DNA from: Fischerella thermalis PCC 7521
GTDB taxonomy: Bacteria; Cyanobacteriota; Cyanobacteriia; Cyanobacteriales; Nostocaceae
Direction: 5' to 3'
NCBI RefSeq assembly: GCF_000317225.1
Contig: NZ_AJLL01000102.1
Span: forward strand, 1 to 42,896
DNA length: 42,896 nucleotides
Every line of letters begins with the position of its first letter. Position 1 is the first letter of the stretch. Below are positions 1-42,896 of this stretch, piece after piece. The translations under genes and the position numbers were made by a program. The notes under the pieces are model-generated. The model saw only the letters and a list, made by a program, of their open reading frames with translations, had not been told where the DNA came from and ran no database searches.

Positions 1-1
1 A

Positions 2-358
2 GCAATTGCATATAGCCACAAAGGTAAGGTGCTATGGCAAAAAAAACAATATAAAGAAGCTCTTGCAGCTTTTGATCAAGCTTTAATGAACGATCCACAA
101 TATTTTACTGCTTTGCGGGGTCGGGGTTTAGCACTTCAAGGTTTAAAGCAATATAAACAAGCGATCGCTCAATTTCAGCAGATGCTAAATGAATCTCCTT
201 TGACAGATACTCAAAAAGCAGAAACTTTGTATTACATGGGACAGACTCATTGTCAGTTGTCCCAATTTTCAGACGGAATTGTTGCTTTAGAAGCAGCCCT
301 CAAACTCAAACCAGACTACCAAGCAGCAGAAGAAGCGAAAGGTAAATGTAGTAGATGA
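2..358 (+). CDS. TPR-repeat protein, C-terminal part (5' end outside window)
   Basis: The frame is open to the left edge, and the residues before the first possible start (AIAYSHKGK) already fit helix A of a tetratricopeptide repeat, so the gene begins outside the window. About three TPR units of roughly 34 residues are visible: one across the left edge, one from YFTALRGRGLALQ, and one from AETLYYMGQTHC ending LKPDYQ. The W/L-G-Y-A-P pattern of TPRs is clear. TPRs are protein-binding scaffolds; no catalytic domain is visible in this part, so the role depends on the missing N-terminus. The next gene is convergent on the minus strand. Confidence 0.8.
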   Translation, partial: AIAYSHKGKVLWQKKQYKEALAAFDQALMNDPQYFTALRGRGLALQGLKQYKQAIAQFQQMLNESPLTDTQKAETLYYMGQTHCQLSQFSDGIVALEAALKLKPDYQAAEEAKGKCSR

Positions 359-506
359 TTAAAGCAAAGGGAATAACCCAGCTTCTCCAAGAGTTTCTTG
401 ACACTTTCAGGTCGTTGTTTGTCAAAAACCTCGTTGTCTCAGCCTTGAGTGGAAGCTACCACATTTTCATGCATGGCGGTGAAATTTTTTCATCGGGACT
501 ACCTTC

Positions 507-1490
507 TTAAGAGTCAAAGCTTTCATTGGTTTGTTTGACCTGAATGTTTAAGTTAGGTAATCCCTCTAACTTTTCTGGAGGAGGAAGTTCCTCTTGCGCT
601 AGGGGTACAAAAACTTTTAGACTTGTTGGTATGCACTCAATTTCTACTGGAGTTTTTCCTAGAACTTCACCATCAACAACAACTTTTTGAGGTGGCTCGG
701 TTGTAATTTTAAATTTTTTAGCTCGTAGATATCCAATGTCATTTCTTTCTGCTGGACTACCCGTAGAAGCTGTCTGAAATAAGTGAAATGTAGCCGCGAT
801 CGCAGCTGCTCTGTTAGCCGGAGCTACTATAGTTAAATCCAGCAATCCGTCATCTACAATGAGTCCTGCTGGCCCTTGGGCTAAAACGGATGTAGCAGGT
901 GCAGCATTTGCTACTGTTACTGCTGCTGCACAAGTTGAAATTACCTTATCTTCAGTTTCAATTTCTACATCAAATGACTGTAATTCACTTAATTGTTTAA
1001 ATCCAGCTATGATATAAGCCAAGAAACCAAAACGATTTTTCGATTCCCGGTCTGCTTTTTCTACGGTTTCTGCTTCAAAGCCAATACCTGTCAGCAGTAC
1101 CATTGGATAACCATTGCAAGTGGCAGTATCTACAATCCGCGTCCCACCTTGCAAAATTGTTTTGCAAGCACCTTCAATTGTGTCTGGTATGCCTAAGGCT
1201 GTGGCAAAGGCGTTTGCTGTTCCACGAGAAATGATGCCAAATGGAATATCACTACCTACTACAGCCGCCGCTGCTGCCGAGAGAGTGCCATCTCCTCCAG
1301 AAGCAATGATAGCATCTACTCCTCTTTGCACTGCATCGTGTGCTAGTTGATCGGCAGAGATTTCTTCTGTTGTGAAGTGAATATCCAGGTCGATTTCTGG
1401 CTCTAAGATAGCTCGAATTTGTGCCAACTCTTGCTCTGAGTCGCCCTGACCTGCTACTGGATTAAAAATGAGGCAGGCTGAACGTTTCAT
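507..1490 (-). CDS. Diacylglycerol kinase family lipid kinase (YegS/BmrU type)
   Basis: The 327-residue soluble protein has the hallmarks of the diacylglycerol/lipid kinase catalytic domain: an N-terminal FNPVAGQGDSE segment (residues 9-19), the nucleotide-binding GGDGT motif (residues 65-69) followed by an alanine-rich helix, and GIISRGTANAFATALGIP, which matches the family's G-T-x-N-x-x-A-x-x-L-G-I-P signature. The C-terminal half, with the VVVDGEVLG-like segment, fits the beta-sandwich domain of this family. Family members phosphorylate diacylglycerol or related lipids at the inner membrane face; the true substrate cannot be read from sequence. The length is close to the usual 300 residues with a short charged tail. 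It looks intact and is probably transcribed alone. Confidence 0.88.
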   Translation of the reverse strand: MKRSACLIFNPVAGQGDSEQELAQIRAILEPEIDLDIHFTTEEISADQLAHDAVQRGVDAIIASGGDGTLSAAAAAVVGSDIPFGIISRGTANAFATALGIPDTIEGACKTILQGGTRIVDTATCNGYPMVLLTGIGFEAETVEKADRESKNRFGFLAYIIAGFKQLSELQSFDVEIETEDKVISTCAAAVTVANAAPATSVLAQGPAGLIVDDGLLDLTIVAPANRAAAIAATFHLFQTASTGSPAERNDIGYLRAKKFKITTEPPQKVVVDGEVLGKTPVEIECIPTSLKVFVPLAQEELPPPEKLEGLPNLNIQVKQTNESFDS

Positions 1491-1634
1491 GTACTTAAAA
1501 ATAATATAGTTCGCAAAGTTATCAAATCAATTCTTAACATATCTGTAAAATTAAAACTTCCCCCTTACGATAGGATTTTGAGTAATGAATCGAAAGATTA
1601 GAAGTTCCAAGTTTTGAATTAGACCAAATACAAC

Positions 1635-1889
1635 CTAAACTTGTTCTGCATCTTGATTAAGTAATTCAAATTCATCCCGGGGCAATGATACTATGATACG
1701 CTCTGAAGTACAATCTACTTGAATTAGCCAGCGTCCTGTTGGGCGACCATTTGAAAGTAATTCTTCACCACAAACTACTCCAAGCTTTCCCGCTACATAT
1801 GCTGGATGCAGAACTATGACTTTTTGTGTAACCAACGGTTGTCGAGATTTTAGCATTACCCCAATTTCCATCCACACTACGATTCTCAA
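1635..1889 (-). CDS. Small hypothetical protein
   Basis: This is an 84-residue frame without a domain I can name. The central part (KVIVLHPAYVAGKLGVVCGEE, then GRWLIQVD and IIVSLPRDEFELL) looks like a compact all-beta fold and reads as real protein rather than shadow ORF. The start is uncertain: methionines at residues 1, 7 and 12 are possible. The one at residue 12 (position 1856) is preceded by GGGGT on the coding strand, which would give a 73-residue product. It lies between the lipid kinase and the broken response regulator, all on the minus strand but separated by gaps of about 100 bp, so an operon is doubtful. Confidence 0.55.
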   Translation of the reverse strand: MRIVVWMEIGVMLKSRQPLVTQKVIVLHPAYVAGKLGVVCGEELLSNGRPTGRWLIQVDCTSERIIVSLPRDEFELLNQDAEQV

Positions 1890-1984
1890 ATTTATGCATC
1901 CCGATCATAAGAGTTCTTCAAAATAGCTGCAAAGCTTCATTGTCTTAATTTTGGTTTAAGTAAGTAGATTCATTATTGTAATAA

Positions 1985-2363
1985 TTATTTTTTATCAGAT
2001 AGACTGGCAACTACTTTTACTAATCTATCGGGATCAATAGGTTTGGTTAGGTGCGTCTGAAAACCTGCATTGAGTACGAGGATATCTTCATCATCTCTCA
2101 AGTAACCTGTTACGGCAATAGCTGGAATAAATCCACCGAGTTCTTGCTCACGGGAGCGAACCTTCTGGATTAACGAGCAGCCATTTCCATCTGGTAAATT
2201 AATGCTACTGATCAAGATACTTGGTTTCATATATTCGAGTGCTAAGAGTGCTTCACTAATTGCTGTTACTACTATTACGCCTCCTCCAGCGTCTTGCAGT
2301 ACAAAAGTTCTCTACTAAAAGTATCTGTAAACCATTAAGTGTATGAAATTCATTTGATATCAT
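1985..2363 (-). pseudogene. Frameshifted response-regulator receiver domain
   Basis: The downstream part (from position 2230) encodes the second half of a CheY-like receiver: ILISSINLPDGNG, IPAIAVTGYL and THLTKPIDPDRL, with the conserved T and the K-P pair. The same frame stays open upstream (RTFVLQDAGGGVIVVTAISE) until two consecutive stop codons near 2310. The true N-terminus is in another frame: an ATG at 2363 starts MISNEFHTLNGLQILLVEN, the usual receiver opening. Joining the frames leaves out several residues normally found between LLVE and RTFVL, where the acidic pocket lies, so a small deletion caused the shift. The phospho-acceptor aspartate is also replaced by serine in LISSINLP. The gene is almost certainly non-functional as a phosphorelay receiver. 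Confidence 0.75.
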
Positions 2364-2703
2364 TAATATGTCCAAATATTTCTGATTTTACTATTTCGAA
2401 AATCTCGTTATTTAAATAATTTACTTTTTATGTATAAAAGCATAAAAATGCTTTTAATTAATGAAAGAATATTCAATGTTTACGTGAAATTTAAATTTTA
2501 TATTTACTAGCTAAGCTCAAATAATATCGTCAAAATCAAAACTACGCATCTATCTATATGATGAGTAGAATAGGGAATATTGTTAAATCATACTGTAGCA
2601 GTAACTACAACGAATCAATTATACTGAAATCAGTATGATGGGAGACTATCTGATATCTTTAGAAAAGCATGGGCAAATATAATTTGTCAAAAAATTAAAG
2701 TTT
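2364..2703. other. AT-rich intergenic region with small inverted repeats
   Basis: No convincing gene is seen. It contains small perfect inverted repeats: AAAAGCAT/ATGCTTTT near 2437-2456, TACTG/CAGTA at 2591-2603 and ATACTGA/TCAGTAT at 2621-2636. A GTA-N8-TAC match (2595-2608) resembles the NtcA consensus, but no gene on the plus strand follows it at a useful distance. Confidence 0.4.
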
Positions 2704-2722
2704 ATATCAAGTATGGCTAATC

Positions 2723-2859
2723 ATATCAAGTCCGGCTAATTACTTACGATATTATTGTGATGCAGTTGGGCATTGGGCATTGATTTTTGCCATTACCCAT
2801 TACCAATTACCAATTACCGGCCTTCACAGATATGATAAGTCTTTAAACGGACATGATAT
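2723..2859. mobile_element. MITE-like element, copy 1, with imperfect terminal inverted repeats
   Basis: A second copy lies in inverted orientation at 19155-19290. The left end (ATATCAAGTCCGGC, positions 2723-2752) and the reverse complement of the right end (ATATCATGTCCGTTT) match at 23 of 30 positions, so the element has imperfect terminal inverted repeats. The middle holds degenerate heptamers of the TAATGGG/TAATTGG kind. A 19-bp tandem partial copy of the left end precedes it (2704-2722, ATATCAAGTATGGCTAATC). The right end overlaps the stop codon of tmk (2859-2861). No ORF is inside, so mobilisation would need a transposase elsewhere. Confidence 0.65.
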
Positions 2860-3509
2860 CACTTATCATCTTGCAAGAAGTCTAATTTAAGTCTCTGAGT
2901 TAAAACGTCTTGAATTTGTTTTTCTACTATCTCTACACTGGCACTAGCGTCTATACGTACAATTCTGTGTGGTTCGGTTGTAGCTAATTCTGCATATCCT
3001 TGTTGTATGCGACGATGAAAGGCAATTGCTTCTTGTTCAATGCGGTCTAGCGCCATAGTTGTTCCACGTTTGCGGGTTAATCCGACCTCAACATCAAGAT
3101 CAAGCCATAGGGTAATATCACTTTCTAAGCCATCAGTGGCAATGCTGTTGAGCTTATGGATTAAGCTCATATCTAAGCCACGACCATAACCTTGGTAAGC
3201 AATGGTGGAGTCAGTATAGCGATCGCATAATATTATTTTCCCGGCTGCAAGATTTGGTCTGAGTTCTTCTTCCACGTGTTGCGATCGGTCAGCAGCGTAT
3301 AATAACAACTCTGTTCTATCAGCGATCGGCTGATCTAGTGACTTTTCTAGTAACAAGCGCCTCAGATGCAAGCCTAAAGGAGTTCCTCCCGGTTCACGAG
3401 TCACTGCGACAGAGAGACCCAGGCTTTGCAACCACTTACTACAAAGTTGTATCTGAGTTGTTTTGCCGCAACCTTCTACCCCTTCAAATACGATCAATTT
3501 ACCGTTCAT
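2859..3509 (-). CDS. tmk: Thymidylate kinase
   Basis: The product phosphorylates dTMP to dTDP with ATP, an essential cytosolic step in dTTP synthesis. The 216-residue reading starts at MNGKLIVFEG and has the P-loop EGVEGCGKTT (residues 9-18), the REPGGTPLG segment after the first beta strand, the DRY motif in LCDRYTDSTIAYQGYGRG, and LDLDVEVGLTRKR leading to the lid. The frame is open for 43 more codons upstream, but those codons antisense the DUF2382 remnant and look nothing like thymidylate kinase, so I place the start at 3509. The stop codon lies in the end of the MITE-like element, which may have replaced the original 3' end. Confidence 0.92.
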   Translation of the reverse strand: MNGKLIVFEGVEGCGKTTQIQLCSKWLQSLGLSVAVTREPGGTPLGLHLRRLLLEKSLDQPIADRTELLLYAADRSQHVEEELRPNLAAGKIILCDRYTDSTIAYQGYGRGLDMSLIHKLNSIATDGLESDITLWLDLDVEVGLTRKRGTTMALDRIEQEAIAFHRRIQQGYAELATTEPHRIVRIDASASVEIVEKQIQDVLTQRLKLDFLQDDK

Positions 3510-3550
3510 TTTGCTGAACCGATTTTTACCTAGGTGCTTTATTAGGGTAG

Positions 3551-3865
3551 CAGGTATGTTGCTCAAACCTGAAAATTGGAAATACAGCCCGTGTAGCAGT
3601 TCCCGTTGCAAAAGAGCGAGTTGTAATTGAGCGCACAAATCCTACTAATGCTACACCAACCAGTCCAGATCAGGCCTTTCGTGAAGGTGAAGCAGCTCGC
3701 ATGGAAATTTACGAAGAAACACCCGATATTCGCAAAGAAGCTGTTGTGCGCGAAGAAGTCCGAGTCAAGAAAGTTGTAGAACAGGACACAGTTCAAGCTC
3801 AAGAAAATGTTCGACGCGAAGAGCTTGACATAGATAGCGAGGGGCGTCCGATTGTGTACAAGTAA
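3551..3865 (+). pseudogene. Remnant of a DUF2382 (YsnF/AvaK-type) stress protein
   Basis: A plus-strand frame between stops at 3548 and 3863 reads as the C-terminal DUF2382 domain: ARVAVPVAKERVVIERT, FREGEAARMEIYEETPDI, then RKEAVVREEVRVKKVVEQ and a terminal REELDIDSEGRPIVYK. This matches the conserved acidic/basic repeat of DUF2382 proteins, in which the domain usually follows a PRC-barrel and reaches 250-300 residues. Here about 95 residues remain and there is no start codon until an internal ATG near 3701. The normal N-terminal half is missing, and the 5' flank now abuts the tmk start region. It is best read as a truncated relic; translation from an internal start is possible but unsupported. 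Confidence 0.7.
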
Positions 3866-4046
3866 GTTCAAGTCAAAGTCTCACACTCAGCAGATATGCC
3901 GCCCAAAAGGCGTACTCAGGGCGGGGTGTAACTCAGGTGAGTAAATAAAAATTAACGACAGTCAGCAACATAAGTGGCACAGCTAGAGCGAAAATACAGT
4001 TGGAGAAACTGATGATTTAAGTATCTTAGCTGCATTGCTACTACTT

Positions 4047-7000
4047 ATGTCATCCCCCCTTGACCGCCCACTCAAAATTGAAATTAGGCTGCCATCCTAC
4101 CATCCGCAGTTACTGCAAGGACTTGATACGTGGTTGCGCTTGGGCTTGATATCTGATGCCCAAATTCGGCAATTATGTCGAGAACACCTTGTTTGCAAAG
4201 TAGTATTGGAATCTCAGATTCAACCTGAACCAGAGAAAGCAACTGTCACATCTACATCTGTACAACCTGTAACTACTAACAAAGTTCAGCCACCACCAGA
4301 ACCAGTAAAACCGAATTTTGCCACAGAAATATTGCAGTCACTTCTATCAGAATTAAGTGTGCGTTGGCTGCTGTTTTTGGGTGTATTTCTGGTAGTGTTG
4401 TCTTCTGGAGTGCTTGCAGCTAGCCAGTGGGAAAGATTTCCTGCATCAGGACAGTATGGGGTTTTGTTTGCTTATACCCTGAGTTTTGCGGGAATGAGTT
4501 TGTGGACAGCCAAGCAAAGTAATTTAAGACTGACGGCACAGACATTATTAATTGTCACGCTTTTATTGGTGCCAATAAATTTTTGGGCGATGGATCGCTT
4601 TGGGCTGTGGCACAATCCTGTGAACTGGATAGTAGTGGCGATCGCCTCTATTTGTCTAAGTGCGATTACAATTTTGATCGGCAAAAGTCGCCTATTTCCA
4701 GCCAATTTAGCAAATCAAAAATTATTTTTAGTAAATATTCTCGGCTTAAGTTATCTGCACTGGGGCTGGAATCTACCAATATTTCCCTTAATTGCCCTTT
4801 ATCTGGCAGTTGTAGGAACGACTCTGATTACCGCTTATCAAACTCGTTTGCGATCACGACAAACAGATAACGGTATTAGTTTATCTGCCTTGGTTGTGGT
4901 TTATGCCTTACTGGTATTGTTAGTTAGGGGAATTTTTATTCACCACCTAGATGTGACGCAGTTGGGGTTAGCTGTTGGTATTTGTGGTTGGCTGCTAACT
5001 TGGTTGGCACTATCGAAAGGTGTAGAGACGCGCCATGGCGCGTCTCTACAAGCCCCATCTGTACCTTGGCAACTAATCGGTGGTATCTTGTTATTCCTCG
5101 GTTGGTTGGTTTCGATAGTATCTCATCCTTGGCAGGCAATAGGTGTAAGTGGTTTGGGTTTGTGGTTTTGCGCTCGTCGTTTGCAACTATATAACCACAA
5201 GCGTGACTTTGTAGCTATTTTTGCAATCGGTTTGCAGGCTATCTGGCTGGGCTGGCGGTTAGTACCTGATGCTTTACAGCAAAGGGCGATCGCCACTGCA
5301 ACTCAACTCACCAATTCGCACAATCATCCTTGGGCGTTACTAAGTATTGCTTTATTTCCCTATGTCATTTTGATGGTGCTGCTGACAGACAAGCTGTACT
5401 GCACTAGTAGAAGAGAAATAGCTAAGTTTGGCGAAAAGCTAACATTGGGTTTTGCTTCTGCGTTAACCGTAATTGCCTTAGTTAACCCAGGATTGCGATC
5501 GCTAAATCTACTTCTATCCACAATTACTTTAGCAATTGTCACACAAAGGTACATGTATCGCGACAGAGGAACAAGGGAACAAGCAGATATTGTTGCAGAT
5601 CCCTCATCTTTGTCCTTCCCTGTCTCCCCAACCTTAATATTTCTCACTCATATCACCGGAGTGTTGACGCTGTGTTCGATCATTGATTGGGTGTTCCCAA
5701 ATCTGAGTAATGAAATCTGGGCAACTATTTTACTGGTCGTGATGGTAGCCGAGTGGCTATTTAGTCTTGGTTATGGTTGGTGGCAACGTAGTGCTTGGTA
5801 TATTGGTTTGGGACTAGCTGCAATTAGTTTTTACCTATTTTGGGTAAATGCTGAATTCGCCTGGAGAAACTATGCTGTCAATAATGCGAGTTGGGGGCTG
5901 ATTTGGTTAACTACTCCCCTAACTCTCACAGGTGTCGCTAGTCGTAGTGGTGGAGAAAAGCGGGATTTTACTACTGTCTTGAGTGTCATCGGGTTGGGAC
6001 TTACCCAGTTACTCACTTTACCTGTAGCTACAGCCAGATTAATCGGTTTGACAGTTGCTGCGGCTTTGATGTTTGTAAACACTAGTTTTTTAAGACACAA
6101 AGCTTATGCGGTAATTACAGTTGGTTTTGTTCTGAGTGCGATCGCCACCTTGCTGTGGGAAGGCGTACCCGGTTTCCCGAAACTATCAGTACAAGGGTGG
6201 TTTGTAGTCGGGGCAATAACTATCTTATGTTTATGGTTGACTCGCACAGCACTGCGACAAAGAAGTAATGAATTAGCAAATATTTATGCAGTTGCCACAG
6301 ATAGATGGGCGATCGCATTAACTGGTGTAGAGTTATTGAGTTTGACACTGCACTCTGTCTGGATTTACCAAAAAGTTGCAACTCCTGGATTATTGTATGT
6401 AGCTGCTAATGTGATTATTCTGGCAGCCATCATTTATCGTAGTTGGCGACAACCAACAAATTCTGCCTTTTATGGCATTGGTTGGTGTTTAGAATTATTA
6501 ATTGCCGAGTTGCTGGCTTTTGGTGAACGTTCGACTATTCAAATTGCGATCGCCAATATAGCCTTGGGTTTATTCTCTCAGTTGTTTGGAGAATGGTGGC
6601 AACGGCGACACCGCCTAGAAAGATTGCCTAGCAGCTTTCACATTCTTCCATTGATCTATGCAAGTTTCAGCTTACTGCTACGATTGAACACCTTCACAGA
6701 CTGGACGGGTTTGGCTTCTTTGGGTGTAGCTGTAATTGTGATTGGAGTGGGGCGACGTCGGCAAGAATTTAAACCCCTAGTTTACCTGGGAATTTTAGGT
6801 ATATCAATTTCTGCCTATGAACTGTTGTTCTATCAAATGCTGCAAGCTTCGGGGGGTGCGTGGGGCGATGGTTTAATTGCGATGTCAGCTTTAGGCACAA
6901 GCATCATGTATGCCTATCGTATATTGTCCCCTTGGCTGGTCAATTATTTACGACTGACACCACAAGAATTAAAAGTGATTGCCCATCTGCATTGGGCTTG

Positions 7001-7976
7001 GAGTAGTTTTTTGCTAATAGTTGCGATCGCCGCACCCATCCAAGTTAACCGCCTCTTGGGTTTAGGAACAGGTATATTTTTGGTTCGTTACGCCATCTTT
7101 CAGGGAAGACGCCCACAGCACAGAGAAAACAGCAGTAACTTTGCGTCAGTAGCGACACCCGATGAAATTTGGGTTTACCTGGGGTTATTAGAAGTAGCTG
7201 CGATGAGGGTTTTTTGGCGAGAAACGGCTGTGGGACAATGGTTTGCTGGGCCGTTAGTACCTTGGAATGCTGCGATCGCCTGTGTGGTTGCCTATTTCCT
7301 CTACATCTTACCTTGGGAAACTTGGGGTTGGTCGAAAAGACCTTGGCAAAGAGCCGCCTACATCATACCACTAATACTTTTATGGGAAACCAGGCTGCTA
7401 ATTCATCCAATTGCTTTGCTGTTAACAGCTGGATTTTATGCTTTCCTTGGCAAATTTAGCAATCAATTCCGTGTCACTTACATCAGCGTGGCGTTGATTG
7501 ATTGGGCTATTTTCCGCTGGTTTGCTGTCTTGGGTTTGAATGATAGTTTATGGTATGTGACAGTAATCGGCTTATCCCTACTATATGTTGCCCAATTTGA
7601 TCCCCAACTAAGACAACCAGAAATGAAAGCCAGCCGTCACTACTGGCGACTGCTGAGTAGCGGCTTAATTTGTGGGTGGGCGATATTATTTCATCAAGAT
7701 ACAGTCCTGATACCAGGAATCTTCAGTCTGATCGCTATCTTTGCAGGCTTAGGTTTGCGAGTGCGGGCTTTTCTGTATGTTGGTACAGCCACATTTATCA
7801 TCACCGCTTTTTATCAATTGGTTCTTTTTAGCTTGCGCTACCCATTCTTTAAATGGATTATTAGCTTAGTAGTGGGTATCATCTTCATTTCCATCGCCGC
7901 CAACTTTGAAACTCATCGCGCCCAGTTAAATTCTTTACTTCGCAATACAAGCGATAAATTTCAAGATTGGGAGTAG
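4047..7976 (+). CDS. Very large polytopic membrane protein, unknown function
   Basis: The 1,310-residue protein starts with a soluble segment (residues 1-100) with a DxxLxLGLISDAQIRQLCRE helix of the kind found in front of DUF2157-type membrane proteins, then a proline/threonine linker, then some thirty or more hydrophobic helices to the end. No catalytic motif is visible; tryptophan and leucine are very abundant. I chose ATG 4047 over the TTG at 4035 because the four extra codons (MLLL) add nothing. A 30-bp perfect palindrome (5021-5050) lies in frame at residues 325-335 and adds VETRHGASLQ in a loop between two helices. No tight operon partner: the next gene is 190 bp downstream. The DUF2157 link is an inference from memory. 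Confidence 0.8.
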   Translation: MSSPLDRPLKIEIRLPSYHPQLLQGLDTWLRLGLISDAQIRQLCREHLVCKVVLESQIQPEPEKATVTSTSVQPVTTNKVQPPPEPVKPNFATEILQSLLSELSVRWLLFLGVFLVVLSSGVLAASQWERFPASGQYGVLFAYTLSFAGMSLWTAKQSNLRLTAQTLLIVTLLLVPINFWAMDRFGLWHNPVNWIVVAIASICLSAITILIGKSRLFPANLANQKLFLVNILGLSYLHWGWNLPIFPLIALYLAVVGTTLITAYQTRLRSRQTDNGISLSALVVVYALLVLLVRGIFIHHLDVTQLGLAVGICGWLLTWLALSKGVETRHGASLQAPSVPWQLIGGILLFLGWLVSIVSHPWQAIGVSGLGLWFCARRLQLYNHKRDFVAIFAIGLQAIWLGWRLVPDALQQRAIATATQLTNSHNHPWALLSIALFPYVILMVLLTDKLYCTSRREIAKFGEKLTLGFASALTVIALVNPGLRSLNLLLSTITLAIVTQRYMYRDRGTREQADIVADPSSLSFPVSPTLIFLTHITGVLTLCSIIDWVFPNLSNEIWATILLVVMVAEWLFSLGYGWWQRSAWYIGLGLAAISFYLFWVNAEFAWRNYAVNNASWGLIWLTTPLTLTGVASRSGGEKRDFTTVLSVIGLGLTQLLTLPVATARLIGLTVAAALMFVNTSFLRHKAYAVITVGFVLSAIATLLWEGVPGFPKLSVQGWFVVGAITILCLWLTRTALRQRSNELANIYAVATDRWAIALTGVELLSLTLHSVWIYQKVATPGLLYVAANVIILAAIIYRSWRQPTNSAFYGIGWCLELLIAELLAFGERSTIQIAIANIALGLFSQLFGEWWQRRHRLERLPSSFHILPLIYASFSLLLRLNTFTDWTGLASLGVAVIVIGVGRRRQEFKPLVYLGILGISISAYELLFYQMLQASGGAWGDGLIAMSALGTSIMYAYRILSPWLVNYLRLTPQELKVIAHLHWAWSSFLLIVAIAAPIQVNRLLGLGTGIFLVRYAIFQGRRPQHRENSSNFASVATPDEIWVYLGLLEVAAMRVFWRETAVGQWFAGPLVPWNAAIACVVAYFLYILPWETWGWSKRPWQRAAYIIPLILLWETRLLIHPIALLLTAGFYAFLGKFSNQFRVTYISVALIDWAIFRWFAVLGLNDSLWYVTVIGLSLLYVAQFDPQLRQPEMKASRHYWRLLSSGLICGWAILFHQDTVLIPGIFSLIAIFAGLGLRVRAFLYVGTATFIITAFYQLVLFSLRYPFFKWIISLVVGIIFISIAANFETHRAQLNSLLRNTSDKFQDWE
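5021..5050. repeat. REP-like palindrome, GCGCC core, inside the membrane protein gene
   Basis: Perfect 30-bp palindrome: arm TGTAGAGACG, core CGCCATGGCG, arm CGTCTCTACA. The arms equal those of the repeats around the RAYT gene, but the core differs on both halves together. It is read in frame as VETRHGASLQ. Confidence 0.9.
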
Positions 7977-8166
7977 ATCACTCCTGTTTCTTCTGTGTGT
8001 TTTCTGTTTATCTGCGGTTCAATTAAAAAAACACAGAGACACAGAGGACACAGAGAAAATTGTGCGAAATATCTTTAGCTCAGATGTTAGTTTTTGAAAA
8101 ACACTGGGTATTCTCTTAACAGGAGGATTGCTGGTACTTAAGTATTTACCGCAGTAACTGTTGAAG
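7977..8166. other. Short intergenic region with inverted low-complexity tracts
   Basis: It contains a purine-rich ACACAGAG repeat (8030-8058) that can partly pair with the pyrimidine-rich TTCTTCTGTGTG tract at 7988-8000. It may act as a terminator for the membrane protein gene, but there is no clean stem and T-run. A possible SD-like AGGAGG (8121-8126) is too far from the next start to serve it. Confidence 0.3.
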
Positions 8167-8574
8167 ATGGCTAGTTCAGGTGAAGAATACCTAGTCGCCC
8201 ACCGTAAAAAAATAGAGCGGCGACAAAAGATTTTGACTTGGGTGTCAATTGTATCTTTTTTTGGCTCTGGGGTGTTTGCTATAGTTCCTACACTGCAACA
8301 GGCTATTCAAAACCCTAAACCAGTGACATCTTCTGCTGATACCTCGTTACAACAACAAGCCCAGGGTTTCGAGTTGGTATTACAGCGAGAACCAGAAAAC
8401 CAAACTGCATTGGAAGGGTTAGTGAAAATACGGTTGCAGCTAGGTGATATGAAGGGTGCGATCGCACCCTTGGAAAAGTTGGTGAAATTGAATCCAGAAC
8501 GACAAAATTACAAAGTCCTCTTAGAAGAGTTGAAAAAACAAGTCAGTAGCAAGAACAAACAAGAGAATAACTAA
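8167..8574 (+). CDS. Membrane-anchored TPR-like protein
   Basis: The product is 135 residues from ATG 8167 (TTG 8161 is two codons upstream). The N-terminus is basic ([10 protein letters not shown]), followed by one transmembrane helix ([20 protein letters not shown], about residues 22-42), a linker, and one and a half TPR-like repeats: [19 protein letters not shown] and [20 protein letters not shown]. The tail is lysine-rich. The topology suggests a TPR facing the periplasm or thylakoid lumen, anchored in the membrane. The gap to the downstream glycosyltransferase gene is only 14 bp, so the two are probably co-transcribed, and this protein may be an assembly partner for the surface-glycan machinery; that role is inference. 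Confidence 0.75.
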
Positions 8575-8588
8575 TTAAAAATATAAGT

Positions 8589-11500
8589 ATGAATATGAAT
8601 AATGAAAATACTAATTCTGAACTGAACCGCTTAATTCCCCCAGAAATTAAAAATGATGAATTTTATGCAATTCTTCAAAGAATTACTAGAGAAGAAAATA
8701 TCAAAACTGTTTTAGAAATCGGTTCATCTTCAGGAGAAGGAAGTACAGAAGCATTTGTTACAGGAATAAGACACAATCCTCACAAACCCATCTTATTTTG
8801 TATGGAAGTGTCAAAAACTAGATTTACTGAATTAAAAAAGAGATACGAAAATGATGATTTTGTAAAAGTATATAACTTATCTTCTGTACCTATAGAAAGT
8901 TTTCCTAACGAAAAAGAAGTTGTTGATTTTTACAATAATACAGAAAACAATCTAAAAAATTATCCGTTAGAACGTGTGCTTTTTTGGCTACATCAAGATA
9001 TTGAGTATGTAAAGAGTTCTGGATTATCCGAGCATGGAATTAGAAAAATCAAACAGGAAAACAATATTGATTATTTTGATTTAGTACTGATTGATGGTTC
9101 AGAATTTACCGGGAATGCTGAATTCAATGAAATTTATGGAGCAAAATATATTTGTTTAGATGATATCAATACATTTAAAAATTATAGAAATTTTCTACTA
9201 TTATTGGAAGATTCTAGTTACACTTTAATTAATTGTAATAAAAGAATACGTAATGGCTATGCTATTTTTAAACAAAAAAATGTTAAACCAGTTACTTATC
9301 AAACTATTCATGATGCTGTTAAATCTATACCAGGGTTCATGATTTCTGGGCAAGAAGAATACCTTTTTAACAAAGTACAATCTCTTCCAGAAGAAGCTGT
9401 GATAGTAGAGATTGGTTCCTTTAAAGGGCATTCAACGGTTGCTATGGGCTATGCTTGCATAGGAACAAATCGAAAAATTTATGCCATTGATACATGGGAT
9501 GGTAATGATTCCGATTTTTCTGAGCGACAATTTTTTGAAATTTGGCGGCAAAATATTCAAATCAATGGACTTGAGGAATATATTATACCATTACGTGGTT
9601 ACTCCCATGATGCGTTGAGTTGTTGGCATGAATTAACAGATGGTAAAAATATTGACTTTATTTTTATTGATGGTTCTCACCAGTATTTAGATGTTTTAAA
9701 AGATTTTGAATTATCATTTCCATTGGTCAAAGATGGTGGTTGGATAGCATTTCATGATGTTATACATACATGGCCTGGTCCAGAACGTGTATGGCATAAA
9801 ACAGCGAAATACATTCTCGTAAACCATGAATATTCCTCAAGTATCGCATGTGGACAAAAAAAAATAACTGCTACAAACTCATCATTAACAACAGGTTTGC
9901 CAATTCACTTTTTTACTATTGTTCTAAATGGACAACCATTTATCCGTTACCATATTGAAATTTTCAAGCAACTACCTTTCAAATGGCATTGGCATATTGT
10001 TGAAGGTGTGGCAGATTTAAAACATGACACCAGTTGGAGTGTAAAACTCGGTGGGCGTATTAGTGATGAAGTTCATAAAAATGGGCGTAGTTGTGATGGT
10101 ACTACGGAATATCTAGATGAATTAGTGCGCCAGTACCCAGATAACATTACAATTTATCGTCAACTAGAAGGTGTTTTCTGGGATGGAAAGCGGGAAATGG
10201 TAAATGCTCCACTTGCCAATATCCAAGAAGAATGTTTGCTATGGCAAATAGATGTAGATGAACTATGGACATTAGAGCAGATTTGTACTGCTAGAGAAAT
10301 ATTTATTAGTAACCCTGAAAAAACAGCCGCTTTCTATTGGTGTTGGTATTTTGTAGGTGAACAACTAATTATTAGTACTCGTAACTGCTATGCACAGAAT
10401 CCTCAACAAGAGTGGCTAAGAACTTGGAGATATAAGCCAGGATATATTTGGGCTGCACATGAACCTCCTGTACTAGTCGAAACTTTACCAGATGGTCAAT
10501 TTAAAAATGTAGCTGCCGTAAATCCTTTTTTACATCACGAAACAGAACAGCATGGTTTAGTATTTCAACATTTTGCCTATGTAACACCAGAGCAATTAAA
10601 ATTTAAAGAACAATACTACGGTTACAGTAGTGCTGTTGCTCAATGGAACGCTTTGCAGAAAACTACCAAATTTCCAATTTTGTTGAGGGAATATTTTCCT
10701 TGGGTGCAAGATGAAACCCAAGTAGATATTGCACATACTAAGGGAATAATACCAATAGCACAAAGAGAGAGTGGCAATAATATTTGGCGATTTTTACAAC
10801 CAGATGAAGTGCAGCAAGAAATTACTCAGATCAACAAAGTATCACCAATAATTATTGTAGATGGTGTATTCTTTCAACTGTATCAAACTGGTATTGCACG
10901 TGTTTGGAAATCATTATTAGAAGAGTGGTCAAACAATGGGTTTGCTAAACATATTATTGTACTTGACCGCGCTGATACTGCTCCTAAAATTCCTGGTATT
11001 AGATACCGTACAGTACCAGCTTATGACTACGATAATACTGATGTAGACCGAGAAATACTACAGCAAGTTTGTGATGAAGAAGGTGCTGAAGTTTTTATCT
11101 CCAGTTATTACACAACCCCGATAACAACGCCTTCTGTTTTCATGGCACATGACATGATTCCCGAATTAATGGGATGGAATTTGAGTCAGCCGATGTGGCG
11201 AGAAAAACACTATGGTATTCAACATGCCACAGCTTATATTGCTGTTTCCGAAAACACAGCCAAAGATTTAGTTAAATGTTTCCCTGAAATATCATTAGAG
11301 TCTGTAACGGTTGCCAAAAACGGCGTTAATCATCAGGTATTTTTATGCGCTACTCCAGAGGATATTAATAGGTTTAGAATAAAGTACGGTATTTATAAAC
11401 CCTATTTTATTTTGGTAGGCCCTGGCAATGGATATAAAAACAGTGTTTTATTTTACCAGGCTTTTTCTTTGCTAGCAAGTAGCAATGGATTTGATATTGT

Positions 11501-12329
11501 CTGCACAGGAAGTGGTGGTCTATTAGCACCAGAATTTAGAACGTATACATCAGGTAGTGTTGTACATATGTTGCAACTGAGCGATGAGGAGTTAGCAACA
11601 GCTTATTCTGGTGCAGTTGCGTTAGTCTATCCTTCTAAATATGAAGGTTTTGGAATGCCAATAATAGAGGCAATGGCCTGTGGTTGTCCAGTTATTACTT
11701 GTCCTAATGCTTCACTTCCAGAAGTAGCAGGAGAAGCAGCCATATATATTAAGGATGATGATGTACAGGGACTAGCAGATGCACTTTGCGAAGTGCAAAA
11801 ACCTAGTGTTCGTCAATCATTAATTGCTGCGGGTTTAGAACAAGCGAAAAAGTTTTCTTGGTCAAAAATGGCAGAAATTGTTAGTTCAGCTTTAATTGAT
11901 GCCACACTTTTGCCTTTAAATCTAAAACAGATGAATCTAATTATTTTTCCTGATTGGTTACAATCAGAAGAATTAATCGGTTTAGAGTTGGCACAAGTAA
12001 TTAAGACACTAGCAATTCATTCTGAGAGTAGCAATATAACTTTACTTATTGATACTAATAATATTGCTACTGAAGATGCAGAGTTGTTCTTATCCAGCGT
12101 CACCATGAATCTTCTCATGGAGGAAGATCTAGATATCACTGATGGATTAGAAATTTCTATAGTAGGAAATTTGGCTGATATTCAGTGGAAAGTTTTACTA
12201 CCTCGTCTTCATGGGCGAATTGTTTTAGAACATGAAAATCAACAAGCATTAATACAAGCAAAAGCAGATACTCTTCCAGCTTATGAATTAGCAAGCTTTA
12301 GCCAAGCACGAGATAAAGAGTTTTTTTAG
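8589..12329 (+). CDS. Methyltransferase-glycosyltransferase fusion protein (1,246 aa)
   Basis: Several enzyme modules appear in order. Residues 1-220: a methyltransferase-like Rossmann domain ([11 protein letters not shown] at 41-51). Residues 265-420: a second methyltransferase ([12 protein letters not shown], then [10 protein letters not shown] near 355 and AFHDVIHTW), like the Methyltransf_24 family. Residues 435-740: a glycosyltransferase-2-like domain with WQIDVDELW near 549, an apparent D-x-D. Residues 750-1115: a GT4 glycosyltransferase ([17 protein letters not shown], then [19 protein letters not shown] near 1017, the E-x7-E region). Residues 1116-1246: an extra domain I cannot name. 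Such cytosolic fusions build or decorate extracellular polysaccharide or glycoproteins. Base composition is more AT-rich than its neighbours, suggesting transfer or relaxed constraint. Substrates are unknown. Confidence 0.85.
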
Positions 12330-12895
12330 TTGAGTAAAATCAAGCAAGATAGCAAGAAGCGATCGCCTCATATAAAAAATTGATATAATTGCATCAAGGT
12401 AGTGCAAATATTTACTGGAACTTGGAATAACACACGCTAAAATTAGGGCTATAACTGCTGGTAGTCCTCTACAAGTTTATCTAGTACTTCGCCAGAACAA
12501 CTTTGAGGTGTTAAATAACAAACCGCGAAGGCGCGAAGGGCGCAAAATAAGCGAAAAAGAAGAGAAATAAGAAAGTTGATTCACCCAGCAAAGTAGCCTT
12601 TTATTTGGTTTTACTCTAGACTTGCAGAATTAATTTGAATTCGATTAATATTATCAGACTAAACAATCGAATCGCCCGCAAGTAAACTGCGGGATAAGAA
12701 ACCTAAGTCTAGTCAAAGTAGACTGAATGAATAAGCTACCCACTTTAAGTGGGTTTTTGCTATTAGCCCTAAATTGATTTGAGGGCGGGATGTTGGACTA
12801 TATGAGATCTATCGAATTTACCTCAGATTAGAATATTTGATGTATTGGCAATAATTAAGAAGAAACAACAAAGTCCTGAGTTAGTTGCTAAAAGT
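12330..12895. other. Convergent intergenic region, candidate multi-hairpin RNA
   Basis: There is no gene. Three small stems follow one another: CCCGCA/TGCGGG (12675-12693), AGTCTA/TAGACT (12706-12724), each with a 7-nt loop, and the terminator-like stem at 12738-12758. This spacing fits either a small RNA of about 100 nt or a composite intergenic repeat; I saw no promoter that decides it. Upstream (12524-12560) lies a CGCGAAGGCGCGAAGGGCGC direct repeat tract. Confidence 0.35.
12738..12758 (+). terminator. Rho-independent terminator-like hairpin
   Basis: The palindrome ACCCACTT-T-AAGTGGGT is followed by TTTTT on the plus strand. It lies about 410 bp after the fusion gene, so it may end a small RNA or a long 3' UTR. 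Confidence 0.55.
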
Positions 12896-15118
12896 CTATT
12901 CTTCCTCTAGATATTTCTTCCACATCTGTTCGTAAGCCTTTTCCATTTCACGGGTAAACTGCTTACCATTCCAAAGAGGTGATGTTTTCCTAGATTTTTT
13001 CAATTTCCAAGCAATTTGTTGTCGTAAAGCCTCATCTTTACCCAAGCGTACACCCCATTCTACATATTCTTCATCAGTCCAGGCTATCCCTTCTGTAATT
13101 CCAGCATTGATCATCATAGTGTAGCTATTACGCGCAGCAAATTGTTCACCTACTCTTGTCACCATAGGAATACACATCCATAGGGTTTCTAGGGTAGTTG
13201 TAGCTCCGTTGTAGGGATATGTATCTAATACTACATCTGCAATTCCCAAGTTAGCTCGGTGAACTGATTCTGCAACTACGATGGGTAGAAAGCGGAATTT
13301 TGATGTATCAACACCTTCTTCTTCTGCTAGTTTTTCAAAGAATGCTTTAGTAGATTCTTCATCAGATATACCTTTAATTAAGAAGTAGCTATTGGGAACT
13401 TCTTTAAGAATCCGCAATTGAAGTCTTGTAATATCTAGATGTCTTTTAAAGCCACGTTGAGCGCAGAGATAGACGACTGCATCATGAGGAATATCTAATT
13501 GTTCACGAGTTATCGTAGGTACACTAACTTCAAAACCATCTACACCTATGTAGGTTTGAGGTAAACGCCAAATTTTTTCAGTGTAATATTCTTGGGCTGA
13601 TTCTGGTAAAACGTAGGGATCAGCAATAAAATAATCTATTGATGGACTACCAGAAGCATCGAAACCCAACCAAGTGACTTGAATTGGTGCAGGTTTTAGG
13701 GATACAACTTCACAAGTAATATCTAAGGTGATGCTATCCAAATCGATTAATATATCAATTTCATCTTGGTATATTTGTTCGGCTAGCTCGAAAGTTTTAC
13801 TTAATTTGTATGCTTTATCGACATTGCTAAGATACCATTCATGTAAAGGATCAAATTCGGGATTTGTGTTGATGAAATAAGCATGGATCTGAAATTTCTC
13901 CCTGTCATGATATTGGAATAGCCAGCGTGCAAGCCAACCTACAGAATGGCTTCTTAGACAATGAGATAGATATCCTAACTTAATTTTATTATTAATCCGA
14001 GTTGTTTTCTTTCTGCCTAAGTTACCATGAAAATATTTTTCTACTTGTTCTTTTGCATAATTCACTATATTTGCCTGGCAAAGTTGTAGTAAACGGTTTT
14101 GCAGACTTCTATGTTTTTTAGGATTGTCTTCAAGATATGGGCTGAAAAAGAATGCATTAAATAGCCTCACTATTCTAACTGCATCTAGTTGGGTAGGATT
14201 ATTTTCTATGAGTTCTGCTACTAATGACTCTTGTCTTTGATTTACAGAACAGGATTCTTGCCAATGTCCGCCTGCACTCATTAATCCCCGTAATATCTGA
14301 CGATTAGCAAAAACTTTATCTGCGATATCATCGACCAAAGAATAGTATAATTTTGCTGTTTCTATACCTTTGTCGAATTGACCAGAATTTTGATAAAAAC
14401 TAGCTAATTGACCTATAACTTCTGTGTTATTAGGACTTAATTTTAAATAAAGTTCACACAATTGTGCTGCTACTGTCGGTAGTCTTTTGGAGTATGCAAT
14501 TTCTATTGCAGCTGGCAATAAAATAGTTAGTAAAGCTTTGGTGTTATCTTGACAATAAGGTAAGCAAGCTTCTAGGAAATTTAGGGTTGATGGATGCGCG
14601 GGAGCATAATCTAAAGTAGCTTCTAGAACCTGCATCAATAACTCAAAATTTACCTGTATATTAGGTTCAAATTGAAGAATCTCGATTACTCCCAAATCTT
14701 GTAAATCATTCCCTGTATATATTTCTAACTTGATAGATAACAAAACAAGATGCAAGAGATTATGAATATCTTGAGGATAAATTTCCTTGATGACGCGGCG
14801 AATTTTCTCAGCAATTGAATACTCTTTCAGTGATTCCTGACGTTCAGCTTCTGTTTGTAAAATCGTGACTAATTCTGTATTCCATGCATCAACCTGTTCT
14901 GGCTCCCCATCCATCATTGCCATGAACCAAGTTGTTTGAGCTTCTACCTCTTGCCCCTGCAATAGCAACATTAATCCTAAATACCAATAGTAGGATTTAA
15001 CATCAGGCTCTATATTAATAGCTTCTTCGTAGAGACTTGCTGCTTGAATATAATTACCTGTAAGAAAATATTTTTCTGCACGCTGATGGCATTGACTGGG
15101 AGTAGTTAAAGAGAGCAT
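12896..15118 (-). CDS. ogtA: TPR/SPINDLY-type O-GlcNAc transferase (OgtA-like)
   Basis: The N-terminal half (residues 1-330) holds TPR-like helices (AEKYFLTGNYIQAASLYEEA first). From about residue 378 the GT41 catalytic region appears: KLGYLSHCLRSHSVGWLARW, DILIDLDSITLD, PIQVTWLGFDASGSP, FRFLPIVVAESVH, and DTYPYNGATTTLETLWMCIP near 630, which carries the UDP-binding region of the SPINDLY/OGT C-terminus. It probably transfers GlcNAc or a similar sugar to protein Ser/Thr. ATG 15118 is preferred to TTG 15133. The gene follows a pilA-like gene on the same strand. As I recall, in Nostoc punctiforme an OGT gene (ogtA) beside pilA is needed for hormogonium motility; orthology here is inferred from family and context. 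Confidence 0.82.
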   Translation of the reverse strand: MLSLTTPSQCHQRAEKYFLTGNYIQAASLYEEAINIEPDVKSYYWYLGLMLLLQGQEVEAQTTWFMAMMDGEPEQVDAWNTELVTILQTEAERQESLKEYSIAEKIRRVIKEIYPQDIHNLLHLVLLSIKLEIYTGNDLQDLGVIEILQFEPNIQVNFELLMQVLEATLDYAPAHPSTLNFLEACLPYCQDNTKALLTILLPAAIEIAYSKRLPTVAAQLCELYLKLSPNNTEVIGQLASFYQNSGQFDKGIETAKLYYSLVDDIADKVFANRQILRGLMSAGGHWQESCSVNQRQESLVAELIENNPTQLDAVRIVRLFNAFFFSPYLEDNPKKHRSLQNRLLQLCQANIVNYAKEQVEKYFHGNLGRKKTTRINNKIKLGYLSHCLRSHSVGWLARWLFQYHDREKFQIHAYFINTNPEFDPLHEWYLSNVDKAYKLSKTFELAEQIYQDEIDILIDLDSITLDITCEVVSLKPAPIQVTWLGFDASGSPSIDYFIADPYVLPESAQEYYTEKIWRLPQTYIGVDGFEVSVPTITREQLDIPHDAVVYLCAQRGFKRHLDITRLQLRILKEVPNSYFLIKGISDEESTKAFFEKLAEEEGVDTSKFRFLPIVVAESVHRANLGIADVVLDTYPYNGATTTLETLWMCIPMVTRVGEQFAARNSYTMMINAGITEGIAWTDEEYVEWGVRLGKDEALRQQIAWKLKKSRKTSPLWNGKQFTREMEKAYEQMWKKYLEEE

Positions 15119-15204
15119 AGCAATTCTTAACAATTGGTGAAGGTAAATATTAAAAGATATCGCAATTGCTTATGGAGAAATATTACTGTAAGCTAATTGC
15201 AGAA

Positions 15205-15234
15205 GTTGGGTAGTGTCTAAAAACACTACCCAAC
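15205..15234 (-). terminator. Strong hairpin between pilin and O-GlcNAc transferase genes
   Basis: Perfect 12-bp stem GTTGGGTAGTGT/ACACTACCCAAC with a 6-nt loop, about 40 bp after the pilin stop. No T-run follows on the minus strand, so it could protect the pilin mRNA 3' end or attenuate read-through into the downstream OGT gene rather than end transcription fully. Confidence 0.5.
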
Positions 15235-15273
15235 GAAAGAAACTTATAAGATTGATAAATACTTTAAACGAGT

Positions 15274-15804
15274 CTATCTAGCTAGAGAAACAAAATTGTC
15301 TTTACAATCTGTAGAAAATGTAGTATTAGTCGGTACTGATGTTGTGGGACCTGGCGACTCGCAAGCTATTGCTAGTGTTAGTGCTTCAGAGGTAGCACTA
15401 TCTCCTACAGTTGTACCTACTAATCCGTAATAGGATTTCAGTGCTTTTTTAGTAGCTTCTCCTTTAAATTGAGCATCCGCAGTTCCCCCACCAAAAATTT
15501 GGTATTTATAATTTTCAGATTGGCTTTTGATTCCTACTTGCAATTCGGAGAGGTTGGTAGCAAACTTTTGGTATTCTAGGAAGTAGGCTTGTTGAGAACG
15601 GTTCACTGTACCTACGTAGTTCCGGGCTTCCGATTGCTTCGCTTTGTTCACCTGACCTAGTAACGAAGGCAGAGCAATAGCCGCTAATACACCGATAATA
15701 ATTACTACCACTAACAGTTCAATAAGTGTAAAACCTTCGTCATTCTTTTTCTTACGATTGTTGAGGTGCTGGAGGAATTTGGCTTGCAGTTCTGGCTTGA
15801 GCAT
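15274..15804 (-). CDS. pilA: Type IV pilin (PilA-like major pilin)
   Basis: The 176-residue prepilin has a basic leader and the class III signal DEG|FTLIELLVV, with cleavage after Gly24 and the conserved Glu at mature position 5. A hydrophobic N-terminal helix follows (VVVIIIGVLAAIALPSLL). Then comes a globular domain beginning NYVGTVNRSQQAYFLEYQKF, typical of cyanobacterial PilA. Two cysteines near the end (IACESPG and TDCKDNF) could close the D-region disulfide loop. The subunit builds surface pili for gliding or twitching motility after processing by PilD. The start is fixed by AAGGAG six bases upstream (15811-15816). The downstream OGT gene suggests the pilus or its export pathway is glycosylated; that is inference. 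Confidence 0.9.
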   Translation of the reverse strand: MLKPELQAKFLQHLNNRKKKNDEGFTLIELLVVVIIIGVLAAIALPSLLGQVNKAKQSEARNYVGTVNRSQQAYFLEYQKFATNLSELQVGIKSQSENYKYQIFGGGTADAQFKGEATKKALKSYYGLVGTTVGDSATSEALTLAIACESPGPTTSVPTNTTFSTDCKDNFVSLAR

Positions 15805-15810
15805 TGGTTT

Positions 15811-15816
15811 CTCCTT
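15811..15816 (-). promoter_or_regulatory. Ribosome binding site of the pilin gene
   Basis: AAGGAG on the minus strand, six bases before the ATG. It is the clearest Shine-Dalgarno sequence in this window and fits a highly expressed pilin. Confidence 0.75.
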
Positions 15817-16401
15817 AAAGTGGGGATGTTATAGGCAATTGCTGTGTTCTAAAAGTAACTTACCCACTTAAAATGACTTTCATATCACTTTGGTAAAAAA
15901 TTTTTCTCGCCAGCGCGGAAAAGGGACATGGGGAGGTCTTTCAAGGGCAGGGATTTAAAAATTAGGTAGTATTGGCTTATAGACTTTGACAGTGCTTTGA
16001 ACTACACGTCCAGGTATCTGTTCTAATTGAATGTCGATAGCATTTGGGAAAAGTAGTTGGTGAGTGTTTGTGCATAACTTTTGCCCACCCAAGGCTTGAT
16101 AATGCTGCACAAAAAAGTATCCTTGTGCCTAGTCCTGAATTTTTGTCATCTACTATAAGTGAGAAATTTACTTGAAGTTGACTGATCAATTGCACTCACT
16201 TTTGAATCACATTTGTTTCTAATACTGGATGTACAGGTCAACTTTAGTAATTAGCTAGCAACTAGAACAACAACTAACAGACTAATAATCTTAATTTACC
16301 CAGTCACCTCAAGGATGAAGTATGAAGAATGAACAATGTTCACACTTTATCCTTCCTACTTCATCCTTTTTTAGTCAGTGTTAAATATAAGGGCAAATAA
16401 G
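15817..16401. other. Divergent intergenic region between pilin and P-type ATPase genes
   Basis: I see no supported gene. A 72-codon minus frame (15977-16195) has no recognisable composition or ribosome site. The region must hold the pilin promoter on one side and the ATPase promoter on the other; no confident -10/-35 pair was found. The main structure is the hairpin at 16311-16374. Confidence 0.4.
16311..16374 (+). repeat. Heptamer-derived hairpin before the ATPase gene
   Basis: AAGGATGAAGTA (16311-16322) pairs with TACTTCATCCTT (16357-16368), and TGAACA-A-TGTTCA (16330-16342) forms an inner stem. The left arm reads as heptamers ATGAAGT, ATGAAGA, ATGAACA. A T-run follows, so it looks like a terminator, yet no plus-strand gene lies upstream. 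It may act in the ATPase 5' leader. Confidence 0.5.
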
Positions 16402-19152
16402 ATGACAGCAACATCACAAGAGATAATTCAGTCAAGTCAATGGCATCATCTGTCTATACAAGAAGTAACTCGGCATTTAGATACTAATTTAGAAACGGGT
16501 TTAACCTCTGCTGTCGCGGCAAAAAAACGAGAACGTTTTGGTGCGAACGAACTCAAAAGCAAACCTGGAACAAGTCCATTACTAAGATTTCTCTTGCAAT
16601 TTAACCAACCACTGCTGTACATCTTGTTGATTGCGGGTGCAATCAAGGCATTTTTGGGGCAGTGGGTGAATGCTGGGGTGATTTGGGGTGTAACTCTGAT
16701 TAACGCCATTATTGGTTTTGTGCAAGAATCTAAGGCCGAAAGTGCGATCGCTGCCTTAGCTTCCTCAGTAAAAACCAATGCAACCATCATTCGCAATGGT
16801 CAAAAGATGCAAGTTCCTTCCACAGAGTTAGTACCGGGAGATGTGGTACTACTTGCTTCTGGAGATAAGGTTCCAGCCGATTTGCGTCTGGTGCAAGCAC
16901 GGAATCTGCAAGTGAATGAGTCAGCACTCACAGGTGAATCAATTGCAATTGAAAAAAACATCCAACTGCTGGACATAGATACACCATTAGCAGAACGGAC
17001 AAACATGGCTTATGCTGGTAGCTTCGTCACCTTTGGTACTGGCAAAGGCATTGTTGTTGCCATAGGAGATGCTACAGAAACTGGACGCATTTCCCAGCTC
17101 ATAGAACAGGGAACTAGCCTGAAAACACCATTAACCCGCAAATTTGACAAATTTAGCCGTACCTTGCTGTATATCATTTTAGGGATAGCAGCATTGATGT
17201 TTGCGGTTGGGTTGGGATACGGCTACTCCTGGGTAGAAATGTTTGAAGCTGCGATCGCCTTTGCTGTCAGTGCCATTCCCGAAGGATTACCAGCTGTTGT
17301 CACGGTTACACTAGCAATTGGTGTTTCCCGCATGGCGCGGCGTCATGCTATTGTTCGCAAATTGCCAGCAGTGGAAACCCTCGGCAGTGCCACAGTTATC
17401 TGTTCTGATAAAACTGGAACCCTGACAGAAAATCAGATGACTGTACAAGCAATATATGCAGGAGATCAAAATTATACTGTCACTGGTGTAGGCTATGTCC
17501 CACAAGGAAAAATTTTACTCAATGAAAAGCCAGTAAATTGGGATAATTCTTCTGCTCTTCAGGAATGTATAAAAGCCGGACTATTATGTAATGATTCACA
17601 CCTAGAAAAAAAGAACGGACAGTGGCAGGTTGTTGGTGATCCCACAGAAGGAGCATTGATAGTTGTTGCCAACAAAGTTGGAATTACCCGTAGCAGCTTA
17701 GAAGAGGAAATGCCCAGGTTAGATGTCATTCCCTTCGAGTCTGAGTTTCAATACATGGCAACTTTGCATGAAACTTCCTCATTCGCAAGTGATAAAAAAC
17801 AAGGAACTATCTACGTCAAAGGTTCGGTCGAAGCAATTCTCAAACGTTGTCAACAGATGTTGGACGTAGAGGGGAACCTTATCCCTCTGGATGCAGAAAC
17901 TATACATCAGGAAGTTGATGCAATGGCTCATCAGGGTTTACGGGTGTTAGCATTTGCCAAGAAAACTGTGCCAGATGTAGAGACGTTGTGCACAACGTCT
18001 CTACAACATGCAGATATCGAAAATGATTTGATTTTCTTGGGATTGCAGGGGATGATCGATCCACCTAGAAAAGAAGCAATCAAAGCAGTTCAAGCCTGTC
18101 AAGAAGCTGGTATTCAAGTCAAAATGATTACAGGCGATCATGCAGTCACTGCCCAAGCAATAGCCAGAAGTATGGGCTTCAACAAAAACGGTGAAGTTCT
18201 GGCCTTTACAGGAAGTCAACTTGCTCAAATGGGTAAATCAGAACTTGCTACAGCCATAGAAGATGGAGTGGTGTTTGCTCGTGTTGCACCAGAACAGAAA
18301 CTGCGTATTGTTGAAGCACTACAATCTAGAGGCGAAGTCGTCGCCATGACAGGGGATGGTGTCAACGATGCACCCGCCCTCAAACAGGCAGATATTGGTA
18401 TTGCGATGGGAGGTGCAGGTACAGAGGTGGCGAAAGAAGCCTCTGATATGATTTTGACCGATGATAATTTCGCTTCCATAGAAGCAGCAGTTGAAGAAGG
18501 GCGGACTGTATATCGAAACCTGCTCAAAGCGATCGCCTTCATTTTACCCGTCAACGGTGGTGAATCGATGACGATTTTGATTAGTGTACTACTTGCCAGA
18601 GAATTGCCGATTTTATCTTTACAAGTTCTGTGGTTGAACATGGTGAATTCCATCACCATGACTGTACCCTTAGCCTTTGAGCCAAAATCTGAACGGGTGA
18701 TGCAAAAACCACCACGTAATCCCAGTGAACCTTTACTATCCCCAAGTCTACTCCAACGCATCTTGGCAATTTCCATCTTTAACTGGATTTTGATTTTTGG
18801 CGTATTTGAATGGATACAACAAACCACAGGAAATATCAACTTAGCTAGGACAATGGCAATTCAAGCCTTAGTAGCTGGACGAATTTTTTATCTTTTAAGT
18901 ATTAGTCAATTAGGAAGTGCTGTTATTGCCAGTATTCGAGGAATTAGACATAGAATTAACGATACCTCAGCAATTGTAATTGGAATTGCTTGTACTGTAA
19001 TTTTGCAGATAATTTTTAGTCAATGGAACTTGATGAATAGCTTATTTTCTACAGCACCACTAAACTTAAATCAATGGTTAATTTGCTTGCTTATCGGGTT
19101 GCCAATGGTTATAGTATCCGCATTAGTCAACCGATTTGACCCTCTTGACTGA
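16402..19152 (+). CDS. P-type (P2-like) cation-transporting ATPase
   Basis: The 916-residue pump starts at ATG 16402 (GTG 16378 would add eight residues). It has an N-terminal cation-ATPase domain (FGANELKSK), the TGES actuator loop (SALTGESIAIEK), AIPEGLPAVVTV in M4, the phosphorylation motif SDKTGTLTENQ with Asp336, the KGSVEAIL nucleotide-domain motif, MITGDH, and MTGDGVNDAPALKQADIGIAMG. The last part has the usual C-terminal helices. It would pump a cation across the plasma or thylakoid membrane at ATP cost. M4 is of the calcium-pump type, but M6 (LWLNMVNSITMTVPLAFEP) lacks the usual calcium-binding Asp, so specificity is open. A palindrome is in frame at residues 525-535 (VETLCTTSLQ) in the N-P region. 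Confidence 0.88.
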   Translation: MTATSQEIIQSSQWHHLSIQEVTRHLDTNLETGLTSAVAAKKRERFGANELKSKPGTSPLLRFLLQFNQPLLYILLIAGAIKAFLGQWVNAGVIWGVTLINAIIGFVQESKAESAIAALASSVKTNATIIRNGQKMQVPSTELVPGDVVLLASGDKVPADLRLVQARNLQVNESALTGESIAIEKNIQLLDIDTPLAERTNMAYAGSFVTFGTGKGIVVAIGDATETGRISQLIEQGTSLKTPLTRKFDKFSRTLLYIILGIAALMFAVGLGYGYSWVEMFEAAIAFAVSAIPEGLPAVVTVTLAIGVSRMARRHAIVRKLPAVETLGSATVICSDKTGTLTENQMTVQAIYAGDQNYTVTGVGYVPQGKILLNEKPVNWDNSSALQECIKAGLLCNDSHLEKKNGQWQVVGDPTEGALIVVANKVGITRSSLEEEMPRLDVIPFESEFQYMATLHETSSFASDKKQGTIYVKGSVEAILKRCQQMLDVEGNLIPLDAETIHQEVDAMAHQGLRVLAFAKKTVPDVETLCTTSLQHADIENDLIFLGLQGMIDPPRKEAIKAVQACQEAGIQVKMITGDHAVTAQAIARSMGFNKNGEVLAFTGSQLAQMGKSELATAIEDGVVFARVAPEQKLRIVEALQSRGEVVAMTGDGVNDAPALKQADIGIAMGGAGTEVAKEASDMILTDDNFASIEAAVEEGRTVYRNLLKAIAFILPVNGGESMTILISVLLARELPILSLQVLWLNMVNSITMTVPLAFEPKSERVMQKPPRNPSEPLLSPSLLQRILAISIFNWILIFGVFEWIQQTTGNINLARTMAIQALVAGRIFYLLSISQLGSAVIASIRGIRHRINDTSAIVIGIACTVILQIIFSQWNLMNSLFSTAPLNLNQWLICLLIGLPMVIVSALVNRFDPLD
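17976..18005. repeat. REP-like palindrome, TTGTG core, inside the ATPase gene
   Basis: Perfect 30-bp palindrome with arms TGTAGAGACG and CGTCTCTACA and core TTGTGCACAA. Read in frame as VETLCTTSLQ between KKTVPD and HADIENDLIFLG, just before the conserved LQGMIDPPR segment, so it sits in a surface loop of the cytoplasmic domain. Confidence 0.9.
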
Positions 19153-19154
19153 GT

Positions 19155-19290
19155 TATATCATGTCCGTTTGAAGACTTATCATATCTGTGAAGACCGGTA
19201 ATTGGTAATGGGTAATGGGTAATGGGAAAACCAATTTACCTGTTACCTACAAGGCCAACCAAATCGTAAGTAATTAGCCGGACTTGATAT
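19155..19290. mobile_element. MITE-like element, copy 2 (inverted relative to copy 1)
   Basis: It begins two bases after the ATPase stop codon with ATATCATGTCCGTTTG, runs through AAGACTTATCATATCTGTG and four GGTAATG-type heptamers, and ends GTAAGTAATTAGCCGGAC-TTGATAT. It is the reverse complement of 2723-2859 with few differences at the ends. Again the same end faces the stop codon of the neighbouring gene. Confidence 0.65.
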
Positions 19291-19792
19291 TAGTTAATCA
19301 CTCAGTAAAAGGAAACAGGGAATAGGTAGAAACCAATTACCTTTTCCCCAATTACCAACTGCGGAAATACAATATCATACGCAATTAGCTAAACTTGATG
19401 TTAGAAAAATTTGATTCTTGGCGTTCTTGGCGTCTTGGTGGTTCATTCTTAATCCTCTTTTATACAACGCCCAAAAATCCTTACCTGTAAACCATACTAG
19501 CTGAAAATCTTGAATTAGAAATAGATGCATTGAACCTATTTTTACAATTGTCTCTGAATAAGTATCTAGGAAAATCAGATTAATACCAATAGAATAGATA
19601 CAGGAATGAAATTCAGATTTAGTGATCGCTGCCTTTTTTGGATTTATAGGTATTTTGATTAAGTTAATTGACCGAAAATCAGAGGGTACAAGCTCCTGAC
19701 TTCAGTCATTGGGATAAGCCCTTAGGAGATTTTAATTCCCTTTTAGACCTCATGAGAGTGCGTCTTCACATTAGACATCTGGTGAAAAAGAA
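19291..19792. other. Intergenic region with decayed repeat ends
   Basis: A degenerate third copy of the element end (ATACGCAATTAGCTAAAC-TTGATGTTAG) lies at 19377-19404, preceded by TTACC-rich heptamers. A TTGGCGTTCTTGGCGTCTTGG tract at 19418-19438 resembles other cyanobacterial intergenic repeats. A 70-codon plus frame (19668-19880, TTG start) contains VQAPDFSHWDKPLGDFNSL, which I do not recognise; it ends inside a decayed palindrome and is not called a gene. Confidence 0.4.
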
Positions 19793-19824
19793 TGTAAAGA
19801 CTCGCTGTTTGAAGCGTCTCTACA
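19793..19824. repeat. Degenerate REP-like palindrome
   Basis: TGTAAAGACTCGC at the left and GCGTCTCTACA at the right keep the arms of the RAYT-associated palindrome; the core is no longer symmetric. It lies in non-coding or very doubtful coding sequence. Confidence 0.6.
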
Positions 19825-19907
19825 AGGATTTTGAGCAACGCATAATTAAATTCGGTCGATGTCTATTAAATTGCTATTAGTTGGGGTTCTGTGTCTTTTT
19901 AAAGAAA

Positions 19908-19931
19908 AAGGAGAGCCATCGCTCTCCTTTG
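19908..19931 (-). terminator. Bidirectional Rho-independent terminator
   Basis: Perfect 10-bp stem AAAGGAGAGC/GCTCTCCTTT with a 4-nt loop. On the minus strand it is followed by TTCTTT, placing it about 30 bp after the 1,184-aa surface protein gene. It could also stop transcription from the plus side. Confidence 0.8.
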
Positions 19932-19962
19932 TTCTTGTCATGGATAATTGTGGAGTAGGGAA

Positions 19963-22900
19963 TTATTTCACCCGTCCTCGGAAGCGAATGAAACCATAGG
20001 AATTGGTGGGTGTTCCAGAAGCGGTGGCGTTGGGTAAATCGCCTAAATTCACCACAATTGCACCATTAGTATTTTCACCACCACAGTCAACAGTAGGATA
20101 AACATCTGTTGGATCTTCTTGGGGTGGGAAATACTGCGCGACATCTCCATCTTTGATATTGGTAAGAGATTCGGTATTACCATTATATTGCCAGACAATT
20201 CCTCGGTCAGTGTTTTGTAAACCCAGGTTGTTTTTGGTAGCAAAGTTGTTAAAAGCAGTGGGGATGAAGGTGACATTATTGGGGATGCGATCGCACACTA
20301 ATACATTCTTGGCTTGATTATCTCCAGCTGAGAGATAGTAAATCGTGTATTCCACCTCATCCCCAGGATAAATTTTACCACCGTTGATACCACCAATGAG
20401 AAATGTATTGGGATTAGGCCATTTATCCGTGTCCTTAGGATCGGGTGTGAGAGTATCGAGATTGTTATCATCATAGGGATTATTGGGGTCATCTTTATAT
20501 TTATCTAATTCATCGCCCCCGTTAGTAGTCACGCTGTGATTGATAGCTGTAATTCTTTTGACTAAAATTACATTCGGATTATTTGCAGTAGCGGCGACGT
20601 TGTTAGTGTCTGAGGCACTATTATTATCGTTGTTTGGATCGCTGACAGTTGGTGGAGTTGTGACTGTAGCAGTATTAGTAATTGTACCACTGGCGTTAGA
20701 ATCAACTTGGGCATCAACCGTTAAAGTTGCAGTACCATTTTTAAGCAAGCTAACTGTGATATTCAGCTCACCCGTACCCGATGACTGATCGCAGCTAGAA
20801 CCATTACTAGCATTACAAGACCAGTTAGTAAATGTTAAACCAGGAGGAACTAGATCAGCGACATGGATGCCAGCGACATTATCAGGGCCATTATTCCGCA
20901 CTACAATCGTGTAGGTAGTTGTTGCTCCTGGTGCCACAGAAGAGACTCCATCATCTTTTTTGACTACTTCGATATCGGCTGTACCCAACAGAGTCAGTGT
21001 TACTGATGGCTTATTGTTGTTAGTCACACCCTCGTTAGAAGTCACTAAGTTATTTGGTAATTCATTCGTAAGATTACCAACAAAATCTGATGTAACTTTG
21101 ACTTTGAGCGTACATTGAGCCCCAGCATTGATAGTGGCATTACTCAGAGAAACTTGATTGCTACCAGGATTGGCTACTATAGTGCCACCGCTACAACCAG
21201 AACCTGTAAAAGTGGCATTAGGTGAACTGGCAATTTTCATGCCCGTTGGAAATTCGTCTACTAATGCAACACCTGTCAATTTGATGGCATTGGCATTGTT
21301 ATTCAGAATCAAAATATTTAGCGTCGATGTATCACCATAGTTGATGCTTGTGGGTGAGAAAGATTTGTTTAAAGTCACGAAACTATTAATCCTAGTTACT
21401 GTCGCCTTGGCATCACTTGTATTGCTTGCACCTTGGTCAGTAATGACAGAATTTTTGGGAATAATATTTTCATCAGAGCCAGTTGTATTAGGTACTTGCA
21501 CATTAACACTAATACTGCAACTTCCGACTGTGGGCAATGTACCACCGCTCAAGGTGATCTGCGTGCTGTTAGTAGGGGCACTGACTGTGCCATTGCAAGA
21601 ATTTGTTAGGTTGGGTGCAGAGCTAATTTTGTGTCCAGTGGGTAAATTATCAGTTAGGTTGATACCTGTGAATGCGGGTGCGCCACTATTACGGGTGACA
21701 GTGATAGTCAAACGAGTGACGCCTCCCACCGGAACAGTTACTGGAGAAAATGATTTGCTGAGGCTTAAAGCAGGCTTCACATCTAGTTCCGCAGTAGCGA
21801 TCGCAGTATTGTTGCCCAAATCTGTCTTTAAACCATTAATTGCGATCGTATTTGTACGTTTACCTATAGGAGCATTGATGGCAACTTGCACAGGCACGGT
21901 AATTGTACATGAGCCTTTGGCAGGAATTGTGCCACTATTCATAGTAATAACTGTGCTGCCTGCTGTAGCATTCACCGTACCACCGCTACAGGTGGTGCTA
22001 GCCGCAGGACTAGAAGCAACGGTGAACCCCGAACCCATTGTTGTCAAGTTGTCGGTGAAAGATGTGATGGTGGCTTGGGTATTTGCCGTGTTAGAGAGGG
22101 TAATTGTGAGAGTGCTTTGTCCTCCCTGTACACTCGTACTTGGTGAGAAGCTTTTGCTCAAAGAAACAGGCGTAGCCTGGCTGACTGTTAAAGTGGCGTT
22201 GGTTGCAGGGTAATTTACCCCATTCAAGTTGCCAGCTGGTATGTCGTTTTTGTAGCTACCGCTTGTATTCGCAGTCACATTTACCTGAATCTGACAGGAA
22301 CCAGAACCACTACCTGAAGGTGCAGGAGGAACTGTACCACCTGAGAGTTGGACTTGAGTGGCAGTAAACGTTACTGTGCCACCGCAGGTATTTTTTACTA
22401 ATTCAGTTACTGTCAGCCCAGAAGGCATGGTATCAGTAATATTAGCTGAGGTAATTGGCGTACTGTTGAAGTTACGTAGGGTCAAAGTGAGTACAGATAT
22501 CTCACCTGTTTGGATATTACTAGGAGAAAAGGCTTTATTGACTTCGGCTCCTGTTTGTACCTTCACAGAACCTTCAATCGGGCTAGTGTTAGTAATTCCT
22601 TCTGTTGTAATGACATTTTTTGCAGCAATTGTATTTTTAACGTTGCCGTTTTGGAAATCATTGGGACTACTGGCTTCTAATTTAACGGTGACAGTACATG
22701 AACTACTAGCCGGGATGGTTCCACCACTCAGACTAACTGTATTCGACCCAGCAACGGCAGTAACAGTGCCACTACCACAGGTTGTTGAGGCTGAAGGAGT
22801 TGTTGCTACTTTCAAAGGAGCTGGCAAGTTATCAGTGAAGCTTGCGTTAGTTAGTGGGAAACCATTTGAGTTGTTTAAGGTAATGGTCATTGTAGTGGGT

Positions 22901-23517
22901 GAACCATTACCCTGAACAGTGCCAGGAGAAAAGGATTTAGAACCTGTGATTGGTACACCAGAGGAGACAGTGAGAGTAGCGTTAGCTGCTAGTGGGTTGG
23001 TGCCTTGAGAAGAGGTAACGGTATTTGCCGCAATTGTATTGACGTAGGTATTGGGAGTAGATGCAATTACCTTCAAAGTGATTTTGCAATTACCAGGAGT
23101 ACCACTTGTTGCTGCTGGAATAGTACCACCGGAGAGTTGAATACTAGTACTACCAGGGTTAGCTGTCACCGTTCCGCCACAGGTATTGCTCATCATCGCT
23201 GGGCTAGCAATCACAAGTCCAGATGGCAAATTATCAGTCATGCTAGTGTTGGTTGCGGCCGACAAGTTGGAATTAAATAGTTGTATTGTTAGGGTTGAAG
23301 TTTGATTAACAAAAATAGATATGGGGTTGAATTCTTTATTAACTGCGACCGCAGCATGAGCTTTACCTGCACTCAATCCTATGCCAACAAAGGCAAACCC
23401 AAAAGACAAGCAAGACAAAATTATTGGGGACTGTTTAAGTGTTTGAATGGGGGTTTTTTGAATAATTTTGCTTCGGGATAGATGCAATTCCCGCAGGTAC
23501 TTAAATAAATATTTCAT
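19963..23517 (-). CDS. Large exported repeat protein with DUF11 domain
   Basis: The 1,184-residue protein has a signal peptide (hydrophobic LSCLSFGFAFVGIGLSAG, cleavage near HA|AVAV, residue 55). Six tandem repeats of about 130 residues follow, each opening like SKSFSP and G-S-x-LTITL-x-N, then TDNLP-x-GL, TCGGTVTA and LSGGTIPA-x-x-CTI, with paired cysteines. A seventh, standard DUF11 domain starts at ADIEVVKKDDG (about 845). A distinct C-terminal domain ends FIRFRGRVK. Repeat residues point to stacked Ig-like beta sandwiches in a long cell-surface fibre or adhesin. No membrane anchor or sorting motif is visible at the C-terminus, so attachment is unknown. It is downstream of, but separated by the RAYT region from, the surface operon of similar proteins. 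Confidence 0.83.
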   Translation of the reverse strand: MKYLFKYLRELHLSRSKIIQKTPIQTLKQSPIILSCLSFGFAFVGIGLSAGKAHAAVAVNKEFNPISIFVNQTSTLTIQLFNSNLSAATNTSMTDNLPSGLVIASPAMMSNTCGGTVTANPGSTSIQLSGGTIPAATSGTPGNCKITLKVIASTPNTYVNTIAANTVTSSQGTNPLAANATLTVSSGVPITGSKSFSPGTVQGNGSPTTMTITLNNSNGFPLTNASFTDNLPAPLKVATTPSASTTCGSGTVTAVAGSNTVSLSGGTIPASSSCTVTVKLEASSPNDFQNGNVKNTIAAKNVITTEGITNTSPIEGSVKVQTGAEVNKAFSPSNIQTGEISVLTLTLRNFNSTPITSANITDTMPSGLTVTELVKNTCGGTVTFTATQVQLSGGTVPPAPSGSGSGSCQIQVNVTANTSGSYKNDIPAGNLNGVNYPATNATLTVSQATPVSLSKSFSPSTSVQGGQSTLTITLSNTANTQATITSFTDNLTTMGSGFTVASSPAASTTCSGGTVNATAGSTVITMNSGTIPAKGSCTITVPVQVAINAPIGKRTNTIAINGLKTDLGNNTAIATAELDVKPALSLSKSFSPVTVPVGGVTRLTITVTRNSGAPAFTGINLTDNLPTGHKISSAPNLTNSCNGTVSAPTNSTQITLSGGTLPTVGSCSISVNVQVPNTTGSDENIIPKNSVITDQGASNTSDAKATVTRINSFVTLNKSFSPTSINYGDTSTLNILILNNNANAIKLTGVALVDEFPTGMKIASSPNATFTGSGCSGGTIVANPGSNQVSLSNATINAGAQCTLKVKVTSDFVGNLTNELPNNLVTSNEGVTNNNKPSVTLTLLGTADIEVVKKDDGVSSVAPGATTTYTIVVRNNGPDNVAGIHVADLVPPGLTFTNWSCNASNGSSCDQSSGTGELNITVSLLKNGTATLTVDAQVDSNASGTITNTATVTTPPTVSDPNNDNNSASDTNNVAATANNPNVILVKRITAINHSVTTNGGDELDKYKDDPNNPYDDNNLDTLTPDPKDTDKWPNPNTFLIGGINGGKIYPGDEVEYTIYYLSAGDNQAKNVLVCDRIPNNVTFIPTAFNNFATKNNLGLQNTDRGIVWQYNGNTESLTNIKDGDVAQYFPPQEDPTDVYPTVDCGGENTNGAIVVNLGDLPNATASGTPTNSYGFIRFRGRVK

Positions 23518-23805
23518 TGTTTAATTCCAACAAAATGTTTATATTGCTGATATTGGCTTTACTAACTGTAATTGCAACATTGTTTGGTATACCCAAGGTA
23601 TAACCAATAAGAATATCAGTATCGCTGGTATCAACTTGGATGCAGTACTAGGAGTAGTGATGGGTACAGAGGTCGTCGAGACGGTAGTACTGGTAATGCT
23701 GCGATCGCTAATTACCTTCTCACCTGTATCGTTAAAATCTCCATCACGATTCAAATCAATCCAGCCACTTAAGTAACCCGTACCAAAGGTAGTAATGTCT
23801 CCAAC
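23501..23805 (-). pseudogene. Frameshifted remnant of a GEVED-type surface protein
   Basis: From a stop codon at 23806-23808 the frame reads VGDITTFGTGYLSGWIDLN then RDGDFNDTGEKVISDRSI, which matches the calcium-rich GEVED domain opening (WIDFNRDGDWND-x-GE). After STASK the frame turns into a hydrophobic run, whereas the next frame continues sensibly: VDTSDTDILIGYTLGIPNN and VAITVSKANISNI, running to a stop at 23501, inside the next gene. So at least one frameshift and a missing N-terminus are implied. It lies directly upstream of the 1,184-aa gene and may be what is left of a larger upstream gene, lost when the RAYT region arrived. Confidence 0.6.
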
Positions 23806-24068
23806 TTAGTCTGAGAAAATTTTTCATGATAAATTCTCTACATCGGACGTTTTTCATTTAGACACCCCATCAATTGACCGCACAATGACGTTGACAGCAG
23901 GTTCAGATATCCCATATTGGGGATAAATAGCAATCATACTTAGGTATTCCCTAGTCTTTAGATTACCCAATTTGTACGAAAATTTACTATGATTATCTAT
24001 ATTTACTGGGGCGATCATTCTTAGGTACATCACAAATTATTCAATAAAATAGAATTTGCAATTTTCAA
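23806..24068. other. Intergenic region with an 18-bp direct repeat
   Basis: No gene is seen. GCAATCATACTTAGGTAT (23930-23947) and GCGATCATTCTTAGGTAC (24011-24028) match at 15 of 18 bases and lie 81 bp apart. The meaning is unknown; they could be operator sites for the surface gene or ends of a lost element. Confidence 0.35.
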
Positions 24069-24141
24069 GACGTTGCATTGTAGAGACGTTGCATTGTAGA
24101 GACGTTGCATTGTAGAGACGTTGCATTGCAACGTCTCTACA
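24069..24141. repeat. REP array downstream of the RAYT gene (16-bp units)
   Basis: Three exact direct copies of GACGTTGCATTGTAGA (24069-24116) lead into a complete palindrome (24111-24141) with arms TGTAGAGACG and CGTCTCTACA. Only the left half is repeated. The array ends 16 bp from the RAYT stop codon. Confidence 0.92.
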
Positions 24142-24157
24142 TTCGGGGGTGTAGGTA

Positions 24158-24745
24158 TCACATCCATAAATTTGCAGGGTTATTTTTGTCTTCTTCCCAT
24201 TTAGTAGGATTGTTAATGATGTATTCGCGAATGCGGTCTAAAGAACCATCAGCACGAATGATGTGGTCGTAGAATCGTGATTGCCAAGCAAAATGGTTAT
24301 GACCGTTTTCCCGACACCAACGGGTGACAACAGATTTGTATGATCGTGCGATCGCACCTAACGAACCTGGTTTGGGAGATATGTTAGACATGAATTGACG
24401 TTGGGTGATGTCCCATGGCACATCATTTTGTGTAGAGACGTTGCAGTGCAACGTCTCTACGTTTTCGGGACGGTCGATAACAACAATGCCGTGTACGTGA
24501 TTGGGCATAATGACGTAGGCATCGATGTAGGTGTAATCAAAATGGTTGGGAATGTCTACCCAGAATCTTTGGGCAATTTTCCCAATTACTGATAAATGCA
24601 CCTGACCTGAAACCACGTTACCGAAATAATGGTCACGATTTTTGGTACAAATGGTAATGAAATACGAACCGTTGGCGGCATAGTTGCGATTTGGCAAACG
24701 GGTTGATTCAACCCGGTATTTACCTTGGAATTTTGGTTGTGTCAT
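24158..24745 (-). CDS. REP-associated tyrosine transposase (RAYT, Y1/HUH family)
   Basis: The 195-residue protein is a Y1 transposase of the REP-associated type. YFITICTKNRDHYFG (residues 28-42) is the family opening, MPNHVHGIVVI (80-90) holds the HUH metal-binding motif H83-V-H85, and WQSRFYDHIIR (154-164) contains Tyr159, the likely nucleophile; RIREYIINNPTKW closes the domain. RAYTs cut and join single-stranded DNA at palindromes (REP) flanking their gene. Here such palindromes occur as arrays on both sides, and one copy (24431-24460) is read in frame as [10 protein letters not shown] (residues 96-105), in the linker after the HUH strand. All key residues appear intact. The gene is single, flanked by surface protein genes. 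Confidence 0.88.
   Translation of the reverse strand: MTQPKFQGKYRVESTRLPNRNYAANGSYFITICTKNRDHYFGNVVSGQVHLSVIGKIAQRFWVDIPNHFDYTYIDAYVIMPNHVHGIVVIDRPENVETLHCNVSTQNDVPWDITQRQFMSNISPKPGSLGAIARSYKSVVTRWCRENGHNHFAWQSRFYDHIIRADGSLDRIREYIINNPTKWEEDKNNPANLWM
24431..24460. repeat. REP-like palindrome inside the RAYT gene
   Basis: Arms TGTAGAGACG and CGTCTCTAC around TTGCA-G-TGCAA. The transposase gene carries a copy of its own presumed target repeat, in frame, between the HUH strand and the C-terminal helices. Confidence 0.9.
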
Positions 24746-24774
24746 GGTTACAATTCCAAATCCGTTACCCTGGG

Positions 24775-24892
24775 GTAGAGACGTTGCATTGCAACGTCTC
24801 TACACATTGCAACGTCTCTACACATTGCAACGTCTCTACACATTGCAACGTCTCTACACATTGCAACGTCTCTACACATTGCAACGTCTCTA
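24775..24892. repeat. REP array upstream of the RAYT gene (18-bp units)
   Basis: A complete palindrome (24775-24803) is followed by direct copies of ATTGCAACGTCTCTACAC, six units in all (24788-24892), the last cut short. Only the right half is repeated, the mirror of the downstream array. It lies 29 bp before the RAYT start codon and 16 bp after the barrel gene's stop. Confidence 0.93.
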
Positions 24893-24908
24893 AATTTGAT
24901 TGGTAATT

Positions 24909-27900
24909 TCATGTCTCACCCCTTTGCACCCCCAGCGTCGCCCTCTTCAATTTCTCCACTAAGGTTTTGGTAGATTCTTGTTGTTGACGTGGCGGAATTT
25001 TTTGCAATCCGAAACCATCAAATAATTCGTTCAACTTCACCGTTAAACCCAGATACGGGCCACCTGCGGAACGAGTACCCGAAAAGTCGCGGTCATCAAC
25101 TTTACCAAAGACATAACCAGCAGACAGACGTAAGTTGGGTGTGAGGTAGTAACCTGCTTCGACAACAAAGCCTGTTTCTGTGTAATTATTTTGACTAATC
25201 AATCGTGCTTCACCGACTAAATCCCAGCTGTAGCCTAGACGATATGTTGCCCGTAATTGTCCTAAGTTAACTGTACTAGTTCCAACTAAATCTTCAGCTA
25301 AATATGAAGTACTATTACGTAGAGCATACTTCCCATAAAATTCCCATTGCCAATTGGGGGCGTAGATAGCTTCCACAGCAAAGGTGTGGTCTTCGGAACC
25401 TGTACCACTGCCCAATAGAACAGTATCAGGAATGACGGCAGGATTTTTGCGATATTCATAACGCAGCAAGGCGTTGAACTTGTCGTTTTGAGGGTCGCGG
25501 TAGGCTAAACCGACTTTCAGGTTGGCTGTGTCTCCCAGTCCTGTTAGTTTTTGATTGGCAGAATTTGCCTGTTGATAACGTACCAAGGCTGTAAGCGATG
25601 GTGATATTTTACCTGTTGCACCTGCGGTAATTACGGTGTTGGAACCACGATCAGAACTACGATGTTCAAAACGGGCGCTGGCTTGGAACTTCGGGTTATC
25701 AGTGTATTCCAGACCAATGCTGTAACTATCGCCACTACCAAAACCCAAGGAGTAGCCACTTTGACCGACAGCAAAAGGTTGGGAAAATTGTTGCCCTGTG
25801 GCGGTGCGTCCGAAGAAGTTGCCGAAGACATGTTCGTAAGCAAGATTGAGTTTTAAGCCAGGGGCGATAGTCCAACGGTTATTTAATCCTATGGCTCCTT
25901 GGGTAGTCAGTTCATTCGCCCCACCCAAAATTGTGTAACGACCAGTGATAGTCGTATCTCTACCAAGTTTGTGTTGACCATTGACACTTAAACTGGTGAT
26001 GGAGTGATCGTCATATTGACCGCGAGTGAAAAACTGCTGTGCCAAACTGACGTTGATACCAGGTACAACAGCCCAATTTAAACCAAACGCAGTCCGGTCT
26101 GGATAAACAGCATCAGTTTCTGAAGATAGAGTTAATTCATTGATGGCTTGGAAAGTGAGGGTTTTAGTAATCGGGATTTTAAGTTGCGATCGCAATTGAT
26201 CGGAATTTGTAGAGACGTTGCATTGCAACGTCTCCAGACACAAGCGGTCTTCCCTGTCCCGATGTACCCAATCCACATCTAAGGTGGCTTTACCAAAGCG
26301 CTGTTGAATACCCGCAGTAATTGTTGTCAGAGAATTATCAACTTTGCTTCCAGGAACTGCTTGTGTGCGCGGTGCAAATAACTCTTCAAAAGTATCCAGG
26401 GGTTGGGGTGCAGTCCCAAAATTATCTTCGTGGTCGTATTGGAACCGCAAATTAGTAGTAGGTGAAATTTTTCCTGTTAATTGCGCCCCGTAGCGAGTTT
26501 GACCAGGGACAAAGCTGATTGTGGCATTGTTAGTAAAGCCTGCATCTGTGGAACGGTAATAGGTGCGCCCTCGTAAACCGGGGAAAATTTCTCCCTCGGC
26601 TTCAATCCGGTAGGCAGAACCGCTCACCTTTCCTGAGATATCCTGGGGCTTAAGCCCCAGGCTATTGGTAGAATGGGCATATTCTGCGATCAATTTGCCT
26701 CTTGAACCCAAAGCAATCTGTGCATCTGCGCCGTAGAGTTCAAAGTCGTGCATCCCCTGGTCTTGTTGGAAGTAAGTCGTTCCTATCCAACTTTCTTTGT
26801 TGAGGGTGCGGTCAAAATTGTATTGTAGACGACCAGCATAAATATTACTATCGGAACCACTACCTTTGTATTGGTAGGTGACAACTATACGCCGGACTAA
26901 AACCTGTCCGTCCTCACCTAAATCAGTACGTTGAATGGGTTCCCGGAATAAGATAGTGCCGCGATCATAGTCTATCTCGTAATCAGGGCCGCGATTAAGT
27001 TGCTTACGTTCCAACACAGTACCAGGGCGGTTGAGTTCTTCCAACTCAATGGTGATGTTTTCACTACCCGGAACTAGTAATCTACGGGAAAGGAAATAGT
27101 AACCACTCGTACCATCAGGAGCAATGGTATCCCGTTGGAAAGCTTCGATGTTATTGCCATAGAAAGCAGTAATTTGCAGATTTCCCAGGCTGTAGTTTCC
27201 CTTGAAGCCGTGTAATTGGCGTGTTACTGAGGTAAATTGCTGGGATGAACGAGCAAATTCCTGGGTGGTGTAGTCACCCCACATGAAATAATCGGGGTCA
27301 GCACCAGGTATTTTTGGCGATCGCTCAAATCGTGCATAGACGCTGTCAATCGAAGGAGTCAGCACTTCAATTTTGGAACTGTCGCCGTAGACGGGATAGT
27401 TTTGATCGTTGAATTGGAAAGCACGAAACAGCTTGTTATCACAGTTGCAGTCTTCATTGAGATTACGAGAGCTGTTGTAAGCACCAGTAAATAACCATTC
27501 TCCAATCGCCCCAGTCGCAAAGACCGACGAACGCACATCTAATTGAGTGCTATTGTCTTTCTTCGGGGGGAGAAAATCGCGGAAACTGCTGTAGTAATCT
27601 GTACCCCTCGCACCCAAACGCACATCTACTATTCCTGTTACCAAACTTGGACGCAGGGCTGTTTCAAATTGCAGTTGAGTGTATGCTTCTAAATCATTGG
27701 CGATCGCTCGAATTCTCACAGTTTGAGCATTCAAACTTGATTTGAGCGAGGCGGTAAATTGTCCTTTCTTTACCTCTACTTGAAATCCGGGTTGGTCTGG
27801 TTTGAAATCTGCGCCGACAAACTCGCCAGCAGTAGATACGAGAGTAACAACTCCATCACGGTTGGAACGGTTGCCGTTTTCATCTCGGAGTTCCCCCTTG

Positions 27901-28682
27901 ATTGTAGCTGTGGAACGTCCATCTGCTGGAATCCGAGTTTCAACGGTTTCCAACTTCAATTGTGTGGGTGCGCCTCTGACGACAACTTGCACGCTGACAG
28001 GAGGTTCACTAGAACCTACCACTTGGGTAGTAATAGTGTTAGTTCCTTCTTTTAAGGAGACACCATACCATGTCTGCGTTACTAAGTTAGTATCGGCATC
28101 CGTTTCTGTCCGTCCCACCAATGATGGATCTACCAAATTCCCATTCACTCGCAATTCTACCTCTGCACCCACCGGAAATTGCAGGATGACGGTAGTTGCT
28201 GGTAGATCAACTACAGTATCAGGGGTAAGGATTTTGATGGGGAGGTGGGGATTAGGGGCAGTGGGGGAAATAGATGTGTTTTGTGATAGTTGTTTTAGAC
28301 CTTTTGGTAATTGGATATCTTGTGCTGGTTGAAATGGTTGTATCCCTGGAGATGTTGTCTGAGATAGAGGAAATTCATCTTTTTCCTCTGATAAAACGGA
28401 TAACTGTTCCGTCAGGGGCGAGTCAATAGTATCTTCAGATAAAATTGCTTCAGATTCTGGAGGTTTCTCTACATCTTTTGAGTGCTTGGGTGTGAGGTCT
28501 TGCTGTTCTTCTGGAATAAGATTGGGGTATTCTGCCTTAGCTACAACAGGATACAATGCTACACTCACAGCCCCTGCGATCGCCCCCATTAATCTGAGGT
28601 TGAACCTATCTGCATTCAATAGTTGAGGCCGAAGTAACTTCCTTGTGCCTTCTGGCTTGTGGCTTCTGCCTTCTTTATTCAT
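24909..28682 (-). CDS. Large outer-membrane beta-barrel protein with Ig-like domain
   Basis: The 1,257-residue protein has an N-terminal signal (GAIAGAVSVALYPVVAKA, cleavage near residue 51), a charged, proline-rich linker, two Ig/invasin-like regions (VVDLPATTVILQFPVGAEVEL near 158; PTQLKLETVETRIPADGRS-TATIKGELRDENG near 240), then from about 350 to 1,225 alternating aromatic strands typical of a big barrel (e.g. YLGLTVKLNELF near its end). It is probably a porin-like translocator or anchor in the outer membrane. It overlaps the 511-aa gene by ATGA, so the two are translationally coupled and likely work together. Two palindromes are read in frame (residues 675-681 and 815-825). The exact barrel family is unclear; it is not an obvious TonB receptor, as no plug domain was seen. 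Confidence 0.78.
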   Translation of the reverse strand: MNKEGRSHKPEGTRKLLRPQLLNADRFNLRLMGAIAGAVSVALYPVVAKAEYPNLIPEEQQDLTPKHSKDVEKPPESEAILSEDTIDSPLTEQLSVLSEEKDEFPLSQTTSPGIQPFQPAQDIQLPKGLKQLSQNTSISPTAPNPHLPIKILTPDTVVDLPATTVILQFPVGAEVELRVNGNLVDPSLVGRTETDADTNLVTQTWYGVSLKEGTNTITTQVVGSSEPPVSVQVVVRGAPTQLKLETVETRIPADGRSTATIKGELRDENGNRSNRDGVVTLVSTAGEFVGADFKPDQPGFQVEVKKGQFTASLKSSLNAQTVRIRAIANDLEAYTQLQFETALRPSLVTGIVDVRLGARGTDYYSSFRDFLPPKKDNSTQLDVRSSVFATGAIGEWLFTGAYNSSRNLNEDCNCDNKLFRAFQFNDQNYPVYGDSSKIEVLTPSIDSVYARFERSPKIPGADPDYFMWGDYTTQEFARSSQQFTSVTRQLHGFKGNYSLGNLQITAFYGNNIEAFQRDTIAPDGTSGYYFLSRRLLVPGSENITIELEELNRPGTVLERKQLNRGPDYEIDYDRGTILFREPIQRTDLGEDGQVLVRRIVVTYQYKGSGSDSNIYAGRLQYNFDRTLNKESWIGTTYFQQDQGMHDFELYGADAQIALGSRGKLIAEYAHSTNSLGLKPQDISGKVSGSAYRIEAEGEIFPGLRGRTYYRSTDAGFTNNATISFVPGQTRYGAQLTGKISPTTNLRFQYDHEDNFGTAPQPLDTFEELFAPRTQAVPGSKVDNSLTTITAGIQQRFGKATLDVDWVHRDREDRLCLETLQCNVSTNSDQLRSQLKIPITKTLTFQAINELTLSSETDAVYPDRTAFGLNWAVVPGINVSLAQQFFTRGQYDDHSITSLSVNGQHKLGRDTTITGRYTILGGANELTTQGAIGLNNRWTIAPGLKLNLAYEHVFGNFFGRTATGQQFSQPFAVGQSGYSLGFGSGDSYSIGLEYTDNPKFQASARFEHRSSDRGSNTVITAGATGKISPSLTALVRYQQANSANQKLTGLGDTANLKVGLAYRDPQNDKFNALLRYEYRKNPAVIPDTVLLGSGTGSEDHTFAVEAIYAPNWQWEFYGKYALRNSTSYLAEDLVGTSTVNLGQLRATYRLGYSWDLVGEARLISQNNYTETGFVVEAGYYLTPNLRLSAGYVFGKVDDRDFSGTRSAGGPYLGLTVKLNELFDGFGLQKIPPRQQQESTKTLVEKLKRATLGVQRGET
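26208..26239. repeat. REP-like palindrome inside the outer-membrane barrel gene
   Basis: TGTAGAGACGTTGCA at the left, TGCAACGTCTC then a degenerate end (CAGACA). Read in frame on the minus strand as [10 protein letters not shown] in a region between predicted barrel strands (after VHRDREDRLC). Confidence 0.85.
26642..26661. repeat. Second type of palindrome inside the barrel gene
   Basis: Perfect 20-bp palindrome CCTGGGGCTTAAGCCCCAGG, unrelated to the REP sequence. It is read in frame as SLGLKPQD between AHSTN and ISGKVSG, probably a loop of the barrel. Confidence 0.85.
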
Positions 28683-30214
28683 TTCTTGACCTCCTCAGCA
28701 GATGTGGGGGTGACTGCAAAATTCATGCGTGCCATACCACCGGGTTCTAAACGTACTAGGCGGGATTGGCTGTTGCGTTCTTTAAATTTGAGGTTGGGTG
28801 CTAGGGTGTAACCAGGTAGGCTGCTGAGGTCAAGAACTCCTGTATGATTACCAGGCAAGACATTTGCTACAGAAAACAAGCCATTAATGTCAGTAGTTAT
28901 ACGGTTACCATCCTTCATGATGATTATCGCATTGGGAACCCCCGGTTCCCCTGATTGCTGTTCGCCATCAAAGTTTTTATCCACAAATACTCGGCCGATA
29001 ATTGTACCGCAGTCTGATACAATTCCCGGTCTAATTTGTAACTGGTGTGTAGCTGGTCCGTCTTTAGTGAGGAAACGGTTATCTACTCTTTGAGCAGTGA
29101 CACTAGCTAAGTTGCGTCCTGATCCACGTACTGCATCTGGTGTGAGTTGGGCTGCATAGGCAATATTTAATACTTTTTGCGACGGAATCACAGTATTTGC
29201 CCGGAAGACGACATTGGAACCATGGCGTTCTGCTGTGATGGTGACGGGCTGACCATCAATTTCACCCCGGACGGATTTCGGTAAGAAATTGAAACCCAAG
29301 GGTAAGGTGTCAGTGACAACTAAACTATCTAAACCAGCATCAGCTAAATTTCTGACTGAAAGGCGGTAGATTACTGTATCTCCTGGTTCAGCCACAGCGC
29401 GATCGCCTGTTTTGATAATCTGCACCTGTTCCGGCTGACACATATTGGTAGTAAATTCAAAAGCTAGTAAGTCTAGTCCTTGGAGTTCAGCATTGGCGAC
29501 TAAGACAACCGTTGATTCAGTTTGGGTTTGACCTGTAAGTGTAATTGGTTGACCGTCTAAGGATGTAGCAACATACCGGACAACATTATTATTCTCCGTA
29601 CCAGTGCTTTGCACAATTTGAATTTTGATGCGACGCTGTTTATAAATAGAATTTGCTGGAGGATTAACTACAAAAATGTAGGTTCTACCAGGATCAGTTT
29701 GACCCAAATTCGGATCAAGTAGGAAGTTATAAGCACCCAGTGGTTCTGTATTGGTGAGGAAATAGGGGTTGCTATTCTCAATATTTGGTTTTAATCCACC
29801 AGGAATTTTGTTGTTAGGAATATTAGGTAACTCTGTACGAGTCAGGGGTAACAATTTTCCTAATTCTGTCCCTGTGGGGTCGCCGGGGTTAGGCTCATAA
29901 ACAGCAACAGAAAAGCCTGTGTAGTCAGGTAAAACATTACCGGCACATCCTAAAATTCGTCCTATTGGGTCAACTAATGGGATGGGAGCAGCTTGAATCT
30001 GACGGGAAATTCCTTGATGTTTAAGATTATTGCTAGAATCTGTATAGGTATAAGTAGCTTGATTTGTAAAGTTGGTCAGCGGCTTGCTACTCTCAACTTG
30101 AGCGATCGCAGACGTGGAACTCTGCAATACACTTGTGACCAAAAACGTTGCTGCTATCCGCCTCAACCAGCTAATTTTGGCATGATTTTGCCATTGCGAA
30201 CTTTGAGGGCGCAC
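28679..30214 (-). CDS. Exported DUF11 and SdrD_B-like domain protein
   Basis: The 511-residue protein has a signal peptide (IAATFLVTSVLQSSTSAIAQ, residues 20-39), an N-terminal region starting FTNQATYTYTDSSN with two cysteine-containing segments, a DUF11-like domain (QIIKTGDRAVAEPGDTVIYR, about 258-375), and an SdrD_B-type domain (IIGRVFVDKNFDGEQQSG, about 400-500) with a Ca-loop-like DKNFDGEQ motif. It ends in a lysine-containing tail. These modules form surface stalks. The stop codon overlaps the start of the barrel gene (ATGA), and an 88-bp gap with a strong hairpin separates it from the 190-aa gene upstream. It may form the extracellular or periplasmic part held by the barrel; that is inferred from coupling. 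Confidence 0.8.
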   Translation of the reverse strand: MRPQSSQWQNHAKISWLRRIAATFLVTSVLQSSTSAIAQVESSKPLTNFTNQATYTYTDSSNNLKHQGISRQIQAAPIPLVDPIGRILGCAGNVLPDYTGFSVAVYEPNPGDPTGTELGKLLPLTRTELPNIPNNKIPGGLKPNIENSNPYFLTNTEPLGAYNFLLDPNLGQTDPGRTYIFVVNPPANSIYKQRRIKIQIVQSTGTENNNVVRYVATSLDGQPITLTGQTQTESTVVLVANAELQGLDLLAFEFTTNMCQPEQVQIIKTGDRAVAEPGDTVIYRLSVRNLADAGLDSLVVTDTLPLGFNFLPKSVRGEIDGQPVTITAERHGSNVVFRANTVIPSQKVLNIAYAAQLTPDAVRGSGRNLASVTAQRVDNRFLTKDGPATHQLQIRPGIVSDCGTIIGRVFVDKNFDGEQQSGEPGVPNAIIIMKDGNRITTDINGLFSVANVLPGNHTGVLDLSSLPGYTLAPNLKFKERNSQSRLVRLEPGGMARMNFAVTPTSAEEVKK

Positions 30215-30260
30215 GCTTATACTCTCCTGTGAAACTTTACGGTTCCGTAGCTGGGAATTT

Positions 30261-30300
30261 CAGTCAACAGTGATCAGTTGTCAGTGATCACTGTTGACTG
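30261..30300. repeat. Strong hairpin of STRR heptamers inside the surface operon
   Basis: CAGTCAACAGTGATCA (30261-30276) and TGATCACTGTTGACTG (30285-30300) form a perfect 16-bp stem with an 8-nt loop. The left arm and loop read as heptamers CAGTCAA, CAGTGAT, CAGTTGT. It starts three bases after the 190-aa gene's stop, so it may stabilise the upstream mRNA or partly terminate. Confidence 0.8.
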
Positions 30301-30302
30301 AC

Positions 30303-30875
30303 TTAGCGCACCTGCACTTGATAAGTTCCTTTGATTTGCGCCTTGGCTGCAACGGATGTACCAAAATTCCACCGAATATGGGTGTAGGCGATCGCTGGTG
30401 CAGGACGAGTTTCCACTTTGCCATTGGGAAGCTTGACTTTTACCGTTGGCTTTTCTACAAAGGTGCGTCCGTTATCAATACTGTAAGTAATTTTGGCACC
30501 AGTGTTAGGATTGACAGTTGCAGAGTTCAGCACATACATCATTCCTTTGGGAATCGGCTGATTAATAACAAGATTTTTTACTGCTTTATCGCCATTGTTG
30601 ACGCCAGTAACTGTGTAACGCAGTACATCGCCTGGTTGCACCACGGCTTTACCTGACAATTTTTGCCAGCTTTCTTTTTGCTTACCTTGGACTTGCTGAC
30701 CTAATATTTTCTTTTCTGCTTCTAGGCGCAACTCTACTTGGCCCTTGGCTTGGGTATTTTGAGCCAAAGCAGCATGAGAATGCCAGATATTTGTGAGTAT
30801 CGGAATTTGATTGACAAATGGAAGTGTAACAATCAGTGCTACTGCTCCCATACTGCCAATAGAAAAACGCTTCAT
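30303..30875 (-). CDS. Exported single DUF11-type domain protein
   Basis: The 190-residue product starts at MKRFSIGSMG (ATG 30875), preceded by AGGTG at a good distance; a TTG six codons earlier is less likely. A signal peptide (VALIVTLPFVNQ, ending HAALAQ) leads to one Ig-like domain: VVQPGDVLRYTVTGVNNGDK, VKNLVINQPIPKGMMYV and YSIDNGRTFVEKP. This is the DUF11/conserved repeat fold, with IRWNFGTSVAAKAQIKGTYQV as the closing strands. The protein would be periplasmic or surface-bound. It is the second gene of the surface operon; a REP palindrome separates it from the first gene and a STRR hairpin from the third. Possibly a capping or connecting subunit, by inference from size and order. Confidence 0.8.
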   Translation of the reverse strand: MKRFSIGSMGAVALIVTLPFVNQIPILTNIWHSHAALAQNTQAKGQVELRLEAEKKILGQQVQGKQKESWQKLSGKAVVQPGDVLRYTVTGVNNGDKAVKNLVINQPIPKGMMYVLNSATVNPNTGAKITYSIDNGRTFVEKPTVKVKLPNGKVETRPAPAIAYTHIRWNFGTSVAAKAQIKGTYQVQVR

Positions 30876-30911
30876 ATTGATACACCTGTTCAAAATTTTT
30901 CTTATTGGTTA

Positions 30912-30941
30912 TGAGAGACGTTGCATTACAACGTCTCTACA
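30912..30941. repeat. REP-like palindrome between first and second surface operon genes
   Basis: TGAGAGACGTTGCAT at the left and ACAACGTCTCTACA at the right; one arm base and one core base have drifted. It starts six bases after the 832-aa gene's stop codon, the usual REP position between operon genes. Confidence 0.85.
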
Positions 30942-30946
30942 AACTA

Positions 30947-33445
30947 CTAATTCACCTTGCGTTGGAATGTGAATGTTCTAGATTCACCCGGTGCAACGTT
31001 ACCTGTGACAGTATCCACGTACTTGGTGACATCGGTATTCACAGTTGTGCCGGTTTGGTCAATGCTAGAGTTAGTTGCAGGATTACCGTTGTAGAAGTTG
31101 ATGGTTGCAGCCCCAGAATCTTTAGCTGATCCGACAATGTTACTGGTATCGATTTTACCGTCACTGTCGTTATCTAATGCCCAGTTATTACCGCCCGTTG
31201 TCCCATCTTCAGTAATCACAACTTTGTCAGCTCTTAGGAGTATGTTACCTGTACCAGCTTGAGCTTCTGAAATATTCTTGTAGGTAATTCGGTACTCAAT
31301 AATGTTTCCTGGTGCAGGTTTCTTCGGATCGCTGCTGAAAGTACCATCATTTCCTTGAACAGCTGGGCCAGTTCCTGGGAGTATCCGTGATTCTTTGACC
31401 AGTTTCAAGAAGCCAGTGTAGACGCGATCAATTGTGGTATTCTGCGGTTCTGAACCTAGACCAGGAGTCCCATCATCCACGAAAGCAGTGATAGGAACTG
31501 GGAAACCTTTGTCAATATCGGTAGACAGAGGAGTATTTGCAGGTAGATTCACCTCAACACCGTAGTTGACATTTGTACCTGGTGCAACGTTAGGAATAGT
31601 GATGTACTCAGAGGTAGCATCAATGGGAGATTGGTCATTGGTGGTGCTGGGATTACGGTCTACATCATACAAGAACTCGTCACCATCCCAGACATAGGAT
31701 TTGGACTCAGCCCCGTAGGTAATGGTTACTAGTGTACCCACAGGTAAATCACCAGGATTAGTTGGTTTTGTGGGAACTAGAGAGATATTGTTCGGGTTAG
31801 TACCGCTATTTTGAACTGTGTTAGTAAAGGCTACACCTGGGGGATCGAGGGTAGAACCGGGGGCTTGATTTGGAGGTACAAAGGAAGATTTATTAGTGAA
31901 GTCATCGTTATTCCTGGTCGGACCAATAGCATCTGGGGTGCGTTCAGGTCCGTTGAGTACATCAGAAGCAAGAGGTGTTTGCACTGTAAAGGTGTTTGCT
32001 TCACCACCAGGTCCACTACCACTGTTGTTGTTACCAGAGTCTGTACCTGTGTTACCTAAGTCAGTGGCGTCATTGATATAGCCGTCAGTCACCGCAGGAT
32101 TTGTATCAGGAACACCATCATTATTGGTATCTGTGGAACCTGGAGGAATTGTCGAACCATCGTAGTTACTGGGATTTTGGTCCCCGGATTCGTCGTATAC
32201 CAGGGTTGTACCGCCTGAGGTTTGACCAAATAATTGAGCAATGTTGTTAACTGTTAATGGTGAAGTTGCAGTTGATTTAACTTTGACTTTAATCGAGAAT
32301 CCGCTAACTGTTTGACCTGGTGCAATGGAAGTAATTACAGCTGGGTCATTGACAAAACCGACGCGGGTAACTGTAGAAAGATTGGTAGCAGCTGTAAGTG
32401 GTTGCCAGGTAGCGTTGTTGGCATTAATACTAATTGGGTCGGTTGTAAAAACTACTTGCCAACCAGGTGGTGGAGTGGGTATAGCCGCTAGTTCTGTACC
32501 GTTAGGAATTGCATCGGATATTAAAATGCGTGGGCCGGTTAAGCCATTAATTGTTGTGCCCACCAGTGGCGCAGGAGTAATATTATTACCTGTTGGATCG
32601 TTTAACTCTACCCTCAAACTCAAGCCGTAGCTCAGGGTATCATCAGTAATTACTGGGGTGTTGGCATTGTCATAATTACTGCGGGTTTTGAGAATTGTAG
32701 CCAAGGCATAGTTCTTCAGGGAGGAATTTACAGTTGCTTTCTGAGTAGCGCTAGCCTCACGTACTCCGTTTACAGGTGTGCCAGCAACTTCTCCTGTAAC
32801 CGATCCATCGGCGTTATCTACGGTGTAAACGTCACCACCATTAGGATCTCGCAGTTGGTTCTGACCGTCACCAGGGGTATCGCCCAGGGTAACGGTAATT
32901 ACATCATTGGTTTGAGCTCCAGGTTGTACAGTTACCGGCACACGTACCAAGATTGAAGCGTCAGCAGGAATGGAATTTGTAACATATTCACTACCACTAA
33001 TTGGTGTCCAGGTTGTACCGCCATCGGTGCTGTATTCCAAATTACCCGCCGTTGCTGGGCCTGTAACACGGGCTAAGTTGGGAACACGAAACTTGGTGGG
33101 GTCGTTACCGACGTTGGTGATGGTGTAGTTGTAGTACAGGATATCACCCACTGCAACCGGTGTTCCTGATGTGTTGTCTGTAATGCCAGAGGCTGTGACA
33201 GTTATACCAGCGACCTCTGCTACGGTGACAGTTACTGTATTAGAAGTAGTATTGATGGTCGTGCCTGGATTATTCGGATCTTCGTAGGTTGCAGTTGCCG
33301 TGTTGCTAATCGATTGACCAGCTGTTGTGCCTTCTGCTAATACAGGGGCAACAAATTGGAAAATGCCGTTGGCAAGTAACGCTGTTATTACCAAGGAACG
33401 ATACAGCCTTGGGGCTTGCTTGACAAAATGATTGAGTTGTGACAT
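30947..33445 (-). CDS. Exported 832-aa surface protein with DUF11-like domains
   Basis: The signal peptide (VITALLANGIFQFVAPVLAE, cleavage near residue 37) is followed by ISNTATATYEDPNNP, a DUF11-type opening strand, and several Ig-like units: VGDILYYNYTITNVGND near 115, ALATILKTRSNYDN near 250, and KLVKESRILPGTGP, then PGNIIEYRITYKNISEA near 700. Calcium-loop-like stretches (TDTNNDGVPDTN, DNDSDGKIDTSN) resemble type-3 repeats and dockerin loops. The C-terminus ends in SRTFTFQRKVN with no anchor. As first gene of the operon it probably is the main structural subunit on the cell surface. Family membership is judged by eye; function is unknown. It is followed by three exported proteins on the same strand. 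Confidence 0.8.
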   Translation of the reverse strand: MSQLNHFVKQAPRLYRSLVITALLANGIFQFVAPVLAEGTTAGQSISNTATATYEDPNNPGTTINTTSNTVTVTVAEVAGITVTASGITDNTSGTPVAVGDILYYNYTITNVGNDPTKFRVPNLARVTGPATAGNLEYSTDGGTTWTPISGSEYVTNSIPADASILVRVPVTVQPGAQTNDVITVTLGDTPGDGQNQLRDPNGGDVYTVDNADGSVTGEVAGTPVNGVREASATQKATVNSSLKNYALATILKTRSNYDNANTPVITDDTLSYGLSLRVELNDPTGNNITPAPLVGTTINGLTGPRILISDAIPNGTELAAIPTPPPGWQVVFTTDPISINANNATWQPLTAATNLSTVTRVGFVNDPAVITSIAPGQTVSGFSIKVKVKSTATSPLTVNNIAQLFGQTSGGTTLVYDESGDQNPSNYDGSTIPPGSTDTNNDGVPDTNPAVTDGYINDATDLGNTGTDSGNNNSGSGPGGEANTFTVQTPLASDVLNGPERTPDAIGPTRNNDDFTNKSSFVPPNQAPGSTLDPPGVAFTNTVQNSGTNPNNISLVPTKPTNPGDLPVGTLVTITYGAESKSYVWDGDEFLYDVDRNPSTTNDQSPIDATSEYITIPNVAPGTNVNYGVEVNLPANTPLSTDIDKGFPVPITAFVDDGTPGLGSEPQNTTIDRVYTGFLKLVKESRILPGTGPAVQGNDGTFSSDPKKPAPGNIIEYRITYKNISEAQAGTGNILLRADKVVITEDGTTGGNNWALDNDSDGKIDTSNIVGSAKDSGAATINFYNGNPATNSSIDQTGTTVNTDVTKYVDTVTGNVAPGESRTFTFQRKVN

Positions 33446-33479
33446 ATTTCAGACTACCTAATTTATATTCAAAGTCAGT

Positions 33480-33504
33480 CCTGTGTCAAAACACAGGATT
33501 TTTT
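33480..33504 (-). promoter_or_regulatory. Hairpin in the 5' leader of the surface operon
   Basis: CCTGTGT/ACACAGG with a 4-nt loop, about 35 bp upstream of the first start codon, preceded on the minus strand by an A-run. On the plus strand it looks like a terminator with TTTTTT, but no plus-strand gene ends there. It may control translation or stability of the operon mRNA. Confidence 0.5.
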
Positions 33505-33586
33505 GTCCAAAAGTTTCTATTCTTAGGTGAGATGGCCGCAGATTTACTTGATAATTCAGGTTCAACCCAACATAAAAGCTAAATAA

Positions 33587-33709
33587 CTATGTAGATTTTG
33601 GGCGTTGGATGAAATAACGCAACACAAATGGTAGATATTTCGACAATTGTGAAACCCAATATGGTTTGCCAAAACATCTATCAACAGATTCCGGCGTTGC
33701 TGAATTTGG
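33587..33709 (-). pseudogene. Possible C-terminal gene fragment
   Basis: A 40-codon frame between stops without a start codon reads SVDRCFGKPYWVSQLS then KYLPFVLRYFIQRPK. Its amphipathic, aromatic-rich character looks more like protein than the overlapping 72-codon frame (33562-33780). I do not recognise the family; it may be the tail of a lost gene. Confidence 0.3.
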
Positions 33710-34111
33710 TCATGAATTATGTGTGCATACATTTTTGTAGTTCGATGCCAAATCATTGTAGAGACGTAGCTTTTAATCAACCATATGTCTAATCTCAGAA
33801 ATCTATCTTAAGAGATATTGATCAATTGTTAAAGTAATGAATATAAAAGTAGCATTTATTACAAGTTTAGACCATTAGTGAAAACAATGAAGTTTTAGAG
33901 CTGATTCGTAAAGTAAATATTAAATAGCCAATCGCCTAACCATGAGACGAAGCAAGGAGCCATAAATCATAGCTTCACTTACCTCTGAATACACTTCATA
34001 ATCTTTACTCAAGCGTCATTACGGAAATTAAGTCAGTAAATATACATAATTGATTGTATGCATAGTGCATTGAATATATGCAATTTATGCAATTTTATTA
34101 GCTTCTTAAAT
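33710..34111. other. Intergenic region upstream of thrC
   Basis: It contains a half REP site (TTGTAGAGACGTAGC, 33756-33770) without its partner arm. The rest is AT-rich with no supported gene. It should include the promoters of thrC and of the surface operon, but no convincing -10/-35 pair stands out. Confidence 0.35.
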
Positions 34112-34128
34112 CCGACAAAATTTGTCGG
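34112..34128 (+). promoter_or_regulatory. Operator-like inverted repeat before thrC
   Basis: CCGACAAA-A-TTTGTCGG is a perfect 8-bp inverted repeat about 75 bp before the thrC start. Its symmetry and length fit a dimeric repressor site, but no regulator is known to me for it. Confidence 0.4.
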
Positions 34129-34202
34129 GTATATTTGACTGGTATTTTTACTCGTGATAGCATCAAGCGACAGTTGAGGGACATCCAGGGAGAAGCTAGT
34201 TT

Positions 34203-35501
34203 ATGACTCAGGCAATTGACACCCAAAAGGCAACCGCCGCTTTCAAAGCGTTGAAATGTAAAGAATGCGGTGCAGAATACGAACTCAAAGCCAGCCATGT
34301 ATGTGAGTTCTGCTTTGGACCTTTGGAAGTAAGTTACGACTACAGCAGCCTTCGTCAAACTGTCACCCGCGAATCAATTCAGGCGGGACCAAATTCGATG
34401 TGGCGCTATCGGAAGTTTTTGCCTGTGGCTAGCGAGAATCCTATTGATGTGGGAACTGGTATGACTCCCTTGGTGCGTTCCCAACGCTTGGCACGTCGCT
34501 TAGGTTTGAATAAGCTTTACATTAAAAACGATGCTGTGAATATGCCTACCCTCAGTTTCAAAGATAGGGTGGTATCAGTTGCTTTGACACGGGCGCGGGA
34601 GCTGGGTTTCACGACTGTTTCTTGTGCTAGTACTGGTAACTTGGCTAACTCTACTGCTGCGATCGCAGCTCATGCTGGTTTAGATTGTTGTGTTTTCATC
34701 CCTGCTGACCTAGAAGCTGGTAAGGTCTTGGGTAGCCTGATCTACAGCCCTACTTTAATGGCTGTTAAGGGTAACTACGACCAAGTCAACCGCCTCTGTT
34801 CGGAAGTTGCCAACACACATGGTTGGGGTTTTGTCAATATTAACTTGCGTCCTTACTACTCAGAAGGTTCCAAAACTTTGGGCTTTGAAGTAGCCGAACA
34901 ACTGGGTTGGCAGCTACCTGACCATATTGTTGCACCTCTGGCATCAGGTTCGCTGTTTACAAAAATTTATAAAGGCTTCAATGAATTTGTGGAAGTTGGT
35001 TTAGTCGAAGGTAAACCAGTGAAATTTAGTGGCGCTCAAGCTGAAGGCTGTTCACCCATCGCTCAAGCCTTTAAAGAAGACCGTGACTTTATTCAACCGG
35101 TGAAACCCAATACAATTGCTAAATCGATCGCGATCGGCAATCCAGCAGATGGTATTTACGCTGTCGAAATTGCCAAGAAGACAGGTGGTAGCATTGAATC
35201 TGTAACGGATGCTGAGATTATAGAAGGCATCAAGTTGCTAGCAGAAACTGAAGGTATTTTTACCGAAACCGCTGGTGGTACAACTATTGCTGTGCTGAAG
35301 AAATTGGTGGAAGCTGGCAAAATTGATCCAGATGAAACCACCGTTGTCTATATCACAGGCAATGGTTTAAAAACCCAAGAAGCCGTACATGGCTATATTG
35401 GTGAACCTTTGACAATCGAAGCAAAGCTCGATAGTTTTGAAGGAGCCCTTGAGCGTTCTCGTACACTTGAGCGCCTAGAATGGCAACAAGTTCTTGTTTA
35501 G
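34203..35501 (+). CDS. thrC: Threonine synthase
   Basis: The PLP enzyme converts O-phosphohomoserine to threonine in the cytosol. The 432-residue protein opens with a zinc-ribbon-like segment with Cys19, Cys22, Cys34 and Cys37 (CKECG and CEFCFGP), found in the longer bacterial and archaeal threonine synthases. It then has the PLP lysine Lys120 in TLSFKDRVV, ASTGNLANSTAA for phosphate binding, and APLASGSLFTKI as the PLP-phosphate loop. GRGE-like start support is AGGGAGAAG 12 bases before ATG. It looks intact. A MoaD/ThiS-like gene lies 114 bp downstream on the same strand, separated only by heptamer repeats; the two genes are probably co-transcribed. Confidence 0.93.
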   Translation: MTQAIDTQKATAAFKALKCKECGAEYELKASHVCEFCFGPLEVSYDYSSLRQTVTRESIQAGPNSMWRYRKFLPVASENPIDVGTGMTPLVRSQRLARRLGLNKLYIKNDAVNMPTLSFKDRVVSVALTRARELGFTTVSCASTGNLANSTAAIAAHAGLDCCVFIPADLEAGKVLGSLIYSPTLMAVKGNYDQVNRLCSEVANTHGWGFVNINLRPYYSEGSKTLGFEVAEQLGWQLPDHIVAPLASGSLFTKIYKGFNEFVEVGLVEGKPVKFSGAQAEGCSPIAQAFKEDRDFIQPVKPNTIAKSIAIGNPADGIYAVEIAKKTGGSIESVTDAEIIEGIKLLAETEGIFTETAGGTTIAVLKKLVEAGKIDPDETTVVYITGNGLKTQEAVHGYIGEPLTIEAKLDSFEGALERSRTLERLEWQQVLV

Positions 35502-35615
35502 TTAGTGTTTAGTGGTTAGTGGTTAGTAGGAACCAACCACTAACTACTAACTACTAACTACTAACTAATAACTATTAACTATTAACAACCAACAACCAAC
35601 AATTAACAGTTAAAA
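35502..35615 (+). repeat. STRR heptamer tract filling the thrC-moaD gap
   Basis: The gap is almost entirely heptamers: TTAGTGT, TTAGTGG, TTAGTGG, TTAGTAG, nine bases, four ACTAACT, then AATAACT, ATTAACT, ATTAACA, ACCAACA, ACCAACA, ATTAACA and GTTAAAA, ending at the ATG. The first group is the reverse complement of the second, so a hairpin can form. No Shine-Dalgarno sequence is present before the next gene. Confidence 0.92.
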
Positions 35616-35891
35616 ATGTCTGTAAAAGTTTTAGTCCCTACCGCTCTGCAAAAATTTACTGATAATCAGGCTACTATAGATTGCAATGCTAGTACTATTG
35701 CAGAACTTTTTGAATCTCTAGAGCAGGCTTTTCCTGGTATTAAGTCACGCTTGTGTGATGAAGGAGGACAGCCACGACGATTTTTGAATTTATACGTCAA
35801 CAGCGAGGATATCCGGTTTTTAGAAGGAGTAAAAACACCTTTAAAAGAGGGCGATGAAGTCAGTATTGTCCCGGCTGTAGCTGGTGGTTGA
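35616..35891 (+). CDS. MoaD/ThiS-like sulfur-carrier protein
   Basis: The 91-residue beta-grasp protein has the family's order: [13 protein letters not shown] as the first strand, [20 protein letters not shown] as the helix, [35 protein letters not shown] at the end. The C-terminal Gly-Gly is the site that is adenylated and thiocarboxylated. The family delivers sulfur for molybdopterin, thiamine, cysteine (CysO) or homocysteine synthesis. The neighbour thrC points to amino-acid metabolism rather than molybdopterin, for instance a CysO-like carrier, but this is inferred from context only. The start abuts a heptamer tract with no visible ribosome site, so translation may depend on coupling with thrC or on a leaderless-like mechanism. 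Confidence 0.85.
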
Positions 35892-35902
35892 TCGGAAGTT
35901 AT

Positions 35903-35952
35903 GAGTTATGAGTTAAGAATGACAATTTATGGCTCATAACTCTTTGTTTTTT
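35903..35952 (+). terminator. Rho-independent terminator after the MoaD-like gene
   Basis: Ten-base stem GAGTTATGAG/CTCATAACTC followed by TTTGTTTTTT. The left arm is made of AGTTATG heptamers, so a STRR has been used as terminator. The minus-strand gene beyond is convergent. Confidence 0.8.
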
Positions 35953-35971
35953 ATGAGTACATTGGTTGTGA

Positions 35972-36325
35972 CTAATGAGTTATTAATTGGTTGAGTCTTT
36001 CCTGCCAATATTTATTGTTATCAATAGTCAAGATAATTCTCTGATAGGATTCATTTTGTAATTCAATAGTTAAATAATCTTTATCTCTATTTACATACCA
36101 AAACTCTTTGCCTCGGTCTGTATAATAAGTACCAGCTTTAATCAATCCTGGAATAAAGCTACCAGGAGCGCGTATTTCTTTCCAATTACTTTCAGGCTCT
36201 GCTGTTTTAACTTGGGTAATATGTGCGAGCGGGATAGTCCAGCTTTTTCTCCAGCTAACAGCTAGTAGTTGTTCTGTAAATGTAAATTCTATATTTAATT
36301 TATTTTCATTGATATATAAATTCAT
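35972..36325 (-). CDS. Bacterial PH-like domain protein
   Basis: The 117-residue reading starts at MNLYINENKLN (36325); 22 further upstream codons are hydrophobic but lack a recognisable signal, so I prefer the inner start. The sequence SWTIPLAHITQVKTAEPES then WKEIRAPGSFIPGLIKAGTY, YTDRGKEFWYVNRDKDYLTI and IILTIDNNKYWQERLNQL follows the pattern of a family of small PH-like proteins with conserved RAPG-F-PG-IKAGTYYT and GKEFW motifs. A seven-stranded barrel with a final helix is expected; the function is not known. It is probably cytosolic and transcribed alone, convergent with the thrC pair. Confidence 0.7.
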   Translation of the reverse strand: MNLYINENKLNIEFTFTEQLLAVSWRKSWTIPLAHITQVKTAEPESNWKEIRAPGSFIPGLIKAGTYYTDRGKEFWYVNRDKDYLTIELQNESYQRIILTIDNNKYWQERLNQLITH

Positions 36326-36572
36326 AGTTGATTTCAAAGACTGATTTGAATTTAGGTCTATATTAAGATTTAAAATTATTGTCACTATCAATAAATTTTA
36401 AACTTGGAAAAATTTATACAACTTTAGCATGGGCTACTTGCAAATAGGAGTAAGTATATGTAGACTATCTTGGCTATGTCAAAATGAAAGTGGCCCCTAT
36501 CTAAGGTATCTCAAGGTGAGCGATCGCTCCCCAAGCTTCCCTAAAAGCTATACATAAGGATTGATCTGAGCA

Positions 36573-37184
36573 ATGACAGAACAAACCAATCACAATGAAG
36601 CGGGAGAGGTGGCTCCCAGCGCCGATTCCCCGGAAGCGACAGACATTCCCACTTCCAACGCGCCAGATCCAAAAGCGGCAAATCCAGACACAAACCCCAA
36701 TGCTGCTAAAACTACAACTGCACCACCCAAGCGGGAAAAACCCGCCGCCGCAGCTAAAGCAGCAGATGGGGAAAAACCCGCCGCCAAGGCTGCTAAGAAA
36801 GAAAAACCACCAGCAGTTGAAGATAAGCCGTTTTCAGAGTTTATCCAACAATATTACTTACCTGCTTTACAAAAAGCTGTAGCCCAAGAAGGGGTAAAAG
36901 ACTTACAAATTTCTTTTGTAAAACAGCCGGTTCCCATCAAAGGGATGGAACAACTCGGTGAGTGTTGGCAAGTTGTTGGCAACTTTGCAGATGGCGTACG
37001 CCACTTCAATTTATATTTTCCCGATGAAGATATTCAAGGGAAAAAAGCTTTTTCCTGCAATGAAGGGAAACGCCCCAGTACTTTGGAATCATTTTTAATT
37101 GATGAACGCAAAACCACACTAGATTTACTGGTGTATGGTTTGATGCAGCGATTAAATGGTCAGAAGTGGCTGGGGAGAAATTAA
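36573..37184 (+). CDS. DUF2996 family protein with Ala/Lys/Pro-rich N-terminus
   Basis: Residues 1-85 are low complexity and disordered (repeated KPAA and PPK). Residues 86-203 form the DUF2996 domain: [52 protein letters not shown], and [20 protein letters not shown] ending [10 protein letters not shown]. The family is confined mainly to cyanobacteria and plastid lineages and has no firmly known function, as far as I recall. The stop codon overlaps the 3' end of the convergent TM2 gene by four bases, so the two transcripts must read into each other. A HIP1 site lies about 45 bp before the start. Confidence 0.8.
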
Positions 37185-37687
37185 CCTAGCTCGTAGAAAT
37201 GGTAGGTAACAGCTCCAGTCATGGGGTCGTTATCTATCCTCACATAACCTGATTTCAGTAAGTCTTTTAAAGCTGTTTCTACTTCTGCAAAACTGGCTCC
37301 AGTTGCTTTTACACCTTGAGTAACAGTGATCATTCCACCCCGACTTTCAGCAGCCTCGATGAGTTTGACAATAAGTTGATTAGCAGTGGGACGATATACT
37401 TGTGAAGCAACTACAGCTTGTTCCAAAGGTACACCAAAGGGCGACAAACCTGCTTTTAATCTTAGTTTTAGTTCATGTTCATCTACCATATTGGGGATGA
37501 AAAACAAATCTATAAATTGACCGATGCCAAAAACACCATAGGTCACTAACCATAACAAACCCGTGCCAATTTTGCCATTGTATAAACGATGTAATCCTCC
37601 CAATCCCAAAAACCAACCTGCACTCAAGATGTAGGAGACAAATAGACGTTCTTGATGGTCTTTGTTGGTATGGTTTTCTGCATTCAT
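37181..37687 (-). CDS. TM2 domain membrane protein
   Basis: The 168-residue protein has a TM2 domain (residues 13-66): [20 protein letters not shown] then [20 protein letters not shown] and [11 protein letters not shown], two helices with the conserved G-x-H-R-x-Y and DLFFIP motifs. A cytosolic C-terminal part (residues 95-168) reads as a winged-helix-like segment: [40 protein letters not shown]. This pairing of TM2 with a helix-turn-helix-like tail is seen in cyanobacteria; a signalling role is possible but unproven. The gene is convergent with and overlaps the DUF2996 gene by 4 bp. Confidence 0.8.
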
Positions 37688-38155
37688 CTTTTTTCAACCC
37701 CTTGGACTCTTCATTCTTGGTTTTTAGACAGTTTTGTTATTGTTTTTTGTTTCTTGTGGCAATAGACTTTTATATTAGATTTGGTGGTAGGAACGAGTTT
37801 GTATAGACATAAGGAATTTCTAAGTTGACTAAAATATTGCTAAACTCGCCTCTATATTAAGTAGTCGGCGGTTGCAAACATTATCACTACGACCATGATT
37901 TGACTAACGCTAACCCACTTAATTCTAAGATAACTAACTGGTCGAATAAATTTAGAACTCGCAGTGACTAAAAATACAGAATATTAATTTTTATGTCACA
38001 ACTAGGAACTAAGCAGGTAATACAACGAGATTGGTAGATGGCTGGCTAGACAGTGTTGACGTGGCTTACAAATTTAAGATTGATTTTGTACTCAGTTGTG
38101 AATACTTGTGATAAGTGTAATAGTAAAATACTAGCTATTTTAGGTACATCTATCC
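37688..38155. other. Divergent intergenic region without recognised gene
   Basis: The 468 bp are AT-rich with no supported gene or strong hairpin. A TTGACT (near 37901) is present without a well-spaced -10. The short ORFs crossing it are shadows of the next gene. It probably holds promoters for the TM2 and secreted protein genes. Confidence 0.35.
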
Positions 38156-38665
38156 ATGCTAACAAAAAAATCTATATTCTTTTTTCTTGCTTTTTTAGGA
38201 ATTTTATCTATTTGTACATCAGCCAAAGCAGAATTTGGCTCTGAATCTACTGCGTCGCAAGAACAAGTCGAAAAAGAGGTATTAGCACAAGCCAATACAA
38301 AAGTTACAAGTTGCGATAGACAAGATAAAAGCGATACAACCTTACTTTTTAATACTAATAATGGCAAGACTGTGAGAGTTTTTCGGACAAGAAATACTTC
38401 ACCACAGCAATTATTGATGAATATATACGACAGCAAAAACCGTAAAGAATTAGCTGCATGTTCTCCAGCAGCGCGGTTAACACAACCAAATCAAATTACT
38501 TACAATACAAAGGTGCAAAACACGATATACTATGCCACAGTCTTAATTAATAAGCAATCAAAAATAGAAGGAAGTATAATAGCAACTGATCAAAACGGCA
38601 AAAGAAGATTATGGACAGAACCAGCTGCTGGCGAGGTGACGTTGAAGCTGAGAATTTCTGATTGA
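38156..38665 (+). CDS. Small secreted protein of unknown function
   Basis: The 169-residue protein has a signal peptide (LTKKSIFFFLAFLGILSICT, then SAKA|EFGSES, cleavage near residue 25). After a short Gln/Ala stretch there is a compact beta-rich domain with two cysteines (TSCDRQDKSDT and AACSPAAR), TTLLFNTNNGKTVRVFRTRN, and a TYNTKVQNTIYYATVLIN strand pair. I recognise no family. It is likely periplasmic. A weak stem (CGCTA/TAGCG) lies between its stop and the convergent DUF4385 gene and may serve as shared terminator. Confidence 0.7.
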   Translation: MLTKKSIFFFLAFLGILSICTSAKAEFGSESTASQEQVEKEVLAQANTKVTSCDRQDKSDTTLLFNTNNGKTVRVFRTRNTSPQQLLMNIYDSKNRKELAACSPAARLTQPNQITYNTKVQNTIYYATVLINKQSKIEGSIIATDQNGKRRLWTEPAAGEVTLKLRISD

Positions 38666-38705
38666 CACAGTCCCATCGCTAAAGGCTTTGCGTTATAGCG
38701 GGAAA

Positions 38706-39200
38706 TTATTTTTGTTCGTACATTTGTTTATGTCTGGCTACAAGTTGGAGATATTTCTCGTTAGTTTTAGCTTGTATCCACTTTTGTTTAAAGATGTTTG
38801 CTGATTCAGCTTTAATTGGGTCTAGTTCATAAGGTGAGATTTCATTTCTCGCTTGCTTTTCGGCTTCTGCGGAGCCAGCCTTTTGGAGATTGGTTTTATA
38901 TTTTCTGCCACTTTTGTGGTTTGCATAACGGCGCGATCGCGTGTAACCCATTTGTAAAAATTTCCGTGCCATATCTGCGCCCACAAAATCATCCTGATCA
39001 AGATAAGCTAGAAACATTTCATAGATTTTTTTGCCAGATTCTCGAGCAATATCTGGTGTTTTAAACAGCCAATGCGGCAAAATTTCCGATTTATATGGTT
39101 CTACCAAAAGCACACCCTGTTCACCTTTACCAATACAATACAATTCAGGGTGTTGTCGAAAATTGATATTTTGAAAATCTAGTGAATAATCAAATATCAT
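38706..39200 (-). CDS. DUF4385 family protein
   Basis: The 164-residue cytosolic protein matches DUF4385: NFRQHPELYCIGKGEQGVLL, VEPYKSEILPHWLFKTPDIA, FVGADMARKFLQMGYTRSRR and YANHKSGRKY. The conserved basic cluster (RSRRYANHKSGRKYKTN) and the compact alpha/beta core suggest nucleic-acid contact, but I know of no experiment. The last 55 residues are charged helix and differ more among members. The gene is complete, ends in MYEQK, and is convergent with the secreted protein gene. Confidence 0.82.
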   Translation of the reverse strand: MIFDYSLDFQNINFRQHPELYCIGKGEQGVLLVEPYKSEILPHWLFKTPDIARESGKKIYEMFLAYLDQDDFVGADMARKFLQMGYTRSRRYANHKSGRKYKTNLQKAGSAEAEKQARNEISPYELDPIKAESANIFKQKWIQAKTNEKYLQLVARHKQMYEQK

Positions 39201-39277
39201 GATAGCTTTTTATTATTAAAAATAGATTTTAAAAAAATCTTTGCCATCTATCCTCGAAAGTAAATTTTAGTAAAGTT

Positions 39278-39739
39278 ATGCTATCCAGCCCCTACTCTCT
39301 CAACTCTGTTTTGACTCCAGGAGACTTGCGGCGTGTACATCATATTGCTTTGAATGTCCAGAATATGCAAGCTTCACGACACTTCTACGGTAATATTCTG
39401 GGTCTACATGAACTCACAGGTGATGAAGTTCCAGAAACGTTAAAGGATTTAGTTGTCCAGGGAAAAGTAGCTAACTTTATTACTCCTGATGGGACTATCC
39501 TTGATTTATTTTGGGAACCAGAATTATTACCACCAGATCCCAATCCAGAACGCACTTTTACCAGAGCTTATCATCTTGCTTTCGACATAGATCCACCGAG
39601 TTTTGATCGCGCCGTCGAAGTACTCAGACAAAACCAAATTGCGATCGCCCACGGTCCAGTTACTCGCCCTACTGGACGCGGTGTCTATTTTTATGACCCC
39701 GATGGCTTTATGATTGAAATCCGCTGCGATCCCATTTGA
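39278..39739 (+). CDS. VOC (glyoxalase/dioxygenase) superfamily protein
   Basis: The 153-residue protein consists of two beta-alpha-beta-beta-beta modules. RRVHHIALNVQNMQASRHFY starts the first, with the metal-ligand His; TPDGTILDLFWEPELLP gives the first Glu; RAYHLAFDIDPPSFDRAVEV starts the second, with its His; YFYDPDGFMIEIRCDP holds the last Glu. This is the typical H-E-H-E ligand set of glyoxalase, fosfomycin-resistance and extradiol-dioxygenase type proteins, so an isomerase, lyase or dioxygenase function is likely; the substrate cannot be read. It looks intact and complete. A STRR tract separates it from the next gene. Confidence 0.85.
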   Translation: MLSSPYSLNSVLTPGDLRRVHHIALNVQNMQASRHFYGNILGLHELTGDEVPETLKDLVVQGKVANFITPDGTILDLFWEPELLPPDPNPERTFTRAYHLAFDIDPPSFDRAVEVLRQNQIAIAHGPVTRPTGRGVYFYDPDGFMIEIRCDPI

Positions 39740-39855
39740 AGGAGGACAAGGGAGATGGGGAGATGGGGAGAAAACAATTCAAAATTCAACTGAGTAAAAT
39801 TCAAAAATTTAGGAAGAAGGTGTGAGGAGTTTGGGGAGTGTGAGGAGAATAATAT

Positions 39856-39911
39856 AGTGACAAATAACAAATGAAAAATGACCAATAACCATTGACAATT
39901 GACTATTGACT
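39856..39911 (+). repeat. STRR heptamer tract abutting a start codon
   Basis: Eight degenerate heptamers in a row: AGTGACA, AATAACA, AATGAAA, AATGACC, AATAACC, ATTGACA, ATTGACT, ATTGACT, then AAT and the ATG at 39915. No Shine-Dalgarno sequence is visible. Confidence 0.85.
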
Positions 39912-39914
39912 AAT

Positions 39915-40190
39915 ATGCAAATTTTCCAAGTCATTGAAGAAGCAATCAAAAAACCTCCAATCCCACACGAACCAGCAAAACAGTCATTAAAAGCCTGGGC
40001 GATGTATTGCTTGCGAGACAGAGGTTTTAAGGTGGTATATGCTCAAAATGCTGATTTTGCTATTGAAATGAAGGGCGGTGAAAAACTTTATTTTAAAGTA
40101 GCAAACACTGATGATAACTTAGATCATCAATTTGGTTGGATAGTTTGGAACAGTGCTACAAAAACTGCTAGCCTTGTTCCCCCGCAATAA
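39915..40190 (+). CDS. Small hypothetical protein
   Basis: The 91-residue protein starts at MQIFQVIEEAIKKPP (ATG 39915; a TTG three codons earlier lies in the heptamer tract). A leading helix is followed by KAWAMYCLRDRGFKVVYAQN, ADFAIEMKGGEKLYFKVANT and FGWIVWNSATKTASLVPP. The helix-strand-strand order with D-x3-E and Y-F-K-V resembles, loosely, the core of restriction-endonuclease-like folds, but the catalytic E-x-K is not clear, so I assign no function. It is cytosolic, with no partner genes. Its terminator lies at 40224-40256. Confidence 0.6.
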   Translation: MQIFQVIEEAIKKPPIPHEPAKQSLKAWAMYCLRDRGFKVVYAQNADFAIEMKGGEKLYFKVANTDDNLDHQFGWIVWNSATKTASLVPPQ

Positions 40191-40223
40191 CAAATGAGAA
40201 AATATATATTTAATTTATATCCT

Positions 40224-40256
40224 ATAGGGCGGGGTATTGCCCACCCTATGATTTTT
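40224..40256 (+). terminator. Rho-independent terminator
   Basis: ATAGGG-C-GGG pairs with CCC-A-CCCTAT around a 6-nt loop, followed by GATTTTT. It lies 33 bp after the small plus-strand gene and before the convergent cupin gene, so it may act on both strands. Confidence 0.75.
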
Positions 40257-40285
40257 GTAAGATACAATTTGTGCTACAAGCCAGA

Positions 40286-40666
40286 CTAGATTGATATTGG
40301 GCGTTCTACATCATCTTCACCCAAGTACTCGCCATTCTGAATTTCCAGAATAATCAGTGGGATAAATCCTGGATTTTCTACCTGATGAAGTGTTGCAGGA
40401 GGAACAAAAGTTGATTGATTTTTATTAAGAAATTTTTCCTCCTGACCACAAGTAACCTTTGCTGTACCAGAAACAATGACCCAGTGTTCACCACGGTGAT
40501 AATGGATTTGTGGTTTAATGCCGTGCTTTGGCTTAATTTCTATACGATTAATACTGTAGTTATTCCCTTTTTCTATGACTTCTACTTTGCCCCAATATCG
40601 TGTATCAATATGGGAAGAAGATTGATTGACTTTCGACTGAGTATTACAGTTCTCATTTCGAGTCAT
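40286..40666 (-). CDS. Cupin protein, mannose-6-phosphate isomerase C-terminal type
   Basis: The 126-residue single cupin has HIDTRYWGKVEVIEKGNNYS, IHYHRGEHWVIVSGTAKVT (metal-binding His-His-Glu set) and STFVPPATLHQVENPGFIPL with the last His, then EIQNGEYLGEDDVERP. This is the C-terminal domain of type II mannose-6-phosphate isomerase/GDP-mannose pyrophosphorylase (ManC) standing alone. The domain isomerises mannose-6-phosphate to fructose-6-phosphate, feeding GDP-mannose for glycans. The start has 15 Asn/Gln-rich residues before the domain. It is separated from cutA by 79 bp on the same strand. Activity as a lone domain is inferred. Confidence 0.85.
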   Translation of the reverse strand: MTRNENCNTQSKVNQSSSHIDTRYWGKVEVIEKGNNYSINRIEIKPKHGIKPQIHYHRGEHWVIVSGTAKVTCGQEEKFLNKNQSTFVPPATLHQVENPGFIPLIILEIQNGEYLGEDDVERPISI

Positions 40667-40745
40667 AACTAGTTTCTTAACTAGACAACTATTATTATTG
40701 TTCTCTAGCCCAAGGTGAAAATAACTACTGCTATAGAATTTTTAA

Positions 40746-41069
40746 CTACATCTTTTTTAATGAATTTAAGGGAACTTCTGCATTTAACCATTCAAGAAAG
40801 TGTTGGTTGATTTCGGTGGGTGAAATTTCGGCAATAAAGTTAGTGTAATTAATATACTGGCGAATCACTCCTTCAATTTGTTCCCGATATCCAGCTTGAG
40901 TTTTCACAATTAAAACCATTTCTGGCTCTTCTGTGATTTCTCCTTTCCATATGTAAGCACAAGTAATAGGGAACCAATTGACGCAAACGGCTAATTTTTG
41001 TTCCAATAAAGCACGACCTATCTGACGGGCTTCATCTGCGTTATTTAAGGTAATGTAGTAAAGTTTCAT
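40746..41069 (-). CDS. cutA: CutA divalent-cation tolerance protein
   Basis: The 107-residue protein is a typical CutA1: YYITLNNADEARQIGRALLE, KLAVCVNWFPITCAYIWKGE, ITEEPEMVLIVKTQAGYREQ, and a closing PTEINQHFLEWLNAEV. CutA forms very stable trimers with a ferredoxin-like fold and is linked to copper tolerance; the direct role is debated. Length and motif spacing are normal; the first strand is slightly shorter than in enteric homologues. It lies upstream of the cupin gene on the same strand. Confidence 0.9.
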   Translation of the reverse strand: MKLYYITLNNADEARQIGRALLEQKLAVCVNWFPITCAYIWKGEITEEPEMVLIVKTQAGYREQIEGVIRQYINYTNFIAEISPTEINQHFLEWLNAEVPLNSLKKM

Positions 41070-41489
41070 ATGAAAATTCTTGATATTGTTATCTAAATAC
41101 TTGACTTTTTCTCAAAATTAGACGTTATTTAGTGTACCTAAGTTTTTCCAAAAAATCTATTACTAATAAACTTTAGTCAATTGTGCGATCGCTAGTTTCA
41201 TCCAGCGTTGTAGTTTTGGTCATCTCTCATTGGTAGAACTGCGGCTAGTTGCCAAACTGTCACACTTTGCTGCATCTAGTCTAGGTGATTAGGCAAAATT
41301 GAACTTGTTATGGATGGAGGTAAAGAAACAGGACATAGGAAGACGCGGTGCGGTGATGTATACCGTCAAAACCTTTAACTTACCTTTAACCCGGATGTTG
41401 CAGAATCAAAAAGTGTCCAGCTATAGTGCAGCTTAAAGTAGAATCAGCCAAAATTAATAGTAGGTATTTATTTATGAGAAATTGAATTT
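41070..41489. other. Divergent intergenic region without recognised gene
   Basis: The 420 bp contain one HIP1-like site (41186-41193) and no gene or strong hairpin that I can support. A GGAGGTAAAG motif near 41316 has no start codon at a useful distance in a long frame. Confidence 0.3.
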
Positions 41490-41879
41490 ATGAAATGCTT
41501 ACTACTAAATTTGGCATTTTTAATTGGTACACTTAGTTTGATTCCAAGCGCCTATGCCAACCAGGCGGATACTCCAGTAACTAATGGCAGTAATCGAGCA
41601 GGTTTTTTGGTTACTAAACCAGTGACAATTAATAACAGGTGGAGTAATATCAGCAACCGCAACAATCCTCTACAAACAACTGCAAATTCCATTACGGTAG
41701 TCAGGGAGCAGGGATGCACCAGGATTGATCCACTTGAGTTAATTCAGAATCCTGGTCTGGTCATCAAAGAATGTGAAGAGCGGAAAAATCAAACTCCTGA
41801 GTATCTCCAGCCAATAGAATATTTCAAGACTCCAAAACAAATCAATTCTGGTATTAATGTTACAGTGACTAAATTTTGA
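41490..41879 (+). CDS. Small secreted protein of unknown function
   Basis: The 129-residue protein has a signal peptide (MKCLLLNLAFLIGTLSLIPS, then AYA|NQADTP, cleavage near residue 23). The mature part is Asn/Thr-rich, with RWSNISNRNNPLQTTANS, two cysteines (EQGCTRIDP and IKECEERK) that may form a disulfide, and an IDPLELIQNPGLVIKEC segment. I know of no family. It is probably periplasmic or released. A convergent minus gene follows after a shared terminator. Confidence 0.65.
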   Translation: MKCLLLNLAFLIGTLSLIPSAYANQADTPVTNGSNRAGFLVTKPVTINNRWSNISNRNNPLQTTANSITVVREQGCTRIDPLELIQNPGLVIKECEERKNQTPEYLQPIEYFKTPKQINSGINVTVTKF

Positions 41880-41906
41880 CTTTACCAATTTACTGATCAA
41901 TAACTG

Positions 41907-41934
41907 TAGGGCAAATACTATAAGTACTGCCCTA
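41907..41934. terminator. Bidirectional terminator hairpin
   Basis: TAGGGCA/TGCCCTA around a 14-nt loop that can pair further (GTAC), between two convergent genes; a T-run follows on the plus strand six bases later. Confidence 0.5.
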
Positions 41935-41939
41935 TTGCA

Positions 41940-42125
41940 TTATTTTTGATTTTCAACTCTGGTGATTAAATTTTCAGCCATTTCAATGGCGATTATGATC
42001 AATTCTTGCTCTTGCTGACCTTTAGCTCCTTCATCACTGACTGTTGCATATATATGAGGATTAGCAAGCATAGCCGCTAATAACTGTGTAGCAATTTGTT
42101 TAACTTCCTTAGCTTGTGATTCCAT
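41940..42125 (-). CDS. Small hypothetical helical protein
   Basis: The 61-residue frame from MESQAKEVKQIATQLL (ATG 42125) has SD-like GGGGGAAAG directly before it; a GTG five codons earlier is the alternative start. It reads as two amphipathic helices: EVKQIATQLLAAMLANPHIY and ELIIIAIEMAENLITRVENQ. Small proteins of this pattern are frequent in cyanobacteria, with no known function. It is convergent with the secreted protein gene. Confidence 0.5.
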   Translation of the reverse strand: MESQAKEVKQIATQLLAAMLANPHIYATVSDEGAKGQQEQELIIIAIEMAENLITRVENQK

Positions 42126-42168
42126 CTTTCCCCCGCTCACAATTTGTAAGATGCTAGATTTAAACTTA

Positions 42169-42573
42169 GAGGGTGTTTGAAAAGTCGAGTATGTTGTAAA
42201 AAAGCTCTCTCAGTATACGCTGTGAATAGATAGTAAACAGCACCGAGACAGTGGTATAAGTAAAGCTTACCCCAGCAACCTGAGCTTGGAACAATTCCAG
42301 AAGCAAAACCGGGTGGTCGTAAGCGTGAAGTCGATATGTGGCAAGTCCTAAACGCGATTTTCTACATTTTGGTAGAAGCAGTCAGATGGCGATCGCTACC
42401 AGGGGATTTTCCAACTTGGCAAACGCTCTATACGTACTTTCGCAATTGGCGTAAAGACGGGACTTGGCTAAAAATCCACGACAGTCGTAAGAGTTTGGGT
42501 TCGCATAGAACATCAACACCATCCAAGTCCATCCGAGGCAACTTTAACCTCTAAAAACTTTTAAAACATCCTC
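42169..42573 (+). mobile_element. 405-bp shrunken IS5-family element with TTA target duplication
   Basis: Left end GAGGGTGTTTGAAAAGTC (42169-42186) and the reverse complement of the right end (GAGGATGTTTTAAAAGTT, 42556-42573) match at 15 of 18 positions. TTA stands on both sides (42166-42168 and 42574-42576), as expected for the TNA duplications of the IS427/IS1031-type IS5 groups. Full-length relatives are about 800-900 bp, so this copy has lost about half. It interrupts the SH3 gene's 5' side. Confidence 0.75.
42256..42554 (+). pseudogene. IS5-family transposase remnant
   Basis: The remnant starts where ATA stands in place of ATG (42256), then reads SKAYPSNLSLEQ. After that the frame shifts; the continuing frame gives IPEAKPGGRKREVDMWQVLN, AIFYILVEAVRWRSLPGDFP and TWQTLYTYFRNWRKDGTW, the DUF4096-type DNA-binding N-terminus of IS5 transposases. 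The residues normally lying between LEQ and IPEAKP are deleted. After KIHDSRKS the frame leaves the family sequence, and the whole DDE catalytic part is missing. It cannot make active transposase. Confidence 0.8.
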
Positions 42574-42855
42574 TTACCAGTCAAAGCAGAAATAGGCCCT
42601 GGACTAGGTCCTAATAACATAGCATCTAGTACAGATGATGTGGCTTATGTGTGTACCAATGATGATAATGGTCGCCTAACCCTTCGCAGTGGATCTGGAA
42701 CAAGTTTCCGTAAGATTAAAGAAATTCCCAACGGTAACATTGTAAACATTCTATCTGGACAATACGGTCGAGATCGTTATTATTGGTGGAATGTCGGACA
42801 TGGAAGAAGTTTGGGTTGGGTTCGCGCTGATTATGTTTGCAATGATCCTCAATAA
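42565..42855 (+). CDS. Bacterial SH3 domain protein, 5' end disrupted by the IS derivative
   Basis: The open frame begins inside the IS right end and reads LPVKAEIGPGLGPNNIASST, then an SH3b domain: VCTNDDNGRLTLRSGSGTSF, RKIKEIPNGNIVNILSGQYG, RYYWWNVGHGRSLGWVRADY. LPVKAEI looks like the end of a signal peptide, so the mature exported protein may be nearly complete while the signal's hydrophobic part is gone. The first possible start in frame is GTG 42640, which would give a 71-residue protein lacking export. The frame upstream of the IS (ATG 42151, MLDLNL) is in phase across the TTA duplication but is not a signal peptide. The gene is probably inactive or cytosolic. Confidence 0.6.
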   Translation, partial: NILLPVKAEIGPGLGPNNIASSTDDVAYVCTNDDNGRLTLRSGSGTSFRKIKEIPNGNIVNILSGQYGRDRYYWWNVGHGRSLGWVRADYVCNDPQ

Positions 42856-42896
42856 TTTCGAGGGCGTTGCATATTTGCGGGATGATTTTATTTTCT

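Follow-up and report, generated by a model that had tools for sequence, protein, structure and literature searches.

In-frame GTAG palindromes in Fischerella thermalis genes: signs of codon replacement on arrival and of inner stems rewritten in place

Comparison of orthologous genes suggests that a short dispersed palindrome of the cyanobacterium Fischerella thermalis PCC 7521 overwrites a few native codons on its arrival in a gene, and that its core may later be exchanged in place for other palindromes. The copies are double-foot GTAG REPs, with GTAG at one end and CTAC at the other, a kind tied to RAYT subclass 2.4; both the 5' GTAG and the 3' CTAC are found on a palindrome of 28-30 bp, within the 20-40 bp of that kind. 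The REP search pattern is matched at 57 places in the whole genome, and at least one copy is present in 29 of 40 relatives. Within the genus the copies in genes strongly prefer one reading phase, a preference that is a lineage bias and not a law.

The window, the whole stretch of 42,896 nucleotides that was analysed, contains the following copies and host genes:

5021 to 5050, plus strand: REP palindrome with a CGCCATGGCG core, in-frame VETRHGASLQ in a DUF2157-like membrane protein
4035 to 7976, plus strand: host of the 5021 copy, 1313 aa, DUF2157-like (below the Pfam cutoff)
17976 to 18005, plus strand: REP palindrome with a TTGTGCACAA core, VETLCTTSLQ in a calcium-type P-ATPase
16378 to 19152, plus strand: host of the 17976 copy, calcium-type P-ATPase, 924 aa
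24431 to 24460, minus strand: REP palindrome with a TTGCACTGCAA core, in frame in the linker that follows the HUH strand of the RAYT
26208 to 26239, minus strand: imperfect REP palindrome with a TTGCAATGCAA core, in frame in a barrel-like protein
24909 to 28682, minus strand: host of the 26208 copy, 1257 aa, with Pfam matches only below the cutoff
30912 to 30940, no strand assigned: additional imperfect REP between ORFs

A preliminary description of this DNA had placed an in-frame REP in four different proteins, and all four copies were found there. Their exact spans are 5022-5049, 17977-18004, 24432-24460 and 26209-26237, and each lies in a long ORF whose codon use looks coding to both sides of the copy. 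The REP DNA is translated within real proteins. All four are GTAGAGACG…CGTCTCTAC palindromes read in phase 0 as GTA-GAG-ACG (VET); the 26208 copy is imperfect and ends in CTCCAGA, and therefore reads LET instead of VET. The window has 20 occurrences of the half-site GTAGAGACG, where 0.15 would be expected. The name "outer-membrane barrel" for the 1257-aa protein is a label of the preliminary description; a comparison with NCBIfam profiles gave no match.

The copies were initially described as inserted, so that homologues would lack exactly 10-12 residues, and the comparisons speak against this. Seven sites could be compared with an empty allele, and the net gain there was 0, 12, 18 or 21 nt (0, 4, 6 or 7 residues) and never about 30 nt; the palindrome therefore replaced native codons, and a clean insertion of exactly 10-12 residues is ruled out. 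The gain was 12 nt in the barrel-like protein (against six of six relatives), in the Ca-ATPase (against G004 and G011) and in TilS, 18 nt at L100, 21 nt at BchH-a and PKS-a, and 0 nt at SMC-1 against G004, which is 27% divergent. The flanks of the recent gains (barrel, L100, BchH-a, PKS-a) are 91-99% identical, and still no gain of about 30 nt is seen. The precise gain without loss of target that characterises IS200/IS605-type movement was thus absent from all seven comparable coding events. The 5021 copy cannot be read as a clean insertion either, as it lies in a linker that is hypervariable across 15 homologues and holds other repeats in relatives. Fourteen non-coding copies, aligned to orthologous places in repetitive surroundings, yielded no clean empty site: two gave no alignment, and the rest fell in heptamer repeats, had a REP in both strains or aligned poorly. 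Seven empty alleles are few, and clean insertion followed by trimming may have occurred.

Coding slots are found in the core genes BchH, SMC, SufD, TilS and YifB, and orthologues can hold a different inner stem at equal place, length and phase. Both-arm stem changes were seen in SufD, the Ca-ATPase, where the sister genome G001 has TGCCATGGCA in place of TTGTGCACAA, and PKS. In the SufD, Ca-ATPase and PKS-c pairs, in which both alleles are paired at 13 or more of 14 positions, 20 of 30 inner positions differ, amounting to ten stem pairs changed on both arms, and no single-arm change occurs among the pairs of these comparisons. Differences in the outer arms amount to 2 of 54 positions, one outer pair of SufD being also altered on both arms, and those in the flanks to 9, 11 and 21 of 180. 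The PKS-c pair may compare paralogues, as the core of G001 also occurs in L257, another gene of G002. A fourth pair with different alleles, TPR (again at least 13 of 14 paired in both), showed no clean swap, with one pair changed on both arms and two on one arm.

The TilS palindrome is perfect in the own genome (14 of 14 paired); the sister strain G001 and the two outgroups G002 and G006 have similar but non-palindromic sequence of equal length, with 8, 6 and 6 of 14 positions paired. The tree, ((G000,G001),G002) against G006 and G004, was built from five locus sets, two of which overlap in BchH so that some columns are counted twice. In SMC-1, a right-arm change is common to G001 and G002, and the matching left-arm change is present in G001 only. 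Many other slots are eroded rather than palindromic (SMC-0, SMC-1 in the own genome, YifB and BchH-b in G002). Two BchH-b flank counts, labelled 0v6 and 0v1 (121 and 126 of 180), were excluded as artefacts of strand, caused by a perfect palindrome. Of the ten coding copies sampled in the own genome, eight have an inner stem without a non-coding donor, which makes copying from the present intergenic pool a poor fit.

That all four window copies share one phase is weak evidence by itself (p=0.125). In the own genome, all ten coding copies among 65 distinct copies are in phase 0; these 65 comprise the pattern matches listed, those of the window and nearby imperfect copies, and come from about 0.83 Mb (overlapping loci) of the 5.44 Mb genome. 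Across G000, G001 and G002, phase 0 is used by 20 of 21 coding copies; once the copies are grouped into 16 independent sites, by reading rather than by computation, it is used at 15 of them (p=5e-4); without the four starting copies it is used at 11 of 12 sites (p=0.006). Furthermore, none of 57 sampled copies whose VET phase is closed by a stop is coding, compared with 27 of 215 otherwise (p=0.002). The earlier statement that one phase of the palindrome has a TAG and two are open holds for the four window arms; it fails for TAGCA, the commonest REP arm of the own genome, which has TAG in its VET phase.

As a general rule, the single phase does not stand. A multi-phylum sample gave 10 copies in phase 0 versus 12 in phase 1 (3 versus 2 for the named cyanobacteria within it), its rows being partly non-independent, since L153 contributes three rows in phase 1, of which two or more lie within RAYT ORFs. 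This mixture, together with the phase-1 exceptions at the SMC site in G001 and in the RAYT linkers L409 and L410, rules out a universal one-phase rule; with the bias failing across several phyla, a peptide rule of universal reach is wrong as well. Phase counts omit spanning ORFs that extend fewer than 40 codons to either side, or whose codon score is 0.03 or less, which removes phase-1 ORFs at window position 5022, at L013 and at L097 and a phase-0 ORF at window position 24775; the weak ORFs of G022 (L318 and L319) were retained.

The window also encodes a REP-associated tyrosine transposase (RAYT), whose locus comprises:

24158 to 24745, minus strand: RAYT, 195 aa, Pfam Y1_Tnp
24070 to 24140, plus strand: REP and tandem 16-bp left-arm units, 3' side of the RAYT gene
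24775 to 24892, plus strand: REP and tandem 18-bp right-arm units, 5' side of the RAYT gene
23537 to 24971, no strand assigned: RAYT unit, missing from G002, which has 63 nt at the orthologous place

The protein matches NF047646 at E=1.5e-16, which is below the profile cutoff, and in alignment its own sequence shows NHVH, WQ and YIINNP, in agreement with the motif set NH[IFV]H, WQ and YIxNNP given for the RAYT subclass (PMC6006769). Its gene is flanked by REPs and has an in-frame REP between HUH and Tyr; in a structure model the linker at 95-115 has pLDDT <50, with no helix or strand over the REP. A recognisable linker REP was counted, by reading, in 14 of 30 RAYT loci. In 13 RAYT loci, linker and flanking REP stems match at 47 of 52 positions, compared with 23.1 in shuffles (0 of 100,000 as high), with labels entered by hand and related loci not independent. 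RAYT may plausibly be the mover of the REPs.

How the palindromes reach and change their slots can be read in more than one way. Clean insertion by RAYT into single strands, in the manner of its IS200/IS605 relatives, with loops tolerating the insert and neighbouring codons trimmed later, would agree with the REPs inside and on both sides of the window RAYT and with the linker/flank stem match; we consider it unlikely, given the absence of gains of about 30 nt even in recent events and given that G012, with its 50-51 REP copies, gave nothing related to the own RAYT at E 1e-20. A RAYT-independent exchange among dispersed REPs, through replication template switching or through gene conversion, which would both spread and rewrite the palindromes, is a possible reading, if a tentative one. 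Template switching is reported to make the two arms of inverted repeats alike in yeast genes (PMC8604942), and the change of the inner stem as a unit between constant nine-base outer arms, the arm-to-arm matching in SMC-1 and junctions that show replacement are what it would leave; on the other hand, RAYT-linker stems match their own flanks, as a RAYT-specific process predicts, and most coding stems of the own genome are not seen in non-coding copies.

The phase bias might instead be a founder effect of a few old insertions in one genus, without selection on the peptide. The mixed phases of other lineages and the slots common to several genera would suit this explanation, which we nevertheless hold to be rather doubtful in view of a ratio of 15 to 1 over sixteen sites, some of them acquired since the genus arose (BchH-a, PKS-a, L100, barrel), and of the absence of VET-closed copies from genes in the sample. 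That VET-x4-S is a native protein motif, palindromic by chance, is highly improbable: short-form homologues lack it (TilS in 9 of 13 genomes, BchH-a in 9 of 10, barrel in 6 of 6, and the ATPase), and unrelated genes share identical outer nine bases. Distant BchH-b homologues do carry similar words (VEKQNLASV in G004), so that the refutation excepts BchH-b, and the palindrome-free, long-form TilS of G001, G002 and G006 retain VET or VEA, though not the S.

We regard as somewhat probable a course in which double-foot GTAG REPs replace sequence on arrival, survive by phase and are rewritten in place as slots. Upon arrival, as the seven sites show, a palindrome of about 30 nt displaces roughly 9-30 nt of native codons. 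Replacements that break the frame or hit functional residues would be lost, and copies placed in a loop, linker or coiled coil would survive; consistent with such tolerance, distant genomes have the empty form of TilS and BchH-a, and the RAYT linker is modelled as disordered. Survivors in the genus read VET...SLQ or VET...VST, rarely (C)RD...VST or RD...RLY, and in the simplest reading the VET-phase peptide would be better tolerated. A surviving copy can persist long, as a slot common to strains and genera. Rewriting, as seen at three site pairs and in TilS, retains outer arms, length and phase and swaps the inner stem for another palindrome. Acquisition and rewriting may be one process, driven either by the action of RAYT on both GTAG feet or by a polymerase that switches template from one dispersed REP to another by way of the nine-base arms they share. 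More speculatively, coding REPs might be swappable cassettes in which a REP-directed process, be it RAYT at its two feet or template switching at replication forks by way of the nine-base arms, repeatedly overwrites the inner stem with other palindromes in loops of essential proteins. If true, about four adjacent residues would be altered at once with frame, length and phase kept, and the REP would in effect be a palindromic mutator that changes several residues of core genes together.

The entry of GTAG REPs into proteins is not new as such. GTAG-tagged palindromes of 20-40 bp form several families in filamentous cyanobacteria, and some are translated inside ORFs and have been likened to Rickettsia elements (Di Nocera et al., 2013, PMC3733652); the available text of that study reports no preferred phase, codon replacement or stem swapping between orthologues. 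RAYT subclass 2.4 and its GTAG...CTAC palindromes are abundant in cyanobacteria and Bacteroidetes, and in-frame REPs within the TnpAREP/RAYT gene, generally between HUH and Tyr, were described there already, so that a REP inside RAYT is no novelty (Quentin et al., 2018, PMC6006769); relative to the available part of that work, the present analysis adds core genes, one genus-preferred phase and RAYT stems matched between linker and flank. Rickettsia palindromic elements (RPEs), of about 100-150 bp, are likewise tolerated in frame in unrelated genes, and their repeat identity is reported to be lost over time (PMC3767692, PMC6649704, PMC10969869). The copies studied here resemble RPEs in their in-frame presence in unrelated ORFs; unlike them, they measure 28-30 bp, and their pairing can be made perfect again at the site. 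They may also be akin to the small dispersed repeats of Nostoc, short hairpins of heterocystous cyanobacteria that often lie within heptamer repeats.

What looks new is that coding copies form long-lived slots in core genes and that orthologues hold different inner stems, an indication that simple decay need not be the fate of a palindrome within a gene. Orthologous slots in close strains offer sequence-only tests of REP movement, which is still poorly understood, and call for caution, as multi-residue changes within them can mimic positive selection. A selfish palindrome would in this way be a source of protein variation in bacterial core genes, through replacement rather than insertion.

The element under study is a "double-foot" GTAG…CTAC palindrome (REP) built as GTAGAGACG-core-CGTCTCTAC. 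Most copies measure 28 or 29 bp, usually with a T before and an A after. A pattern search of the whole genome of Fischerella thermalis PCC 7521 (G000; 5.44 Mb in 140 contigs, the window being bases 1-42,896 of C101) finds 57 such places, and a separate search pattern detects the palindrome in 29 of 40 relatives. Among the matches listed, the same repeat occurs in records titled Nostoc, Calothrix, Dulcicalothrix and others, including other phyla. Loci L114-L193 combine GTAGAGACG...CGTCTCTAC with other cores in Bacteroidales, Anaerolineae, Moranbacteria and other named records as well as in cyanobacteria. Many non-coding copies (L084, L247, L275, L280, L301) sit within GTTAGTA/GTTGGTT heptamer repeats, which vary largely between close strains. 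The commonest stems among the own-genome copies sampled are the TAGCA type (21) and TGCCATGGCA (12), neither of which was found in genes of this strain. GTAG families in cyanobacteria and REP-coded peptides within ORFs have been described, and the parallel with Rickettsia elements already drawn (Di Nocera et al., 2013; PMC3733652); the Rickettsia repeats reportedly lose their identity over time (PMC6649704). The literature considered also includes PMC10969869, PMC3767692, PMC12306157 and PMC2817692. In the literature covered, which comprised main texts and few subscription papers, neither swapped stems in coding REPs nor a cyanobacterial phase bias turned up. The host genes include the following, with names outside the window taken from NCBIfam:

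Window, 24158-24745, minus strand: RAYT, the REP-associated tyrosine transposase
Window: DUF2157-like protein
Window: Ca-type P-ATPase
Window: large protein labelled outer-membrane barrel in the preliminary description
TilS
BchH (magnesium chelatase subunit H), two REP sites
YifB-family AAA ATPase (working name ComM)
SMC, two REP sites
SufD
Heavy-metal P-ATPase
Polyketide synthase (PKS)
L085: TPR protein (weaker, sub-cutoff assignment)
L100: GlcD-like protein (weaker, sub-cutoff assignment)

A copy was counted as coding when it lay within an ORF that extended at least 40 codons to either side, with codon use resembling that of genes in both parts. By this measure 10 of 65 copies in the own genome are coding, all 10 in phase 0 (the VET reading, GTA GAG ACG), and the four copies first reported from the window were all recovered at their places and in that phase. 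The sister strain G001 has 8 coding copies out of 69 (seven phase 0, one in phase 1, the alternative (C)RD reading), G002 has 3 out of 15, every one phase 0, and G022 has 5 out of 107 (four and one). When same-site copies are merged, the genus (G000, G001 and G002) holds 15 phase-0 sites against one phase-1 site (binomial p=5e-4), or 11 against one without the four starting copies (p=0.006). Stop codons supply a natural control with a concordant outcome: of 57 copies with a stop in the VET phase none is coding, compared to 27 of the 215 that lack a stop in either phase (Fisher p=0.002); the own genome alone gives 0 of 24 compared to 10 of 41 (p=0.01). Together these results establish a genuine phase bias in this lineage. 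This bias does not extend across phyla, where 22 of 165 copies are coding, 10 in phase 0 and 12 in phase 1 (among the matches listed, at least 117 loci); the nameable cyanobacteria in this sample fall into phase 0 (L116, L154, L163) and phase 1 (L159, L164).

An empty allele, the orthologous place without the palindrome, was comparable at 7 of 16 sites. The net gain is +12 nt in the barrel (six relatives), the Ca-ATPase (G004 and G011) and TilS (nine genomes), +18 nt in L100 (G002, G006, G004), +21 nt at BchH-a (nine genomes) and at PKS-a of G001 (G002), and 0 nt at SMC-1 against G004, a comparison resting on a relative 27% divergent. None of the seven sites gained near 30 nt, and with gains of 0 to +21 the clean in-frame insertion initially envisaged was not borne out. 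For the gains that are recent, in the barrel, L100, BchH-a and PKS-a, the flanking sequence shares 91-99% identity with the closest empty allele, so that a single replacement event would be the simpler reading, though insertion followed by trimming of neighbouring codons is conceivable. The DUF2157 linker is hypervariable and carries other repeats in relatives, so that this site is uninformative on insertion.

Once present, the element can persist and be rewritten. Several genera have BchH-b, SMC-0, YifB and SufD occupied at the corresponding position, either by the element or by an eroded version of it. The inner stem reads TTGCATGCAA in SufD of G000 and CGCCATGGCG in G001, TTGTGCACAA or TGCCATGGCA between close Ca-ATPase orthologues, and TGCCATGGCA in PKS-c of G001 and CGAGATCTCG in its likely orthologue of G002, where a second gene (L257) carries the PKS-c core of G001. 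Taken together, the three comparisons show 20 changed bases among 30 inner ones, amounting to 10 stem pairs with both arms changed and none with a single-arm change; in SufD one outer pair is also altered on both arms, and its two bases do not pair in G000. Differences number 2 of 54 in the outer arms and 9, 11 and 21 of 180 in the flanks. A fourth well-paired allele pair, in TPR, has one double and two single changes, a pattern that resembles ordinary drift. The TilS allele of the own strain is perfectly palindromic (14 of 14 paired), and those of G001, G002 and G006 are similar, equal-length and non-palindromic (8, 6 and 6 of 14); given the tree ((G000,G001),G002) against G006 and G004 (support 1.0; 13,030 columns, some BchH columns double-counted), the palindrome would most simply be derived. 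At SMC-1 an altered right arm is common to G001 and G002, with the matching left-arm change in G001 only. Rewriting is not constant, as several slots are merely eroded (8 of 14 paired in own SMC-1 and in SMC-0, BchH-b and YifB of G002). The SufD slot of G006 (L387) seems to hold two tandem REP-like stretches, both in SLQ phase.

Both its motif and the REP inside it place the own RAYT in subclass 2.4 as defined by Quentin et al. (2018; PMC6006769); that study had described in-frame REPs in RAYT before, usually located between HUH and Tyr. Of 80 family genomes, 42 contain a relative at E 1e-20. Read by eye, 14 of 30 RAYT loci have a recognisable linker REP (12 phase 0, two phase 1) and the other 16 mostly an apparent short remnant or expanded copy; L408 and L413 showed neither REP nor remnant. 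Tandem-expanded linkers (L419, L403, L418, L422, L423; DHGAS or GDGAS, VETRNFTD, VETRNPNN and similar coding units) indicate that this slot also grows via short in-frame duplications. In a model of the own RAYT built on four sequences (mean pLDDT 68), linker residues 95-115 (element 96-105) have pLDDT <50, and the element itself falls in neither a helix nor a strand. The own gene is bracketed by half-REP tandem arrays (window 24070-24140 and 24775-24892), with 16-bp left-arm units on one side and 18-bp right-arm units on the other; G002 lacks the entire RAYT unit at the orthologous place. L424 (G021:C1:2766874-2767434), a relative with two in-frame stops, is probably a pseudogene. Among the at least 117 multi-phylum loci, four ORFs in three (Balneolia, Prevotella and Bacteroidales records) match the RAYT profile, and all four hold an internal REP, which is not a rate as the loci were chosen by REP pattern. 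One RAYT ORF of L153 (Bacteroidales) has two identical phase-1 REPs at separate places, and a nearby shorter RAYT-like ORF carries another.

Two agents would fit these changes. RAYT might work at both GTAG feet, and it is favoured by the agreement between linker and flank stems in its loci: over 13 loci where both the REP of the linker and one close by in the flank can be typed (hand-entered labels, first four stem bases), 47 of 52 positions agree compared to 23.1 in shuffles (0 of 100,000 as high), and the stems are identical in 8 of 13 (p=6e-5), p values that are optimistic because related loci are not independent. Against RAYT, G012 holds 50-51 copies but nothing that matches the own RAYT at E 1e-20, although a more distant RAYT could be present there. 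Template switching via the common nine-base arms fits as well, a process described as homogenising inverted-repeat arms in yeast genes (PMC8604942). Of the 10 coding-copy stems, 8 have no match among the non-coding copies sampled in the own genome, which sits poorly with copying out of the intergenic pool as it now stands; coding stems are mostly private to genes. We infer that selection acts on phase and site, and a simple reading of the bias in this lineage is that the VET…SLQ peptide may be milder than CRD…VST.
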